This document shows, one piece after another, positions 1-64,000 of a stretch of DNA of 64,000 nt; position 1 is the first letter of the stretch; every line of letters starts with the position of its first letter. The stretch lies in contig JAJNDK010000008.1 in the NCBI GenBank assembly GCA_021156365.1, forward strand, positions 1 to 64,000, read 5' to 3'. The position numbers and the translations under genes were made by a program. A model generated the notes under the pieces. The model ran no database searches and was not told where the DNA came from. It was given only the letters and a program-made list of their open reading frames with translations. Source of the stretch: Bacteroidota bacterium (GTDB taxonomy: Bacteria; Bacteroidota; Bacteroidia; B-17B0; Aurantibacillaceae).

Positions 1-3000
1 CTGGAGCCACATTATCATCATGCTCCTGTCCATTGAATCCAAACCTGTAATCACCGCTGATTCCACGTTGTGGCAATTGACTTCCGAATGAATAGTAATC
101 TGTAGATGAAAGCACATCCGCTTTGTAGAAAGAAACTACCGTTGGCGTAATTGTGGAAGCCACCGGTGTTTTAAGATCCGAAACCACTGTTAGCACATTG
201 CCCAGGTGATTAGAAAACTCGTATGATTTTTCACCAAGAGTACGCAGATATTCGGTACCAGCTGTGACGATACTTCCACCCATATCTATTCCTAAAGCAG
301 GCGTATTGGCCCCAGGTCTCTTCATTCCCAAACGACTGCTACCATATAGGTGTTGCTCAGTAAGATACAAATTGGAAGGATTAGGCTGCAAAGCACGATC
401 AGTTGGATTGATAGTATATACCGCCATTGCATTACCCTGAGCATCCCGCACATAATAAGTGCTTGTTTTCAGAGCGCCGGTAGCCACATCCCTGGTGTGT
501 TTGGCGATGCGTTGACCCGATGCATTGTAGTCAAATACCAGGTCATCTTTGTCTGAAGTACCAGGGGTACGGGTAATGGATTTAATTTTTCCATATGCTG
601 TCCATTCGACATGATCGATTTTTTCGTTCTTATCTTTTATGAGATTTCCAATCTCATCGTACTGATAATTGTTCAAATTATGGTTACCTGCGTCGAAATC
701 CTGGTCATCGATATCCGTAGTATTAACTCCACTTCCAACAGCATCATCAACTCCTCCTAATTTATTGGCGTCTTTTGAATAGCCATTGGCTACCGTCTCA
801 TAATTGTAGGTCAGGTTATCCATCGCAGTACCTGTATGGTCTTTCCGAAGCAAGGTCTGGATATTACCATTAGCGTCATAGGAAAATTCTTCGTGGTAGG
901 CATTATCCAAGGTTGCTGTTGACCAGCTATTGCCCGCAAAACCACTGTATTTATTCGTCGTTTTGATCCGGTTCAGCTGATCATAGCCATACAAACTCAT
1001 TAATGGAAGTGCATTTCCGCTGACATCTGTAATAGTAGTGGCCATATTACTGATGTTACCATTAAAGAGGTTTATATTGGCTGCATTAACCGTTCCTGCA
1101 GTGCTTGCAATAAAGCTGGAAGGCGTAAGGGTATTAGAGGCCGCTTTAGGTATATAATCCCCATTGTAATAACCAAGGGTATACCCAAACTTATCGATCG
1201 CGAGATTCTTATTCAGGTTCGTTGAAATACTGAACTGACCATCCGTTCCGATATCATTATCTGCTTCGAGACTATTAGAATTTACACCTTTCATCCATCC
1301 CTGGATCGTGTAGGCAAAATCCACTCCCTGCACTTTTTGGTCACCAATCTCCATTCTTGCCATAGGTCCATGCTTGTAATAAAAATATTTGGCATCCTGG
1401 TCCCACATCACCCCATCGGAAGATGTATAGGCACTAGTGAGTCGATTATCAGCATCATACTCATATTTATGATGGAATTCGTCCTTATAGCCTTTCTGGT
1501 ATACAACTTCGTTCGTTTTTCCGGAGATCAGGTCATAATTATACTCCAGGAATTTGAACTCATTGTCTCCCTGCATATACGGATTGTGCTGCACCAATTT
1601 TTTCACATTCCCGTGAATATCGTAATCAAAGTAAGAAGCGTGTTCATAATCTGTTGTAAAGCCGGTCCTGTCAAGATTATCATAGAAGACACTGTACGAC
1701 ACTCGGTTTCGCAGATTAAAGCCATTTTGAGTAAAGCCAGGAATGGTAAGCGATGTGGCCTCATCATAAAAGGTACGTGTAACTTCCGTTTTATTGCTGG
1801 TTCCGGCTCCGAGCCATGCTCCAAAATTGGCTATATTGATCTGCCCGTTTGCAAGTCCTGGTATCAGTTCGATGGAAGCCGAAGCCAGGTATTCACCCAC
1901 TTCCCTGATCCTGCCCAATGCGTCAAAGATCGTATAGCTATAGGTAAGCGGATTTTTAGCAAACTGTTTGGAGTTCTGCGAAGCCACAAGCCGGCCCAGC
2001 TGATCGTAATACATACGGGTAGAAAATTCATTTTTCATATCCGCTACTGAAGCAGAAGCTCCTGCATTACCTGCCACCACATAGGTAGAGGAAGTTCCCG
2101 ATGGTGCAGCCGCAATGGTATTGATACTGCCTGTAGGAATAGTAGAATAGGTTTCAACAGTCCAGCTGGCGCCGCCATTGATCGTTTTCATTACGAGACC
2201 ATTATCACCCGTTACATATCCGGTAGCATAATCCACGAAGTAAACTGCATGCTGATCTTCTGTTGACCAGTTGATCACTCCATTGGTAGAAGCTGTCCAG
2301 TCAGGTTGGAATTTTGAACCGCTACTGAACCCTCTTTCAGCTGTCAGGATAAGCCCCCCATCACCAACTACACAAGCAAAATGCCCGTTTTTATTACTCA
2401 CTGAATTCAGGGAAACTGCGGGACCCGGGTGTGTATACTGAGTTGACCAGGATGTAACATTATCCGTCTCAAATATTTTACCCATATTGTTCACCGCGAC
2501 AAAATACCCATTCGAAGCCTCAATGTCATTCAGATTTCCGCTCAGGCTGGTACCCGTGAGCGCCGATGCGGTATAGCCGCCGCTAAAAACGATCTCCACC
2601 AGCGCATAATTGTCACCTACTGCATATGCATGTGTTGCATCCGATGCAGTAACTGCATTCAGATTATCTGTAACACCCGGAGCGCTTCCAACATTCAGAT
2701 ATAAGCTCTGCCAGGAAACACCTGCATTGGATGTCACAAGAATATTCCCTGCATTACCAACTGCTACCGCATGGCTGGCATCGAGGTAAGTGATATCATT
2801 TAATACCGGCGGAACGAATGAATTTTGAGCTGTAAGTGCATTTACTGCTCCATAGTAAATAGTCCCCACACTTCCGACCACTAACAAATTTCCGCCATTC
2901 ATATCCATGCCCAGGAGATTCCCCGTACCTGGCGTGTAAGTAGCAGCCGTACCGGAAGTAAGACCAACTGTGGCAACCGTATAATTGTCTCCCATCAGAT

Positions 3001-6000
3001 AAGCATTCGTTGCATCTGTGTATACTTTCCTGATGTTTTGTGTGGCAGGATTGGCAACAAGGCTTACACTTACAGGGCTTATTGTGCCGTATAACACATC
3101 GTTGAATGCTCCGGTAGCAGCTGAATAATCACCTGCCGCCGCCAGGTATATTCCATTGTTGGCAATATCATTCAGGTTGGTATTGGTATTGGTAGCCTGC
3201 GCCTGCCACGCGGTTCCGCCGGTTGTTTTGATCAATGTACCGTCTCTGCCAGCTGCAATGGCCGATGTAGCGCCAAGGGTACTCACACTGCTGAGAGCGG
3301 GAAGATCGATCGTTACCGAGGAAACCAGCGAATTGAACCCTGTAGACGTTCCACTGAAAGGATAAATATGCCCTCCTGATCCCACCACTACGGTTTGATT
3401 ATTGGAGGCAATAGTAAAGGCGCTTAAACCGCTTGCTCCTGAAATAATAGTACTGCCTGTAAAGCCTGAAGATGTACCACTCACAACAGTGCCTGTTGCG
3501 TCAATCGCGTAAATAGACGTAGGCGCAGGCGCAGAAGAAGGATATATATGCGTATAATTATCGGACGGAGAGCCCAATAAAACAGGGGCAGAAACCGGTC
3601 CGGGATTCTCAATATAATAAACATTCTGGAGAGATGAATTAGCTGTTCGTATAAACCCCTCCGCAAAGGAGGAGAAATAGATCTCATCAATACTGCTTCC
3701 ATTGAGAGGATTGACTGTATAAGTTGGACTTGTATATGCAGGTGCTGCTGAAGTTACAGATAAAGTAGTTGTTATGGTATACAGATCGCCTGTACTTGTA
3801 CCAATATATCCATCGGAAGTAGAGGTCATGAACAGGGATTTTGCATTAGCAACGGGGCTTGATAACACAGAAGTCCATGATGTACCGGTAGTTGTATAAA
3901 ACAGATTCCCGTCGGAAGCCAGGGCATACACTCTACCCGAAGTTGCCTGGAGCTGAACTACCGTAACAGTACCTGAAACAGCGGTACTAAGCCATGTTTG
4001 TGCAGCGTCGGTAGTTCTATATACTTTACCGGTTACATCCAGTGCATAGGCATCGCTGGCAGATGTGAAAACCACCTGGCTAAATGTCGTATTAGTTGTT
4101 GCTGCAGTAACGCGGCTTTCTATTTCTTCCCAATCCGAAAGACCGGAAGCGCTTTTTAACACAGTACCATCAAGTCCGAATGCGTAAAAATCGGTTCCGT
4201 TAGATGCAACCGCTGTGAGATCAACGGTATTGAATGTAGTTCCGGTTACTAAAGTCCATACAGCTGTTGGGCCGTCATAAGCATCAACCGTATAGAACCT
4301 GTTATCACTTGTTACCGCCCAGCCATAGCCCGAGGTTTTATCCACATCGATGTCCATAATTATTTCACTTCCGCCAAGTGTAATGCCACTACTGGTTGAT
4401 GACCAGGACGTTCCTGATGACGAAGATTTGTATTGGCTACCTTTATTATCATATACATATACATTTGTTCCTGTATTATCCTTGTGCAATCGTATCAGGT
4501 TTTTGTTCACATTAGGGAACGGCAACAAATTCCAGCTGCTTCCGGTGTTGGATGTATATAATACCGTACCGTGATCGCCGACCGCGTATGCAGTTGTAGG
4601 ATCTATAAACAGCACATCATTCAGATTGTATACGGATAAACCGGTGATCAGCGACCAGGAATTGGTAAGGTGATCAAACGTATAAATATATCCGTTGGTT
4701 CCGTCATTGGCAACAGCAAGTCCGGTATTCCCGTTGAAACTGATCGATTGTACATGATGCGACGGATTGATCCCTGTTAAAGATGTGGAACCCGAAATAT
4801 TCATATCCTGATGATCCGGCATGCTTTGGGATACCAATTGATTGAGAGAATTGTACTTATAGGTGGTAGCGTATGAATGATTGGTGAATACCGATCGCAT
4901 TCCGCTTTCCCTGTCGATTGCGACCTGATCGAGTGTATCGGGATCGGTGATCAAAACAACTCCATTCGGAGGCACTGTTCTTTCCAGGTTCCCTGCCTGA
5001 TCATAATAATATAAGGTATAATGATGCTCGGTATCCTTGTATTTCATTTCAAGCTCTTCGTATACATCAAGGCAATGGCGTTTATATGCTTCAATGAATT
5101 TACCACGCTGCTCCGCAATGTATTCATCGTATTCATTCTGTGCGCCTTCTACAGCATTGTTGATCGCCGATTCAATACAATCGTCATTAATAAGTATATC
5201 TTCTGAAGGTGGTGGCAGCGTACACATGTAAGAACCAGGAGTTCCGCAATAAGTCATTGAAATATCATCTATCGCGAACTTGGCGCTGGTAGAGCCGTCT
5301 ACCAACATTTTCACCGTAACTGTATGTGTTCCCACTGTTGTAAGCGAAAGATCAGAGGCATTGATAATGTGCATGAATGGCCTCCACATATTGGTAACCG
5401 CAGCTATGCCAGGATACATACAACCGGATGGAGTAGCTGAAGGAAGACAAGCCGGAATATTCAGCCGTACGCCATCCACATAAAGCTCAAAAGAAACATC
5501 AATAGCGCTTACCGACACATACTGCAGGAAGAATTTATAGTCGGTGGATGGATACAATAAAACTTCCTGTTCCCAAACGGTACTCGTATTGTCCGATGAA
5601 TTAGGTACTAATACAAGGTAACGGCCCGTTGTACAATCTGTATCAATGTCGTCACCGCAGGTAGTGTGATCGGAAAGACTTGCGGTTGTTCCAACAACTA
5701 CTGATGAATAGGTAGATGTAAACTCTTCAAACCCTAAAGAAAAATCACCATTTATAATAACTTCCACAGGTGTACATTCGGTATGACTTCCGCAACCCAG
5801 GAACTCTTCGCAGGGAGCATTACCATTTACTGACATGTGTGTTCCGTCGTCCATGATAACATCCATGATAAAATGCGTGGTAACGCCTCCCGGTACAAGG
5901 TAAGCCGGATCAGCATAAAACTCCACGATATCCGCTATTTGTGTGGTGGAGGTAAATCCGAAAGGATTTGGTGGAAACGTTATATCCATCGTACATGCAT

Positions 6001-9000
6001 TCGGACCGGGAGTTACTATCACATAATGACCTGCAGTAAACGTATACGTTAAAGATGTCATCAAATCCTCGAGATCAGTACCTGTTGCATCTTTTAAGAA
6101 GCCAGGAAAGCCGGGGCCGGCTTTGGGCAGTTCCGGGCACATCAGGTCAACAGTCGTAGAGCCGCCAAAAGCTGTACCCAGGATATTTATTTCCGTTGAA
6201 CAGGATCCCATATCCAGGCAAGGCATATTACCGGTTACTTTTTCGTACTTCGTAGGGGAAACACCAACAAGAGCAAGCGCTTCAAAATCTCCGGGCGCCC
6301 CACCCGATACCGGTTTTACATTAAAGAGTTTCCGGATATCCGTTACAGCTACAGTAGGACTTGTGGAAGTAGTTGCCATAGTAAGCGTGCAGGTATACGT
6401 TCCACCGGTAATAGTTCCAATATAGGTAGTACCTGTGGCCGAAACCTGGTCCCAGGTAAAGCTTGTCAGTGAAGGAGTTGTAACTCCACCTAACTGTGTA
6501 ACTAAATTTTCATTGTTACTTAAGAAGTCTGAATAGGGAAGATTGTTCAGGCTCACTCCTGTTTGAAAAAAGTCAACCGGAGGAGGTGACATCCCCGGCT
6601 CTTTAAATAGCAGGGCATTTAATAAATCCTGAAAACCATTACCAACAGCAGAAGTATTACAAACCGGCTCAAAGGTACAATCACCAAGGTTGAGGCCTGT
6701 AATATCGCCCACCAACTCAATATTCCTGTACTGGTTAAATTGCGCATTGTACAAAGGATCCGGAGCTTTCACCAATACGGTTGCCAGACATTTGAAATTT
6801 CCCGGTCCGCCGCCCATTACACTTGATGGCTGATAGGTCAGACAGCAAATATCTGTTACATCAGAAAAAGTATAGGGATGTACAAAAGGAGCCGCGTTTA
6901 CCTGCGATGGCAAAGCTCCTATCTGATCGACTATTTTATACGGGAAAATAAGCCGGAGAATTTTTGGCGAGCTTGACGCGCCGTCAATTGTTCCTCTCAG
7001 GTAGCTCCTTGGATTGCCTCCAACAGTATAGGTAGTAACAGTCGCGTCATAATTCCAGTTTACTATTTCAGTCGCTCCAAAAAGAAAATCGTGATGGAGG
7101 TCAGGTATGAATTCGCTGTGGAGCGATGTAGGATAGCAGGTCAATAAAACCGGTCCGGAAGTTTCCATGAGGTCCTTTGCAGCCGGAGTACCGACAGGAT
7201 CACTGTCAATCTGAGTCAGGCCTTTCAATAAGGCTTCGAATCTTGTCGCTTTCGGACATTGCTTGCAGGCCTGATAATTGGTGAGCTCCGCTTCATTCTG
7301 CATGGCAGCTATCGCAGCATCGTCAATAGGCGGGCATTCAATCGGGTTGCCTGCATCGTCATAACAGGTCTGGTAAGTAGTATTACCGGAAGAAGCCATC
7401 GAAAGCAAGTGGCTGGTAGTAGGAAACCGAGGCTTTTTTTGTTTGTATAAATCCCTATCCCACCTGTTGCATGGCTGTTCTGTGTTATAATATTCGGAAG
7501 TATTGGTAGTGCCCCAGATCCAGGCTGTATATGCCCATATGGAAGACCATGGATTCGGGGCAGGCGTAACTTCATGAACATAAAAACCATAATCAAAGGG
7601 ATTGAAGTTTGTTTTCCCGATACAGCCGTTGTAACAACCATTATCAATCGCATACTTCATGTTTTCCCGATCCTGGAACGATTGTTTTAAGCTCATGTAC
7701 AAAGGCTGGAAGATATCCCAATCTGCCTGCGTACTTAAGCTCATGGTACCACTTGGAAGTACACATGCCCCACAATTCATCAGTGAGCTTCCGATAGTAG
7801 GACAATGCTGCATCACCCATACTGCCTCCCATATGGTGTAATACTGAACCGGAAAAGTGCCTGGGATCTTCATATAGTCGATCATCGCCTGTTGGATATC
7901 CGCTAACATATAATTTCCATTGCCTAACGGTGTTCCAGGTGCAAAATAAGGATCCGCTACTATTGTAACACTGCTGCCCGGCATATTGGCAACCGGGTTA
8001 AACAATTCTGTTGCAGGATCGCCTGAATAGTGGGGAATATTATGAACGTCTGTAAGTGTAGCAGGAAGGCTCATTTCCGAATCGTAATTATTACTCGCTT
8101 CGTCCGCCAAACAACGCTCATACAGACAATACTCCGGATGTATATACACCAGCGACTGCGCCCAGGATGGTTTCCAGCGGTTCTTAAAGTCTTCGGAATA
8201 CCGGAGGTATCTCGGTTCAACGGATTTGGATCCATCGGCATTGGTTACTATTTTGGAAAGGTTATCAAGATCTACCGAAGGGTTATAAAAACCACCGCCA
8301 AGATCCTGCAGCGCGATCATATCTACATTTCCATCTTCATCAAGATAGGCAAACTGAGCTGCGCCTGTAGCGGTGGAATTATATGGATTTCTCCAGCTTG
8401 GATACCAGATACTGCCCGTCCCGGAAGTATACTGGAAAGCATTAGTACTACTACCCGTTCCAAATATGCCCACATATACAGACCTGCGTGGAAGCTCGTT
8501 CCATTCACGCAACAATGATAAAGGAAAAGTCCATGGCGTATAGGTTGAGCCCTGTGCAACGGGGATCCCATTGCTGTTTGTTCCGCCACCTGTTGTATAC
8601 TGGCAATATTGCCCACCCGGGCTAACATCGGCAAGCATGCTTTGGTATGCCGATTCGCATTTAATGGATTTATAACTGCAAAGCGCGTTACATTGTTCAA
8701 CCAGCGCATCATACTGTTCCACGGTAAGACAGTTGGTACAACCCGGCGCCGTATAAGTCGAAACAGGTCCCAGCTGAGCCAGACACTCCGTGCAGGTAAT
8801 ATTACAACCACTAAAATCCGCCTCGCCCAATGACTGGGAGTAAAAATCTTCCAGTGTAAGCAAACAATTGTCTGTACGGGCTAAATAATCATTTGCATAT
8901 TGATTCAACACATCCGTATTCAGGTTCAAACTTTTCGTAAGTGTATAAGATCCGGGAGCCAGGTTAACCGGGTCGGTGGTTGTAGGATTTTCAATATTAA

Positions 9001-11080
9001 AAAATCCGTCCGAGCTGAAATTGATCTGCGAAACCTCGCAATTATTACTTTGATTACCTACGATCGCTGTATTTCCTTCAGGACTTCCGCCAGCCTTCAG
9101 GGTTTTTATCATTTCATTGTGACAATCATCCTTAAGGGATATGGTAAGATCGTATACACAATTATAACAGAAATGATTCTCAAATTCCTCCGAGGACAAG
9201 GTCAATGGATTGATTTGTGTGATCGTTTGATGTGTGATCGTACAGGAACTGTCATATACAGGAGGATGAGCGCCATAGCTGAATGAATACTCTCCTTCTG
9301 CTGCAACTGGGATGGTTTGCTGCACTATAATGGTACCCGTTGCCGGATCTATCACATTATTAAGTCCCGAATTATCTGTGTTCCTTATTTTATTAATAAG
9401 ATCCACCTGTCTGAACGGGGGGGCGCTTGGGAAACTTCCCAATGGATCCATACCTTCCGGTGCGTGGCCCGCAAGAGAAGTGGCAATTACTTTTCCATCA
9501 GGAGCAATGTAAGAAATACTTGTTTGTCCGTTGGCATCCACGACCATATTCTGCTTGTACCTATTAGCATCGCCGGCTTCGGAACCAAACATCATGTCAA
9601 GGCTTTCCTGGAAAGGAGTTGCATATACATACTTTGTCTCTTTCCCTGTATTTAACTGATGTACGTTCCCTACTCCGCCCTGCGCCTTCACGCGTCCGGT
9701 ATTATCCGGAGTATATTCCACCTGTGTAAAAGGAAATCCTTTTGCAATGGGTGTAACCTTGTTTTCATAAGTTGCCATAGCATCCGTACTATAATAACGG
9801 GAAGCGCCGGATGTGCTATCCAAAGTCTTCGTATCTGTAGCGCAATCGGAAACATTCAGATCAAAATTAATTTTTCCGCCATTTGGATTTATTCCGGTGA
9901 ATACATTGAAGCTATGTTTATAATCAAGACGGCTGGAGCCCGATGGGACAGGTAGCACATTTATCGCAGGTCTTCCTTCATAATCATAAATGGTTTCCCC
10001 CACAATTACTTCGTTATCTGTCTGGATTTTTGTTACACTCTGTCTTCCATGTAAGCTTCCATCCATATAACTCACTACTGCTTTGCTTTTTCCATCTTCC
10101 GCATAGGTGATAGAAGATTGCCAGTTCAGCTTTTCTTCGTGCTTGTAAAATACATCGTTGGTCTGGCAGGTACCCGGTGAAGAATTTGGGAATTTATCAG
10201 TAAATGAATCTGCTGTAGGATAAGGCCCCGGAGCATCTTCGTAAGACCACCTGCCCGCTACCATGGAAGCATAATTATCGAGTGTGGTGCGGCCAATTCC
10301 TCTTACACGATATAATATATACCCCTTTTCATACAAATAAGGTAATTTGTAAAATGTATTCGCTGTTGTAATACGTGTGCTATTGAACCGGAAAAGATTT
10401 TCATTTACCGTAATATCCGTACCAAGTTTCTCATAATTATTAACGAACACCCATTCCAGATCGTACTCCTCAGCGCCTATAACAGGTTCCCAGAAAATCT
10501 CCAGTTCCCCTTTTGTCAGCAATTCATCCGAACAATGTGAAAGATTTCCGGAATAAGCTACATCGGGATCAAAATTATAATATCTTTCCAGCTCCATCTC
10601 TGCTTCCAAAACAACATTGTACCCACTTAATCCTGTTGCGCTTGTCACTTCTACCTGCAGGTCATTTCCACCCGCAAAGTCATACACGACTTTATCTGTC
10701 TTATCCGTATTCGGATTTAACTGCAGGGATTTAGTAAGGGTGTAAGTAGTAAATGTGATCCCGTTGAACGCTTTGTAGGATATATTTACAGCTACCGTAA
10801 ACGTTCCTGTCCCCGTAGGCATTTGCGTGCTTTCGTGATTAACTTTCAGTATCACCCGGTTCCTTACCGAAACGTCCTGGAAACCCATAGGCCAGGTAAG
10901 GCTATTGGTAATAAAATTGGCATACTGCGGATCAGTGACAATAATAGCATTCCCATTCGTTAGTAAAGTTGCTCCCGTTCCTGCCGTTGAAAGCTGTCCG
11001 TTGTATTTTTCTCTTCCTCCCAATAGTGACAGAGAACAGAAAAGTAAAAGGCTAAAGAATACAAGATTTGGTTTCATCAT
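1..11080 (-). CDS. Giant RHS/YD-repeat protein with inserted propeller repeats (partial, C-terminus beyond left edge)
   Basis: An open frame of at least 3693 codons runs from an ATG at 11080 through the left edge. A signal peptide (residues 1-20) is followed by an FN3-like stretch (about 195-220), a long region of unassigned domains with a Cys-rich patch (about 757-815), and YD-type motifs near 2020-2095 (YYYDQAGNLERTVPPNG). Then come about 900 residues of Ycf48/BNR-like repeats (about 2095-2990; units such as AYAVGDHGTVLYTSNTGSSW). YD repeats resume at about 3014 (MYYDQLGRLVASQNSKQF) and the frame reaches YRFGFNGQEHDD (about 3680), the usual end of the RHS core. In RHS proteins the variable, sometimes toxic, C-terminal domain follows this core; here it lies outside the window. 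It is the last visible gene of the minus-strand operon, 27 bp after its neighbour. Surface or secreted location is inferred. The YD/RHS assignment is secure; the function is unknown. Confidence 0.9.
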   Translation of the reverse strand, partial: MMKPNLVFFSLLLFCSLSLLGGREKYNGQLSTAGTGATLLTNGNAIIVTDPQYANFITNSLTWPMGFQDVSVRNRVILKVNHESTQMPTGTGTFTVAVNISYKAFNGITFTTYTLTKSLQLNPNTDKTDKVVYDFAGGNDLQVEVTSATGLSGYNVVLEAEMELERYYNFDPDVAYSGNLSHCSDELLTKGELEIFWEPVIGAEEYDLEWVFVNNYEKLGTDITVNENLFRFNSTRITTANTFYKLPYLYEKGYILYRVRGIGRTTLDNYASMVAGRWSYEDAPGPYPTADSFTDKFPNSSPGTCQTNDVFYKHEEKLNWQSSITYAEDGKSKAVVSYMDGSLHGRQSVTKIQTDNEVIVGETIYDYEGRPAINVLPVPSGSSRLDYKHSFNVFTGINPNGGKINFDLNVSDCATDTKTLDSTSGASRYYSTDAMATYENKVTPIAKGFPFTQVEYTPDNTGRVKAQGGVGNVHQLNTGKETKYVYATPFQESLDMMFGSEAGDANRYKQNMVVDANGQTSISYIAPDGKVIATSLAGHAPEGMDPLGSFPSAPPFRQVDLINKIRNTDNSGLNNVIDPATGTIIVQQTIPVAAEGEYSFSYGAHPPVYDSSCTITHQTITQINPLTLSSEEFENHFCYNCVYDLTISLKDDCHNEMIKTLKAGGSPEGNTAIVGNQSNNCEVSQINFSSDGFFNIENPTTTDPVNLAPGSYTLTKSLNLNTDVLNQYANDYLARTDNCLLTLEDFYSQSLGEADFSGCNITCTECLAQLGPVSTYTAPGCTNCLTVEQYDALVEQCNALCSYKSIKCESAYQSMLADVSPGGQYCQYTTGGGTNSNGIPVAQGSTYTPWTFPLSLLREWNELPRRSVYVGIFGTGSSTNAFQYTSGTGSIWYPSWRNPYNSTATGAAQFAYLDEDGNVDMIALQDLGGGFYNPSVDLDNLSKIVTNADGSKSVEPRYLRYSEDFKNRWKPSWAQSLVYIHPEYCLYERCLADEASNNYDSEMSLPATLTDVHNIPHYSGDPATELFNPVANMPGSSVTIVADPYFAPGTPLGNGNYMLADIQQAMIDYMKIPGTFPVQYYTIWEAVWVMQHCPTIGSSLMNCGACVLPSGTMSLSTQADWDIFQPLYMSLKQSFQDRENMKYAIDNGCYNGCIGKTNFNPFDYGFYVHEVTPAPNPWSSIWAYTAWIWGTTNTSEYYNTEQPCNRWDRDLYKQKKPRFPTTSHLLSMASSGNTTYQTCYDDAGNPIECPPIDDAAIAAMQNEAELTNYQACKQCPKATRFEALLKGLTQIDSDPVGTPAAKDLMETSGPVLLTCYPTSLHSEFIPDLHHDFLFGATEIVNWNYDATVTTYTVGGNPRSYLRGTIDGASSSPKILRLIFPYKIVDQIGALPSQVNAAPFVHPYTFSDVTDICCLTYQPSSVMGGGPGNFKCLATVLVKAPDPLYNAQFNQYRNIELVGDITGLNLGDCTFEPVCNTSAVGNGFQDLLNALLFKEPGMSPPPVDFFQTGVSLNNLPYSDFLSNNENLVTQLGGVTTPSLTSFTWDQVSATGTTYIGTITGGTYTCTLTMATTSTSPTVAVTDIRKLFNVKPVSGGAPGDFEALALVGVSPTKYEKVTGNMPCLDMGSCSTEINILGTAFGGSTTVDLMCPELPKAGPGFPGFLKDATGTDLEDLMTSLTYTFTAGHYVIVTPGPNACTMDITFPPNPFGFTSTTQIADIVEFYADPAYLVPGGVTTHFIMDVIMDDGTHMSVNGNAPCEEFLGCGSHTECTPVEVIINGDFSLGFEEFTSTYSSVVVGTTASLSDHTTCGDDIDTDCTTGRYLVLVPNSSDNTSTVWEQEVLLYPSTDYKFFLQYVSVSAIDVSFELYVDGVRLNIPACLPSATPSGCMYPGIAAVTNMWRPFMHIINASDLSLTTVGTHTVTVKMLVDGSTSAKFAIDDISMTYCGTPGSYMCTLPPPSEDILINDDCIESAINNAVEGAQNEYDEYIAEQRGKFIEAYKRHCLDVYEELEMKYKDTEHHYTLYYYDQAGNLERTVPPNGVVLITDPDTLDQVAIDRESGMRSVFTNHSYATTYKYNSLNQLVSQSMPDHQDMNISGSTSLTGINPSHHVQSISFNGNTGLAVANDGTNGYIYTFDHLTNSWSLITGLSVYNLNDVLFIDPTTAYAVGDHGTVLYTSNTGSSWNLLPFPNVNKNLIRLHKDNTGTNVYVYDNKGSQYKSSSSGTSWSSTSSGITLGGSEIIMDIDVDKTSGYGWAVTSDNRFYTVDAYDGPTAVWTLVTGTTFNTVDLTAVASNGTDFYAFGLDGTVLKSASGLSDWEEIESRVTAATTNTTFSQVVFTSASDAYALDVTGKVYRTTDAAQTWLSTAVSGTVTVVQLQATSGRVYALASDGNLFYTTTGTSWTSVLSSPVANAKSLFMTSTSDGYIGTSTGDLYTITTTLSVTSAAPAYTSPTYTVNPLNGSSIDEIYFSSFAEGFIRTANSSLQNVYYIENPGPVSAPVLLGSPSDNYTHIYPSSAPAPTSIYAIDATGTVVSGTSSGFTGSTIISGASGLSAFTIASNNQTVVVGSGGHIYPFSGTSTGFNSLVSSVTIDLPALSSVSTLGATSAIAAGRDGTLIKTTGGTAWQAQATNTNTNLNDIANNGIYLAAAGDYSAATGAFNDVLYGTISPVSVSLVANPATQNIRKVYTDATNAYLMGDNYTVATVGLTSGTAATYTPGTGNLLGMDMNGGNLLVVGSVGTIYYGAVNALTAQNSFVPPVLNDITYLDASHAVAVGNAGNILVTSNAGVSWQSLYLNVGSAPGVTDNLNAVTASDATHAYAVGDNYALVEIVFSGGYTASALTGTSLSGNLNDIEASNGYFVAVNNMGKIFETDNVTSWSTQYTHPGPAVSLNSVSNKNGHFACVVGDGGLILTAERGFSSGSKFQPDWTASTNGVINWSTEDQHAVYFVDYATGYVTGDNGLVMKTINGGASWTVETYSTIPTGSINTIAAAPSGTSSTYVVAGNAGASASVADMKNEFSTRMYYDQLGRLVASQNSKQFAKNPLTYSYTIFDALGRIREVGEYLASASIELIPGLANGQINIANFGAWLGAGTSNKTEVTRTFYDEATSLTIPGFTQNGFNLRNRVSYSVFYDNLDRTGFTTDYEHASYFDYDIHGNVKKLVQHNPYMQGDNEFKFLEYNYDLISGKTNEVVYQKGYKDEFHHKYEYDADNRLTSAYTSSDGVMWDQDAKYFYYKHGPMARMEIGDQKVQGVDFAYTIQGWMKGVNSNSLEADNDIGTDGQFSISTNLNKNLAIDKFGYTLGYYNGDYIPKAASNTLTPSSFIASTAGTVNAANINLFNGNISNMATTITDVSGNALPLMSLYGYDQLNRIKTTNKYSGFAGNSWSTATLDNAYHEEFSYDANGNIQTLLRKDHTGTAMDNLTYNYETVANGYSKDANKLGGVDDAVGSGVNTTDIDDQDFDAGNHNLNNYQYDEIGNLIKDKNEKIDHVEWTAYGKIKSITRTPGTSDKDDLVFDYNASGQRIAKHTRDVATGALKTSTYYVRDAQGNAMAVYTINPTDRALQPNPSNLYLTEQHLYGSSRLGMKRPGANTPALGIDMGGSIVTAGTEYLRTLGEKSYEFSNHLGNVLTVVSDLKTPVASTITPTVVSFYKADVLSSTDYYSFGSQLPQRGISGDYRFGFNGQEHDDNVAP
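2110..4790 (-). repeat. Ycf48/BNR-type propeller repeats inside the RHS protein
   Basis: Roughly 18-20 degenerate units of 40-50 residues lie between two YD segments of the giant RHS protein. Typical units read AVAVGNAGNILVTSNAGVSW and GYVTGDNGLVMKTINGGASW, with the G-x-x-G-x-(I/V)-x-x-(S/T)-x-x-x-G-x-x-W pattern of photosystem-assembly-factor (Ycf48)/BNR propellers. The count suggests two or three propellers. The units differ at DNA level, so this is not recent tandem amplification. Confidence 0.75.
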
Positions 11081-11107
11081 AATCAGATCCGTTTAAATAT
11101 TTTATTA

Positions 11108-11812
11108 TCAATATGCGTATAATGTGTATTTTGAAAATTCGGGTTTCAATTCATATGATTTTCCTTTCTTTACCAGGAAACGTTCATAATTAATATCTTT
11201 TTCTTGTATGTTAGGTGAGGCGTTGAATTTTGAGTACACAACTTCAATACGTGGCCTGGTCTTTTTTTCTTTATCATCATCCGAAATATCCATTTCATCG
11301 AAGGAAAAAATCATGCGTTTAACAAGGAACGTGTTCTTATCGAACTGAAGCTCAAGTTTTGCATAGTCCCAGCCTTTCTTCATAAGAAAAATATAACTGT
11401 ATAAAGTCCCGCTTAGTTTTTTAAACTCCACTTTATCGTAGAATTTAGAAAGGGAATCGATATTCACTCCAAGAGCGGGTGTGGATGTAACCATCGTCTT
11501 TTTCGGAAGCAGTGTGATCGTTTTACTGTCATTCTCCACACGCACCGAATAATCGAGTGTATTGATCGTTTCCGTATCTCCCTGTTTTATATAGTTGATA
11601 GTGTTGTATTTTTTTATTTGCCCCTTTATTATTGAATACGGAACAGCTGCTGCCTGATCTTCAAAATACAGGTACTCACAGTCCATGCTATACTTTTTCG
11701 CATTAGCATAGGCTGCATTTATTTTATCCATGTCTGCTTTGAGACTTTGTGCATGATGTGTCGCAAAACAAAGGCAAAACAGCAGAATGAGTATTTGATT
11801 GATTCTATACAT
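11108..11812 (-). CDS. Secreted LolA-like hypothetical protein
   Basis: 234 residues with a clear signal peptide (residues 1-21, cleavage after the ATHHAQS region). The mature part (EYLYFED..., then alternating hydrophobic strands ending LELQFDKNTFLVKRMIFSF) resembles the one-sided beta-sheet of LolA-like outer-membrane lipoprotein carriers, but no diagnostic motif is seen and this is only a resemblance. Its ATG overlaps the TAA of the upstream beta-helix gene (TAATG), so the two are probably translationally coupled. It sits just before the giant RHS gene, which may fit a periplasmic helper for that product. Function not established. Confidence 0.7.
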   Translation of the reverse strand: MYRINQILILLFCLCFATHHAQSLKADMDKINAAYANAKKYSMDCEYLYFEDQAAAVPYSIIKGQIKKYNTINYIKQGDTETINTLDYSVRVENDSKTITLLPKKTMVTSTPALGVNIDSLSKFYDKVEFKKLSGTLYSYIFLMKKGWDYAKLELQFDKNTFLVKRMIFSFDEMDISDDDKEKKTRPRIEVVYSKFNASPNIQEKDINYERFLVKKGKSYELKPEFSKYTLYAY

Positions 11813-14517
11813 TATTTTTTCTGAATATTATTTCGTGCTTCTTTAATTGTTTTTATTCCCCGCTCTGTTTCCTTTTTCACCCGCACAAGAGCTCCTTCTT
11901 CATCATATTCATAAAAAGTGGCATAATTATTTTCATCCAGCTCCGCAGACAACCTCAAGGTGATAGGATCGTACACATAAGTTTTGGAAGTGGAATTAAA
12001 CGGATGGATGCGGATGTCATCGAAATACACATCATTTTCGGATCTATTGTCCAGCGTGACCTTGAACGAATTGGTTCCCACCGGAACAACAAAAGTCCCT
12101 TCTACCTTCTGCCAGCCATCAATGATAGGAGAAGCGGCAACAGGGATAAACGTAGTGGTGGAAGTGTTTGGTGAACAGGTAGAACAATCCGTTGTAACAG
12201 ATGCTTCTATCTTATGATCATAAGTGGTGACTGCCGCGGGAACATCTTCCCGGACCCACACACTGAATACATATTTTCCGGCATCCGGAGCAAACGTTGG
12301 GATACAATCCAGGCAGGTGATCTCAAAACATTCCTCGATGGTTACAGACAAGGTATACGTATATGGACTGCAACCCGGTAAAGTAAGACTTGCCTGTATG
12401 GTATAAACTCCTGTTGTTGCAAAAGTGTATTCTATATCGTCCCCTGTGGCGGTATGGCCATCGCTAAACGTCCAGTGCACTTCGCCCAGATGTCCATTGA
12501 ATAAACAACTGCTTGTTTTGGTAAGATTGAACACCAGTTGATTCCCCAGGCAATGCTTCCCTTCGGGAGAATCGTTATCATCCACTATGATACCACTCGT
12601 AACCGAAGGGCAGCAGCTCTCCACAACAGTAATGATAAATTCTTTGGTAGCAACATCTTCACCGTAACAATCGGGTGCAGAGGGATTATCGTAAGTGATC
12701 GTTAATGTATAAGTGCCCACAGATGCATAGGTATGCGATGCCGAACTACCGGTTGTAGTATATCCGTCTCCAAAGTCCCAATCGTAAGTAAGAGTCCCGG
12801 TTGAACAGGTGTAACCTGACATATTAAAGCTAAACTGCGTTCCAAGGCACAGGGTACCATAAACAGCATCCGCTTTATCCGGATCAGGAGGAATCGGTGG
12901 AGGACATTTTACAAAACCACTGCCGGCATATTGTGGAAAATCAGGATAGCAGCAAGGGGGCGGCGGAAGAGTAAAGTAAACTACTTCACTCGTTCCTCTT
13001 GGAACTCCACCTGCATTTCCCATAGAGGTTACTGTACAGGCTATTCTGTCGCCATCACTTAATATAACTCCCATAAGAGGGGTAACAGCAGCAGAATAAG
13101 TGCCCGATATACTAAATACTCCATAAGTTCCTATAAAGTCCAGTAAATGACCGGAAGAATTGGATTTATAAAAATCTATAAAGCTCACAATATCGGAAGA
13201 AATCGAACCCGGAAGAGAAATTTCGGCATTCAGATTTCCACCACTTAAACTGCTTGAGCTTATAGTCGGAGCAAGGATACCTCCGTTTCCAACGCCGTAA
13301 TTCAAAGAAATGGGTTGTGTATCCCGTATCTTGTTACCCCTTATAATTGCATATTTTCCATGATGGTAGCCTATTCTACCACATCCTACTCCAAGATCCA
13401 GACCTGCAATATTTATTCCTGCTTCAAAATCCTCCTGGATATGGATCGCTTCAACGGTTGTGTTTGAAAATGTATTACCGGTATTTACAGGTGTAAAAGC
13501 GAATGGGTTAGAGGTTTCGATAAAATCCAGGCCACATATCTCACCTCCCATAGAATTATCCAGCCAGATATCAAACTCTCGATCGCTTGTTGTAGGGGTG
13601 TTTACAAAGTCATTATCTTCCACTTTCCAATGCCGGAGCGGGCTGCTCAAGATCATCCCATCATGTATATTATCAAAATTATTATCCTTTATGCTAAATG
13701 TAAACAAAGGATCGGTAGTGGGTGAATAATAAAGAAAATGTTGATTTGAACAAGCAAGCCCAATGCTAAGATTTTTAAACTGGTTATTTTCTACATTCAG
13801 AGTTGTTTCATCCAGATCAATCATATTAATTAAGGTCAAACCATTTCCTGCAACAGCTGAAGAAAGATCACCAAAAATATTGTTTTTTATTTCGACAACA
13901 TTTGGCTGAATAGGAAGTCCACCTGTATTATCATAATAAAGGCCTAAAAAATTGTTTCCCGCATATTTAACCGAATTATATGTAAACTTGAAATTACTGG
14001 CTGTCATAAGGACAACCGACACTGAATTATTTTCAAAAGTACAGTGGTCAATTTCAACATTTTTGGTGCCTCCAAGACGAATCCCTTCACGGGGAATAAA
14101 TGTCGGAGATGAAAAATAATCCAGAAAATCGCTCACCGTTAGATTTTTGAAGGTAACGGAGGAAGGCGCGTCATTATCAATTACGGCGAAGCCATATAAA
14201 AAAGTAGGATCGCTTGCCGTACCTGCAAATTGAATTCCCTGAGGGGAAGAAGCGGTCAATAGTTTATCGAAGGTTATAGAACCAGCTGTAATAGTAATAT
14301 ACGGAAGAGATGTGGTAATCTGGATTAGCCCCGATGCATCAAAATAAACCGTAACATCATTACCTGCATTGGCATCGCTTATAGCAATTGTGATTACATC
14401 ATCCAACTCCCCGGTAGCCATAGTACCCACCGTTGTTGTAGTAACAGTATAATCAATTGCAGTACTGTGTGCAGCAAATCCAATAAGGCAGAATAAAACA
14501 ATGAGTGATCTGATCAT
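11812..14517 (-). CDS. Secreted beta-helix / PKD / jelly-roll protein with RHS-associated C-terminal tail
   Basis: 901 residues from the ATG at 14517; a TTG two codons upstream (14523) is the alternative start. A signal peptide is followed by a right-handed parallel beta-helix region (about 30-430; many N-N-x-F and V-x-I/N-x-x rungs), a linker domain, and two PKD domains (about 555-625 with WDFGDG, and about 665-720). Next is a jelly-roll module like a carbohydrate-binding domain (about 735-845, with YFDDIRIHPF). The tail YVYDPITLRLSAELDENN...EYDEEG...ETERGI is a YD-like ending I know from Bacteroidota proteins encoded beside RHS genes. No T9SS sorting domain is present. The 3' end overlaps the next gene and the start lies directly after the preceding stop. 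Probably a surface or extracellular binding protein working with the RHS products. Confidence 0.85.
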   Translation of the reverse strand: MIRSLIVLFCLIGFAAHSTAIDYTVTTTTVGTMATGELDDVITIAISDANAGNDVTVYFDASGLIQITTSLPYITITAGSITFDKLLTASSPQGIQFAGTASDPTFLYGFAVIDNDAPSSVTFKNLTVSDFLDYFSSPTFIPREGIRLGGTKNVEIDHCTFENNSVSVVLMTASNFKFTYNSVKYAGNNFLGLYYDNTGGLPIQPNVVEIKNNIFGDLSSAVAGNGLTLINMIDLDETTLNVENNQFKNLSIGLACSNQHFLYYSPTTDPLFTFSIKDNNFDNIHDGMILSSPLRHWKVEDNDFVNTPTTSDREFDIWLDNSMGGEICGLDFIETSNPFAFTPVNTGNTFSNTTVEAIHIQEDFEAGINIAGLDLGVGCGRIGYHHGKYAIIRGNKIRDTQPISLNYGVGNGGILAPTISSSSLSGGNLNAEISLPGSISSDIVSFIDFYKSNSSGHLLDFIGTYGVFSISGTYSAAVTPLMGVILSDGDRIACTVTSMGNAGGVPRGTSEVVYFTLPPPPCCYPDFPQYAGSGFVKCPPPIPPDPDKADAVYGTLCLGTQFSFNMSGYTCSTGTLTYDWDFGDGYTTTGSSASHTYASVGTYTLTITYDNPSAPDCYGEDVATKEFIITVVESCCPSVTSGIIVDDNDSPEGKHCLGNQLVFNLTKTSSCLFNGHLGEVHWTFSDGHTATGDDIEYTFATTGVYTIQASLTLPGCSPYTYTLSVTIEECFEITCLDCIPTFAPDAGKYVFSVWVREDVPAAVTTYDHKIEASVTTDCSTCSPNTSTTTFIPVAASPIIDGWQKVEGTFVVPVGTNSFKVTLDNRSENDVYFDDIRIHPFNSTSKTYVYDPITLRLSAELDENNYATFYEYDEEGALVRVKKETERGIKTIKEARNNIQKK

Positions 14518-14519
14518 AA

Positions 14520-14975
14520 TCAAAATTTAAAATGTTCTTTTTTAGTCAACTTTCCCTGCGCGTCTTTGGCATAAATAGTCAGCCATTTTATACCCGTCAG
14601 GTTTTTCGGTAGTTTAAACAGGTAATACCCACTGGTATTCCATATTTTGAAATTTTCTCCGGCCCCTTGCAAAAACACTTCATCACCCCTTTGTATTTTG
14701 CTTAGTTCTCTTGTCAGAATGCTCCCATTATCAACTGTTGTTCCAACCTGGATATAGATCTTTGCTAATTTTGGAACATCGCTGATCTTAAACACCAGGC
14801 GGAAAGGCATAGAATCAGGTAAAGCAGCCGGAGCCGAATTCGGCATGGTAGTTACCGGTCTGAATTCATTGTTCACAACGATATTGTATAGCCTCAATGT
14901 ATCGGTTTGTGCCCCTGAATAGGTATAGCAGCTGAGGCATAGTGCCAATAAAATAAAGTGCTTGATTTTTTTCAT
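14520..14975 (-). CDS. Small secreted hypothetical protein
   Basis: 151 residues. The ATG at 14975 is chosen because it begins MKKIKHFILLALCLSCYTYSG, a normal signal peptide; the frame is open further upstream but that extension would overlap the end of the preceding gene. The mature part is beta-rich (FRLVFKISDVPKLAKIYIQV...) and ends KWLTIYAKDAQGKLTKKEHF, which looks like a single Ig-like or adapter domain. I do not recognise a family. It lies 52 bp after the 1937-residue shell protein and abuts the beta-helix gene, so it is part of the giant-protein operon. Confidence 0.75.
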   Translation of the reverse strand: MKKIKHFILLALCLSCYTYSGAQTDTLRLYNIVVNNEFRPVTTMPNSAPAALPDSMPFRLVFKISDVPKLAKIYIQVGTTVDNGSILTRELSKIQRGDEVFLQGAGENFKIWNTSGYYLFKLPKNLTGIKWLTIYAKDAQGKLTKKEHFKF

Positions 14976-15027
14976 ATTTTCCGGTAATAATTCCTGTCTT
15001 TTTTTAGTGCTTGTCTTTGACCATGTT

Positions 15028-18000
15028 TCAATGTCCATCACCGCCGCCTTCAAGACCGCCGCCGCCTGTTGTACATGGATTTACTTCTTTGTTGATCTCT
15101 ACTTTTTTGCCAGGCTCCACTCTTACACTTCTTCTTCCTGTGTGTGAGTATTTTTGATACGGAGAGCCAGTTTGTTTTACATCCACATCACTATCCGGCA
15201 TATCTGCAATGGCCTTTTTCAAACCAAAATGCTCTATCCGGCAGGTGTCAAAGTCATAATCCTCGAATCCATCAAAAGCCGTTTGGTAATATTTGGAATT
15301 GGCCGTAACCTGCTTCGGAAGACTGTTATTGTATCCATACACTGCTGCAGAATATCTTCCTAATGCATCTTTATTTTCCAGTTCGAAACCGTATGGGCTG
15401 TATATGCTCACTTCAGACGAATGCTGCCAGCCACTTCCCGGGTTTGTATTCTTCACCCACTCAACTGAAGATCCTACGGGCACTGTCCAATAAGGCACAT
15501 AGCTTGTGTATGTTCCATCCTTCCGAATATTGACATTGTTATTCTGTCGGGTTTGTTGCCTTCCCGTAAGGAAAACGTAAGGCTTCACCGGTCTCCAGTT
15601 ACCACGTATGCCTTTCAGGTATGGATTATATGCATCAGCAGGTTCAACCCCACACTTACAAACTGTTTTCCATTTTTCGCCAAATTCAATTGCCGAGGCA
15701 TTTATGATCTCGGTAGCAGCTGAAACCGAAAGCTCAAATTTACCCGTTCCCGAATTCCACACCAATGGATTTCTTAAGGAGACCATCTGCCCTACTGAAG
15801 CGGTGAGCTGATTTCTTCTGCCCGAGCGGATCACCCGGAAAGAACCTACGGAAGAATTACTGATAATAGTTCCCGCGGCATTAACGATCCTGAATGGATT
15901 AATGCCTGTTACCCATAATCTGGAGGTTCCGTTTACCAGCAATTCATCACCTTCTGTAAAATAGGCAGCATAGGCCGGATCATCTATGTGGCTGCCGGAA
16001 GGAAGACCAATAACATATCCCGCATTTTGATAAGCCCCTCCCATACGGTTATACGCCCAATGTGCGGGGTAATTAAAGGCATAAATATTGTCATCGAAAT
16101 TGTTTTTGGTCTCTGTCAGCAACACAGAGCCCGTTTCCGCGTCCCAGAGCTTGTTTTTAGTAACCACATTCGAACCGAGGTCATACGCTACCACTTCTTC
16201 CAATAGTCCAAAACGATTGATCACTTTGGTCACAGACGCTGATTTAAATGCCACTTCTTCCTGCTGATATTTAGGCCAGAAAGTTGGCACCACAAAGAAC
16301 AGTCCGAGTAAAAAATTATCAGCCTGTGCATCGCCTTCGGCATTACGTCTCACAGAACGATGCTCGTTCATATCAACAGCAACATCATATTCAAGGCCCA
16401 CAAGGTTGTTTTCTACCGCCCCGTTGGCATTCATTACCATCACTTCGTTTTCCAACTTATCTCCATTATGCTTGTATTTATACTGAATTCCTGAAATAAA
16501 TTCATCCGGATTTTCTTTCCCCTGCGCATATACATATTGTCCTTTTTCCTTTCCATGCATATCGTTAAGCTCTATTACAAATCCCTGTGACACTGCTAAA
16601 AGATCATGAGTGGTAATTTTCAAAGGATTCGGAAAATACCGGGAAGGGTGATACACTTTCCTTTCCACAGTTGTCCTGTTCAGCTTAACCGGGAAATCCT
16701 TTGCCGTATAAAATTCATGAACCACTTTACCCGTTCCGTGTTTATCCAGGTTGGCAACCTCGCTGCTGATACTTCTTACTTCCACTCTTGAATACCCGAC
16801 AGAAGCCGCAGGAAAAAACGATTCTCCGTATGGCTCCTCCTGGTAATAGTCGTTGTCCGGGGCAAGAATATTTCTCTCCGAATAGAATACCGGTTGGCGC
16901 CATGGGTTTTCATCGTTTCCAATAAGCGGCTCGTAGGTGGCAACCCCCGAGCTTACCTCGTTCCCAAAACGGTCTTTGGTAGTGTACTTATACAATTGCC
17001 CGTATTCGGAATCTTCGTAATTCGAATCTTCACTTAATTGCTCCCACTTGTCATTCAACCTCAATTCTTTTACACGATAACCTCCACCCAGCTTCTTGTT
17101 TAACGGACTATACAAGCGAACGAAGGATTTATCAGGAATAAATTGAGAGGCACAACCTGTTTTCCACATTGATTTGGTTATACCTCCCCTGAATACGTCA
17201 ATAATAGGATTAAAGGCCGCAACGAGCGAACTAACAAAATCCTCCATTCCAATTCCATCATCAACGTCCTGGGAATTATTATAGGCTACCTGCGGAAAAT
17301 ATAATTTAACAAAATTCATCCCTGCCATGGAAATAGGATTCACATTATTATTGGTGGTAACTCCAGCAATTCCATCATCAATACCAACTCCTTTTAGCTT
17401 AAAAAAAATGTAATGGTGCACCACACTGCCAGGGTCGGTTCCTTGTTTATACCCAATATTTCCATCATTGGCGAGATCCAACTCTGCATAACCTGATACA
17501 TATTCATATTTGGAATCGATCTGGTAGCCTATCGCGTCTGTACGACTTAGGTCTACCAATGCCCTGAAGTAGACAATTGGTAATTGCGTTGGCGAAGGGT
17601 CATTTCCTGCGCCTGCATTGTTCCTTACCGTTTGAAAGACACCATTCTCATTATAAAAAAATGCTTTCCTTATTTTATCCGCGTCACTACCCGGCCCGGA
17701 AGTCACGGCGGCAGCAGTAACAGGATCAATTTCAACCGCCATGAATAGTTTACTCATCGGATCAGGAGTTTCAGTAGGATCAAAAAGATCTTTGCCTTCC
17801 GTCGTGGCCAGATTCGAACTTTCCAGCTGGTCATCGTTATAGAAACCATGCATCCTGAACATTTGCATAGCCCGTTTGTTCTGCACATAGGCGTAATCAT
17901 CCGCTTCGAGCTTTACATTGATCTCTCCGCCCGAAGGCAATTCGATCTTTGTTAGCGCCCAGGCAGATGCATACTTGTCCGCATTGGTTTTGTTTTGCAC

Positions 18001-20841
18001 TGCATACGGATCTTCACCGGTGGTCGTAACCCCGGCGACAGTGTAACTGTAGTTTACTCCGTTCACCATACTTGGCAGATTGGGTTTGTAATTTCCCCAT
18101 CTTTCATAAGCTCTCGGTTGATAATTATAATTAAACAGCTCATCATAGGTAAATTTATAAGGAGATAATTTTCCTTTGAAAGAACCCTGGTAAGTGAAAT
18201 AGACCTGTTTCAATGTCAGTTTTCCTTTGAGCAGATTTATGTTGTCGTCTCCTGATGTACTGTATGGCTCCGGAATTCCGCTGTTGTTGGGCAAAGGGTA
18301 TGCAGCTGTTCCATGGCACAAGCTGTAATCATACACAAAGTGAACCGTTTTTAAGGGCACTGGAGAAGAAACTGTTTCCAATTCCTTTTTAGTATACAAT
18401 TCTATACTATCCAGCTTATGTAATGGAAAAAGCGTATCTATTTCACCGTTCTCACCCCTTACGCCAAATCCATCCCGGCGGTTACTGGTATAAAATACAG
18501 CCACATAATTTTTTGTTTCAATCGAATGCAGGTTCCAGATCTCTTTTTCACCGGAGGTATAATTCGCTTTATCATCGCCACGTTTTCCCTTTTTCGACAA
18601 CATTCCTTCGTTTACGGAAGCGCTGTCTTTATCAAAAGGAATTCTCCATTTAAAATTAGTTGAACCATCACCTCTTTTTCCCATCGAGTAATTGAACTTC
18701 GTATAATTACCCATATCATCACTGCTAGGTCCGTTGCCACTCACATCAACATAATCAACCGACAGAACAGAGGTAAGAAGGTATGAGTGGGCATAAGGAG
18801 GTGTGATTGTTCTCGAATAAAAATTATCGATTTGCTTGTCATTCGAGCCACCATTATCAGTACCCGGGGTATAATGCACCATACCGGTTTTGTGATTTAT
18901 CGTATTATGATTGCCAAAATCGTCAGAAGTATTCACTGCGAAAGAAACTTCGTTTTGCGAAAGGTTATATATAGGCGTTCCATACACATAACGTGCTCCA
19001 TCCGATCTTACCACAGAAACTTCTGATATATGATGGTTAACACTGGAGGTATTCTTGGTATATCTTACCGTACTATCGATATCCGTGACGGATCCGGGCG
19101 TCGTAAACATTGTCTTGATATTCGGCCTATAGCTTTTTAAGCGTTTGGATACTCCAACAATAGCAGCTTCACCTGCATTCAGGTGTGAAAATAATTCCGA
19201 GCGTTTGGCCCGGTGTTTTCTTGTATTTCTTGCAGGAATAGGCAGATTGCCAACACCTTCTATATAATATTCATTTTTCGCGATCAAAAATTTTACATTT
19301 CTACGTTCAAGGGCGATCCGCATCGGTTTGGTGCCCATAACAATAGCATCATAGAATTCCCTGTCACTTTCTGCTACTTTTTCTCCTGCCAATGCAAAGT
19401 AATAAGGCTCGTACAAAGTATCCTCAGCACTTTTCGTTTTAAAAGAAAGCGCTACTTCGCTTTTTCCGTCCTTTCTTGTCCACATGCCCGATTCGGAATT
19501 AGACTGACCGAGACCATATGCATTAAACTCAAGACCAGCTGCATTACCGAATTCATAACCAAATCCGACACCGGCATTAATAGATTCGGTTCGGTTATAT
19601 ACCCTGGCATCAAATAAAATTCCTATATCACTCCTGTGAGGTCGGTAAATCCCCCCAATCCCCTGGCCTTTAACCGCGAATATATCGTAGGAAAAATTAG
19701 TAAGATGCAGGTTAGGTGTGTTTTTGGTAAAGGAACCGTCTTTTTCGCGGTTCATATCCAATAATATATTCTGTCTATCATATGCATCTTTATTGGCAAT
19801 CCTGTCTGTATTCATATATCCATAGGCATCCAATGTTTGTCGTTGACCGTCACGGCGCTTCAAAAACTGAGTAGAGTAGTAGGCTGATAGTTTCTCGCTC
19901 AAGGTTATACCACTAACTTCACCCCCAAGTGCAAGGTCGAAAGAAATTTTAAAATTCGTCATTTCCTGCCCTACATAAGGTGTATAGGTAGGGCTCGCAA
20001 AAGAATAGGCCCAGCCTGTTTTTCGGGATTTTGATTTTACCGAAACATTCCCCTCATCATCAACCTTGTATGTTTTCTTATCAGACTCATATGAATAGTT
20101 AATGGATTGCAAGCCTTGGCCTGAGCTTAAATGTGCTTCAATACCATGCTTTCTGTTAGATATTTTTGTTATCTTGTTTTCAATATCATATTTTTCTACA
20201 TGTCTTGAATACGAAACACTTGGAGATATTCCTAATCCACTTTCAGAACTTGAATTGAGTCCTAATGAGGCTTCATATCCACTTGCATCTGCGGCATGCA
20301 TCTTTGCCTCTAAATTGGCGCCCAGATCCGTAGCAAAACCTGTATAGTTGTTATATTTTATACCTACACTCATTGATAAAGAGCTTTCCCCACCAAACAA
20401 ACTACTCAGATTCTTTCCAAACAGCTCTTTCTTATTATGTTTATAGGCCACCCCAATTGTCCGGTTAGGGCGCATGTGCATTTCCTTTTTGATCTGGTCC
20501 CCGCTAAAATCATCCGGCAGCGAACGCATGTTACGGTTAATAACCCCCGGATTGATATTCCATCCCAATCCTGTCCAGCTTGCTTCCTGGTCCATCGTGA
20601 TCCCGCCGTCATAGCTTAAGTTCACCGGATAGCCTTCTACATCCAATAGGGGAATATTATAATTAAAATCGCCCGAAAAAACATCCACCATATCGCTGGT
20701 AGATACGGGAGTAAAGCTTTGCACCTCGGGCTGTGAAGGACCACTGGTCAATGCCAGGGCTGCCGTAGGAAAAAACGCATCGCCAAGCAGATTGATTGCC
20801 AGGAAGAATGCTATTGCCTTTTTAGTTCGTTTGCTTACCAT
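15028..20841 (-). CDS. Giant secreted YD/RHS-type shell protein (Bacteroidota type)
   Basis: 1937 residues from the ATG at 20841. The N-terminus is a signal/anchor (IAFFLAINLLGDAFFPTAALA) followed by the hallmark of a large Bacteroidota family: FSGDFNYNIPLLDVEGYPVN, then LSYDGGITMDQEASWTGLGW and NINPGVINRNMRSLPDDF. That family is usually annotated as hypothetical or RHS-like and resembles the shell-building N-terminal parts of RHS/TcC proteins. A long beta-rich region follows. The C-terminus ends in a Gly-rich tail (CTTGGGGLEGGGDGH) with no T9SS sorting domain. It is 6 bp from the upstream lipoprotein gene. Its placement before the YD-tailed beta-helix protein and the giant RHS gene suggests the three form one surface assembly; that is inference. 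Confidence 0.85.
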   Translation of the reverse strand: MVSKRTKKAIAFFLAINLLGDAFFPTAALALTSGPSQPEVQSFTPVSTSDMVDVFSGDFNYNIPLLDVEGYPVNLSYDGGITMDQEASWTGLGWNINPGVINRNMRSLPDDFSGDQIKKEMHMRPNRTIGVAYKHNKKELFGKNLSSLFGGESSLSMSVGIKYNNYTGFATDLGANLEAKMHAADASGYEASLGLNSSSESGLGISPSVSYSRHVEKYDIENKITKISNRKHGIEAHLSSGQGLQSINYSYESDKKTYKVDDEGNVSVKSKSRKTGWAYSFASPTYTPYVGQEMTNFKISFDLALGGEVSGITLSEKLSAYYSTQFLKRRDGQRQTLDAYGYMNTDRIANKDAYDRQNILLDMNREKDGSFTKNTPNLHLTNFSYDIFAVKGQGIGGIYRPHRSDIGILFDARVYNRTESINAGVGFGYEFGNAAGLEFNAYGLGQSNSESGMWTRKDGKSEVALSFKTKSAEDTLYEPYYFALAGEKVAESDREFYDAIVMGTKPMRIALERRNVKFLIAKNEYYIEGVGNLPIPARNTRKHRAKRSELFSHLNAGEAAIVGVSKRLKSYRPNIKTMFTTPGSVTDIDSTVRYTKNTSSVNHHISEVSVVRSDGARYVYGTPIYNLSQNEVSFAVNTSDDFGNHNTINHKTGMVHYTPGTDNGGSNDKQIDNFYSRTITPPYAHSYLLTSVLSVDYVDVSGNGPSSDDMGNYTKFNYSMGKRGDGSTNFKWRIPFDKDSASVNEGMLSKKGKRGDDKANYTSGEKEIWNLHSIETKNYVAVFYTSNRRDGFGVRGENGEIDTLFPLHKLDSIELYTKKELETVSSPVPLKTVHFVYDYSLCHGTAAYPLPNNSGIPEPYSTSGDDNINLLKGKLTLKQVYFTYQGSFKGKLSPYKFTYDELFNYNYQPRAYERWGNYKPNLPSMVNGVNYSYTVAGVTTTGEDPYAVQNKTNADKYASAWALTKIELPSGGEINVKLEADDYAYVQNKRAMQMFRMHGFYNDDQLESSNLATTEGKDLFDPTETPDPMSKLFMAVEIDPVTAAAVTSGPGSDADKIRKAFFYNENGVFQTVRNNAGAGNDPSPTQLPIVYFRALVDLSRTDAIGYQIDSKYEYVSGYAELDLANDGNIGYKQGTDPGSVVHHYIFFKLKGVGIDDGIAGVTTNNNVNPISMAGMNFVKLYFPQVAYNNSQDVDDGIGMEDFVSSLVAAFNPIIDVFRGGITKSMWKTGCASQFIPDKSFVRLYSPLNKKLGGGYRVKELRLNDKWEQLSEDSNYEDSEYGQLYKYTTKDRFGNEVSSGVATYEPLIGNDENPWRQPVFYSERNILAPDNDYYQEEPYGESFFPAASVGYSRVEVRSISSEVANLDKHGTGKVVHEFYTAKDFPVKLNRTTVERKVYHPSRYFPNPLKITTHDLLAVSQGFVIELNDMHGKEKGQYVYAQGKENPDEFISGIQYKYKHNGDKLENEVMVMNANGAVENNLVGLEYDVAVDMNEHRSVRRNAEGDAQADNFLLGLFFVVPTFWPKYQQEEVAFKSASVTKVINRFGLLEEVVAYDLGSNVVTKNKLWDAETGSVLLTETKNNFDDNIYAFNYPAHWAYNRMGGAYQNAGYVIGLPSGSHIDDPAYAAYFTEGDELLVNGTSRLWVTGINPFRIVNAAGTIISNSSVGSFRVIRSGRRNQLTASVGQMVSLRNPLVWNSGTGKFELSVSAATEIINASAIEFGEKWKTVCKCGVEPADAYNPYLKGIRGNWRPVKPYVFLTGRQQTRQNNNVNIRKDGTYTSYVPYWTVPVGSSVEWVKNTNPGSGWQHSSEVSIYSPYGFELENKDALGRYSAAVYGYNNSLPKQVTANSKYYQTAFDGFEDYDFDTCRIEHFGLKKAIADMPDSDVDVKQTGSPYQKYSHTGRRSVRVEPGKKVEINKEVNPCTTGGGGLEGGGDGH

Positions 20842-20847
20842 ACAATT

Positions 20848-21513
20848 TTAAATTTCTAATTTTGGAATATCGTTCAGTTTCTCTTTGGATATGGTAATGT
20901 ATATATTACCCATATTAAATGTTTTATCTTCAAACAGGATCTGTTTTGTTCTGATCTTTGTGTCAGCGCTCTTCGGGAACCCTAATACAAATGAGGCATG
21001 AGGAGCCAATCCGTACACACGCTCATAATGGAACAGCGCGCAATCTGCCGTATCAGTTCCGGAAATAAGCTTAAAATCCTGTTGCATCCTGAAAGAGAAA
21101 TACTCAAGCCGCGAATAATACTCGCTTTCATCCCGGATACCTTTTCTCAATAATTCTTCCTGCTCACCGTTTGATTTGATCCGGAAAGAGAAGTAATCCA
21201 TTCCTTCGTACTCCTTTATTTTTTTTGGTAATTTTTCTTTCAATGAACTGTCGATCTCCAGCTCTTGCAGCGCCACATATTCAAGCGGCTTGTAAAAAGC
21301 GGAAAAGGTAAGATCCCCGATCGTTTTATCGGCTATCAGGCCATTTTTTGGATTCTCTATCCAGGCCATATATTCGGCAGAAGATAAAGAAACCGAACTT
21401 GCTACCATTGCTTCATCACCTTCTGTGCCCTGTTCATCTGAAGACTTGTTAGTACAGGCAACTAAAAACAATGTTAGTACAGCCACCCAGGTATTTAAAA
21501 TTAGCTTGCTCAT
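20848..21513 (-). CDS. Lipoprotein of unknown function
   Basis: 221 residues. The ATG at 21513 overlaps the TGA of the OmpH-like gene (TGATG); a TTG one codon upstream is possible. The N-terminus has a lipobox (LTLFLVACTNKSSDEQ, Cys at about 20), so a lipid-anchored envelope protein is expected. The mature part contains aromatic-rich strands (DYFSFRIKSNGEQEELL, EYFSFRMQQDFKLISG) that look like an internal duplication of a YFSFR motif. No family recognised. Lying between a Skp-type chaperone and a giant secreted protein, it may help assemble that protein at the outer membrane; this is guilt by association only. Confidence 0.75.
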   Translation of the reverse strand: MSKLILNTWVAVLTLFLVACTNKSSDEQGTEGDEAMVASSVSLSSAEYMAWIENPKNGLIADKTIGDLTFSAFYKPLEYVALQELEIDSSLKEKLPKKIKEYEGMDYFSFRIKSNGEQEELLRKGIRDESEYYSRLEYFSFRMQQDFKLISGTDTADCALFHYERVYGLAPHASFVLGFPKSADTKIRTKQILFEDKTFNMGNIYITISKEKLNDIPKLEI

Positions 21514-22031
21514 CAAAGTCCTTTGTATTTAGTGTTTATATACGTTATCATATCTTTTGTCACATTGATCTCTTCTTCTGCATACATAACCGCCCCTTCT
21601 CCGTTGGCTCCCAGTATAACCGAATACTTTTTTTCAATTCCGTATTCTTTTGCATACTGGTTTATCTGGTTCACGATCTGTTCATAATAATTCGCCTGCA
21701 TGTTCTCACTATCTTCCTCCAGTTCCTGCTTCTTATTTAAGAAATAAGACCTTTTGGTTTCGAACAAAATGTTCTTTTCCTTATTTTCGGGACTGATCTG
21801 CAACTGATTAAAAATCAGCTTCAGATCCAGCTCAAGACTGTCTATTATTTTTTTTCGTGCCGATTCCGCCTTCATGAATTTGGCATCCAGTTCTTTTTTG
21901 CCGTCAAACTCATTATACACTTTATTCACTTCCACCCAGGCTATTTTATTGCTGTCATTTCTTAAAAGAAAATAAAGCCCAAGCGCCAAAACAACCACTG
22001 CCCCTATTCCTATACTATATACTTTTTTCAT
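21513..22031 (-). CDS. OmpH/Skp-family periplasmic chaperone
   Basis: 172 residues: an N-terminal membrane segment or uncleaved signal (residues 4-23), then IAWVEVNKVYNEFDGKKELD, a long helical/coiled-coil middle (about 50-125), and YGIEKKYSVILGANGEGAVM...INVTKDMITYINTKY. This is the normal layout of OmpH/Skp proteins, whose helical tentacles hold unfolded outer-membrane proteins in the periplasm. Its ATG overlaps the stop of the giant adhesin gene (TAATG) and its stop overlaps the next start. A Skp homologue placed inside an operon of giant secreted proteins, rather than in a bamA-lpxD setting, suggests a chaperone dedicated to this cargo (inference). Confidence 0.85.
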   Translation of the reverse strand: MKKVYSIGIGAVVVLALGLYFLLRNDSNKIAWVEVNKVYNEFDGKKELDAKFMKAESARKKIIDSLELDLKLIFNQLQISPENKEKNILFETKRSYFLNKKQELEEDSENMQANYYEQIVNQINQYAKEYGIEKKYSVILGANGEGAVMYAEEEINVTKDMITYINTKYKGL

Positions 22032-25000
22032 TATTGCTGATATCTGAATTTTAATACTAATGATTCCTTCTTCTCACTTTTAACTTCCAAAACAAAGAAC
22101 TTTCCTACATCACCACTGCCAAAGCCACAATCCGTATCAAGGTCCAATACATACCTGTTATCGCCATATACTTTTGTCATTGGAACAGTAAGTTCTGTAG
22201 CTCTTACATCACGCTGGCTGTCAATAATTGAATACGTAATGTTGCCGGAAATATACTCTTCGTTAAAAATGAACCGTAATTTGTCGTCCACTACCTGGTA
22301 AAAAGAACCGTCTACTGCTTTTTTTAATACTCCATACGAATATGCAGGATCGGTAATAGAGATCATGACCGCGTCGTCCAGCTCACATCCTAATACATCC
22401 GTAACAGTAACCGTATAAGTAGTAGTAACAGCCGGAGTAACCGTAACGGTTTGCACCGATCCTGAAGGAACCATAGTTGTGGTTGGTGTCCACGAATAAG
22501 TAAGCGGCGTTTCGCTGGAAGTAGTATTGGCATTCAGTGTAGCTGAATTGCCCCCAATAATTGTTTGATCAGAACCGGCATCCAGTGTTGTGTTACTGTA
22601 GTTTACAAACACATTATCAGAAGACGAACATCCGGTAGCAGTATAGGTAATAGTGACAGAATAGGTAATATCGCTGGTTACGGTTACACTCGGGCTCGGC
22701 ACCGTAGTACTGCTAAGTCCTGTGCCGGGGCTCCATGAAAACGAATAAGTACTTGTATTCGTAGGAGTAGCGGCTAAGATTCCGGATGCAGACGGACAGA
22801 TCATGATATCACTCCCTGCATTCGTAGCCGGTAAAGGATTTATAGTCAAGGTATGAGATGCGGTAGAGAAACAACCCGTCATAGGAAGATATTCAACCTC
22901 GGCGGTATAGGTGTATGATATCGGGCTGCTTCCTGCATTAACGGGGGTAACTGAATAGGTGTCACCACTCACAGAAGTAGGCGCCGTCCAGCCGTACACA
23001 TAACTTCCACTACCTGGTGTAACCGAAGCCGTCAGGTTTACCGTACCTGCACCCGAACATACACTTGTGGAGCCACTGATAGAAAGTGGTGAGGTAGTTT
23101 GTTTTACATAACAGGCATTCTGTCCTAAGGTAAAATGCCCGAAGGAGCCCAACGCAGAGGATGAGCTGATTGTTGTTCCCGCGAGCGAGTTACCAACACC
23201 GGTCCACTGGGAACCGTTCCACCAAGCAAGCCTCATTTCCGAAGGCACAGCTGCAATCATACAACTTCCCGAATTCCAGGTAGCGCCTACTGTTACAGAG
23301 GATGACCCTGCATCTCTTGTAAGGCTCCAGTACTCACAATTGCTCAGGTTAGCAATAGTCGTTGCATCAAGTGTCGAACCGTCTGTTTGGCCTGTTGCAT
23401 AGTATCTTGCCGTATAAGCATCCGTTGCCACAGCAGGGGCCGAAATAGTCAGCGGATGATATGCACCACTGCTCAATGCATCATCCCCGATAGGGAACAC
23501 AAATGCATCATCTCCTGTTTTTTGAACATCGGCATGAATATAACTCAGGTCTGATGCTCCCGTAGCAGTTGCATTATCCGTAAATGAAACTGTGGAAGTA
23601 TTGGTGGTTTTTAAGATCCCCTGATCAAAACTAAGTACCCCAGAAACAATAAGGGGATAGGAGAACTCTACAGGATCAGAAGCCACTGGACGAGCCAGCG
23701 TAAGGTTGTAAAACGTTTCCGTGCCGGCAGTAGAGGGGCCACTGATCGATTGAACTCCGGCAGCTGCCTGAAATTTCACTGTTCCGTTGCTGCAGGCAAA
23801 CGTTCCTGTATTTGTCCAGTCTCCGTATACCTTGAGCATGGAAGACGTGCCCGCAGTAAAGGTCGCCCCGGAACCGATAGTTAACGCTGTCAAGGTCATA
23901 GCAGCAGGAGAAGTGAATGTTCCCGAGCTTAAGGTAAAATTATTCGTGGTTAAATCCGTGATACCTGACAAGGCAAGCGCTGAACCAGTGCTTCGGGTTA
24001 CATCGTTAAAAGTAGTATTGGAAGCGCTTGTAATGGTCTGCGTTCCCGAACCTGTAAAATTCAGCACATTGCTTCCTGAGCCACAGGTAAATGTGCCACT
24101 GTTATTCCAGTCACCCGTTACATTTATTGCGGAGGAAGTACCGGCTGTGAATGTTGCCCCCGAACCGATAGTCAGAGTAGCTATGTTCATCGTAGCAGGG
24201 GAAGTGAACGTCCCGGAGCTTAAGGTAAAATCTTTTGAGGTCAACGTGGTAATGCCAGACAGGGCAAGGGATGAACCTGTTGAGCGTGTCACATTGTTAA
24301 AAGTTGTAGTAGAGCCACTTGTAATGGTCTGTGCACCTGAGCCGGTAAAGTTCACCACATTACTCCCTGAGCCACAGGTAAACGTTCCGCTGTTATTCCA
24401 ATTACCGGTAACATTGATAGCAGAAGAACTGCCCGCTGTATATGTTGCTCCCGAACCAATGGTCAGAATAGCGATGTTCATTGTTGCAGGAGAAGTAAAT
24501 GTTCCCGAGCTCAGCGTAAAATCTTTTGTGGTCAGCGTGGTAATACCAGACAAGGCAAGTGATGATCCCGTGCTGCGTGTCACATTGTTAAAGGTAGTTG
24601 TAGCGCCACTTGTAATAGTTTGTGTACCAGAACCTGTAAAGTTCACTACGTTGGTTCCTGAGCCACAGGTAAATGTTCCGCTATTTGTAAAGTCTCCCGT
24701 TACATTTATTACGGAAGAAGATCCTGCTGTATAAGTCGTTCCCGAACCGATCGTCAGAGTTGCTATGTTCATCGTTGCAGGAGAAGTGAATGTCCCCGAG
24801 TTCAACGTAAAATCTTTTGTGGTTAGTGTGGTGATACCGGATAAGGTAAGCGCTGAACCCGTTGAGCGGGTAACATTACTGAATGTCGTCGTTGAGCCGC
24901 TGGTAATGAGTTGTGTTCCTGATCCCGTAAAATTTACTACGTTGGAACCAGTACCACAGGTAAATGTTCCGCTATTCGTAAAGTTCCCCGTAACATTCAT

Positions 25001-27979
25001 TACAGAAGAGATACCCGCTGTAAAAGTTGTTCCCGAACCGATCGTCAGGATCGCTATATTCATTGTAGCAGGAGATGTGAATGTACCGGAGCTCAGGGTA
25101 AAATCTTTTGTGGTTAAAGTCGTAATTCCTGAAAGAGCGAGGGCTGAACCTACGGTGCGGATCACATTATTAAATGTGGTAGTAGCCCCACTTGTAATGG
25201 TTATTGTACCTGAGCCCATAAAATGGGCTGTTCCTGTTCCTGCTGTATACGTCCCGCTTGTATTGGTCCAGTTTCCCTTTAAATATATGGAATAATTATT
25301 CGCATCAAGAGTTCCTGCTGTTAATGTAAGAGTTCCGCCAATAACTATATTATCCATCAGAGTGGCAATATTGGATGGGTTATTCAGCGTTACATTACAT
25401 AAAAAACCTGTTGATGTGCTACCGTTCCCCGAAATATTTTGCCCGCTTGATCCATTGATTAGTATAGTTCCCGAACCACCGCTTCCACTACCGGTATTAC
25501 TATTCGCAACGTTTCCTTTACAAGCAATAGTTCCGGTATTTATTAACAAATTATTACCTCCTCCGGCCAGTGTAGTTGTACCTGTGGCCGTTACGGCATT
25601 AGAAACAGTCACTGTAAGATTCGCAGCAGGAGTAATCGTAAGATTAGCTATAGTAAATGTCCCCGCCACTGTTATACTGTTCGATGCATTATTTGTCAGC
25701 GTAATAGTAGAAGAGCCCGCAGATATGGTACCTGCAGTATAAGTAAGGTTACCCGCTATAGTGGTGATATTGCTTAAGGTAAGTGTGTTCGATTTATTAA
25801 TTGTTACGTTACACAGATTACCCGCCAAAGCTGTTCCACTTCCGGCCAGTGCCTGGGCACCTGTACCATTAATAAGGATAGTTCCGGTTCCGCCACCACC
25901 GGTACCAATATTATTGACCGTAATATTACCCTGGGCTGCGATCGTTCCGGTGTTGATGGTAATACGTTTGGCACTTGTATTCCCCTCGAAGGTTGTAGTA
26001 CCTGTTACCGTCACTGTATTGGAAACAGCTACTGTCAGTGTAGTTGTGGGGGCAACCGTAAGATTAGCAACCGTAAATGTTCCCGCCACTGTTATACTGT
26101 TCGCTGCGTTATTTGTCAATGCAATAGTAGAAGAACCGACCGATAAAGTACCAGCGGTGTGGGTAAGGTTACCCGCTATGGTGGTGATACTGCTTAAAGT
26201 AAGTGTGTTCGATTTATTGATAGTTACATTACAAAGACTGCCGGCCAAAACAGTTCCGCTGCCGGCCAGAGCCTGAGCACCTGTACCATTGATCAGGATC
26301 GTAGCGGATCCACCGCCACCGGTACCGGTATTTGTTACAGTAATATTCCCCTGTGCAGTAATGGTACCCGTATTTATTGTTAAACTATTGGCACCTCCGG
26401 CAAGCGTAGTTGTACCTGTTACCGTCACCGTATTGGAAACAGCCACCGTAAGTGTCGTTGTGGGAGCAAATGTTAGATTATTCAATGTGAACGATCCGGA
26501 TACTGTAGTACTATTCGCTGCATTGTTTGTCAGTGCAATGGTAGAAGAGCCTACCGATAAAGTACCAGCGGTGTGGGTAAGATTACCAGCTATAGTAGTG
26601 ATACTGCTTAAGGTAAGTGTGTTCGATTTATTGATAGTTACATTACAAAGGCTGCCACCCAAAACAGTTCCGCTGCCGGCCAGAGCCTGGGCACCTGAAC
26701 CATTGATAAGGATCGTAGCGGATCCGCCGCCTCCGGTACCGGTATTCGTTACAGTAACATTCCCCTGCGCTGTAATAGTCCCGGTATTTATGGTTAAACT
26801 ATTAGCACCTCCTGCAAGAGTAGTTGTCCCTGGTACGGTCACCGTATTCGAAATGGCAACAGCAAGCGCGGCTGTTGGTGCAAATGTGAGATTATTCAAT
26901 GTGAACGATCCGGATACTGTAGTACTATTCACTGCATTGTTTGTCAGCACAATGGTTGAAGAGCCCGCAGAAATTGTTCCCTGAGTATATGTGAGGTTTC
27001 CTGCAACAGATATAGTATTTGCTAAATTCAGGGTGCCGGTTGCTTTATTAATCACGAGGTTACAAAGTTTTCCAACATTAACTGCGGAAGAATACCCTGT
27101 TATCGTTTGAGTTCCTGTACCATTTACTTCAATGGTAGCCGTACCTCCACCGGTCACAGCCAGGTCTCCATTGGTAATGGTAATATTTCCTTTTGCATTT
27201 ATTTTTTTACTGGTACTGGTATTAATAATGATTGGGAAATCTTCTCCACTAAGCGTAAGTGTATTATCAACCGTCATATCCGTATTCAGAACAAATGTGC
27301 CTTCTGTAATATCATATGCGCCAAAAGTCAGGTTGTAAAATGTTCCGCTATTCATCCCAAAAGGGATATTGGTTCCCCAGCTGAATACTGTACCTGAATT
27401 GTGGTTATAGGTACCAGATGTTTTGCTCAGGCCTCCATACATATTTGTAGTACCGGAAGATACAGTCAATGTTCCACCTGATTGGGTGAGCAAGCCCACA
27501 ACAGACATGGTTGGTGATCCGGCAGTGAATGTTCCTGCGGAGATGGTAAAGGCACCATTACATAAAAAGGCACCTGTGCTCGAAGCTGCAGTATATGTTC
27601 CTGTATTTTGTGAAAAGCCCGAAGCTCCAACTGTCACATTAAAATTGCCCTGGGTTATCGTTCCTGTATAAGCATTTCCATGCGAAGACAGTATAGTAAG
27701 ACCGGCAACACTCACTGTGGCATTTATGTTACAAGCCCCGTTCGGTGTAATAAAAAAAGGTGAAGTCCCCCAGCTATCACCATTAAAAATAGCCACATCT
27801 GAGCTGCCAGGAACCGATGCTCCACCGGTACCCGTACCAGTTGTAGTGGACCAGTTATCAGTATCGTTCCAATCTCCCGGACTGGTAGCAATCCAATACC
27901 TGTTGGCAGCAAATGACACACTTGATATACATATAAAAAACAGACAGAGCAGTTTTTTGAAATAATGTTTCCTACCCAT
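22031..27979 (-). CDS. Giant repeat adhesin (beta-strand repeats, Ig-like domains)
   Basis: 1982 residues from the ATG at 27979; the frame is open 21 codons further upstream, but MGRKHYFKKLLCLFFICISS is a proper signal peptide. After an N-terminal domain (NRYWIATSPGDWNDTDNWST) come five copies of a roughly 140-residue Thr/Gly/Asn-rich unit (about residues 280-890) and five copies of a roughly 97-residue unit (about 910-1405). A WxGxxW-like surface domain, several Ig/PKD-like modules (about 1630-1865) and a unique C-terminal domain of about 115 residues (VLKKAVDGSFYQVVDDKLRF ... LVLKFRYQQ) follow. The C-terminus is not a recognisable T9SS sorting domain. It is the first gene of the giant-protein operon, divergent from the response regulator. 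Likely a long surface fibre or adhesin; export route unknown. Confidence 0.88.
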   Translation of the reverse strand: MGRKHYFKKLLCLFFICISSVSFAANRYWIATSPGDWNDTDNWSTTTGTGTGGASVPGSSDVAIFNGDSWGTSPFFITPNGACNINATVSVAGLTILSSHGNAYTGTITQGNFNVTVGASGFSQNTGTYTAASSTGAFLCNGAFTISAGTFTAGSPTMSVVGLLTQSGGTLTVSSGTTNMYGGLSKTSGTYNHNSGTVFSWGTNIPFGMNSGTFYNLTFGAYDITEGTFVLNTDMTVDNTLTLSGEDFPIIINTSTSKKINAKGNITITNGDLAVTGGGTATIEVNGTGTQTITGYSSAVNVGKLCNLVINKATGTLNLANTISVAGNLTYTQGTISAGSSTIVLTNNAVNSTTVSGSFTLNNLTFAPTAALAVAISNTVTVPGTTTLAGGANSLTINTGTITAQGNVTVTNTGTGGGGSATILINGSGAQALAGSGTVLGGSLCNVTINKSNTLTLSSITTIAGNLTHTAGTLSVGSSTIALTNNAANSTTVSGSFTLNNLTFAPTTTLTVAVSNTVTVTGTTTLAGGANSLTINTGTITAQGNITVTNTGTGGGGSATILINGTGAQALAGSGTVLAGSLCNVTINKSNTLTLSSITTIAGNLTHTAGTLSVGSSTIALTNNAANSITVAGTFTVANLTVAPTTTLTVAVSNTVTVTGTTTFEGNTSAKRITINTGTIAAQGNITVNNIGTGGGGTGTILINGTGAQALAGSGTALAGNLCNVTINKSNTLTLSNITTIAGNLTYTAGTISAGSSTITLTNNASNSITVAGTFTIANLTITPAANLTVTVSNAVTATGTTTLAGGGNNLLINTGTIACKGNVANSNTGSGSGGSGTILINGSSGQNISGNGSTSTGFLCNVTLNNPSNIATLMDNIVIGGTLTLTAGTLDANNYSIYLKGNWTNTSGTYTAGTGTAHFMGSGTITITSGATTTFNNVIRTVGSALALSGITTLTTKDFTLSSGTFTSPATMNIAILTIGSGTTFTAGISSVMNVTGNFTNSGTFTCGTGSNVVNFTGSGTQLITSGSTTTFSNVTRSTGSALTLSGITTLTTKDFTLNSGTFTSPATMNIATLTIGSGTTYTAGSSSVINVTGDFTNSGTFTCGSGTNVVNFTGSGTQTITSGATTTFNNVTRSTGSSLALSGITTLTTKDFTLSSGTFTSPATMNIAILTIGSGATYTAGSSSAINVTGNWNNSGTFTCGSGSNVVNFTGSGAQTITSGSTTTFNNVTRSTGSSLALSGITTLTSKDFTLSSGTFTSPATMNIATLTIGSGATFTAGTSSAINVTGDWNNSGTFTCGSGSNVLNFTGSGTQTITSASNTTFNDVTRSTGSALALSGITDLTTNNFTLSSGTFTSPAAMTLTALTIGSGATFTAGTSSMLKVYGDWTNTGTFACSNGTVKFQAAAGVQSISGPSTAGTETFYNLTLARPVASDPVEFSYPLIVSGVLSFDQGILKTTNTSTVSFTDNATATGASDLSYIHADVQKTGDDAFVFPIGDDALSSGAYHPLTISAPAVATDAYTARYYATGQTDGSTLDATTIANLSNCEYWSLTRDAGSSSVTVGATWNSGSCMIAAVPSEMRLAWWNGSQWTGVGNSLAGTTISSSSALGSFGHFTLGQNACYVKQTTSPLSISGSTSVCSGAGTVNLTASVTPGSGSYVYGWTAPTSVSGDTYSVTPVNAGSSPISYTYTAEVEYLPMTGCFSTASHTLTINPLPATNAGSDIMICPSASGILAATPTNTSTYSFSWSPGTGLSSTTVPSPSVTVTSDITYSVTITYTATGCSSSDNVFVNYSNTTLDAGSDQTIIGGNSATLNANTTSSETPLTYSWTPTTTMVPSGSVQTVTVTPAVTTTYTVTVTDVLGCELDDAVMISITDPAYSYGVLKKAVDGSFYQVVDDKLRFIFNEEYISGNITYSIIDSQRDVRATELTVPMTKVYGDNRYVLDLDTDCGFGSGDVGKFFVLEVKSEKKESLVLKFRYQQ
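23760..25240 (-). repeat. Tandem ~97-residue repeats in the giant adhesin
   Basis: Five tandem units of about 291-294 bp, each containing SGITTLTTKDFTLSSGTFTS and then a TIGSG(A/T)T(F/Y)TAG segment. Their DNA is highly similar between copies, so copy-number change by slippage or recombination is plausible. A degenerate sixth partial unit follows (VQSISGPSTAGTETFYNLTL). Confidence 0.85.
25310..27150 (-). repeat. Tandem ~140-residue repeats in the giant adhesin
   Basis: Five tandem units of about 420 bp. Phase markers such as the repeated VTINKSNTLTLSSITTIAGN recur at about 420-bp spacing (near 27040, 26620, 26200, 25785 and 25365). The middle copies are nearly identical at DNA level while the outer two have diverged, which suggests ongoing homogenisation by recombination. 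Confidence 0.85.
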
Positions 27980-28426
27980 AAATTTTAAAAATTGAATAAA
28001 TAGTATTTGGACGTATAGAATGACTTTTTGTAGAAGTAACATGTGAGCGAACCTGCTGTTGTATCAATTGAAGAGAATGAGATATTGCCAGAGGCATATA
28101 TCTGGTGTTGAAAAGCGCCGCCAAAACGAAATATGAAATCAACAGGGGGGTAGTTCATAATAGTTGTGTTCTGAAATGCAATTATATGGAAATACTTATC
28201 TACGCTACAAACGTTTTTTAAATTTGTTTATAACTTAACCTTAAACAAACATCTTAAACCCTTGCGTTTCAAGCTATTTACCAGTCACTCAGTTTTTTGC
28301 ACATTCCTGTTTTTCATCTGATGGCTCGCATTTATATCTCGCTATTATTAGCTAATTTTATGCTAATAATAGCAGAGTGAAACTTTTAAATTCTTTTTTC
28401 GTTACTTGTTCTAATACTTATTTATT
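27980..28426. other. Divergent intergenic control region between the two operons
   Basis: 447 bp separate the minus-strand adhesin start from the plus-strand response-regulator start, so both promoters must lie here. The only strong structure I see is the perfect 12-bp inverted repeat at 28341-28373. No convincing ORF or RNA gene is present. A near-match to the Bacteroidota -7 box on the minus strand (GATGTTTG read from about 28253) is too weak to call. Confidence 0.6.
28341..28373. promoter_or_regulatory. Perfect 12-bp inverted repeat upstream of the response regulator
   Basis: Arms GCTATTATTAGC (28341-28352) and GCTAATAATAGC (28362-28373) are exact reverse complements separated by 9 bp; the centre starts 70 bp before the response-regulator ATG. 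The spacing fits a dimer operator or a leader hairpin. A terminator is less likely because the downstream T-run begins about 10 nt later and is interrupted. Confidence 0.6.
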
Positions 28427-29083
28427 ATGGAAACAAAAACGACCATAATGATTGCCGAAGATCATAAGCTGATACTCGGTGGCCTGATCAGGATCCTGAA
28501 CGAACGGGAAGATTTTGAAGTGATAGGTGAAGCCGTCAACGGCAGAGAACTGTTAGAGCTCTTAAAGACAAAACAACCGCACATCATCCTGCTTGATCTT
28601 GAAATGCCAGTGATGTCGGGCGGTGAAGCATATGAAGAAATCAAGATCCTGTACCCGGAAATTAAAACGATTATCATCAGCACGCATTATACAGACAGTT
28701 ATATTTCCGAATATTTTTTAAAAGGTGTAAACGGATACCTGCCAAAGAACAGCGATCCGGAGCAATTGTGCGAAGCCATTGATGCGGTTATTGCAGATCA
28801 ATACTACTTTAACCAGGGCGTATCCAAACTGCTCCTGTCAAAAATGATAGAAGACTACAAACAGAAAAAAAACACGCAAAAAACAGAGCTGACTGAAACC
28901 GAGCTCTCGATCCTAAAAATGCTGTGTGAGGAAAAAACCTCAAAAAAAATTGCGGAAGAGCTGAACCTCACTCCTTATGTAGTAGATCACCAAAGACGAA
29001 GCATCCAATCAAAAACACAACAAAATACAACCGTCGGCCTTGTTAAATTTGCCATAAAGAACGGGATCATCCGTATTGATTAA
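28427..29083 (+). CDS. NarL/FixJ-type response regulator
   Basis: 218 residues: a receiver domain (about 5-125) with acidic pocket E11/D12, phospho-acceptor D57 in IILLDLEMP, switch S85/T86 and K107 in GYLPKNS, then a LuxR-type helix-turn-helix (about 150-212; TELTETELSILKMLCEEKTS, KKIAEELNL). The recognition-helix region (TPYVVDHQRRSIQSKT) departs somewhat from the usual TV..H...I..KL pattern. It is therefore a phosphorylation-controlled transcription factor. No partner kinase is adjacent. It is the first plus-strand gene next to the secretion-like set, 68 bp before the ATPase, and faces the giant-protein operon across a shared control region, so it may regulate both. Confidence 0.93.
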   Translation: METKTTIMIAEDHKLILGGLIRILNEREDFEVIGEAVNGRELLELLKTKQPHIILLDLEMPVMSGGEAYEEIKILYPEIKTIIISTHYTDSYISEYFLKGVNGYLPKNSDPEQLCEAIDAVIADQYYFNQGVSKLLLSKMIEDYKQKKNTQKTELTETELSILKMLCEEKTSKKIAEELNLTPYVVDHQRRSIQSKTQQNTTVGLVKFAIKNGIIRID

Positions 29084-29151
29084 GGCTTTACACTGAAAAT
29101 AACCGAAATTTAAACCGGATTCCCTGATTCTTTTATTTCTTTCACTTACAT

Positions 29152-30594
29152 TTGTCTTCCCTGGAAACAACGGATCACATACCACTCAGCCTCGAACAAC
29201 AGCAACTGGTCAACAGTGACCAGGCCTGGTATTTTGGTATCATTCCAAAAGCTGCTACAAAAAGCAGCATCGAATTTTATATCGATCCGGATAAACTGCG
29301 GAGCGATCTGCCGGATGAGTTAGAAGTACTTTTTGGCAAAACGGTTATGCTCGAAAAAAGCGATCCGACACTGATCAAAAAAACACTGGCCAAGTATTAC
29401 CGGAAAAATGAAGGAACCAGTACCAACCGGAAAAACATCAATGTAAAGTCGGATGAGTTTTTACATTCGCTCGTATCCGAAGCACGGGAGCTTGGCAGTA
29501 GTGATATACATATCGAAATATACGATGACAAATGCCGGATCCGTTTCCGTATCGATGGTATGCTTATCGAACGGCATGCCCTGAGCAAATCCGAATATCC
29601 TACTGCAGTAAATAAGATAAAGATCTCGGCCAACTGCGAGATCTCCGAAAAACGATTGCCGCAGGACGGAAGGATACAGCTGTTCTGGAACGGGAACAAG
29701 ATCGATATCCGCGTTTCCATACTTCCAACGCTGCATGGCGAAAAGATCGTACTGCGTTTATTGAGCAATGATGCCGCCAATATCGATATCCGGAAATTAG
29801 GTTTCTCGGATCTTCAACTGGAACATTATCTCGAAGGTGTAAAAAAACCGCATGGTATTGTGCTCATCAGCGGGCCAACCGGTTCGGGTAAAACAACTAC
29901 GCTATATGCTACCCTGAAGCTCCTGAATAAAACAACGAATAATATCCTCACGATAGAAGATCCGGTGGAGTATACACTCGAGGGAATTAACCAGGTACAG
30001 CTAAAAGAGGATATTGGTCTGAGCTTTGCCGCTGCTCTCCGTACTTTCCTGCGCCAGGATCCGGATGTGATCATGCTCGGGGAGATCCGTGATGGAGAAA
30101 CAGCACAAATGGCGATCCGCGCTTCCCTTACAGGGCATTTGGTATTATCTACCATTCACACCAATTCGGCCTGGGGAACTATTGCCCGTTTGGCCGATAT
30201 GGGAGTTCCGCCTTTCCTGATCGCCAGCACCCTCAACCTGAGTGTGGCCCAGCGTCTCGTACGTTTGTTGTGCACGATCTGCAAGGAAGCAAAGCCTTTT
30301 GAGTCCCTGTACCTGCCGAATACCTATATAGCTCCTAAAAAACTGGACACCCTCTATCACGCAACAGGCTGCGAACACTGCCATTATACAGGCTATAAAG
30401 GCAGAAAAGCACTTTACGAGGTCATTCCGGTAGATATGCATTTGGCAGAATCTATAAAAAACAATACTTTTACTATTTCCGGGTATTTAAAATCAAGGAA
30501 TATCAGCTCTCTGTCTGATAATGCTTTTGAGCTTCTTTCCTCGGGGGTGACTTCTGCTGAAGAAGTGTATACGTTGCTTGTAAATGAATACTAA
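29152..30594 (+). CDS. GspE/PilB-type secretion or pilus assembly ATPase
   Basis: 480 residues from a TTG at 29152 (no upstream ATG fits, and the next ATG is about 65 codons in, inside the N-terminal domain). An N-terminal domain (about 10-95) precedes the T2SE core: SDIHIE with the N2 domain, Walker A GPTGSGKTTT (241-250), Asp box ILTIEDPVEY (265-274), Walker B VIMLGEIRD (306-314), a His box near 329-337, and the tetracysteine metal site C374xxC377...C407xxC410 typical of GspE/PilB. Such ATPases are cytoplasmic hexamers that power pilus or pseudopilus assembly through an inner-membrane platform. Next in line is the secretin, 9 bp on. Whether it belongs to a T2SS or a type IV pilus cannot be told from this protein. 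Confidence 0.93.
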   Translation: MSSLETTDHIPLSLEQQQLVNSDQAWYFGIIPKAATKSSIEFYIDPDKLRSDLPDELEVLFGKTVMLEKSDPTLIKKTLAKYYRKNEGTSTNRKNINVKSDEFLHSLVSEARELGSSDIHIEIYDDKCRIRFRIDGMLIERHALSKSEYPTAVNKIKISANCEISEKRLPQDGRIQLFWNGNKIDIRVSILPTLHGEKIVLRLLSNDAANIDIRKLGFSDLQLEHYLEGVKKPHGIVLISGPTGSGKTTTLYATLKLLNKTTNNILTIEDPVEYTLEGINQVQLKEDIGLSFAAALRTFLRQDPDVIMLGEIRDGETAQMAIRASLTGHLVLSTIHTNSAWGTIARLADMGVPPFLIASTLNLSVAQRLVRLLCTICKEAKPFESLYLPNTYIAPKKLDTLYHATGCEHCHYTGYKGRKALYEVIPVDMHLAESIKNNTFTISGYLKSRNISSLSDNAFELLSSGVTSAEEVYTLLVNEY

Positions 30595-30603
30595 ACTATA
30601 ACA

Positions 30604-32511
30604 ATGAAACTGTTTTTTTTACTCACCCTTAGCATCTGCCTGTCAGCAACAGCCCTGGCACAGGATCGCTTTACCATACTGGAAGAGAAGCTCAATCAGG
30701 CAAAGGTTACCATGCCCGGTCTCGACGAAAAAGTACAGATAGCCGTAAACAGCATGACCATCCAGGATTTTGTGCAGGGCATCGCACTCAATCACAACCT
30801 GAATGTGACCGTAGATCCGAATGTGGATGTGAAAGTCACCAACACCTTTAAAGATATTACAGCCGAAGATATTTTCCTTTACCTCTGCAAACGTTACGAC
30901 CTGGACATCACGTTTATCGGGCCTATCATGAACTTTTCGAAATATGTGGCACCTCCCCAGGTGATCCAGCCGAAAATTGTAACAAGAAAGATCAAGGTGT
31001 CATATGATTCCACTGCCAACCTGTTGAGCTTCGACCTGAACAATGACAGCCTGGAACTGGTTACCCGCGAAATTACCCGCGTATCCGGAAAGAACATCGT
31101 GTATGCACCCGACCTCGGAAATAAAGTACTGAACGGTTTTGTGCAGAATGTTCCTTTCAACAGCGCCATGGATAAATTAGCATTTTCCAATGAGCTGAAA
31201 GTGACGCTTACTGCCGACAACTTTTACATGCTCGAAAAAAACGCAAAAGAAAAAGATCCGAAAAACACGAACAGCAATAATTCCAGCGGCAACTTTGCCA
31301 ACGCTAACAGCCCGAAACAGATAAACGGTCTTAATTATAAAGTGGAGAACGGCGCCATCACACTGGATGCAATGAATGTACCGATCGGTGATATCGTGAA
31401 TGCTATTTCTGCGCTGATGGGATATAATTATTTCCTCTTCAATGAACTGAAAGGAAATGCAACGGTTAGCATAAAAGATGCAAGCTTCGAAGATTTTCTG
31501 AATCATCTCTTCAACGGTACAGATTACACCTTTAAAAAAGACGCGAACATATATTTGTTTGGCGACCGTAACCTCGAAGGCCTTCGTGTAAGCAAGCTGG
31601 TGACACTAAAGAACAGGACCGTGGAGAAGATCATGGATTTCATTCCGGCAGATCTGAAAAAAGGTGTTGACCTGAAAATATTCGAGGACCTGAACGGTAT
31701 TATCCTGAGCGGATCGCAGCCACGTATCAATGAGATAGAAGCATTCCTGCGTCAGGTAGACCTTGTGGTACCGAACGTATACATTGAAGTGATCATTGTG
31801 GATGTGAGAAAAAGTAACACTTTTTCTGCCGGTGTGGCAGCGGGATTGGGAACCGCTCCTACAACAACAAGTGGTACTGTGATCCCTTTTGATTTCACCT
31901 TAGGCGCTCAGTCCATCAACAACCTTATTACGGGCATCAACGGCATTGCATCGGTGAATTTAGGGCAGGTAACTCCTAATTTTTATATCAAGCTCAAAGC
32001 GCTGGAAGAACAGGGCGTGCTTAAGCTGCGCTCTACTCCGCAACTGGCTACACTGAACGGACACAAGGCAGAATTGAGTATAGGACAGACTGAATATTAC
32101 CTGGAAGTCTCCAACAACCTTGTTCAGAATGTGAACCAATCCAACATCCTTCAAAGCCAGCAATACAAGCCGGTGAATGCAGATCTTTCGGTGAGCATCC
32201 TTCCGCAGATCTCTTCCGATGAACAGATCACGATGGACATCCATGTAAAACAATCCAGCTTCACGGAGCGTATTTCCAACACAGCGCCTCCGGGCACTAT
32301 CAACCGTGATTTCAAATCACTGATCCGGGTGAAGAACGGCGAGATGATCATGTTAGGTGGCCTGGAAGAAAATACAAAAAGCGAATCCGGCTCAGGTCTG
32401 CCGGGTATTTCAAGAATACCGATCCTGAAATGGCTGTTTGGGAGCCGGATCAAAAAGAAATCACAAAACAAACTGACGATCTTCATTAAGCCGGTTATTA
32501 TATACAGTTAA
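30604..32511 (+). CDS. Secretin (GspD/PilQ family)
   Basis: 635 residues: signal peptide (1-19, ATALAQ), an STN/N0-like domain (about 38-105, MTIQDFVQGIALNHNLNVTV), N-type domains and a low-complexity Asn/Ser linker (about 220-235). The secretin core (about 395-635) shows VPNVYIEVIIVDVRKS, LRSTPQLATLNGHKAELSIG, GEMIMLGGLEENTKSES, GLPGISRIPILKWLFGS and an ITIFIKP-like end. Secretins form the gated outer-membrane ring through which T2SS substrates or type IV pili pass. The single STN-like N-terminus is closer to PilQ or compact secretins than to classical GspD with its N0-N3 series. It lies inside the secretion-like operon between the ATPase and the GspL/PilM-N-like gene. Confidence 0.93.
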   Translation: MKLFFLLTLSICLSATALAQDRFTILEEKLNQAKVTMPGLDEKVQIAVNSMTIQDFVQGIALNHNLNVTVDPNVDVKVTNTFKDITAEDIFLYLCKRYDLDITFIGPIMNFSKYVAPPQVIQPKIVTRKIKVSYDSTANLLSFDLNNDSLELVTREITRVSGKNIVYAPDLGNKVLNGFVQNVPFNSAMDKLAFSNELKVTLTADNFYMLEKNAKEKDPKNTNSNNSSGNFANANSPKQINGLNYKVENGAITLDAMNVPIGDIVNAISALMGYNYFLFNELKGNATVSIKDASFEDFLNHLFNGTDYTFKKDANIYLFGDRNLEGLRVSKLVTLKNRTVEKIMDFIPADLKKGVDLKIFEDLNGIILSGSQPRINEIEAFLRQVDLVVPNVYIEVIIVDVRKSNTFSAGVAAGLGTAPTTTSGTVIPFDFTLGAQSINNLITGINGIASVNLGQVTPNFYIKLKALEEQGVLKLRSTPQLATLNGHKAELSIGQTEYYLEVSNNLVQNVNQSNILQSQQYKPVNADLSVSILPQISSDEQITMDIHVKQSSFTERISNTAPPGTINRDFKSLIRVKNGEMIMLGGLEENTKSESGSGLPGISRIPILKWLFGSRIKKKSQNKLTIFIKPVIIYS

Positions 32512-32513
32512 AA

Positions 32514-33764
32514 ATGAGTGCGGGAAGCTTTATTAAGGAAAGCATTTTTAAGACTAAAACAGTAGCCGGAGTAGAGATCATAGCGCGGCCCGATTCCACA
32601 TTTGTATACCACATCCAGGTGCTTGTGAAAAAAGGAAAAGGCCTGGTCCCTGCAGAGAGCTTTACGAACATACGTGATAAATCCGTATTCCTTAAAACAG
32701 TAAAAGAGCTCAAATGCCCGGTGGTGATCAATTACCAGGGAAAAGGGATCATCCATCGCGCTTTCCAGGATTCGGTAAAACAGAATTTCACGGAAGCGCT
32801 GAACCGCGTGGTTCCTTCAGGAAATGAAAATGAATTCCATATTCAGCTATACAACGGAGCGGCAGGCAATTCGTTTGTAAGCATTCTGCGTAAGCATCAG
32901 TTAGACGAGTTACTAAAAGAATTTATAGAGAACAAGATCGACGTGATAGGACTGTTACTGGGCAGCTATCACCTGGAGCTTATTTTGCCGCTTACCGAAC
33001 AGGGCGGTTCTATGAACAAGCTCCGGCTTCCAGCGCAGGAACTGATATTTGAAGATGGCAGTCTGCGTGAAATGAAAAACATGGAAACGGATCCCGCTAA
33101 CGATCGGGAGAGAATTGAATTCCTGACGATCGATAACAAAGAGATCTCTTCCCTGCTCTACCCTGCCCTCGCTGCTGCTATGATCTATTTTATTCCGCTC
33201 GGCAGGATCATCCACAATAACAAAGACATTCATTTCCTCGAAAAGGAATTTTCCAATAAGAAAGCTTTTGTAACACTTTCACGTACGCTTATTGCTTTTC
33301 TGTTAGTGCTTACGCTGGGTAATTTTTTCCTGTTCAACGGCTATTATAAAGAACAGGCAGACCTCGAAGGCCAGCTGGCCGTATACGAAAATTCCATCAA
33401 TGCATTCGATGCGCTGAACACGCAGCTGAAGAACAAGGAAGAATTTATTGAAGCATCCGGCCTGCAGAACGGTTCACGTATCTCCTATTACACCGACCGG
33501 ATTTTATACGATATGCCGCAGGAGCTGCAGCTTAGTTATTTTTCGGCCGCACCTATGGTGAAAAAAGCGGAGAAGGATTCGGTGATCCGTTTCGATCCGA
33601 AGAAAGTATTGATAAAAGGAAGCTGCCTGAAAAGCATTGCACTGAATGAATGGCTGAAGCTTTTGAAAACAAAGGATTTTGTAGCCGATGCTGTGCTGGA
33701 AAATTACAACCAGGAGTCGGACCACCAGGCAGGAAAGTTTGACGTAGCCGTAACATTAAAATAG
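32514..33764 (+). CDS. GspL / PilM-PilN-like inner-membrane assembly protein
   Basis: 416 residues: a cytoplasmic region (1-255) of alternating strands and helices that could be a degenerate actin-like fold (PilM/GspL type), one membrane helix (about 258-276, TLIAFLLVLTLGNFFLF), then a periplasmic coiled-coil and ferredoxin-like part with SYFSAAP and VLIKGSCLKSIALNEWLKLL, as in PilN/GspL. No ATP-binding motif of PilM is obvious. In T2SS and T4P this protein links the ATPase to the periplasmic alignment complex. The start is 2 bp after the secretin stop and the stop abuts the next gene. Assignment rests on topology and operon order more than on sequence motifs. Confidence 0.75.
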   Translation: MSAGSFIKESIFKTKTVAGVEIIARPDSTFVYHIQVLVKKGKGLVPAESFTNIRDKSVFLKTVKELKCPVVINYQGKGIIHRAFQDSVKQNFTEALNRVVPSGNENEFHIQLYNGAAGNSFVSILRKHQLDELLKEFIENKIDVIGLLLGSYHLELILPLTEQGGSMNKLRLPAQELIFEDGSLREMKNMETDPANDRERIEFLTIDNKEISSLLYPALAAAMIYFIPLGRIIHNNKDIHFLEKEFSNKKAFVTLSRTLIAFLLVLTLGNFFLFNGYYKEQADLEGQLAVYENSINAFDALNTQLKNKEEFIEASGLQNGSRISYYTDRILYDMPQELQLSYFSAAPMVKKAEKDSVIRFDPKKVLIKGSCLKSIALNEWLKLLKTKDFVADAVLENYNQESDHQAGKFDVAVTLK

Positions 33765-34313
33765 ATGCTGAAAGGAATGACATACCAACGCAAGTTAAGA
33801 TTGCTACTACCGGTAGCCATCGCTGCTTTGTTGTTTGTGTATCTGTTTGGGCTCAAGAAAACATTTGCCACCCGCAGCGATATCCGGGACAAAAAAGAAA
33901 AGCTGGCTCTTTCAAAAGATGTGAATGCCAAAATGAGCCTCGTGAAAGCAAAGCTCAACAGCATCGATAACATGATCGGTCAAAAACCCGATAGCAGTAA
34001 AAAAGTGATCGATATTATCCTTGAAGATGTAACTACCTATTGCAATAATGAAGGCTGCACTTTAAAAGAGATCCCGGAAATGCATCATGCCGAAGACAAA
34101 AACTTCCGCATTGAGACCTATTTTATTACCGTGGAGGGCGATTACAGGAAATTGCTTAACTTAGTGTATCTGCTGGAACAAAAGAAAAAAAGCGGAGGCC
34201 GGCTGAGTTCCTGCACACTGTATACCCGGAAAAACAACCAGACAAAAAAATTAAGCCTCGAAAGCACTTTGTATATTCAACAATACGATAAAAAAAATGA
34301 AGCAGGTAAATAA
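33765..34313 (+). CDS. GspM / PilO-like alignment protein
   Basis: 182 residues: short cytoplasmic tail, one membrane helix (about 11-30, LLLPVAIAALLFVYLFGL), a coiled coil (about 35-75) and a ferredoxin-like periplasmic domain (about 85-180, with FRIETYFITVEGDYRKLLNL and VYLLEQ). This is the PilO/GspM layout; the VEGDYRKLLNLVYLLE segment closely follows the PilO pattern of a short strand followed by a helix. It starts immediately after the previous stop and overlaps the next gene by 17 bp. Expected to pair with the preceding PilN/GspL-like protein. Confidence 0.75.
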   Translation: MLKGMTYQRKLRLLLPVAIAALLFVYLFGLKKTFATRSDIRDKKEKLALSKDVNAKMSLVKAKLNSIDNMIGQKPDSSKKVIDIILEDVTTYCNNEGCTLKEIPEMHHAEDKNFRIETYFITVEGDYRKLLNLVYLLEQKKKSGGRLSSCTLYTRKNNQTKKLSLESTLYIQQYDKKNEAGK

Positions 34314-35250
34314 ACTACTGATGATCCTTACGCTTGCTGTGATCTTTGCATCCTGCGAGAAAGACATCATCGTGAAAGACATCACCGGCAAGACCATAAC
34401 AGTGCTGGCCCCGGGAGACGGTGTAAGCACGCCTATCAACACTATTACTTTTTGGTGGGAACGAGTGGACGGAGCGGAAAAATACAACCTGCAGATCGTA
34501 TCCCCTTCTTTCACCAGCATTACACAGCTGATCGCCGACACGAATGTAACCGGTGATAAATTCGTACAAACACTTCAGCCCGGAACGTATCAATGGAGAA
34601 TACGCGCCACGAACAATGGAGGCAGCACCCCCTGGGTAACGCGTACACTCACCATCGATACCACCAGCAACCTGTCTTTTCTGACAGTTGCACTCAACTC
34701 ACCGGCCGATTCGTTCTATACGAATGTATTATCACAAACCTTCTCCTGGTCGCCAATCAGTGCAGCTACAGCGTACCGGATACAAATAACCGGAACGACA
34801 TTTGATAATTTGCAAACCGGTACATCTGCTGCATATACCTTCCCTAGCACGAATGCAACGTACACCTGGATGGTAAGAGCTGAAAACAACACCGGCTTTA
34901 CTCAATTTTCCTCGCGGAAGATCTTCATTGATGTTACTGCTCCCGGTTTACCGACACTCTATTCTCCTGCCAATACTTTTACTTCTACAGTTACACTCGG
35001 AAGCGATTCAATTAAATGGATTCGCGGCTCCGGAGGATATTACGACAGCCTATACGTAAGTACCGATTCTATGTTTATTAATCCATTCGTACTTCAAAGA
35101 ATTACAGCTACGACCACACCGGTGGGATATGCGATCACATTAAACAATGGGTTTTCAACGGCCCAGCGTTACTACTGGAAAGTAAAAAGTATAGATAAGG
35201 CAGGCAATCAATCGGCATTTACCTCTCGCTTCCAGTTTAAAACGAACTAA
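34297..35250 (+). CDS. Lipoprotein with FN3-like repeats in the secretion-like operon
   Basis: 317 residues: lipobox LAVIFASC (Cys about 20), then about three FN3-like domains of 85-95 residues (ITFWWERVDGAEKYNLQI; QTFSWSPISAATAYRIQITG; SIKWIRGSGGYYDSLYVSTD), each ending in the YxWxVRA type of strand (YQWRIRATNNGG, YTWMVRAENNTG, YYWKVKSIDKAG). It overlaps the GspM-like gene by 17 bp and is followed 1 bp later by the GspC/PilP-like gene, so it is almost certainly co-expressed with the apparatus. No classical T2SS or T4P component has this architecture; a pilotin-like or outer-membrane accessory role is possible but unproven. Confidence 0.82.
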   Translation: MKQVNKLLMILTLAVIFASCEKDIIVKDITGKTITVLAPGDGVSTPINTITFWWERVDGAEKYNLQIVSPSFTSITQLIADTNVTGDKFVQTLQPGTYQWRIRATNNGGSTPWVTRTLTIDTTSNLSFLTVALNSPADSFYTNVLSQTFSWSPISAATAYRIQITGTTFDNLQTGTSAAYTFPSTNATYTWMVRAENNTGFTQFSSRKIFIDVTAPGLPTLYSPANTFTSTVTLGSDSIKWIRGSGGYYDSLYVSTDSMFINPFVLQRITATTTPVGYAITLNNGFSTAQRYYWKVKSIDKAGNQSAFTSRFQFKTN

Positions 35251-35251
35251 A

Positions 35252-35800
35252 GTGCTAAAGAATAAAAAAACGGCATATATTCTTTTACCTGTAACGCTCA
35301 TCATTTGGGTGTTGATCGGTTATAAGATCTATCAGTTCCTGAATACGGAAGACGAAGACCTCGTATTGGATACCACTATGGTAGCGCCATCCAAAGATAA
35401 GCTGGCTGGAGATTCCTTTATCGTATTCAATAATTACCGCGATCCGTTTTTAGGGAACGACGGAAAAGAGCTTGCCGGGATGGGAAAACCAAAGAACAAC
35501 TACTCTTCCAATTCCAACACCAACTATTCTTCTTCGACTGTACGGCACAACATGAATCCGAAAACACCGAAGAACCCGGTGATCACGCCTGTTGTCGGAG
35601 ATGGCTGGCCAAAGATCGTTTACCATGGTATGATCACCAATTCGTCCAAACAACAATCGATGGGCTTCGTATCGATAGATGGAACTTCCAACCGGGTGAA
35701 ACCGGGCGATAAAATAGGAGGCGATCTGAAAGTAATCGATTTTAATCCGAATGAGATCACCATCGCCAAAGGGAAAGAGAAAAAGACATTCGGGAAATAA
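35252..35800 (+). CDS. GspC / PilP-like protein
   Basis: 182 residues from a GTG at 35252, 1 bp after the preceding stop. There is one N-terminal membrane helix (about 8-27, ILLPVTLIIWVLIGYKIYQF), a short NNYRDPFLG motif like the RDPF of PilP/GspC proteins, a low-complexity Asn/Ser/Thr linker (about 75-105), and a small beta domain (about 115-180; KIVYHGMITNSSKQQSMGFV, then VKPGDKIGGDLKVIDFNPNE) resembling the PilP/GspC homology region. That domain normally contacts the secretin, closing the gap between inner and outer membrane. It is the last gene of the operon; a convergent sirtuin gene ends 36 bp beyond. Confidence 0.75.
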   Translation: MLKNKKTAYILLPVTLIIWVLIGYKIYQFLNTEDEDLVLDTTMVAPSKDKLAGDSFIVFNNYRDPFLGNDGKELAGMGKPKNNYSSNSNTNYSSSTVRHNMNPKTPKNPVITPVVGDGWPKIVYHGMITNSSKQQSMGFVSIDGTSNRVKPGDKIGGDLKVIDFNPNEITIAKGKEKKTFGK

Positions 35801-35836
35801 ACGCTCTGTGTTTTTCTTTATTTTTTCAAACTCCGG

Positions 35837-36673
35837 TTAGCCGGCTATCTTTTCGATCTCCTGTTTTAATTCTGCAAGAAAAGCCGAGCTGTTTTTCCTG
35901 AAAACGAAGCCATTCGGATGGTGCTTCAGCATATCACTGAAATACCCTTCCTCCAAATTCACTTCCACTACCATGCCCGAATTGGCCAGCACATCATGCG
36001 CGATCATTTGCGGCAGTGTGGTAGCGCCGGACGTACCGATGATAAACAAAATGCCGCTTTGTTGTGCGACACGAAGTGCCGAATCGCGTTTGAAATACTT
36101 CTCGTCATAATACTCATCGAACCAGAGTACATGGGGACGCAGATCTTCACCGCATTTCGGACAACGTAACAATTGCCACTCCGTTTCAGTGATAACATCC
36201 TTGTCGCGGTTCTTCAGATCCATTTCTTTCGGGAAGGGATACAATTCTCCTGAGCATTCATCACCGCAACGGACAAAATCAAAATCACCATGAATGAGAT
36301 AGGTTCGCTCTTCCGAACTGCCTGCCTTGCGATGCAAGCTGTCCACATTCTGTGAGATCAGTGCAAACCTGTCGCCTAACAGCTGCTCCATATCACGTAG
36401 TATATAATGACTCTGATTAGGGCTGGCCGCTTCGGTCACTGATTTGCGGTACAAAAACCACTTCCATACTTCCTGCGAAGCCATCTTGAACATGCGATAC
36501 GTACCGATCTCCTGAGCTTTGTAGTTTTTCGATCCCGACACCCAGTAGCCATCCTTCCCGCGAAAGGTAGGGATCCCGCTTTCGGCAGAGATGCCGGCAC
36601 CTGTAAGAAAGGAGATCTTCTTATCGTTCTCCAGGCAGTAGTTTAGTTGTTCTGTGATCCGGTTATTCATCAT
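35837..36673 (-). CDS. Sir2-family NAD-dependent protein deacylase (sirtuin)
   Basis: 278 residues. Sirtuin motifs: GAGISAESGIPTFRG (25-39, NAD site), SQNVDSLH (107-114), catalytic H129 in LIHGD, zinc cysteines C136/C140 and C171/C174, and GTSGATTLPQ (213-222). The enzyme uses NAD+ to remove acyl groups from lysines. The segment RPHVLWFDE matches the usual sirtuin RP-x-V-(V/L)-(W/F)-F-x-E. The spacing CxxxC rather than CxxC in the first zinc pair is slightly unusual. It overlaps the FMN reductase gene upstream by 11 bp, forming a three-gene operon with it and the membrane protein. Confidence 0.93.
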   Translation of the reverse strand: MMNNRITEQLNYCLENDKKISFLTGAGISAESGIPTFRGKDGYWVSGSKNYKAQEIGTYRMFKMASQEVWKWFLYRKSVTEAASPNQSHYILRDMEQLLGDRFALISQNVDSLHRKAGSSEERTYLIHGDFDFVRCGDECSGELYPFPKEMDLKNRDKDVITETEWQLLRCPKCGEDLRPHVLWFDEYYDEKYFKRDSALRVAQQSGILFIIGTSGATTLPQMIAHDVLANSGMVVEVNLEEGYFSDMLKHHPNGFVFRKNSSAFLAELKQEIEKIAG

Positions 36674-37205
36674 GGTGTATTATTTTTTCAAATGCTTCGA
36701 TGAGCCCGTTCACTTCTTTTAGTGTAGCTGCATCCGTTATTTTATTTTCCTTACTGATCTTTGTTTGTGCATAGGGGATCAGTAACTGTAATTCCTGCGG
36801 GATCTTCGCTTCAATGATATACAGTGTCTCCAGCAAAGCCGCATGTCCTTTTTGTCCGACGGAAGAAGCAGTGATCAATGCTGTCGGTTTATGAGAGAAT
36901 TCGCAGGAAGACACCGTCCAGTCGATCGCGTTCTTTAAGCTTCCGGGAACACCCATTGCATATTCGGGCGTACAGATTAAAATACCATCACTGCTTCTCA
37001 GCCTATCCCTGAATGCCGTTACGGCCGCCGGAGAATTTTCCGTATCCAGATCCGGGTTGAAATGCGGGAGCTCTGCAAGGCCCGTAAATATATCCAGTTC
37101 AATAGTATCTGCCACTATCTCCCCGATAGCTTTGATAAAACTCAGATTAGTGGATCCGGCCTTGGTGCTGCCGCAGATCGCTGTTATTTTCTTTTTCGCA
37201 TTCAT
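36663..37205 (-). CDS. NADPH-dependent FMN reductase-family flavoprotein
   Basis: 180 residues from the ATG at 37205, chosen because it overlaps the preceding TGA (ATGA) and places the flavodoxin-like motif at the start (ITAICGSTKAGSTN). The family motifs GILICTPEYAMGVPGSLKNA and IDWTVSS bind FMN. Family members are cytoplasmic flavin or quinone reductases and related azoreductases. The 3' end overlaps the sirtuin start. An 11-codon upstream extension is possible but unlikely. Confidence 0.92.
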   Translation of the reverse strand: MNAKKKITAICGSTKAGSTNLSFIKAIGEIVADTIELDIFTGLAELPHFNPDLDTENSPAAVTAFRDRLRSSDGILICTPEYAMGVPGSLKNAIDWTVSSCEFSHKPTALITASSVGQKGHAALLETLYIIEAKIPQELQLLIPYAQTKISKENKITDAATLKEVNGLIEAFEKIIHHDE

Positions 37206-38011
37206 TGTACCGGCAATTGCTGTGGCTTTTCGATCCACTTTTTATAAATGAAAAACTCTATGAAAGGAATACTCATCAAAAGCAGCCAGATCAGGCTACC
37301 GGAGATCAGCGCCGAATGATAATACCTGTCGATGATCCTTTGCAGCTGTTCCGACAAGGACCGTTTTATCGCAGCTTCTATCTTCTCCCGTTTTTGTGAA
37401 TACAGCAGGTCCATTGCCCTGTCGACCTCTTTCGATCGTATGTTGGTATCAAACTTTGCATCTGCTGCATACAACAAACCGTTCAGCGCAGCTCTGTATA
37501 TTTCCTTTTTGTACTTCCGGGTTATTTTGCTGATGAAACCATTGCCACTGCTATCCCTGAGGTAGCGCTCCGTTATCTGTGCTTCAAAATAACCGGCAAA
37601 AGCAATACCGGAGACCTGCGCTTCTTCTGCCATTTTTTTTACATCATCCAGGAAAATGTCCTTTTGTATTTCGGTTGTGAACAGTTGGTTTACTGTAATG
37701 TGGTACACGCCCTTCACGATCCGCGGATTCTCCTTGCGCATGATCTTATAAACACTCCGCACAAAACCAAGATGACCGAAACTGTATATCGTCACCAGCA
37801 GGATAAAAGGGATGTAAATGATCCGGATAATAATTTTGTAGGCCAGATTGGAACGTGTCATTACTTTTTTCCTGAACATGATGACGATCAGCAAAACAGC
37901 GATCAAAAGTCCCAGCAATGAAAAGCCGGCAATGGTAAAGATCATCCTGCCCGTATGTGGCAGTACAATATCCCTGATTATTTCCCATGTTTCATTCACC
38001 GAATCGTACAC
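37202..38011 (-). CDS. Membrane protein of unknown function
   Basis: 269 residues from a GTG at 38011. Hydrophobic helices lie at about 22-45 (IFTIAGFSLLGLLIAVLLIV), 62-85 (IIRIIYIPFILLVTIYSFGH) and 234-255 (LISGSLIWLLLMSIPFIEFF), leaving a central loop of about 150 residues rich in charged helices (KIEAAIKRSLSEQLQRI). No family recognised. It is the first gene of the operon with the FMN reductase and sirtuin, overlapping the former by 4 bp. Confidence 0.8.
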   Translation of the reverse strand: MYDSVNETWEIIRDIVLPHTGRMIFTIAGFSLLGLLIAVLLIVIMFRKKVMTRSNLAYKIIIRIIYIPFILLVTIYSFGHLGFVRSVYKIMRKENPRIVKGVYHITVNQLFTTEIQKDIFLDDVKKMAEEAQVSGIAFAGYFEAQITERYLRDSSGNGFISKITRKYKKEIYRAALNGLLYAADAKFDTNIRSKEVDRAMDLLYSQKREKIEAAIKRSLSEQLQRIIDRYYHSALISGSLIWLLLMSIPFIEFFIYKKWIEKPQQLPVQ

Positions 38012-38206
38012 TAATTCCTTTTGCTAATTTAAAGTTTATTTAAATATCCGAATGGCAAAGAACCAAGGACTTACAGAAATTTACATTTTTTTTCGGTTCT
38101 GAAAAGACTAAAAAGATCTGTTTATCCTTTTTTATAAAAACGGATGCCGCTGAAAACTAAAGACAAGTAAGTCTTTTGTTTCTTTAAATAATGATTATTT
38201 TTAGAA
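38012..38206. promoter_or_regulatory. Divergent promoter region with short hairpin
   Basis: 195 bp between the minus-strand membrane-protein gene and the plus-strand TPR kinase gene must hold both promoters. A small inverted repeat, AAAGAC (38159-38164) and GTCTTT (38171-38176), lies about 30 bp before the kinase ATG and could be an operator or early hairpin. No exact TAnnTTTG box was found. Confidence 0.35.
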
Positions 38207-39967
38207 ATGAAATTTATACTCCCTGCTCTTCTCGCGCTTGTAGGTATCTGTACAACTGCATACGGCCAAAATGATTCCAATGCAGTGGTTGTCCTACATA
38301 CTAAAATCGACGGGTTTATCGGGAAGAACCAGAACGATTCAGTGATTTTTTATGCAAAAACCGCACTGGAGCTGTCAAAAAAAATAAACTATAAACAAGG
38401 GATTGCAAAATCACTGAGCTCGGAAGGGATCGGCTACATGCACAAAGGCGAATACCCAAAAGCATTGGAAAATTTCTTTACAGCGCTCTCCGTTTACGAA
38501 TCGTTGAAAAACAAAAATGGTATCCTGGTGCAATACGGTAACATTGGTATTGTGTATGATAACCAGAACGACAATGAAAAGGCGCTGGAATATTACTCGA
38601 AAGCGCTGGAGATCTCGGAAGAAACCGGCGACCGGAAACATGCGTCGATCCAGTACTGCAATATTGCCATTGTGTATACGAAAAAAGGAATGCTTCCGAA
38701 AGCCGGGCATTACTTTATGAAAGCAATGGAAATGGACAGTATAATGGGCGACCGGGATGGCGTGGCCCGGAACCTGATCAACCTGGGAAGTGTGTTTTTA
38801 GACAGGAAATTATTCAGTGATGCGCTCGGCTATTTCTCGCGAGGACTGGCCATTGCCGAAGAAGAAGGCAACAAATCACAAATGGCCGGCTGCCTGGTAA
38901 ACCTGGGCTATGCCTATATGGACATGAAAGATTATAAAACAGCAGAAACATACATGCTGCGCTCTATAAAGACACTGGAAGAAGTGGACGACCTTAACCT
39001 GAAAAGCGAGGTGGAAAAACTGGTCAGTGATTTTTATATCGAGGCGGGCCGGCACAAGGAAGCCATGCAGCACTACAAAGCTTACGTTTCTCTACGGGAC
39101 AGCGTTTATAATGAAGAGAATACAAAAAAAAGCCTGGCCGCGGAAATGAATTATGGCTTTGAGAAAAAGCAAGCTGCCACCCAGTTCGAACACGACAGGA
39201 TCGTTTATGAGCTGGAAGCGGAGAACAAACTGCACCGGCAGCTCCGCCTGTTCCTGATCATTTTTATTGTACTTGTGCTTGTGTTGTTATTCTTTGCAAA
39301 GCGTGCCTATGACAATAAAAAAAGGATCGCCGAATTCATGGGTTCCGAAAGCGAGCGGAAAGAAGTACTCTTGCAGGAAGTGCAGCACCGGATCAACAAC
39401 AACCTCCAGATCATTTCAGGATTACTGACCCTTCAGGCAGATAACGCAGGAGATGCAAAACTTTCGGAATGCCTGCACCAGAGCCGGCGCAGGATCGAAT
39501 CGCTATCGGTGGTCCATGAGCTTTTGTATAAAAGCGATGCCTCGCTGACAATAAAGATGTACCAGTACATTAACCAGGTGCTGGATTTTCACCGGAGCAT
39601 AGCTTTAGCCGGTACCTCCAAAGTAACAATAGAAACAACGGTCACAGATACGGGCTTTGCTTCCAAATATGCTGTTCCGATCGCGCTCATCGTAAATGAG
39701 GCCGTAACCAATTCCCTGAAATATGCTTTTGATGCAAACACGGGCGGAAAGATCTTCATTTCGTTGCTGCCGGTAAAGAACGAAGCGGGTAAATGGCGCT
39801 TATATATATCAGATACCGGGAAAGGTCTGCCCGAAGAAAATAATTTCAGGAAGGACAGCTTGGGGATCCGCCTTGTTTCCATCATGAGCAAACAGATCGG
39901 GGGAATACTTACGAAAAGCAACAGCCCTGGCGCAACATTTGAAGTAGTGTTTACTATGCTTGAATAA
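38207..39967 (+). CDS. TPR-containing sensor histidine kinase (HisKA_2 type)
   Basis: 586 residues: signal peptide (1-20), about five to six TPR repeats (about 60-300; ALEYYSKALEISEETGDRKH and similar), a coiled-coil stretch, one membrane helix (about 347-363), then HisKA_2 with phospho-acceptor H394 in EVQHRINNNLQIISGLL and an HATPase domain (N-box IVNEAVTNSLKYAFD, G-box ISDTGKGLPEENN). The TPR part is expected in the periplasm, the kinase in the cytoplasm. It precedes the LytTR regulator by 14 bp, an expected cognate pair. Bacteroidota often carry such TPR kinase/LytTR pairs. Confidence 0.93.
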   Translation: MKFILPALLALVGICTTAYGQNDSNAVVVLHTKIDGFIGKNQNDSVIFYAKTALELSKKINYKQGIAKSLSSEGIGYMHKGEYPKALENFFTALSVYESLKNKNGILVQYGNIGIVYDNQNDNEKALEYYSKALEISEETGDRKHASIQYCNIAIVYTKKGMLPKAGHYFMKAMEMDSIMGDRDGVARNLINLGSVFLDRKLFSDALGYFSRGLAIAEEEGNKSQMAGCLVNLGYAYMDMKDYKTAETYMLRSIKTLEEVDDLNLKSEVEKLVSDFYIEAGRHKEAMQHYKAYVSLRDSVYNEENTKKSLAAEMNYGFEKKQAATQFEHDRIVYELEAENKLHRQLRLFLIIFIVLVLVLLFFAKRAYDNKKRIAEFMGSESERKEVLLQEVQHRINNNLQIISGLLTLQADNAGDAKLSECLHQSRRRIESLSVVHELLYKSDASLTIKMYQYINQVLDFHRSIALAGTSKVTIETTVTDTGFASKYAVPIALIVNEAVTNSLKYAFDANTGGKIFISLLPVKNEAGKWRLYISDTGKGLPEENNFRKDSLGIRLVSIMSKQIGGILTKSNSPGATFEVVFTMLE

Positions 39968-39981
39968 TAAAAGGACGATCT

Positions 39982-40689
39982 ATGAAAAAAACAGATTTTT
40001 TAATAGTTGAAGATGAATTACTGATCGCGGAGACCATCTCCGAGATCCTTGAAAAGGCAGGATGCACGCAGATTCGTATCGTCGATTCTTTTGATAGTGC
40101 TATCACTGAGATCGAGAACAGGAAACCCGACATGGTCCTTACGGATATCAATTTAGAAAAAGATAAATCCGGGATTGACCTGGGTGAGGTACTGCATAGC
40201 AAGTACCGGATCCCTTTTATTTATATCACCTCACATTCAAGTGCTGAGATACTGGACAAGGCAAAACATACACGCCCGAATGCTTATATCGTAAAACCGT
40301 TTAAAAGCGAAGATCTTGTGGTAGCGATTGAACTGGCCCTGTTCAACTCCTTTGACAAGACGGTGGAAGAAACAGGCCATGCCGAACTGATGATCAAAGA
40401 CGGAAGAGCGATTGTACGCCTGAGCTGCAGCAGCATTGTATGGCTGGAAGCAGATGGTAATTATACCACTATTTACCTGCGTGAGAATAAAAGAAGGGTG
40501 ACGCGTACTTCGCTCACAGAGCTTACTGAACAATTACCTGCCGATCAGTTTATCCGTATTCACAAATCCTATCTTGTCAATAAAAACTTCATCCGCGAGC
40601 TGAGATCCGGCAGCCTGATCATGGAAGGCCATGAATTGCCTATCGGCAGGACTTACCAGCAGCATATCACGGACATATTCAAAAAGTAG
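39982..40689 (+). CDS. LytTR-family response regulator
   Basis: 235 residues: receiver domain (1-118) with E10/D11, phospho-acceptor D55 in MVLTDINLEK, T83 and K105 in YIVKPFKSED. A LytTR DNA-binding domain follows (about 135-234; IVWLEADGNYTTIYLRENKR, FIRIHKSYLVNKNFI, ELPIGRTYQQ). It is co-transcribed with the TPR kinase. The next gene is a T9SS adhesin 248 bp downstream, which is a natural but unproven target. Confidence 0.95.
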   Translation: MKKTDFLIVEDELLIAETISEILEKAGCTQIRIVDSFDSAITEIENRKPDMVLTDINLEKDKSGIDLGEVLHSKYRIPFIYITSHSSAEILDKAKHTRPNAYIVKPFKSEDLVVAIELALFNSFDKTVEETGHAELMIKDGRAIVRLSCSSIVWLEADGNYTTIYLRENKRRVTRTSLTELTEQLPADQFIRIHKSYLVNKNFIRELRSGSLIMEGHELPIGRTYQQHITDIFKK

Positions 40690-40840
40690 GGGTCAGTCTT
40701 AGAGATCTCCGTTCACATTACATGCATGTAGAGTGATTTGCATTTCCATATTTCTATGAAGTATTGTCCGGATATTTTCTGAAAAATCCCGGCTCCGGCA
40801 GGTGATCTGCTGTTTGCATACTTTATTCCGTCGTTCAACC

Positions 40841-40868
40841 CAAAAAAAAGAGCCCTCTTTTCCTTTTC
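40841..40868. terminator. Possible weak bidirectional terminator after the kinase/regulator pair
   Basis: An A8-GAG, short loop, CTC-T4 element between the LytTR gene and the adhesin gene could act as an intrinsic terminator in either direction. The stem is only 6-7 bp and A/T-rich, so the call is tentative. Confidence 0.35.
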
Positions 40869-40901
40869 GGTACATTCGCTGATATCTGAAAATTAACCTC
40901 C

Positions 40902-40921
40902 GCACTGAAAAAATTCAGTGC
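40902..40921. promoter_or_regulatory. Palindrome in the leader of the adhesin gene
   Basis: GCACTGAA and TTCAGTGC are perfect inverted repeats around four A residues, ending 16 bp before the adhesin ATG. An A-run, not a T-run, follows, so it is not a plus-strand terminator. It may be an operator or a leader hairpin affecting translation. Confidence 0.45.
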
Positions 40922-40937
40922 ACAAAAAAATTGATCC

Positions 40938-43900
40938 ATGAAAAAAAAATTCCTCTTCTCTTGCCTCCTGCTCGGCTCCTTTTTTATCACAAGGGCCCAA
41001 ACCATGAACCTTATATGGGCTAAAAAAACGGGCGGAGCCTCCTATGACATCGGAAATGCATTAGTTACGGACGCTGCAGGCAATGTATATACAACAGGCT
41101 TTTTTTCGGGAACAAGCGATTTTGATCCGGGTACGGGCACTTTTAATTTAACCTCCAACGGATCTTACGACATCATTGTTTCCAAGCTGGATGCATCCGG
41201 AAATTTCGTATGGGCTAAACAAGTAGGAAGCACTTCCCTTGATATCGCTACTTCTATTGCTGTTGACGCGGCCGGAAATGTGTATACCGCGGGTTATTTC
41301 CAGGGAATAGCCGATTTTGATCCGGGAGCAGGCACTTTTAATTTAACTCCGGGTAGCATTGGCAGTCCTGATAACTTCATTTTAAAGCTGGATGGCGCGG
41401 GCAATTTTGTATGGGCAAAAAGAACAGGTAACTCTGGTGGTGAGAACACAAATGGTATAGCTGTAGATGCTGTCGGCAATATATATACAACAGGCTATTT
41501 TGCCGGAACTGTCGATTTTGACCCGGAAGCGGGAACAAGCAACTTAACTTCAGCCGGAGCTGCCGATATCTTTGTTTCCAAACTGGATGCTACGGGCAAT
41601 TTTTTATGGGCTAAACGAATGGGTGGTGTTGATGCTGATATTGGATATGGCGTTGCTGTTGATGCTACCGGTAATGTTTATACAACAGGTTCTTTTTCAA
41701 ACACTGCCGATTTTGATCCGGGCGCAGGTACTGCGAACCTGTCCGGGGCCGGCGGATTTGTGTCGAAGCTGGATCCGACCGGCACTTTTATCTGGGCCAA
41801 AAGGCTTGGAGCCGGAGGTACTTATAGTTATGCTATTGAAGTGGACGCTACCGGCAATGTATACACCACCGGTGGATTCCAGGCCACCGGAGATTTTGAT
41901 CCGGGTGCAGGTACAGCTAATTTAACTTCCGCAGGATCCTGGGAGGCATTTGTCTCGAAGCTGGATGCTGCTGGTAATTATGTATGGGCCAACTCGCTGG
42001 GGAGTACTGGCTTTGATACCGGGAATGCCATTACTGTAGATGCGGTGGGCAATGTATATACAACGGGTAATTTTTCCGGGACTGTCGATTTTGATCCGGG
42101 CACAGGTGTTTCTAACTTTGTTTCTGCCGGTAATGGCGATATATACATATGGCAGCTGGGAGCTTCAGGCAATTTTATCAGAGCTTATCAAATGACCGGC
42201 GCTGGTAATGATGAAGGCAACGGTATTACAATAGACGCCTTTGGTAATGTATACACTGCAGGTACTTTCGAGAGTACGGTAGATTTTGATCCGGCCACTC
42301 GTGTTCTTAACCTAAGCTCAGCCGGTATCGGTGATATATTTATTCATAAGTTAGGTACTGCCGCGGTGGCTTTAAACTTTGACGGATCCAACGACCGGGT
42401 GTCTTTGGGATCATTCGGTATTAGCGGAGCAGCAGCAAGAACCGTTGAATTCTGGATAAAAACCACTGTTACCGGTGGTTTTCAAAATCCTTTTTCTTCA
42501 GGTACAGCTAATCCAAACGCGGCTTTTAATATCAAGGTCACTCCTACCGGTCATTTAGGTCTTATGGGCTTCGGTAATGACTATTATCCTTCTACGGGAA
42601 CGCTGATAGCTGACGGCAGCTTTCACCACGTAGCGGTTACTTACGACGGCACAAATGCCATAGCGTATATCGACGGAACATGGGAATGGACATTTGCAAC
42701 CATACTGGCAACTGCCGGATCGGATAATTTTATCGGCTCATCCAATCACACCGGCGCAGAACAATATTTTAAAGGCACTATAGATGAGCTTCGCGTATGG
42801 AATGAAGCACGTGACGGGTGCGAGATCCTTACTTATAAAAACTGTGAAATATCCGGTGCAGCAGCCGGGCTTGTAGCGAACTACCATTTTAACCAGGGTG
42901 CACATAATTCTATTAATACCGGTCTGACCGCCCTGGTTGATTCTTCCGGGAGCAGTAATACGGGAACACTTGCCAACTTTGCTTTAACGGGCAGTACATC
43001 TAACTGGACATCGCCGGGCGCTGTCGCGCTCCACTATACCACGCCACTCGTTTCAACGGTTTCCTCCACAGGAACTTCCACAAATGTAAGCTGCTTTGGT
43101 GGATCAAATGGTACTGCTTCGGTATCTCCGGTTGGTGGTGTAAGTCCTTACACTTATTCATGGGTACCGGCCGGAGGAACAGGAGCAGGCGCTTCAGGGC
43201 TCACAGCCGGTAATTACACCGTTACGGTGAGAGATGCAACCGGGTGTACTTCTCGGGCATATACAATTATTCAACCCACGGCTGTTTCAGGTGCAACGGC
43301 TGTTACAAACACAACCTGCTTCGGCGGATCGAACGGAACTATTGATCTGACTCCTTCGGGGGGTACTCCGGGATACACATACAACTGGGGCAGCGGGATC
43401 ACAACACAGGACAGAACAGGATTGGCTGCGGGAACGTATACCGTGATCATCAGGGATGCAAGCGCATGTACAGGGACAGTAACTGCAACAGTTAACCAGC
43501 CTGCTGCAGTTTCAGGAACAACAGTTGTAACAAACACAACCTGCTTCGGTGGATCGAACGGAACTATTGATCTGACTCCTTCGGGGGGCACTCCGGGATA
43601 TACATACAACTGGGGCGGCGGAATCACAACACAGGACAGAACAGGATTGGTTGCGGGAACGTATACTGTGATCATCAGGGATGCAAACGCATGTACAGGG
43701 ACAGTAACAGCTACTATAACTGCACCACCTGCACTTGTATTAACTGCTGCTGCACAAACCAATGTATCCTGCTTCGGCGGATCGAATGGTGCTGCAAGCA
43801 TGAATGCTGCCAATGGTGGAACGGGAACAAAAACATACGACTGGGCACCGGGAACACCAACAGGTGACGGAACCACTTCTGTTAGCGGCTTAACAGCAGG

Positions 43901-45911
43901 CACATGGACTTGTACAGTTACAGATGCAAACGGATGTACTGCATCCCAGGTATTTACTGTTTCTGAACCGAGCGCTGTCTCATTTACTGCTTCTTCGCAA
44001 ACCAATGTATCTTGCTTCGGCGGATCGGATGGTGCTTCAGCAATGAACGCAGCAACCGGCGGAACAGGAACAAAAACATATGACTGGGCACCGGGAACAC
44101 CAACAGGTGACGGAACCACTTCTGTTAGCGGCTTAACAGCAGGCACATGGACTTGTACAGTTACGGATGCGAACGGATGTACTGCATCACAGGTATTTAC
44201 TGTTTCTGAGCCAGGCGAACTTGTATTAACCGCTGCTTCGCAAACCAATGTATCCTGCTTTGGCGGATCGAATGGTGACGCAGGCGTTAACGCTGCCACA
44301 GGTGGAACAGGAACAAAAACATATGACTGGGCACCGGGAACACCAACAGGTGACGGAACCATTTCTGCCAGCAACTTAACAGCAGGCACATGGACTTGTA
44401 CAGTTACGGATGCGAACGGATGTACTGCATCACAGGTATTCACTGTTTCTGAACCGAGCGCTGTCTCATTTACTGCTTCTTCGCAAACCAATGTATCTTG
44501 CTTCGGCGGATCGGATGGTGCTGCAGTAATGAACGCAGCAACCGGCGGAACAGGAACAAAAACATATGACTGGGCACCGGGAACGCCAACAGGCGACGGA
44601 ACCACTTCTGCCAGCGGTTTAACGGAAGGAACATGGACTTGTACAGTTACTGATGCGAACGGATGTACTGCATCCCAGGTATTTACTGTTTCTGAACCGG
44701 GTGCAAGTGTTTCCACTGTTACTGCTACTTCATGTGATGCATACACATTAAACAGCACAACCTATACATCGGATGGAACATACACACAGATCCTCACAGG
44801 CGCAAGCTCGACAGGTTGCGATAGTACTATAACACTGAGCCTTACCATACGTCATTCTTCCGCTTCCACAATGAATGCGACAGCATGCAGCAGCTATACA
44901 CTGAACGGAACTACATACAACACAAACGGAACGTACACACAAATGTTCACCAATGCAGCAGGTTGTGATAGTACGCTTACATTGAACCTGACAGTGAATC
45001 AGCCAAGCACTTCCACGCTTAACGAAACAACATGTGTCAGCTACACACTGAACGGAACTACCTACACTGCAAGCGGAACCTACACACAAAACCTGACGAA
45101 CGCGGCAGGTTGCGACAGTACACTTACATTGAACCTGATAGTGAACCAACCGAGCGTTTCCACGCTGAACGAAACAACATGTGTCAGCTACACACTGAAC
45201 GGAACTACCTACACTGCAAGCGGAACCTACACACAAAACCTGACGAACGCGGCCGGTTGCGATAGTACACTTACATTGAACCTGACAGTGAACCAACCGA
45301 GCGTTTCCACATTGAACGAAACAACATGTGTTAGCTACACACTGAACGGAACTACCTACAATGCAAGCGGAACTTACACACAAAACGTAACAAATGTGTC
45401 CGGTTGCGACAGTACGATCACGCTGAATCTGACCATCAACAACGTAGATGTTTCTGTAACTCAAAACGGAGAGACAATTACTGCCAATGCAAGCGGCGCA
45501 GCTTACCAGTGGATGGACTGCACTACTAATCTTCCTGTTTCAGGCGAAACCAACCAAAGCTTCACCGCAACAGCTAACGGAGATTACGCAGTGATCGTTA
45601 CAAACAGCGGGTGTTCTGATACCAGTCTCTGTACAAACATTGCAGGTATTGGCATGAAAGACATAAAAACTGAGTTGAACCAGGTAACTGTATTTCCAAA
45701 CCCGTTCAGTAATATGATCACAGTCTCAGCCACAGTAATGCAATCAGCTACCATCGAGATCTGCAATGCGATCGGAGAGAAAGTGTATATAACAGAAATG
45801 AAAGGAACAACTATGAACATCGATCTGAATAAATTAGAGAACGGTGTTTACATACTGAAACTGACAAATGGAAACATACTGAGCACAAAACGTATTGTGA
45901 AGCAACAATAA
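40938..45911 (+). CDS. Mosaic T9SS-secreted adhesin (beta-propeller, LamG, SprB repeats)
   Basis: 1657 residues. Signal peptide (1-21); about nine SBBP-type propeller repeats (about 25-470, each near NVYTTGxFxGTxDFDPG and ending FVSKLDAxGNFxWAK); a LamG/concanavalin-like domain (about 475-655, HHVAVTYDGTNAIAYIDGTW); seven SprB-type repeats (about 715-1255, TNVSCFGGSNG...GTWTCTVTDANGCTASQ); five roughly 42-residue Cys repeats (about 1256-1500, CVSYTLNGTTYTASGTYTQN); and a type A T9SS sorting domain at the C-terminus (VFPNPFSNMITVSA ... ENGVYILKLTNG, basic end). SprB repeats are known from the mobile gliding adhesin of Flavobacterium. The protein is expected on the cell surface. It follows the TPR-kinase/LytTR pair and has terminators after it. 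Confidence 0.92.
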   Translation: MKKKFLFSCLLLGSFFITRAQTMNLIWAKKTGGASYDIGNALVTDAAGNVYTTGFFSGTSDFDPGTGTFNLTSNGSYDIIVSKLDASGNFVWAKQVGSTSLDIATSIAVDAAGNVYTAGYFQGIADFDPGAGTFNLTPGSIGSPDNFILKLDGAGNFVWAKRTGNSGGENTNGIAVDAVGNIYTTGYFAGTVDFDPEAGTSNLTSAGAADIFVSKLDATGNFLWAKRMGGVDADIGYGVAVDATGNVYTTGSFSNTADFDPGAGTANLSGAGGFVSKLDPTGTFIWAKRLGAGGTYSYAIEVDATGNVYTTGGFQATGDFDPGAGTANLTSAGSWEAFVSKLDAAGNYVWANSLGSTGFDTGNAITVDAVGNVYTTGNFSGTVDFDPGTGVSNFVSAGNGDIYIWQLGASGNFIRAYQMTGAGNDEGNGITIDAFGNVYTAGTFESTVDFDPATRVLNLSSAGIGDIFIHKLGTAAVALNFDGSNDRVSLGSFGISGAAARTVEFWIKTTVTGGFQNPFSSGTANPNAAFNIKVTPTGHLGLMGFGNDYYPSTGTLIADGSFHHVAVTYDGTNAIAYIDGTWEWTFATILATAGSDNFIGSSNHTGAEQYFKGTIDELRVWNEARDGCEILTYKNCEISGAAAGLVANYHFNQGAHNSINTGLTALVDSSGSSNTGTLANFALTGSTSNWTSPGAVALHYTTPLVSTVSSTGTSTNVSCFGGSNGTASVSPVGGVSPYTYSWVPAGGTGAGASGLTAGNYTVTVRDATGCTSRAYTIIQPTAVSGATAVTNTTCFGGSNGTIDLTPSGGTPGYTYNWGSGITTQDRTGLAAGTYTVIIRDASACTGTVTATVNQPAAVSGTTVVTNTTCFGGSNGTIDLTPSGGTPGYTYNWGGGITTQDRTGLVAGTYTVIIRDANACTGTVTATITAPPALVLTAAAQTNVSCFGGSNGAASMNAANGGTGTKTYDWAPGTPTGDGTTSVSGLTAGTWTCTVTDANGCTASQVFTVSEPSAVSFTASSQTNVSCFGGSDGASAMNAATGGTGTKTYDWAPGTPTGDGTTSVSGLTAGTWTCTVTDANGCTASQVFTVSEPGELVLTAASQTNVSCFGGSNGDAGVNAATGGTGTKTYDWAPGTPTGDGTISASNLTAGTWTCTVTDANGCTASQVFTVSEPSAVSFTASSQTNVSCFGGSDGAAVMNAATGGTGTKTYDWAPGTPTGDGTTSASGLTEGTWTCTVTDANGCTASQVFTVSEPGASVSTVTATSCDAYTLNSTTYTSDGTYTQILTGASSTGCDSTITLSLTIRHSSASTMNATACSSYTLNGTTYNTNGTYTQMFTNAAGCDSTLTLNLTVNQPSTSTLNETTCVSYTLNGTTYTASGTYTQNLTNAAGCDSTLTLNLIVNQPSVSTLNETTCVSYTLNGTTYTASGTYTQNLTNAAGCDSTLTLNLTVNQPSVSTLNETTCVSYTLNGTTYNASGTYTQNVTNVSGCDSTITLNLTINNVDVSVTQNGETITANASGAAYQWMDCTTNLPVSGETNQSFTATANGDYAVIVTNSGCSDTSLCTNIAGIGMKDIKTELNQVTVFPNPFSNMITVSATVMQSATIEICNAIGEKVYITEMKGTTMNIDLNKLENGVYILKLTNGNILSTKRIVKQQ
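43080..45440 (+). repeat. Near-identical tandem repeats (SprB-type and Cys-type) in the adhesin
   Basis: Seven SprB-type units occupy about 43080-44700. Units 2-3 form one subtype, and units 4-7 (about 240 bp each) form another, nearly identical at DNA level. Five shorter units of about 126-140 bp follow (about 44705-45440), with those near 45020, 45160 and 45310 almost identical. Recent duplication or gene conversion is likely, and assembly errors in copy number are possible. Confidence 0.85.
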
Positions 45912-45941
45912 AATACTACAGTTACTACTACCCTGCAAGAA

Positions 45942-45973
45942 AAAAGGCAGTCTTCAAAAGAGGCTGTCTTTTG
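45942..45973 (+). terminator. Rho-independent terminator after the mosaic adhesin
   Basis: Stem AAAAGGCAGTCTT pairs with AGAGGCTGTCTTTT (two G-U pairs) around a short A-rich loop, ending in a T-run, 30 bp after the adhesin stop. Confidence 0.7.
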
Positions 45974-46112
45974 CATTAAACTACTATTGTTTCCTGTTGT
46001 TTCCCGGCTTATTCTTGTATATGACAAGTATGAAACAATCTTCCGTAAACTTTTCCATCATTCCGCAGGTGATCCCGGCCTGAATGTTCTTATATTCCAC
46101 TACCTGTTGAAT

Positions 46113-46144
46113 AAAGGGATACTGTCCGCGGTGTCCCTTTTTTT
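46113..46144 (+). terminator. Second terminator-like hairpin between convergent genes
   Basis: AAAGGGA and TCCCTTT (plus TAC/GTG-type extensions) form a hairpin followed by a run of T on the plus strand. It lies 18 bp beyond the end of the minus-strand coiled-coil/barrel gene and may also help end that transcript, although its minus-strand tail (TTTATTC) is weaker. Confidence 0.55.
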
Positions 46145-46161
46145 ATATACCAGCATCTAAG

Positions 46162-47214
46162 TTAAAAGGAGAAGTTTAGCGAGGTCCCTACTCTCCAGCC
46201 ACGCATATTCCTGTTTTCGGAGCTGATCGGCAAATAATAATTCACATTGGTATCGAACAGGAAGTACTTATTCTTGAACAGCTCTATCCCTGTGCTCGGG
46301 CTCGCATAAAAAATGCCTTTGGATGCTTCATCGCTGTATGCAATGGAATAGCCTGCCTGGTAACCGATATAAAGGTTCATGAATTTGTTGTTCCCTCTTC
46401 CCAAATGACGGCTGTACCAATCCTGCCCGAAGGTGAAAGTAAAAAGCTCATCGTAGGCGGTGGAATCCGTACTTACTTTCCCGTTCGCCTTCAAAGCGCC
46501 TAAGGAAAAATAACTTTTGCCTTTTGTAAATAAATACTTCAGGTACACGCCCTGGTAAGAAGCATACGAAATACCCTGCTTCGGGTTCTCTGTAAACAGG
46601 TACACATACTCGGCTCCCGGCATATGAACAAAATTGACCTTTGAATTCGTAGGACTGCTCTGCTCATCATTCATATCGATAGAGACCGTGTACATGTTCT
46701 TTACCGACTCCAGCTTGCCGATCTTTTTCTTTGCATTGTAGATCTCCATTTCAATATCGCGGATCTTTTCCCAGTGCTGGTAGTAGCGTTCCGATTTTAC
46801 AGAATCTATCTTCACAAGCATCTTTTCGTATTCTGCCTTCTTGATCTCAAGGCGTTCCAGCTCCAATTGGGTTTCAGCAAGCTTTGCCTGATTGTTATAA
46901 GAGTTTAGGTTTTTGGAGCTCACGTAGCCAAGCGTTGCACAAAAGGAGTCGATCGCTGCCACTTCCTTGTCCTGCACCGAAAACTCGTAATGATGCGAAT
47001 CCTTGGTTTCATGCTGGTTGATCACCGTAAATCCTTTGATACGGATGTATTCCTCGATCCGGGTCTTCCCTACTTTGTACTCAACGGAATAGATGGTGTA
47101 TTTCAGCACATTGGCTGAGGGGAAATCTTTGGTGCCCTCGTCATACGCATTGTATTTCTGGGCCGGGGATGCCACTACTATGAGCAGTAAAGCGAAAAGG
47201 AAGAGTTTTTTCAT
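46162..47214 (-). CDS. Coiled-coil protein with C-terminal outer-membrane barrel-like domain
   Basis: 350 residues from the ATG at 47214 (signal peptide MKKLFLFALLLIVVASPAQ); an 18-codon upstream extension is open but spoils the signal peptide. An N-terminal domain (about 20-105) is followed by a coiled coil (about 110-175, LAETQLELERLEIKKAEYEK) and YTVSIDMNDEQ, a layout like DUF4349 proteins. A C-terminal half of amphipathic strands (YVYLFTENPKQGISYASYQG through GWRVGTSLNFSF) ends in Phe, as outer-membrane barrels do. Function unknown; the fusion is the notable point. Confidence 0.75.
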   Translation of the reverse strand: MKKLFLFALLLIVVASPAQKYNAYDEGTKDFPSANVLKYTIYSVEYKVGKTRIEEYIRIKGFTVINQHETKDSHHYEFSVQDKEVAAIDSFCATLGYVSSKNLNSYNNQAKLAETQLELERLEIKKAEYEKMLVKIDSVKSERYYQHWEKIRDIEMEIYNAKKKIGKLESVKNMYTVSIDMNDEQSSPTNSKVNFVHMPGAEYVYLFTENPKQGISYASYQGVYLKYLFTKGKSYFSLGALKANGKVSTDSTAYDELFTFTFGQDWYSRHLGRGNNKFMNLYIGYQAGYSIAYSDEASKGIFYASPSTGIELFKNKYFLFDTNVNYYLPISSENRNMRGWRVGTSLNFSF

Positions 47215-47227
47215 GTCGTTCTGATTT

Positions 47228-47296
47228 CCGGTAAAGGTATTTTTCCTTTTCCCGGGAATTTTTGACATAGATCAAAAAAACAATGCTCTTTACCGG
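47228..47296. repeat. 9-bp inverted repeat in the leader of the barrel gene
   Basis: CCGGTAAAG (47228-47236) and CTTTACCGG (47288-47296) are perfect inverted repeats 51 bp apart, lying between the hydrolase stop and the next gene's ATG. They could be two half-sites or a long-looped hairpin. Confidence 0.35.
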
Positions 47297-47302
47297 TCAG
47301 AT

Positions 47303-48322
47303 CTACTGAGCAGGTTTTTCAAGAAATTTCAATAAAGGTGTGATAAATTTCTCAAAGGATTGAATATGCGGCAGGTGTCCTATTCCTTCCAGCTTCACCA
47401 GCTTACTCCCTGGAATAGCTTTCTGAGCCTTTGCGCCTATGTCCGGATAATTGCCCATGGTTTTCCGAACCTCTTCCGTAACCAGGTCTTTGCCCAAAGC
47501 CGTGCGGTCCTTTGTTCCTATGATGATCAGCGTAGGGGCTTTGATCTTCGATAATTCATATACGACCGGCTGCGTCATGATCATATCTGTTGTGAGTGCA
47601 TTGTTCCATGCAATAAGCGGGTACTCTTTGTTCATCGTCCAGCCGGCAATGGGTGCCAGCCATTCTTCGTATTCCATTTCCCATTTGTTATCGTAATAAT
47701 TTTCGAGCTGGTACTTTTTCAGGGACTCGTAGGTCTGTTTCAGCTCTTTGTGATATAACGAATCGAGGGGCTGATACGCAACTTTGAGCTTATAATCTTC
47801 GAGGCCGATAGGATCCTCCAGGATCAGCTGCGAAACCATTTGCGGATACATCAGGCTGAAACGAACGGCTAACATGCCACCCATCGAGTGTCCTACAACC
47901 GCCGTTTGGGTAATGTCCAGCCGGTCTAATAGTTTTTTTGTATTCAGGGCCAGTTGCTGAAATGAATACTGAAAATGTTGAGGCTTGGAAGATTTTCCGA
48001 AACCTACCTGGTCAGGGATGATAACCCTGTATCCTTTTTTTACGAGTGCATCGGCTGTCCGCTTCCAGTAATTGCCGTTAAAATTCTTTCCGTGAAGCAG
48101 CAGGATCGTTTTCCCGTTAGCTTTTTCCGGTTTGATATCCATATAGCCCATTACATACGCCTCTTTCTGGATCGTGAGATCGATAAAAGCAACCGGGGCG
48201 AAATAAGGATAATTCTCCAGGCTGATCTGCATTTGTTTTTCCTGCGCTTTTACAGCAAATGTAAAACAGCTCAGCAGAAGGCAAAGTCCGAAATGGTGAT
48301 TGATTTGTTTAAGTATATTCAT
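47303..48322 (-). CDS. Secreted alpha/beta-hydrolase
   Basis: 339 residues: signal peptide (1-26), then the alpha/beta-hydrolase fold. An oxyanion-hole HG motif (LLLHGKNFNGNYW, about 74-86), nucleophile S146 in VVGHSMGGM, acid in IIIGTKDRTA (Asp about 271) and catalytic His in LEGIGHLPHIQ (about 318) form a complete triad. Residues 185-250 make the lid. The substrate cannot be told; relatives include proline iminopeptidase-like, haloalkane-dehalogenase-like and esterase enzymes, mostly annotated simply as alpha/beta hydrolase. It precedes the barrel protein by 88 bp on the same strand. A periplasmic or outer-surface location is inferred from the signal peptide. Confidence 0.9.
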   Translation of the reverse strand: MNILKQINHHFGLCLLLSCFTFAVKAQEKQMQISLENYPYFAPVAFIDLTIQKEAYVMGYMDIKPEKANGKTILLLHGKNFNGNYWKRTADALVKKGYRVIIPDQVGFGKSSKPQHFQYSFQQLALNTKKLLDRLDITQTAVVGHSMGGMLAVRFSLMYPQMVSQLILEDPIGLEDYKLKVAYQPLDSLYHKELKQTYESLKKYQLENYYDNKWEMEYEEWLAPIAGWTMNKEYPLIAWNNALTTDMIMTQPVVYELSKIKAPTLIIIGTKDRTALGKDLVTEEVRKTMGNYPDIGAKAQKAIPGSKLVKLEGIGHLPHIQSFEKFITPLLKFLEKPAQ

Positions 48323-48396
48323 GTGCTTTGGTTTGGCACATACACGCAGAGAAAATTATTCCAGCCGGCTAAAAAACAAAAGGATCAACGGGAAAG

Positions 48397-48427
48397 AAAA
48401 AAACAGGTGAAGAATAATCCCCACCTG
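48397..48427 (-). terminator. Rho-independent terminator of the Trp-rich protein gene
   Basis: On the minus strand CAGGTG, a 12-nt loop and CACCTG are followed by a run of seven T, 22 bp after the stop codon. Confidence 0.75.
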
Positions 48428-48449
48428 CTGCATTAATAAAAGTTACTGC

Positions 48450-48848
48450 TTATTTCTTAGCAGTCCACAATGACCAATCCTTGTCAAATTTGTTCCACAC
48501 CCCGTCATGGCCTTCCCATGTCCAGTCAGGAACCTGTGACCAGGTCTTGCCACCGTCTGCCGACCACTTCAGATCTTTGTCAACGATCTTCAGCCATTTA
48601 CCCTCTTTGTCCTGCCACATGCCGTCTTTCACCGCTTCCCATTTTTTTCCGTCTTTCGACCACCAGATAGAAGCATCTTTCGGATTTAGTTTGTACCAGG
48701 TCTTTTCAGCGCCCATCCAGGTGCCTGCTGCAGACTTTTCCCATTTCGGCTCACCTACATTAACAGTAAGATCATTTACTACAGAAGCTTTTGCTTCTAC
48801 TGCGAAGCCTGCTACTACTAAGGCTGCTGCTAAAATTAATTTTTTCAT
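48450..48848 (-). CDS. Small secreted tryptophan-rich repeat protein
   Basis: 132 residues from the ATG at 48848 (MKKLILAAALVVAGFAVEAK signal peptide); the frame is open 45 codons upstream but that part is not protein-like. The mature region is highly Trp/Lys/Asp-rich, with about six WxxxDGKxW-type units (WWSKDGKKWEAVKDGMWQDK, then LKWSADGGKTW, WTWEGHDGVW) that resemble Asp-box/BNR turns. Such a chain may form a small beta structure with exposed aromatic residues. No family recognised. It is monocistronic, with its own terminator. Confidence 0.82.
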   Translation of the reverse strand: MKKLILAAALVVAGFAVEAKASVVNDLTVNVGEPKWEKSAAGTWMGAEKTWYKLNPKDASIWWSKDGKKWEAVKDGMWQDKEGKWLKIVDKDLKWSADGGKTWSQVPDWTWEGHDGVWNKFDKDWSLWTAKK

Positions 48849-49092
48849 GATGTAAAAAATTTTTATTGGTTTTATAATAAGTACGTGCAGTTTCGCGATA
48901 CGGATTTCGACTATGCATCTTTTTTTTGCCGGATTTGAGTTTACGTTCGATCCCGTGAAGAATATTCCCCATATATTCCCCAAAAAACTCCCGGTTCTGT
49001 GGAACTATGTATCAATTTATGCTGGCATTTGATTGGTTATATAAAAGCAGCATTGCATTTGAAGATGTCAAGGCTCAAAAACAAGAATATAA

Positions 49093-49260
49093 TTTCATTA
49101 TTATATACGCATCTCGCTCTCATTTTTGTATCCATTCAATACCCCGAGTCCAAGCCTCTTTTTAAAGCTGGTGATCGAGGACAAGGTATCGGAAAGGTTC
49201 TATAAAAATGAGGGCGATTTTTTTACAGGTCAGACCTACGGACTTAAACTTCGTTTGTGA
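49093..49260 (+). pseudogene. Possible 3' remnant of an outer-membrane protein gene
   Basis: A start-less frame of about 55 codons ends at TGA 49258-49260 and reads like a barrel C-terminus: LFLKLVIEDKVSERFYKNEG followed by DFFTGQTYGLKLRL. A stop at 49090 closes it upstream. The alternating strand pattern suggests a leftover gene end rather than chance, but no family was identified. Confidence 0.3.
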
Positions 49261-49310
49261 CCACACCAACAAAGGCATACAATAGTAAATTTCACGTATT
49301 GACATTATTT

Positions 49311-49380
49311 CTTTATCCGCGTTAATTTAATCAGTCCGGTAATTATCTGCGCAATCCGCGTAATCTGCGGCTGGTCAGCT
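49311..49380 (+). repeat. Dispersed ~70-bp intergenic repeat, copy 1
   Basis: Shares the order of blocks ATCCGCGTTAATT, ATTATCTGCGC, GCGTAATC and CTGG(T/C)CAGCT with the inverted copy at 55513-55590. Shorter relatives of the GCGTAATCTGCGG block occur at 61358-61433. Confidence 0.6.
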
Positions 49381-49523
49381 GAACCATATAAATCACTTCC
49401 CGAATTTTATTTTGTAGAGCCCGTTCCACGCAAAGTACCCAAACTGCAAAGAGTTCAATAACAAAAAGACCTCCTTTCTGCTGGCATATAATTCTTACTA
49501 TATATAAAACAAAAACAACTATT

Positions 49524-50108
49524 ATGAAAAAGATCATATTTTGCCTAAGCATCTTTGCAGGCATGAACATGTTTGCACAACAGACTACCAGCTTTTCTAT
49601 CGGACCTACAGTGGGAGCATCTCACAGCGTACTGATGCCATATAACAACTGGGAATTCAATCCGCAGTGGACAGCAGGCCTCTCCTGGATTTACGGGCCG
49701 ATGCAGCACTTCGCTATCGGCGGAGACGTAAGATATTCGCTGGAAGGTGGCAAGTTCAAATCAGGATCCGAAACAGGATCTTCTGTTATCCGGATGGATT
49801 ATCTCCGTGTACCGGTAAAAGCCATGTATTTTTTCGGTACTTATGAGCAGGACTTTCGTCCGAAAATTACACTTGGGCCTTCAGTTGGTTTCCTTGTAGA
49901 CGAAAAGAACACGGAGCCGGCACCTGCCAATAAAGTTGATTTCGGTCTGAATGGTTCCGTTGGGTTCAATTACCGGATGATGGAAAATCTTTGGCTGAAT
50001 GTGGACGCGAATTATTACCAGGGATTATTAAAAGTACGTGATGCCACCAGCCTCAGTGAGCACAATGCAAACATTGGATTACAGTTGGGTGTGCTGGTTG
50101 GGCTATAA
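49524..50108 (+). CDS. Outer-membrane beta-barrel protein
   Basis: 194 residues: signal peptide (1-18), then alternating amphipathic strands (FSIGPTVGASHSVL, TAGLSWIYGPMQHFAIGGDV, YLRVPVKAMYFFGTYEQDFR, VDFGLNGSVGFNYRM) ending LGLQLGVLVGL-like. The motif DYLRVPVKAMYFFG is typical of the Bacteroidota outer-membrane beta-barrel (PorT/OMP_b-brl_2-like) proteins. About eight strands are expected. Function unknown. Single gene, convergent with the following beta-helix gene. Confidence 0.85.
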   Translation: MKKIIFCLSIFAGMNMFAQQTTSFSIGPTVGASHSVLMPYNNWEFNPQWTAGLSWIYGPMQHFAIGGDVRYSLEGGKFKSGSETGSSVIRMDYLRVPVKAMYFFGTYEQDFRPKITLGPSVGFLVDEKNTEPAPANKVDFGLNGSVGFNYRMMENLWLNVDANYYQGLLKVRDATSLSEHNANIGLQLGVLVGL

Positions 50109-50130
50109 AAATATCCTGAAACACCTATAT

Positions 50131-50168
50131 ATGCTTACAAATTCTCTTTCGTAAACTTCAGGATCTTT
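50131..50168 (-). pseudogene. Duplicated 3' end of the DPP IV peptidase gene
   Basis: 37 of 38 bp match 52146-52183, the last codons and stop of the DPP IV gene, in the same orientation. Read on the minus strand it encodes KILKFTKENL-stop, preceded by about 8 more codons in frame. It lies just past the end of the beta-helix gene, so that gene and the DPP IV terminator are bracketed by a direct repeat. Confidence 0.7.
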
Positions 50169-50193
50169 TGAAGAACGTTTTCCTGTTCTTCTA

Positions 50194-52050
50194 CTATTGA
50201 ATAAGCAGTTTACCGGAACCGGACTTACCGCTTGCCGAACAAAGCCTGTATAAGTAAATCCCTTCTGAAAGATCTCCTTTTTCAAACAAATAAATACCCG
50301 AAACAGTGCTCCCTTCCCTTACTACTCTGCCCTGCGCATCATACAACAGAAAAGTGTAGGTTTCTTTCTTCGGGTTATTGAAACGGATCTCCGCAGAAGT
50401 AGTAAGTGGACATGGGTATACAACAGAACGAACATTGATATCAGACTCCGAAATTCCACTCTCCGGCGAAACAACCGACATAGTATACCAACTTTCATTG
50501 CCATCGAACTGATCATTGATATTATTCTTTAAATTATCATAAGCCGTCAGAGCAATGGAATCGTTGAAATTATTAATACCAGTGAGCACGAAGGATGTTA
50601 CATTACCCACATCAAGTGTGTTGGTAAACGAATAGCAGGGATCCATTCCCCAGTGAATTTTATATCCGGCAATATCCATTTCAGGATTCGGTGCCCATTC
50701 CATGTAGACAGTTCCTCCCCCAAGATCGTGTTTGGTTACATTACGAGGCGGAGAAACAGGAGCAATTGTATCGAGATCGATCAGGTAAGGAATAAAATCG
50801 ATCACCCCCAGCGTTACATCATCAAACCAATCATACATATTGGCCTGCACCAGTCCAGGATTATTGCTTCCCCACCAGTTACTCTCAAGATTTATGTCAG
50901 GATCTGCAGCATAATTATAATTTCTGAGGTAAGCTATCGGATTGCCGCCGATGCTATTATTATCCAGCATATTGTTATAATGAAAGGCCGGATAATCTTC
51001 AAGCCATACCTGGAAAGAGTCTCGGGACGTATTCCTTACTATCGTGTTTTGTTTTACGTCACCTCCATCAGCTTGGATGCGAATGAGCCCTTCGTTGTCC
51101 ACAAAATGGTTGATGGAGAAATTCCCGATCTGCCGTGTCAGAGCATTCAAAAAAACAACAGGATATTCCATCGTAGATCTGTTACGTGCAAAAATATTGT
51201 TACTGATTACTTCATGGCCATTCATTTCCCACTCCAGCGGAAAGGTACCAAGGGGCGATACGTTTCCGAGGATCAGGTTGTTTTTAAAAATACTACCAGC
51301 TGTGCCTCCCGCCAATTCGATTCCTCCGCCGTAATTGTTACATACTGTATTCCACTCAATAGTGTAATCCGGCCCCCATTTAGCCTGAATAGGTTTAAAG
51401 TTCAGGGCATAGGAATTCATTGGATTACCGTTGTTACGGATAATGCAATGTGAAATAGTCAGATGGTTAAAAACATGCACCATAATGCCCCCTTCCAGTC
51501 CGTTATATATCTCACAGTTCGTTACTTTCACATGATCGACGGCCGTTGCATAAATCCCCGTAGCTAACATGTCGTGAATAATGCAGGAATTGATCTTTGG
51601 ATGCGCTGATAATAACTTTATCACCCCTTCATTATTGAAAGTCTGCTGCGCTGGCACTCCGGCATATTCTATAGTGCAATACTCCAGGATGCTTCCGGTT
51701 CCTGAAATTGAATCGTAATCAATGCTTTCGTCTTCGAAAAGAATGTATTTCCAATCGCCGGCTGCCGGTGAAGCTGCATTACTGGTGAAAACAATACCGG
51801 CTGAAGAGGTTCCCTTTGCCACCAATGTTCCTCTTACCTGAAGTGCTTTACCGCTATCGAATTTCAGTACAACACCCGGATCAATAGTCAGCTTACTACC
51901 TGAGCTTATTAATGTATTATTCGTTACAATATAAGGGCTACCGGCAAGGCTCCAGGTAACATTACCACTAATAAGACCTCCAACAATGGTTTGCGCATGA
52001 CACATGCCGGACAACAATATAAAAGTTATAATACTATGAAATTTATTCAT
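50194..52050 (-). CDS. T9SS-secreted right-handed beta-helix protein
   Basis: 618 residues: signal peptide (1-19), a leader domain (VVLKFDSGKALQVRGTLVAK), a right-handed parallel beta-helix (about 90-400; YAVGxx/INSCIIHDMLATGIYATA, VKVTNCEIYNGLEGGIMVHV), an FN3-like domain (about 430-530, YMEWAPNPEMDIAGYKIHWG) and a C-terminal T9SS sorting domain (VYPCPLTTSAEIRFNNPKKE ... EGIYLYRLCSASG), with Cys in place of the usual Asn of the YPNP motif. Beta-helix proteins often bind or cleave polysaccharides, but no catalytic residues can be named here. It is flanked by a direct repeat of the DPP IV gene end. Confidence 0.88.
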   Translation of the reverse strand: MNKFHSIITFILLSGMCHAQTIVGGLISGNVTWSLAGSPYIVTNNTLISSGSKLTIDPGVVLKFDSGKALQVRGTLVAKGTSSAGIVFTSNAASPAAGDWKYILFEDESIDYDSISGTGSILEYCTIEYAGVPAQQTFNNEGVIKLLSAHPKINSCIIHDMLATGIYATAVDHVKVTNCEIYNGLEGGIMVHVFNHLTISHCIIRNNGNPMNSYALNFKPIQAKWGPDYTIEWNTVCNNYGGGIELAGGTAGSIFKNNLILGNVSPLGTFPLEWEMNGHEVISNNIFARNRSTMEYPVVFLNALTRQIGNFSINHFVDNEGLIRIQADGGDVKQNTIVRNTSRDSFQVWLEDYPAFHYNNMLDNNSIGGNPIAYLRNYNYAADPDINLESNWWGSNNPGLVQANMYDWFDDVTLGVIDFIPYLIDLDTIAPVSPPRNVTKHDLGGGTVYMEWAPNPEMDIAGYKIHWGMDPCYSFTNTLDVGNVTSFVLTGINNFNDSIALTAYDNLKNNINDQFDGNESWYTMSVVSPESGISESDINVRSVVYPCPLTTSAEIRFNNPKKETYTFLLYDAQGRVVREGSTVSGIYLFEKGDLSEGIYLYRLCSASGKSGSGKLLIQ

Positions 52051-52095
52051 TGGACATTTTTAGTTATATACAAAGATAAGCCCTCCTTCTAACAT

Positions 52096-52130
52096 AAAAA
52101 AATCCCGTGCGCCTGAGGCGGACGGGATTT
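52096..52130 (-). terminator. Rho-independent terminator of the DPP IV gene
   Basis: On the minus strand AAATCCCGT-CCGCC, a 3-nt loop and GGCG-ACGGGATTT form a strong G/C-rich hairpin followed by seven T, about 20 bp after the peptidase stop. Confidence 0.8.
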
Positions 52131-52149
52131 CACATGTAGTTATACATGC

Positions 52150-54327
52150 TTACAAATTCTCTTTCGTAAATTTCAGGATCTTTGTAAACAAATGCAGGCG
52201 TGTGTTACCGCCGTAAATTCCGTGATTTTTGTTCGGGTAGAAGAACTGATCGAAAGGAATGTTGTTCTTCACCAGCTCTTTGGTCATTTCCATACTGTTT
52301 TGCAAATGCACATTGTCATCAGCGCTTCCGTGGATCAGCATATATTTTCCTTTGATCTGTTTCGTGAAATTGATCGGCGAGTTCTCATCATAACCTTTTG
52401 GGTTTTCCTGTGGCGTGCGCAGGAAACGCTCCGTATAGATGTTGTCATAATACCTCCAGTTGGTAACAGGCGCCACTGCAATACAGGTCTTGAAATAATC
52501 TGCTCCCTTGGTGATAAGCAATGAAGCCAGGTACCCACCGAAGCTCCATCCCTGGAAACCGATGCGTGTTTTGTCTACGTAAGACTGCGCTCCCATGTAT
52601 TTGGCAACTTCTATCTGATCCATCGTTTCCAGCTTACCGAGCTGCATATAGGTGCTGTGTTTGAAATCACGACCGCGACCCATTGTACCACGCCCGTCCA
52701 CACACACTACAATATAACCCTGCTGGCAAAGCAACTGGTGCCATGCGTAATCATAAATTTCCCATTGGTTGTTACATTCGTTGCTGCCCGGTCCGCCGTA
52801 TGCAAACATATAGACAGGGTATTTTTTCTTCGCATCGAAAGAGGTGGGTTTCATCATCCAACCATTCAGCTCTACATTTTCGGAAGTCTTGAATGTGAAC
52901 AATTCTTTCCTTGTAAAGTCATAGCCTTTCAACATCTCGTTCATCGGTTTGTTCTCTTCCAATGCTTTGATCAGTTTACCGTCGCTGCTGTGTAGCTCGG
53001 AAACGTATGGTGTATTGGCATCGCTCCAGGTGCTCACATAATACTGGAAGCTGCTGCTGAAGGTAGCATCGGTCGTTCCTTTTTTAGTCGACAGCTTTGT
53101 TTTCTTTTTGCCATCCAGGCTGATGCTATACAGATCCCTGTCGGTAGCAGAAATTTCGGTAGAGATATAATACAGCATTTTCGATTTCTCATCAATTCCT
53201 TTAAAATCCATTACATCCCAGCTGCCTTTGGTGATCTGGTTGATCAGCTTACCGGTGATATCATAATAATACAAATGATTGTAACCATCCATTTCGCTGC
53301 TCCAGATAAATCCTTTTTTACCTTCAAGGAAACGCAGGTTATCAGCAATATCAATATAGGTTTTTGCTTCTTCGGTCAGGATCACTTTGGTACTTCCCGT
53401 TGCAGCATCTGCAAAAAGCAATTCCAATTTATTCTGCAAACGATTCATCCGCTGAATAGATAATACATTTGCATCGGTTGTCCAGATCACACGAGGAATG
53501 TAGATGTCTGTTTCTTTGCCGATATCAACAGGTGTGGTTTTTCCACTCGCCAGATCATAGATGTATACACTCACGATGGAATTGGCTTCACCTGTTTTCG
53601 GATATTTGAATTTATATTGCGAAGGATACAAACCATCGTACATCGCCATTTCATATTCCTTCACTTTACTTTCGTCAAATTTCACATAGGCGATCTTTGT
53701 CCCGTTACTGTTCCATTCAAACATTTCTGCCTTACTGAATTCTTCTTCATATACCCAATCAGCCCAGCCGTTCTTGATCTTGTTATATTCACCGTCTTTG
53801 GTCAATTGTGTTTCCGCGTTATTGTCCAGGTCTTTTACAAACAGGTTGTTGTCGCGTACAAAAGCAACTTTATTCCCTAAAGGAGCTATCGTGGCAAACA
53901 TCTGGTTCCCTTTGTCTGAAAGCTTTTTCAGCTTGCGTGTTTTGAGGTCGAATACGTAATTGTTTGCAGTTCCCGAGTGACGATAGATCGATTCGTAATC
54001 CTGCGGGAAAACGATCTTGCTTTCATCTTCGCTGAAATAATAATCCTGCGGAACAATAGCTGCTCCTCCGCCTTCCGGAACCAGCTCGCCTGCTTTTACC
54101 ACATTACTAAGGAGTGTTCCTGTTTTTAATTCGTATTTATTAATGTCACCGGTCTCTTCCAGCTGTGAATAGCTGCTTCCGTCCTTCATGGAATTAAAGC
54201 CGCCGAACATGGAAGGGATGAACGTGTAATCACGCCAGAGATCCTCTACAGTTACCTGCTTCTTTTGCCCGAAAACCGGGAGAGAAACTGCTATAAACAG
54301 CAGCATAGAAATGATTGATTTGCGCAT
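52150..54327 (-). CDS. Dipeptidyl peptidase IV-type (S9B) peptidase
   Basis: 725 residues from the ATG at 54327 (MRKSIISMLLFIAVSLPVFG signal peptide); a 14-codon upstream extension is open but unlikely. An N-terminal eight-bladed propeller (about 25-470, DPPIV_N) is followed by the alpha/beta-hydrolase catalytic domain with the triad Ser595 in GWSFGGY, Asp about 671 in SADDNVH and His702 in KNHGIYG. The exopeptidase Glu motif of DPP IV is matched by the WVYEEEF segment in the propeller domain, consistent with cleavage of X-Pro dipeptides from peptide N-termini. Periplasmic or surface location from the signal peptide. Monocistronic, with a strong terminator. The 3' end is duplicated at 50131-50168. 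Confidence 0.95.
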   Translation of the reverse strand: MRKSIISMLLFIAVSLPVFGQKKQVTVEDLWRDYTFIPSMFGGFNSMKDGSSYSQLEETGDINKYELKTGTLLSNVVKAGELVPEGGGAAIVPQDYYFSEDESKIVFPQDYESIYRHSGTANNYVFDLKTRKLKKLSDKGNQMFATIAPLGNKVAFVRDNNLFVKDLDNNAETQLTKDGEYNKIKNGWADWVYEEEFSKAEMFEWNSNGTKIAYVKFDESKVKEYEMAMYDGLYPSQYKFKYPKTGEANSIVSVYIYDLASGKTTPVDIGKETDIYIPRVIWTTDANVLSIQRMNRLQNKLELLFADAATGSTKVILTEEAKTYIDIADNLRFLEGKKGFIWSSEMDGYNHLYYYDITGKLINQITKGSWDVMDFKGIDEKSKMLYYISTEISATDRDLYSISLDGKKKTKLSTKKGTTDATFSSSFQYYVSTWSDANTPYVSELHSSDGKLIKALEENKPMNEMLKGYDFTRKELFTFKTSENVELNGWMMKPTSFDAKKKYPVYMFAYGGPGSNECNNQWEIYDYAWHQLLCQQGYIVVCVDGRGTMGRGRDFKHSTYMQLGKLETMDQIEVAKYMGAQSYVDKTRIGFQGWSFGGYLASLLITKGADYFKTCIAVAPVTNWRYYDNIYTERFLRTPQENPKGYDENSPINFTKQIKGKYMLIHGSADDNVHLQNSMEMTKELVKNNIPFDQFFYPNKNHGIYGGNTRLHLFTKILKFTKENL

Positions 54328-54482
54328 ATAAATTTGTTTTAAGGCAAGGTGAAAATACATAATTTTCATAAACAGGCTCCATTGTTTTTACCAATGGTTC
54401 TTTTGAAGGCTGGAAGGACTATTTGAGGGTTTTCAAGATCAGGCGTAATCGACCTGACAGTCCATTAAACAATCCAAATTCC

Positions 54483-54995
54483 CTACGACAGCGTACTTCT
54501 CTTCTTCCAGACCATCACGAAGTCATTCATGTAATAACCTTTACCAATATCAAAATCAGCTACTTGCTCTATCACAAAACCTTGTTTGAAATAGAAGTTA
54601 ATGGATTTGTAATTTCCGCGGTTCACCGTAAGGCGAATACATGTCAGATCCTGCATTTCCTGTTTGATCGCTTCAAACACCAGCGTTCCGGTGCCTTTAC
54701 CCTGGTATTCGTCCAGCACATAAAATTTATGGATCCAATAGTCGCCGTTCTTTTCCCTGCTGATAGAAATAAAACCGATCGGATCAGGAATTCCGTTTGC
54801 ATGGATCAGGTAAAAACGATGCTGCTTTACCTCCGTTTGCTCCTGCAGGCTTTGGGCATTGTAGATGTTGGCAAGCATATAATCTACCTGCTCCTGCCCG
54901 ATCATCGGAACATAGTGTTTGTTCCAGATCGTCCGGGCCAGCTCTTCAATAAGCGTAAAGTGACTGCTATTTGCCGGTATTAATTGGATTTGCAT
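54483..54995 (-). CDS. GNAT-family N-acetyltransferase
   Basis: 170 residues. The acetyl-CoA binding loop is visible as FYVLDEYQGKGTGTLVFEAI (residues about 92-111, Q/RxxGxG/A pattern), followed by IRLTVNRGNYKSINFYFKQG and a motif-B Tyr region (FVIEQVADFDIGKGYYMND). Cytoplasmic; the substrate (small molecule, peptide or protein N-terminus) cannot be inferred. Divergently transcribed from smpB. Confidence 0.9.
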   Translation of the reverse strand: MQIQLIPANSSHFTLIEELARTIWNKHYVPMIGQEQVDYMLANIYNAQSLQEQTEVKQHRFYLIHANGIPDPIGFISISREKNGDYWIHKFYVLDEYQGKGTGTLVFEAIKQEMQDLTCIRLTVNRGNYKSINFYFKQGFVIEQVADFDIGKGYYMNDFVMVWKKRSTLS

Positions 54996-55028
54996 TTCCC
55001 AAATGTACTAATCTGTTCAGAATCTGCG

Positions 55029-55036
55029 TATATTTG
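55029..55036 (+). promoter_or_regulatory. Bacteroidota-type -7 promoter box for smpB
   Basis: TATATTTG matches the Bacteroidota sigma-ABfr -7 consensus TAnnTTTG, 19 bp before the GTG start of smpB. No convincing -33 TTTG box is seen at the expected distance. Confidence 0.45.
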
Positions 55037-55054
55037 CATCCTTAATTTCACAAA

Positions 55055-55510
55055 GTGGCTGATCTGAAAAACCATATAAATATCCTGAACCGCAGGGCTT
55101 CTTTCGAATACAGCTTCCTGGAGAAGTATGTGGCGGGTATGGTATTGACCGGTACGGAGATCAAATCCATACGGGCCGGGAAAGCCAACGTAACTGACGG
55201 CTATTGTTTCTTTAAAAATGATGAGCTGTTCATCCGGAACCTTCACATCACCGAATACGAACAGGGGACTTATAACAACCACGATCCCAACCGGGAACGG
55301 AAGCTCCTGCTGAATAAAACGGAAATACGGAAACTTCAGAAAAAGCTTAAAGACCAGGGACTCACCATCATTCCCTTACGCCTCTTTATCTCCGAAAGTG
55401 GATACGCCAAGCTGGAAATCGCACTGGCAAAAGGTAAAAAGCTGTTCGATAAACGCGACGATATCAAAAAACGCGACATCCAACGGGAGACTGCAAGGAA
55501 AATAAAGTAG
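55055..55510 (+). CDS. smpB: SsrA-binding protein SmpB
   Basis: 151 residues from a GTG at 55055. Family motifs are complete: NRRASFEYSFLEKYVAGMVL, TGTEIKSIRAGKANVTDGYC, LHITEYEQGTYNNHDPNRER, KLLLNKTEIRKL, and the basic tail FDKRDDIKKRDIQRETARKI. SmpB binds tmRNA and brings it to stalled ribosomes for trans-translation, rescuing the ribosome and tagging the incomplete peptide. Length is normal for the family. A tmRNA gene was not recognised in this window. Single gene. Confidence 0.97.
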   Translation: MADLKNHINILNRRASFEYSFLEKYVAGMVLTGTEIKSIRAGKANVTDGYCFFKNDELFIRNLHITEYEQGTYNNHDPNRERKLLLNKTEIRKLQKKLKDQGLTIIPLRLFISESGYAKLEIALAKGKKLFDKRDDIKKRDIQRETARKIK

Positions 55511-55512
55511 TG

Positions 55513-55590
55513 CTGACTCGAGCTGGCCAGACACGGATTACGCAGATGGCGCAGATAATAGTGGCTTTAATAATTAACGCGGATGAAAAG
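55513..55590 (-). repeat. Dispersed ~70-bp intergenic repeat, copy 2 (inverted)
   Basis: Reverse complement shares ATCCGCGTTAATT, ATTATCTGCGC, GCGTAATC and CTGGCCAGCT blocks, in the same order, with copy 1 at 49311-49380; a few small indels separate them. It directly follows the smpB stop. Confidence 0.6.
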
Positions 55591-55745
55591 TATTTGCATG
55601 TGGCTCTTAACTATATAAAAAGCTCTAATAAGATCCGCTTCGTGGCATCATTTTTCCGGCACAAGCCACACATCCCTTTGTTTTCGACCTCTATACCTCT
55701 TTTACGGTATTTTATTAAACTTCAAGAAATAACCTATTTATGGTA

Positions 55746-55776
55746 TTGCCCAAACTCCAATCCCTGTGCATCTTTG
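55746..55776 (+). promoter_or_regulatory. Tentative promoter of the heme-uptake-like operon
   Basis: CATCTTTG (55769-55776) differs by one base from TAnnTTTG, with a TTG at 55746-55748 about 20 bp upstream as a -33 element; the ATG follows 36 bp later. No Fur or iron-type operator was recognised. Confidence 0.3.
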
Positions 55777-55811
55777 CGAAGTTATTTAAAATCATTCTAA
55801 GCAAATATAAT

Positions 55812-57065
55812 ATGAAAAAAACGCTACTCTTTGCCGCTCTGGCACTCACTACTTTAGCCACAAATGCCCAGGTGGTTAATGATTCCGTAACCCTTACTAC
55901 CAACGAAGTATGGTATCGTCTTTCTGACGGGAACGAAACCGCCCAGCCACGTAACAACTGGGATCTGGGACTGGAAACCAATTCATTCGGTGTTTCGGTT
56001 CTGTTCAACAACGCGGGTGGAAATGCAGTGTATGAAATACCGGGAGGAGCTCCTGCTGATTTTTTAACACTGGATACAACAGGTATCGGCACATGGACGC
56101 AGCTTTATAACAGCGATACTTCATGGAGCAATGGCGCACTGAACCACGCTTCTGCCACATACGGCTGGGGTGAATACAATGTGATCTCCCACAACGTGGA
56201 AGGATCCGTGGTATTTATCATTAAATACACGAATAATACCTACAAAAAATTTTTCATCGAAAAAGTAGACAATACTACTCCGGGTAATTATTTCTATTCG
56301 ATCATCTCTGCTAACCTTGATAACTCAGGTGGAGATACGGCAACAGTAGTAAAACAAGCCTACAATACCAAAAACTTCGTTTATTATTCATTCGTTACAC
56401 AAAGCATTATCGACCGCGAGCCGGTAAGCACTGACTGGGATCTGTTCTTTACAAAATACTACGGCGAAGTAATGGGACAAATGTATCCGCTTACCGGGAC
56501 CTTACATAACAAAGGCGTGACGATAGCACAGGCAGATGGTTTAGCTGATCCTGCCAATTATGTAGACTACACTGTTCATCCCTTCCTGACGGCGATCAAT
56601 ACCATCGGTAGCGACTGGAAATCCTTCAGTGGCAGCGCATACGTGATCGTGAATGACCGCGTGTATTTTGTACATGCAAAAGACAACCATATTTACAAAA
56701 TGATCTTCACTGGTTATACAGGTGGGGCTTTATCAAAATCCAATTTCTCAAAAGAAGACCTGGGAGCAGCAGTAGGCATTAACACGATCGACAATTCTGT
56801 TACATCCATGGCATTGTGCCCGAATCCTTCCAACGGAAGCAATGTAACACTGGTGTTCAGTGCTGAAACAATGAATGTGGCTCCGCTTGTTACCCTGATG
56901 GATATGCAGGGCAGAACGGTAAAACAATTCGCTGCCGAAACAGCTGTTGCCGGTGCACTGAACCAGGTAAACCTGGAGACAGGATCGATTGCTAACGGTA
57001 TTTACCTCGTAAGCCTGCAGATCAACGGAAGCATCATTACTAAAAAACTGATCATCAATAATTAA
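55812..57065 (+). CDS. HmuY-like protein with T9SS sorting domain
   Basis: 417 residues from the ATG at 55812 (MKKTLLFAALALTTLATNAQ signal peptide). The central region has the HmuY-like pattern: NNWDLGLETNSFGVSVLFNN, STDWDLFFTKYYGEVMGQMY, GSDWKSFSG, and HIYKMIFTGYTGG before the linker. A C-terminal type A sorting domain (ALCPNPSNGSNVTLVF ... NGIYLVSLQINGS, KKLIINN) indicates export by the type IX system and cell-surface attachment or release. HmuY proteins capture heme outside the cell and pass it to a TonB receptor. First gene of a four-gene operon with such a receptor. Heme as ligand is inferred. Confidence 0.82.
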   Translation: MKKTLLFAALALTTLATNAQVVNDSVTLTTNEVWYRLSDGNETAQPRNNWDLGLETNSFGVSVLFNNAGGNAVYEIPGGAPADFLTLDTTGIGTWTQLYNSDTSWSNGALNHASATYGWGEYNVISHNVEGSVVFIIKYTNNTYKKFFIEKVDNTTPGNYFYSIISANLDNSGGDTATVVKQAYNTKNFVYYSFVTQSIIDREPVSTDWDLFFTKYYGEVMGQMYPLTGTLHNKGVTIAQADGLADPANYVDYTVHPFLTAINTIGSDWKSFSGSAYVIVNDRVYFVHAKDNHIYKMIFTGYTGGALSKSNFSKEDLGAAVGINTIDNSVTSMALCPNPSNGSNVTLVFSAETMNVAPLVTLMDMQGRTVKQFAAETAVAGALNQVNLETGSIANGIYLVSLQINGSIITKKLIINN

Positions 57066-57073
57066 TTACAGCC

Positions 57074-58072
57074 ATGAAAAAAGTATTTATTTCCACATTG
57101 CTCATTTGCTCCATTGGCGCTTTTGCGCAAAAGCCGGCAGGCAAAGCTCCTGCTACAAAACAACCGGCTGCCAAAGCAGTAGTTGTAAGTGAAGAAGAGA
57201 AAGCTGCCACTGCAAAAAAAGCACAGGACCGTGAGGCTATTCTTTCACTCGCAGGCTGCCACACGGTAACATTCAAATTTGCCGAAACATTTTCGCCGAT
57301 CGCAGATTACAAATACCATGATCGTTATTTCGAATCGGGTACCGAATTCGTAGCGGTGATAGAGAACAGCGAAAACAAGATCGTATTGCAGCACCTGCTG
57401 GTAGTGAACGATAGTATGATCATCAAACACTGGCGCCAGGACTGGCTGTTCGAGAATACCGAACTGCTGAAATTCGTCAGCAACGATAAATGGGAAAAGA
57501 TCACCCTCAGCAAAGATCAGGTAAAAGGTCAGTGGACCCAAAAAGTAGGACAGGTGGATGATAGTCCGCGTTATGAAGGAACTGCTACCTGGGTACACGT
57601 AGACGGAAATCACTACTGGGAAAGTGTGGCGGATGCTCCGCTTCCAAGAAGAGAATACACCAAACGGAGCGACTACAATGTACTGAAGCGTGACAACAAG
57701 ATCATCCTTACCAAAGACGGAGGCTGGTTGCATGAGCAGGACAATCAGAAGCTCGTTCGTAAAGAAGGCAAGAAGGACAGCCTGCTCTGCTGGGAAAAAG
57801 GGATCGAGCGTTTTACCGACCTGCCGGAAGGAAAATGTATCGGTGCTATTAAATGGTGGGATGTAAACAAGAACTATTGGAACGATGTAAGAGCTGTATG
57901 GCAGAACCTGCAGTCTGAAAACACCGGTATTGCATTGGCCCTGATCGTAGACAACATGAAATTATACGAGGCCCTGTTCAAGCTGGGAGAACAACAAACC
58001 AAAGCAAACGCAGATTCTCCAAGCAATCAAAAGATCATTAAAGAAACGATCGTGAAATATTTTAAAGTATAA
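57074..58072 (+). CDS. DUF6607-like secreted protein
   Basis: 332 residues: signal peptide (1-17), Ala/Lys-rich segment (about 20-50), then a compact domain beginning DREAILSLAGCHTVTFKFAE with many Trp/Tyr residues (IIKHWRQDWLFENTELLKFV, GTATWVHVDGNHYWESVADA, YTKRSDYNVLKRDNKI) and ending in a helical tail. I believe this is the DUF6607 family, found next to HmuY-like and TonB-receptor genes in Bacteroidota; the family assignment is from memory. It lies 8 bp after the HmuY-like gene and 7 bp before the receptor gene. Role in uptake unknown; a periplasmic location is likely. Confidence 0.75.
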   Translation: MKKVFISTLLICSIGAFAQKPAGKAPATKQPAAKAVVVSEEEKAATAKKAQDREAILSLAGCHTVTFKFAETFSPIADYKYHDRYFESGTEFVAVIENSENKIVLQHLLVVNDSMIIKHWRQDWLFENTELLKFVSNDKWEKITLSKDQVKGQWTQKVGQVDDSPRYEGTATWVHVDGNHYWESVADAPLPRREYTKRSDYNVLKRDNKIILTKDGGWLHEQDNQKLVRKEGKKDSLLCWEKGIERFTDLPEGKCIGAIKWWDVNKNYWNDVRAVWQNLQSENTGIALALIVDNMKLYEALFKLGEQQTKANADSPSNQKIIKETIVKYFKV

Positions 58073-58079
58073 GAATTTT

Positions 58080-60347
58080 ATGAGGCAGCTGCTTTTCTTT
58101 GCCCTCTCTGTTTATTGCTTTGTTGCTGTTTCACAAACAACAGTTAAATGCTTATCGCCTTCGGACAGTTTAGGACTTCCGGGGGCGGTTGTGCATTTGG
58201 TAAAGGACGGAACGCTTGTGTACATGAATTCGACGGATCTGAATGGTGAAGTGGAGTATTATACACAGGCACCCTACATTCTAAAAGTAAAATGCCTGGG
58301 CTATACTACATTTATTGATACTATTACATCCAACCGGAAACGGATCACCGTAAACCTCACAGAAGATCTTAAGCAGCTGAAAGATGTAGTGGTGACTGCA
58401 CAGTATGCGCCTACCAGCGCCGACAATTCGATCTACAAGATCAAGATCATCGACTCCAAACGCATCGAAGAGCTGGCTGCCGTTAACCTGAAAGATGCAC
58501 TCAGTAATGAGCTCAATTTCCGTTTTTCACAGGATAATGCACTCAGCATATGTACGATGAGTATGCAGGGTGTTTCGGGACAGAACGTGAAGGTGATGAT
58601 CGATGGGGTCCCGATGATCGGACGGCAGGATGGTAACCTGGATCTTGCACAGATCAACCTTAACAATGTAGAGCGTATTGAAATTGTGGAAGGACCGATG
58701 GCTGTGAATTACGGAACAGATGCCCTCGCAGGTGTGGTAAATATAATCACCAAAAAACCAAAGAAAAACCGCCTGGAATCAGGTATTCAGACTTACTACG
58801 AATCGAATTACACCTACAATGCCAATCTCTATTTCTCCTTTCAGAAAAAAAATCACGGGATAAAGGTCAGCGGAGGAAGAAATTATTTTAACGGATGGAA
58901 GGCCAACGAAGCCTTTTACCTGTTCCCTGAAAAAACTCCGGCAGATACCAGCCGTTTCAAAAACTGGAAACCACGCGAACAATATTTTACCAGCCTGGAT
59001 TACACCTTTTCCAAAAAAAGGGTTGATATCGCTTATAAAGGATCTTATTTCAATGAGCTGATCCTGAGCCGGGGATTTCCGGTAGCTCCTTACTACGAAT
59101 CAGCTTTCGACGATCATTTCCGTACGAACAGGATCGATAATTCGGTGAGCACAAATGTGAAATTTAAAAAGCATCTTTCTTTCAACAACATATTGGGCTA
59201 CAACTATTACGAGCGGAGAAAAAACACGTATTACAAAGATCTTACCAACCTGAAGGAAACACAGGGTGATGTATCGATGCAGGATACCAGCATGTTTACA
59301 CTGATGATGGCTCGTGGCTCTTTCATTTCTTCCAAACCGTTCAGCGAGCTAAAGGACAGCGTGGAGAAACACCATTATTTCAATTACGAAGCAGGTTATG
59401 ACCTTAACTATGAAAGTGCATTCGGTAAGCGCATCGAGAACAAAAAACAATACATCAGTGACCTGGCAGCTTATGCAAGCGCCGAAATTCAGCCGGTAAA
59501 AAATTTCGTGATCCGCCCGGGTGTTCGTTATGCCTATAACAGTGTGTACCAGGCTCCCCTCACTCCTTCCCTGCACCTGAAATACAATACCGAGAGCTGG
59601 ATCTTCAGAGGCTCCTATGCAAGAGGATTCAGAGCACCCACCTTAAAAGAGCTGTATTTTGACTTTGTGGACATCAACCATAATATTACCGGAAATACCG
59701 GCTTAAAAGCAGAAACATCCAATAATTATATTGTTTCGGTGAAATACAAAAAGGAAAAAGATAAAAAGAACATGTGGATAGAGAACAGTTATTTCTACAA
59801 TAACATCTCCAATCTTATTACTTTAGGGATCAACAGCGGTACTCAATATACCTATATCAATATCGGCAGGTACATAACATACGGAACCTCACTGAATGCG
59901 AATTATAAATACAAATCACTTACCGTATCGGCCGGCGGATCCTATACTGCACGATACAACCAGCTGAGTGCTGAGTTCGCTGATGTGGCCACTTATAATT
60001 ATTCACCGGAAGCAAGAGGATCTGCCCAATACGAATTCGAAAAAATAAAATCCTCCGTCAACGTGTTTTACAAATATACAGGCAAACTGCCGGGTGTAGC
60101 GCTGTCTGCCAGCAACGAACCTTACCAGACCTTTATATCCGACTACCATACCCTGGATGCAAATTTTTCCACCCGCTTCTTCAAAAAGAAATTTACCGTA
60201 ACCATCGGCTCGAAAAACATCCTGAATGTAACCAACCTGCTTGCCAGCTCAAGCGGTGGAGGTACTCACAGTTCCGGAGGCTTCTCTACCCCTATTGCCA
60301 TGGGGCGTACTTATTTTTTAAAACTGGATTATGTCTTCAGCAAATAA
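58080..60347 (+). CDS. TonB-dependent outer-membrane receptor (heme/siderophore type)
   Basis: 755 residues: signal peptide (1-18), a carboxypeptidase-regulatory-like domain (about 20-105), plug domain (about 115-235; LKDVVVTAQY, GQNVKVMIDGVPMIGRQDGN, IEIVEGPMAVNYGTDALAGV), and a 22-strand barrel (about 240-755; GSYARGFRAPTLKELYFDFV, ending FLKLDYVFSK). The FRAP and plug motifs are those of siderophore/heme receptors rather than SusC. Energised by TonB-ExbBD, it would import the ligand delivered by the HmuY-like partners encoded on either side. Its 3' end overlaps the next gene by 17 bp. Confidence 0.93.
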   Translation: MRQLLFFALSVYCFVAVSQTTVKCLSPSDSLGLPGAVVHLVKDGTLVYMNSTDLNGEVEYYTQAPYILKVKCLGYTTFIDTITSNRKRITVNLTEDLKQLKDVVVTAQYAPTSADNSIYKIKIIDSKRIEELAAVNLKDALSNELNFRFSQDNALSICTMSMQGVSGQNVKVMIDGVPMIGRQDGNLDLAQINLNNVERIEIVEGPMAVNYGTDALAGVVNIITKKPKKNRLESGIQTYYESNYTYNANLYFSFQKKNHGIKVSGGRNYFNGWKANEAFYLFPEKTPADTSRFKNWKPREQYFTSLDYTFSKKRVDIAYKGSYFNELILSRGFPVAPYYESAFDDHFRTNRIDNSVSTNVKFKKHLSFNNILGYNYYERRKNTYYKDLTNLKETQGDVSMQDTSMFTLMMARGSFISSKPFSELKDSVEKHHYFNYEAGYDLNYESAFGKRIENKKQYISDLAAYASAEIQPVKNFVIRPGVRYAYNSVYQAPLTPSLHLKYNTESWIFRGSYARGFRAPTLKELYFDFVDINHNITGNTGLKAETSNNYIVSVKYKKEKDKKNMWIENSYFYNNISNLITLGINSGTQYTYINIGRYITYGTSLNANYKYKSLTVSAGGSYTARYNQLSAEFADVATYNYSPEARGSAQYEFEKIKSSVNVFYKYTGKLPGVALSASNEPYQTFISDYHTLDANFSTRFFKKKFTVTIGSKNILNVTNLLASSSGGGTHSSGGFSTPIAMGRTYFLKLDYVFSK

Positions 60348-61332
60348 ACTCTTTTTCATACTCAGTGTTGTTCTTTTCTTTTCCTGCAGAAAGGAAGAGC
60401 TGCCCATTAAACCTCATAACAGCGGTGGCGGGGACAATGAGTATCCCGTAGTCACTTCGCAGGTAGATATGGGCAATGATTACAAAACACAGATCTATTA
60501 TTCACTTCCCGGCAACAACATTGTGGCCACGCATATCAAAACAGACTGGGACCTTGCTTTTGAAAGCGCTACCGGTGGCTATCACATCAAGCTGAATTCG
60601 GCCAAATGGATGGCGTGTTATCGCACTACGAAAACGGATTTTGCCACTGTGACTGCTGTTTCAGACACTACAGGACATACAAATACTGTGCTCTATGATG
60701 TGCCCAGCGGAAACCTGGACAGCACTGCGGTGAACGACTGGCAATCGCATTCTTTTGTGTATATCGTCAATCGGGGGTTCACGCCTGCGGGATCGACGAT
60801 CGGCTATAAAAAAGTACAGTTCCTTTCGGCCGATGCAAACAGCTACACCTTTAAATATGCAAGCCTGAACGGAAGCAATGAACAGACAGTTACCGTAAAC
60901 AGGCAAACCGCAAAGAATTTCACCTGCTTCTCGATGAATACGAATGCAGTGGCCAACAATATAGAGCCCGACCGTGAAAATTACGATCTTCTTTTTGGGC
61001 AGTTTACACATATCTATCCTGACGGAATGCCTTATCTTGTTGTGGGTATGCTTACCAATCCGCACAAAGTACGCTCGGCACGCTTCACGGATATGGATTT
61101 TGCAAATATCCAATTATCCGATACGATCAGTCATCCACTGGTTTCAAACATCAATAACATTGGTTTTGACTGGAAGACCTTCAACCTGACGACCGGCGTA
61201 TATACGGTGGATCCGACCTTTTCTTATATTATTAAAACTGTGGATGGCTCTTATTACAAGCTTCACTTTATCGGTTTCTATAGTACCACAGGACTCAAAG
61301 GGTCTCCGAAATTTGAATTTCAAAAGCTGTAA
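60331..61332 (+). CDS. HmuY-like lipoprotein
   Basis: 333 residues: lipobox (FILSVVLFFSC, Cys19), then the HmuY-like domain: TSQVDMGNDYKTQIYYSLPG, TDWDLAFESATGGYHIKLNS, then a long middle, NNIGFDWKTFNLTTGVY and the closing strands SYIIKTVDGSYYKLHFIGFY. HmuY proteins are outer-membrane lipoproteins binding heme and handing it to the HmuR TonB receptor. The axial histidines of Porphyromonas HmuY cannot be assigned by eye here. The gene overlaps the receptor gene by 17 bp, so co-translation is likely. Confidence 0.85.
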   Translation: MSSANKLFFILSVVLFFSCRKEELPIKPHNSGGGDNEYPVVTSQVDMGNDYKTQIYYSLPGNNIVATHIKTDWDLAFESATGGYHIKLNSAKWMACYRTTKTDFATVTAVSDTTGHTNTVLYDVPSGNLDSTAVNDWQSHSFVYIVNRGFTPAGSTIGYKKVQFLSADANSYTFKYASLNGSNEQTVTVNRQTAKNFTCFSMNTNAVANNIEPDRENYDLLFGQFTHIYPDGMPYLVVGMLTNPHKVRSARFTDMDFANIQLSDTISHPLVSNINNIGFDWKTFNLTTGVYTVDPTFSYIIKTVDGSYYKLHFIGFYSTTGLKGSPKFEFQKL

Positions 61333-61359
61333 GTACTGGCAGCGCATCAGTCTGAAGAC

Positions 61360-61433
61360 AGCCGCAGATTTTCACAGATTTCGTAGATGCCGCCCTTAGC
61401 AAAAATCCGCGTAATCTGCGAAAATCTGCGGCT
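61360..61433. repeat. 21-bp inverted repeat of the intergenic repeat family
   Basis: Arms 61360-61380 (AGCCGCAGATTTTCACAGATT) and 61413-61433 pair with one mismatch around a 32-nt loop. Sequence blocks match the dispersed element at 49311-49380 (GCGTAATCTGCGG). It lies just after the heme-uptake operon and could end or protect its transcript, although no T-run follows. Confidence 0.6.
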
Positions 61434-61594
61434 CCACCTGTAACAAGCTGTTTTTTTTACTTGCACAAATCAACGAATCCATTGCACAAATCAATGAATT
61501 GTCTTTTCTAAATCAGTTAAGCCGGAAACCTTTTGATCCGTCTTCCTGTATTATAGTTATATTAGATTTATATTATTAATATAAAACATTCATT

Positions 61595-62557
61595 ATGAAA
61601 TCCAGATCATACATTTTTGCAATAGCTTCCCTAAGCGTTCTCTTGTTTACCCAATGTAAAAAAGAAAAGAACGAAGCTCCTGCTCCCACTAATCCTACTA
61701 CGCCTGCAGCAACCGGCCCCGCTAACCTGGCTGAGCTCTTTGTTCAGAACGGCGTGCAGGTGCAGTCTGCGCAGATCAATGCTTCTGCCGGGCAGAATTT
61801 TACGGTAGGTGGAGCGAAAGTAACTATTCCTTCCGATGCATTCGTGGATGCATCTGGTACACTTGTAACAGGTACCGTAAACGTGATCCTGAAAGGGGTT
61901 TTCACTAAAAAAGAGATCATTCTTTCCGGGGCGCCGGCCAATGCACAGGGCAGGCTTATCGCCACCAAAGGCTGTGTAAAAGTAAGTGTTTCACAAAACA
62001 CCCAGACCTTACGCGTATCTCCCAATGCAAATGTGTTTGTGGATGTTCCGGAGCCGGGAATCACTCCTTTGAACAACATTAAAAAATTCTATGCTACGGC
62101 GCTCTCCATTACCGATACTTCGAAAGTATGGAAAGCCGGACCGGATACCAATGCGATAAGCCCTGTGTTCAACAGCACCGATCAGAAATACTATTACCAT
62201 GCGCGCCTGGATTCTGCGGTATGGCTCAATACGGGTTATGCATGGGATACAGTGGCTCCAAAAACCACCGTTACAGTTACACTTGGCAATACGTTTGATG
62301 CAACAAGCGGTGCAGTTTATATCTCACTGAACGGATCTACAACGGTAGGTGCATTGTATCATCTTGGACAGGGTGTTTACTCTATCTCCAATATCCCGAT
62401 TGGCAAAAATGTGGTCCTCGTGGCCCTGGGTGTCAAAAACGGAACTTATTATTATGCTTCATCAGCCACCGTCATCACTGCCAATCATTCTCAAACTCTG
62501 ACGCCGCAGACCAGCACACTGAGCGCTATAGAAAGCCAGCTTCTCTTACTCCCCTGA
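61595..62557 (+). CDS. Lipoprotein with ZU5-like domain
   Basis: 320 residues: lipobox LSVLLFTQC (Cys about 21), Thr/Pro/Ala-rich linker (about 25-45), then a domain with VGGAKVTIPSDAFVDASGTL and VTGTVNVILKGVFTKKEIIL, which follows the pattern of ZU5-like domains in Bacteroidota lipoproteins (GG.V.IP..AF....G....G.V.V.......), and a second beta-rich domain (about 215-310). Expected in the outer membrane, possibly surface exposed. Single gene ending in a strong terminator. Function unknown. Confidence 0.8.
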   Translation: MKSRSYIFAIASLSVLLFTQCKKEKNEAPAPTNPTTPAATGPANLAELFVQNGVQVQSAQINASAGQNFTVGGAKVTIPSDAFVDASGTLVTGTVNVILKGVFTKKEIILSGAPANAQGRLIATKGCVKVSVSQNTQTLRVSPNANVFVDVPEPGITPLNNIKKFYATALSITDTSKVWKAGPDTNAISPVFNSTDQKYYYHARLDSAVWLNTGYAWDTVAPKTTVTVTLGNTFDATSGAVYISLNGSTTVGALYHLGQGVYSISNIPIGKNVVLVALGVKNGTYYYASSATVITANHSQTLTPQTSTLSAIESQLLLLP

Positions 62558-62577
62558 TGTTATTTATAGTATATCTC

Positions 62578-62610
62578 AAAAAGGCTGTTCCCTATGAACG
62601 GCCTTTTTTT
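62578..62610 (+). terminator. Rho-independent terminator after the ZU5-like lipoprotein
   Basis: AAAAAGGCTGTTC, a 5-nt loop and GAACGGCCTTTTTTT form a long stem with one G-U pair and end in seven T, 21 bp past the stop. Confidence 0.88.
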
Positions 62611-62625
62611 ATATCTTTAGTGCGT

Positions 62626-64000
62626 ATGGTTTCGCGAACGTATCCTTTAAATACATTCTTTTTCAGCTGCTGCCTTGTGATCGGATTGTTCGCAGGGGTT
62701 TCCTGTTCCAACGAAAGAACAAAGGAACCGGCAGCTGTTTTTCAGAATACAATCATCCCATCCCCGGATATTGAAGAGATCCTGAAAGACACCACAGCTG
62801 TAAATCCACAGGTAGACAGCCTGAAGAAAGCTTTTTTCAGGGTTAATGATTCCACGCGTATCGACATCCTGGCGCAGCTTTCCGAAAACTGGCGCGATTT
62901 CTCTTATCCGCTGGCACAGGAAATTTTGCTGCAAAGTAAAAAGAACAAGGATGCTTATGCCGAAGCGCTGGCCTATTGCAAATACGGGATCTATTATTAC
63001 AGAGCTTATAAGCTGGACTCGGCCAATTACTTCTTCGATAAAGCGTTGGAGCTGGGCAAAAAAAACAAGCTCGAGCTGATCAATGCGGAAGCCAGCGGCT
63101 GGAAAGGTGAAGCCGAGCGCCGAGCAGGCCACACAGAGAAAAGTCTTGAGCTACAAAATGAGGCACTGCAGATAGCCCAACGGATAAAAGCAGAAAAAAT
63201 ACAGGCCTTTATTTATATGTCGAAAGGAGAAGCCTTCCGGAGCCATAATGAATATGAACAGGCTTATGACTGTTATAACAAGTGTATTGCCATTTCGCAA
63301 AAAATAAACGACAGCTATAAGATCATCATCTGCTACAATGGTATCGGCGACATAAACCGGGTAAAAGGCGATTATGTAAAGTCCCTGGACTATTTCAACC
63401 AGTCGATGGAGCTGGCTAAAAAGAACGGGCACAAACGTCCGCTGGCATATATCCTCAACACCATGGGTGATGTGTACAATGCACAGAAGGAGTTTTCAAA
63501 AGCACTATCCTACTATAAAGAAGCCATTAAGATAGCCGAAGAGATCGAAGACCGGATGCGCATGTCCGGCATCTACAACAGCATGGGGAGCACATATCAC
63601 TTGTCGGGCGATAATGATATGGCGTTTGAGTGTTTCAAACGTTCCATCAAATTATCGGAAGAGATCGGCAATACGGATAACCTCGCATTTGCATACAACG
63701 GCCTGGGTATTCTCCGTGAAGATGAAAAGAAATACCGGGAGGCATTGGACTATTTCCTTAAATCTTACGGGCTGGCGAAAGAATCAGGCAATGCAGGGCT
63801 GATGTGTGGCGACCTGCGTGACATCGGCGAATGTTATTATGAGCTGAAGGACTATGCAAAAGCAAAAGAAGCTGCGCAGGAAGGATTGGAAACAGCCAAA
63901 GAAGCGCAGCTTATGGAAGTGATCAAATCCACTTCGTTCCTGCTATACAAGATCAACTCCGAGCTGCACCGGTCGGACGATGCGCTGAAAATGCTTTCGC
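62626..64000 (+). CDS. TPR-repeat lipoprotein (partial, C-terminus beyond right edge)
   Basis: At least 458 codons from the ATG at 62626, open to the right edge. A lipobox (CLVIGLFAGVSCSNERT, Cys about 27) is followed by a helical region and at least seven TPR units (about 110-458; SLDYFNQSMELAKKNGHKRP, ALSYYKEAIKIAEEIEDRMR, ALDYFLKSYGLAKESGNAGL). TPR proteins with this layout often end in a membrane helix and a histidine-kinase or DNA-binding output domain, as the kinase at 38207 does, but a lipobox would be unusual for a kinase; the missing part decides. Starts 16 bp after the terminator. Confidence 0.88.
   Translation, partial: MVSRTYPLNTFFFSCCLVIGLFAGVSCSNERTKEPAAVFQNTIIPSPDIEEILKDTTAVNPQVDSLKKAFFRVNDSTRIDILAQLSENWRDFSYPLAQEILLQSKKNKDAYAEALAYCKYGIYYYRAYKLDSANYFFDKALELGKKNKLELINAEASGWKGEAERRAGHTEKSLELQNEALQIAQRIKAEKIQAFIYMSKGEAFRSHNEYEQAYDCYNKCIAISQKINDSYKIIICYNGIGDINRVKGDYVKSLDYFNQSMELAKKNGHKRPLAYILNTMGDVYNAQKEFSKALSYYKEAIKIAEEIEDRMRMSGIYNSMGSTYHLSGDNDMAFECFKRSIKLSEEIGNTDNLAFAYNGLGILREDEKKYREALDYFLKSYGLAKESGNAGLMCGDLRDIGECYYELKDYAKAKEAAQEGLETAKEAQLMEVIKSTSFLLYKINSELHRSDDALKMLS

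What the first reader, a model, noticed from the sequence alone, without database searches (positions are those of the whole stretch)
1..35800. Divergent locus pairing a T2SS/T4P-like apparatus with a giant RHS/adhesin operon
Seen: eight packed minus-strand genes (about 28 kb, mostly giant secreted proteins, with a Skp-type chaperone and small secreted proteins) face a plus-strand set of response regulator, GspE/PilB ATPase, secretin, GspL/PilM-N-, GspM/PilO- and GspC/PilP-like proteins plus a domain-repeat lipoprotein, across 447 bp. Known: secretins and these ATPases drive protein or pilus export across the outer membrane. Inference: the set may export, display or anchor the giant proteins, giving a dedicated export route that I cannot match to a named system.
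Basis: partly seen in the sequence, partly recalled or inferred. Interest (0 to 1): 0.78.

Follow-up and report, generated by a model that had tools for sequence, protein, structure and literature searches.

The report
Secretion machine linked to giant toxins
In Bacteroidota bacteria, genes for a little-studied secretion machine repeatedly sit beside or inside gene sets for giant RHS proteins that in relatives end in toxin domains, which suggests, but does not prove, that this machine exports them to act on other cells.

Summary
Eight minus-strand genes (1-28042) face seven plus-strand genes (28427-35800). The plus-strand set is the core (GspE, secretin, GspL, GspM/PilO, Fn3 lipoprotein, GspC/PilP) of the T2SS-like type IV filament machine known from Cytophaga hutchinsonii, so it is not unnamed. 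The window is the start of its contig: the RHS gene is cut there, and GspF and the major pseudopilin are missing from the assembly. In the same-genus relative the complete machine brackets the giant operon, and the window looks like that arrangement with one block inverted.

Shell/RHS genes are linked to the machine in 11 of 16 relatives (0.7 expected) and 17 of 21 named isolates (1.6 expected). They lie within 10 kb in 47 of 79 species loci, 39 of them co-oriented; in Pedobacter they can sit inside the machine's operon. Linked RHS proteins in relatives end in variable domains, including a named toxin metallopeptidase and an M23 endopeptidase.

Best reading: the machine exports RHS polymorphic toxins, assembled as a multi-part shell. 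Export itself is inferred. Eleven genomes with the shell protein but no detected machine show the tie is not obligatory.

The parts
1..11080 (-). Giant RHS protein (3693+ aa): signal peptide, DUF6443, YCF48/BNR propeller insert, YD repeats, start of the RHS core; 3' end cut by the contig end
   Evidence: contig start
11108..11812 (-). S14, 234-aa secreted protein, usually directly before RHS
11812..14523 (-). Beta-helix/PKD protein (903 aa); its C-terminal about 150 aa match the C-terminal end of the shell protein of relatives (split shell)
   Evidence: alignment; separate hits of shell profile positions 1575-1730 on the equivalent ORFs of G002 and G031
14520..15053 (-). S12, small secreted protein
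15028..20841 (-). SHELL, 1937-aa secreted protein, one of about nine in this genome; YD/RHS repeats in some relatives, no SpvB match
20848..21516 (-). LP10, lipoprotein of an unnamed family, found directly before SHELL
   Evidence: model; no clear fold match
21513..22031 (-). Skp/OmpH-like chaperone with an N-terminal hydrophobic segment
22031..28042 (-). Variable first gene of the operon (2003-aa repetitive surface-type protein)
22040..22339 (-). Conserved C-terminal domain (about 100 aa) shared by first-gene products of these operons; not in Pfam or NCBIfam above threshold
28427..29083 (+). LuxR-type response regulator; its 61% identical relative in G002 lies at the giant operon, not at GspE
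29152..30594 (+). GspE/PilB-type assembly ATPase, the only PF00437 gene over the cut-off in the genome
30604..32511 (+). Secretin (GspD/PilQ)
32514..33764 (+). GspL: actin-like cytoplasmic domain, TM helix and ferredoxin-like periplasmic domain in one chain
33765..34313 (+). GspM/PilO-like
   Evidence: profile to PilO, E=1.4e-4
34297..35250 (+). Fn3-like lipoprotein, conserved member of the set
35252..35800 (+). GspC/PilP-like
   Evidence: GspC top hit, E=0.025, weak

Best explanation
The plus-strand genes are the ATPase, GspL/M/C platform and secretin part of the Bacteroidota T2SS-like (T4aP-related) secretion machine. The giant minus-strand operon encodes what is probably a cargo of that machine: an RHS polymorphic toxin built as a multi-part shell (1937-aa SHELL, the shell C-terminus now carried on the PKD protein, and the RHS protein), helped by a Skp-like chaperone and a lipoprotein, together with a variable surface protein that ends in a shared C-terminal domain. 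Proposed steps: Sec export of all parts (signal peptides and lipoboxes read from sequence; inferred), chaperoning and shell assembly in the periplasm (inferred), passage or display through the secretin by a pseudopilus pushed by GspE (inferred from the machine's homology), and release of the variable RHS C-terminal toxin at a neighbouring cell (inferred from relatives). Shown here: identity of the machine parts, genome-wide linkage and co-occurrence, and toxin-type C-termini in linked relatives. Not shown: export.
For: Machine identity. Completeness in relatives, with GspF, major and minor pseudopilins and an A24-like peptidase in the same cluster. No second PF00437 ATPase over the cut-off in the genome, which fits secretion rather than a retractile pilus. 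Linkage: SHELL within 30 kb of the secretin in 11 of 16 relatives, 0.72 expected; 17 of 21 named isolates with an RHS core within 25 kb, 1.56 expected, and 40 cores against 1.64 expected; 47 of 79 species loci within 10 kb, 39 of 47 co-oriented, p=2.8e-6; linkage spread over the secretin tree. Positions: SHELL-RHS follow GspM in Pedobacter (L116, L130, L140); in G021 the giant operon follows GspF on the same strand. Co-occurrence: shell protein in 16 of 17 machine-positive and 2 of 24 machine-negative relatives. Toxin-type ends: Tox-MPTase2 (L102) and Peptidase_M23 (L112); RHS cores followed by unrelated C-termini and small downstream genes. No T9SS CTD in SHELL, PKD or the 2003-aa protein, while P0021 in the same window has one.
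Against: Shell proteins occur without a detected machine in 2 relatives and 9 genomes of the phylum sample, and many machines lack shell genes (18 secretin-positive genomes without SHELL in the phylum sample). Most of the roughly nine SHELL operons of this genome are not linked to the machine. A shell of several thousand residues may be too large for a secretin channel once folded. The first gene's C-terminal domain resembles the T9SS tail weakly (E=0.044 in 2 of 6). The window's own toxin end is beyond the contig, and GspF and the pseudopilin are missing from this assembly. The isolates are mostly one genus, so they are not independent.
Confidence: 0.6

Rival explanations
1. The giant proteins leave by the T9SS, as was proposed for TANFOR polymorphic toxins, and the T2SS-like machine only shares a surface-protein island with them.
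For: T9SS-tail proteins are common in this genome. The first gene's C-terminal domain is weakly like Por_Secre_tail. Shell proteins occur without the machine. PMC7073777 argues T9SS for Bacteroidetes toxins of another class.
Against: No Por_Secre_tail in SHELL, PKD or the 2003-aa protein. RHS proteins of relatives end in toxin-type domains, not a tail. Co-orientation and insertion inside the T2SS-like operon are not expected from a mere island.
Confidence: 0.2
2. The machine is a short pilus or pseudopilus for surface contact, and the giant proteins sit at its tip or are delivered with its help (as with PilY1, or contact killing by the Kil apparatus) rather than being secreted through it.
For: The same linkage data. 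The family branches with T4aP (PMC6668835). A type IV filament machine is needed for contact-dependent killing in Myxococcus (PMC8460266). The cargo is very large.
Against: No second PF00437 ATPase such as PilT over the cut-off; GspL is one fused chain as in T2SS; no known tip adhesin domain was found.
Confidence: 0.12
3. The linkage is an accident of genome organisation: repetitive RHS islands recombine into or near the machine's locus without functional dependence.
For: RHS operons are multi-copy; a transposase-like gene lies between the two sets in G002; order and orientation vary.
Against: Enrichment of about 24-fold, 83% co-orientation, spread over the tree and presence-absence correlation.
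Confidence: 0.08

Closest known systems
Cytophaga hutchinsonii putative T2SS (CHU_3191-3202; PMC5553014)
   Same: Same set by description: secretin, ATPase, GspL/M/C-like proteins, GspF, major and minor pseudopilins and an A24 peptidase, in an order unlike Proteobacteria; homologues in Pedobacter, Flavobacterium and Odoribacter.
   Different: That paper links it to cellulose use and cellulose-bound outer-membrane proteins; no RHS or shell cargo was reported in the sections read. Here the locus is tied to a giant RHS operon, and the window's assembly lacks GspF and pseudopilins.
[quoted passage not shown] 2019, PMC6668835)
   Same: The paper puts this system with T4aP and suggests a secretion type derived independently of T2SS.
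   Different: No cargo of this RHS kind appears in the passages read; the linkage here supplies candidates.
RHS polymorphic toxins (Zhang et al. 2012, PMC3482391)
   Same: RHS repeats and core, variable C-terminal toxin (Tox-MPTase2 in L102), signal peptide.
   Different: Their Table 1 lists signal-peptide toxins as T2SS/Sec default export with no signature neighbouring genes; here a specific machine is the neighbour.
Tc toxin TcB-TcC pair and SpvB family
   Same: Two large neighbouring genes, one of them RHS.
   Different: No SpvB match in SHELL or its relatives; not filed as Tc.
Kil (Tad-like) contact-killing apparatus of Myxococcus (PMC8460266)
   Same: A type IV filament machine used against neighbouring cells.
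   Different: Different branch of the superfamily and different genes; resemblance of role only.

Membership tests
Type II secretion system (and the Bacteroidota T2SS-like clade) | GspE ATPase and GspD secretin | tested here: met
Type II secretion system (and the Bacteroidota T2SS-like clade) | GspL as one chain (actin-like cytoplasmic part and ferredoxin-like periplasmic part) | tested here: met
   AF2 model pLDDT 88.8; PilM/GspL-type Z 11-14 for residues 12-240 and XcpY/PulL periplasmic domain Z 10.8 for 320-416
Type II secretion system (and the Bacteroidota T2SS-like clade) | GspM/PilO and GspC/PilP proteins | tested here: inconclusive
   PilO profile hit E=1.4e-4; GspC top hit only E=0.025; gene order conserved
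Type II secretion system (and the Bacteroidota T2SS-like clade) | GspF platform, pseudopilins, prepilin peptidase | tested here: inconclusive
   GspF and the major pseudopilin are absent from the window's assembly (the pseudopilin search had no positive control), but present beside the same core in relatives including G002; the window's contig ends where they would lie
Type II secretion system (and the Bacteroidota T2SS-like clade) | Branches with proteobacterial T2SS | not tested
   Literature says it does not (PMC6668835)
Type IVa pilus | PilT retraction ATPase | tested here: not met
   One PF00437 gene over the cut-off in the genome, the GspE; the second match is below the cut-off
RHS polymorphic toxin | YD/RHS repeats and RHS-associated core | tested here: inconclusive
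   YD repeats in the window protein, but the contig ends inside the core; TIGR03696 met in linked relatives
RHS polymorphic toxin | Variable C-terminal toxin domain | tested here: inconclusive
   Cut off in the window; met in linked relatives L102 (PF15638) and L112 (PF01551)
RHS polymorphic toxin | Adjacent immunity gene | tested here: inconclusive
   Small lipoprotein, secreted or cytosolic ORFs follow RHS in relatives; no immunity function shown
Tc toxin (TcB/TcC) | SpvB-type N-terminal domain in the B component | tested here: not met
   No SpvB match for any of 8 SHELL members or P0011
T9SS substrate | Type A/B C-terminal sorting domain | tested here: not met
   No PF18962 in P0008, P0011, P0013; P0021 is a positive control. 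The RHS end is missing.

The most novel reading that the evidence does not exclude
The Bacteroidota T4aP-derived machine is a separate protein secretion type whose main cargo is giant multi-part RHS polymorphic toxins used against neighbouring cells, and the shared C-terminal domain on the operon's first gene product is a sorting signal of this route.
Probability: 0.3. Interest if true: 0.87.

Novelty: new variant of a known kind. Interest (0 to 1): 0.72.

Why it matters
The cargo of the Bacteroidota T2SS-like machine is not known, and how Bacteroidota polymorphic toxins without a T9SS tail leave the cell is an open question in PMC7073777. A phylum-wide genetic tie between the two makes both questions testable with one deletion. 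Within the library searched no paper describing this tie was found; most subscription papers are absent from it.

Tried and rejected
SHELL as a Tc/SpvB protein: no Pfam, NCBIfam or PDB sequence match. LP10 fold: confident model but no clear PDB match. Loss of GspF as a real trait of this genus: G002 has it, so a gap at the contig end or a local deletion is likelier. An iterated T9SS-tail search drifted into unrelated proteins and was replaced by a one-round profile. The simple phylum-wide secretin by SHELL table is only modestly significant (p=0.006); it is strong only for the close secretin type (5 of 5 against 9 of 233), a split chosen after seeing the data. The L113 tail-fibre-like arrays as a general companion of the machine: only 5 of 80 loci carry the motif.

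Full report
What is there. The plus-strand set after the response regulator is GspE, secretin, a 416-aa protein, a 182-aa protein, an Fn3-like lipoprotein and a second 182-aa protein. Pfam and NCBIfam name the ATPase and the secretin. An AlphaFold model of the 416-aa protein built on 40 relatives (pLDDT 88.8) matches PilM and the GspL cytoplasmic domain (Z 11-14) and, separately, the GspL periplasmic domain of XcpY (Z 10.8, 1.9 A over 78 residues). It is therefore GspL in one chain. The next protein matches PilO by profile (E=1.4e-4). The last matches GspC only weakly (E=0.025).

The machine is known. A search of 40 relatives and of one genome per species (265 relatives, 80 kept) shows the same E-D-L-M-Fn3-C core throughout Bacteroidota. 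Beside it lie genes for GspF, a major pseudopilin, minor pseudopilins, an A24-like peptidase and a MORN protein. By description this is the C. hutchinsonii-type T2SS (PMC5553014). Denise et al. 2019 place that system with T4aP and suggest it may be a secretion type derived independently of T2SS (PMC6668835).

What is missing and why. The window starts at base 1 of its contig, inside the RHS gene. GspF was not found by Pfam or by a profile of its own relatives, nor was the major pseudopilin (no positive control in that run). In G002, of the same genus, the order is GspF-minor pseudopilins-MORN (minus), pseudopilin-peptidase (plus), response regulator (minus), giant operon (plus), then the GspE set (plus). 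Inverting the block from response regulator to RHS gives the window's layout, with the missing genes just beyond the contig start. This is inference from one comparison.

Linkage. SHELL lies within 30 kb of the secretin in 11 of 16 relatives; uniform placement predicts 0.72. The layout differs: upstream, downstream, divergent or enclosed by the machine's genes. In G021 the operon follows GspF on one strand. In 21 named Pedobacter, Mucilaginibacter and Hymenobacter genomes, chosen through the secretin and not through RHS, 40 RHS cores lie within 25 kb of the secretin against 1.64 expected, in 17 genomes. Among the 79 usable species loci, 47 have a SHELL or RHS ORF within 10 kb, 39 of the 47 on the secretin's strand; truncated loci make 47 a lower bound. 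On a secretin tree the linked rows are spread over all main clades. Nearness of related species was not corrected for, so the p-values overstate independence. In Pedobacter the SHELL-RHS pair can directly follow GspM inside the operon.

Co-occurrence. Among 41 relatives the shell protein is in 16 of 17 genomes with the machine and 2 of 24 without. In a 238-genome sample of the phylum the plain table is weaker (5 both, 18 machine only, 9 shell only; p=0.006). The machine thus exists without shell genes and shell genes without a detected machine.

The cargo. This genome has about nine SHELL operons, many with the order Skp, LP10, SHELL, S14, RHS. RHS proteins of relatives have the RHS core followed by unrelated C-termini and small downstream genes. 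Two linked ones carry a Tox-MPTase2 domain (L102) and an M23 endopeptidase domain (L112). The shell's C-terminal end sits on the PKD protein in the window, G002 and G031, but on SHELL itself in others. SpvB was not detected, so Tc membership is not claimed.

A new C-terminal domain. The first gene of these operons is variable but ends in a shared domain of about 100 residues. Leave-one-out E-values run from 1e-16 to 2e-30, 7e-19 for the window protein. The domain was found in genes just before Skp in relatives and paralogues, after the machine in L067, and in one uncertain case (L096). It was absent from 643 ORFs (860 kb) elsewhere in this genome, where the T9SS tail gives 45 hits. It is not a named family; two of six members match the T9SS tail, best at E=0.044.

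Mechanism and limits. The best-supported reading is export of an RHS polymorphic toxin shell by the T2SS-like machine (confidence 0.6). Sec export, periplasmic assembly, passage and toxicity are inferred. The main rivals are T9SS export and filament-tip display. The main weak points are cargo size, shell genes without the machine, and the missing toxin end in this contig.

Noticed in passing
window 22040-22339: Conserved C-terminal domain of about 100 aa on the first gene of SHELL operons (consensus LKKxLDGGYY..EEY..YGDNRYSINL..YVLEVxNEKxEKxYLRFKK); candidate sorting or anchoring domain.
   Followed up: partly
L113, L111, L114, L135, L137: Arrays of 260-410-aa secreted proteins with a common tail (VNGKIRAKEIKVE..GEMNKxLLKKIEELTL) scattered through the T2SS-like operon of some Pedobacter species, even between core genes.
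   Followed up: partly
window 40938-45911 and L045-L046: SprB/SBBP/laminin-G protein with a T9SS type A tail, followed beyond the window by a run of five more giant SBBP-type ORFs (1055-2261 aa).
   Followed up: no
L132 (Pedobacter planticolens, handle G289): C2:251839 and C1:181796: Two copies of the secretin, each with an RHS core within about 10 kb.
   Followed up: no
window 11812-12276: End of the shell protein fused to a PKD/beta-helix protein: a gene fission relative to most relatives.
   Followed up: partly
window 38207-40689: TPR histidine kinase followed by a LytTR response regulator, near but separate from the machine.
   Followed up: no
L141 4374-6319 and L130 flanks: Pieces of RHS core with different C-termini and small downstream genes around the Pedobacter machine, resembling orphan toxin cassettes.
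   Followed up: no
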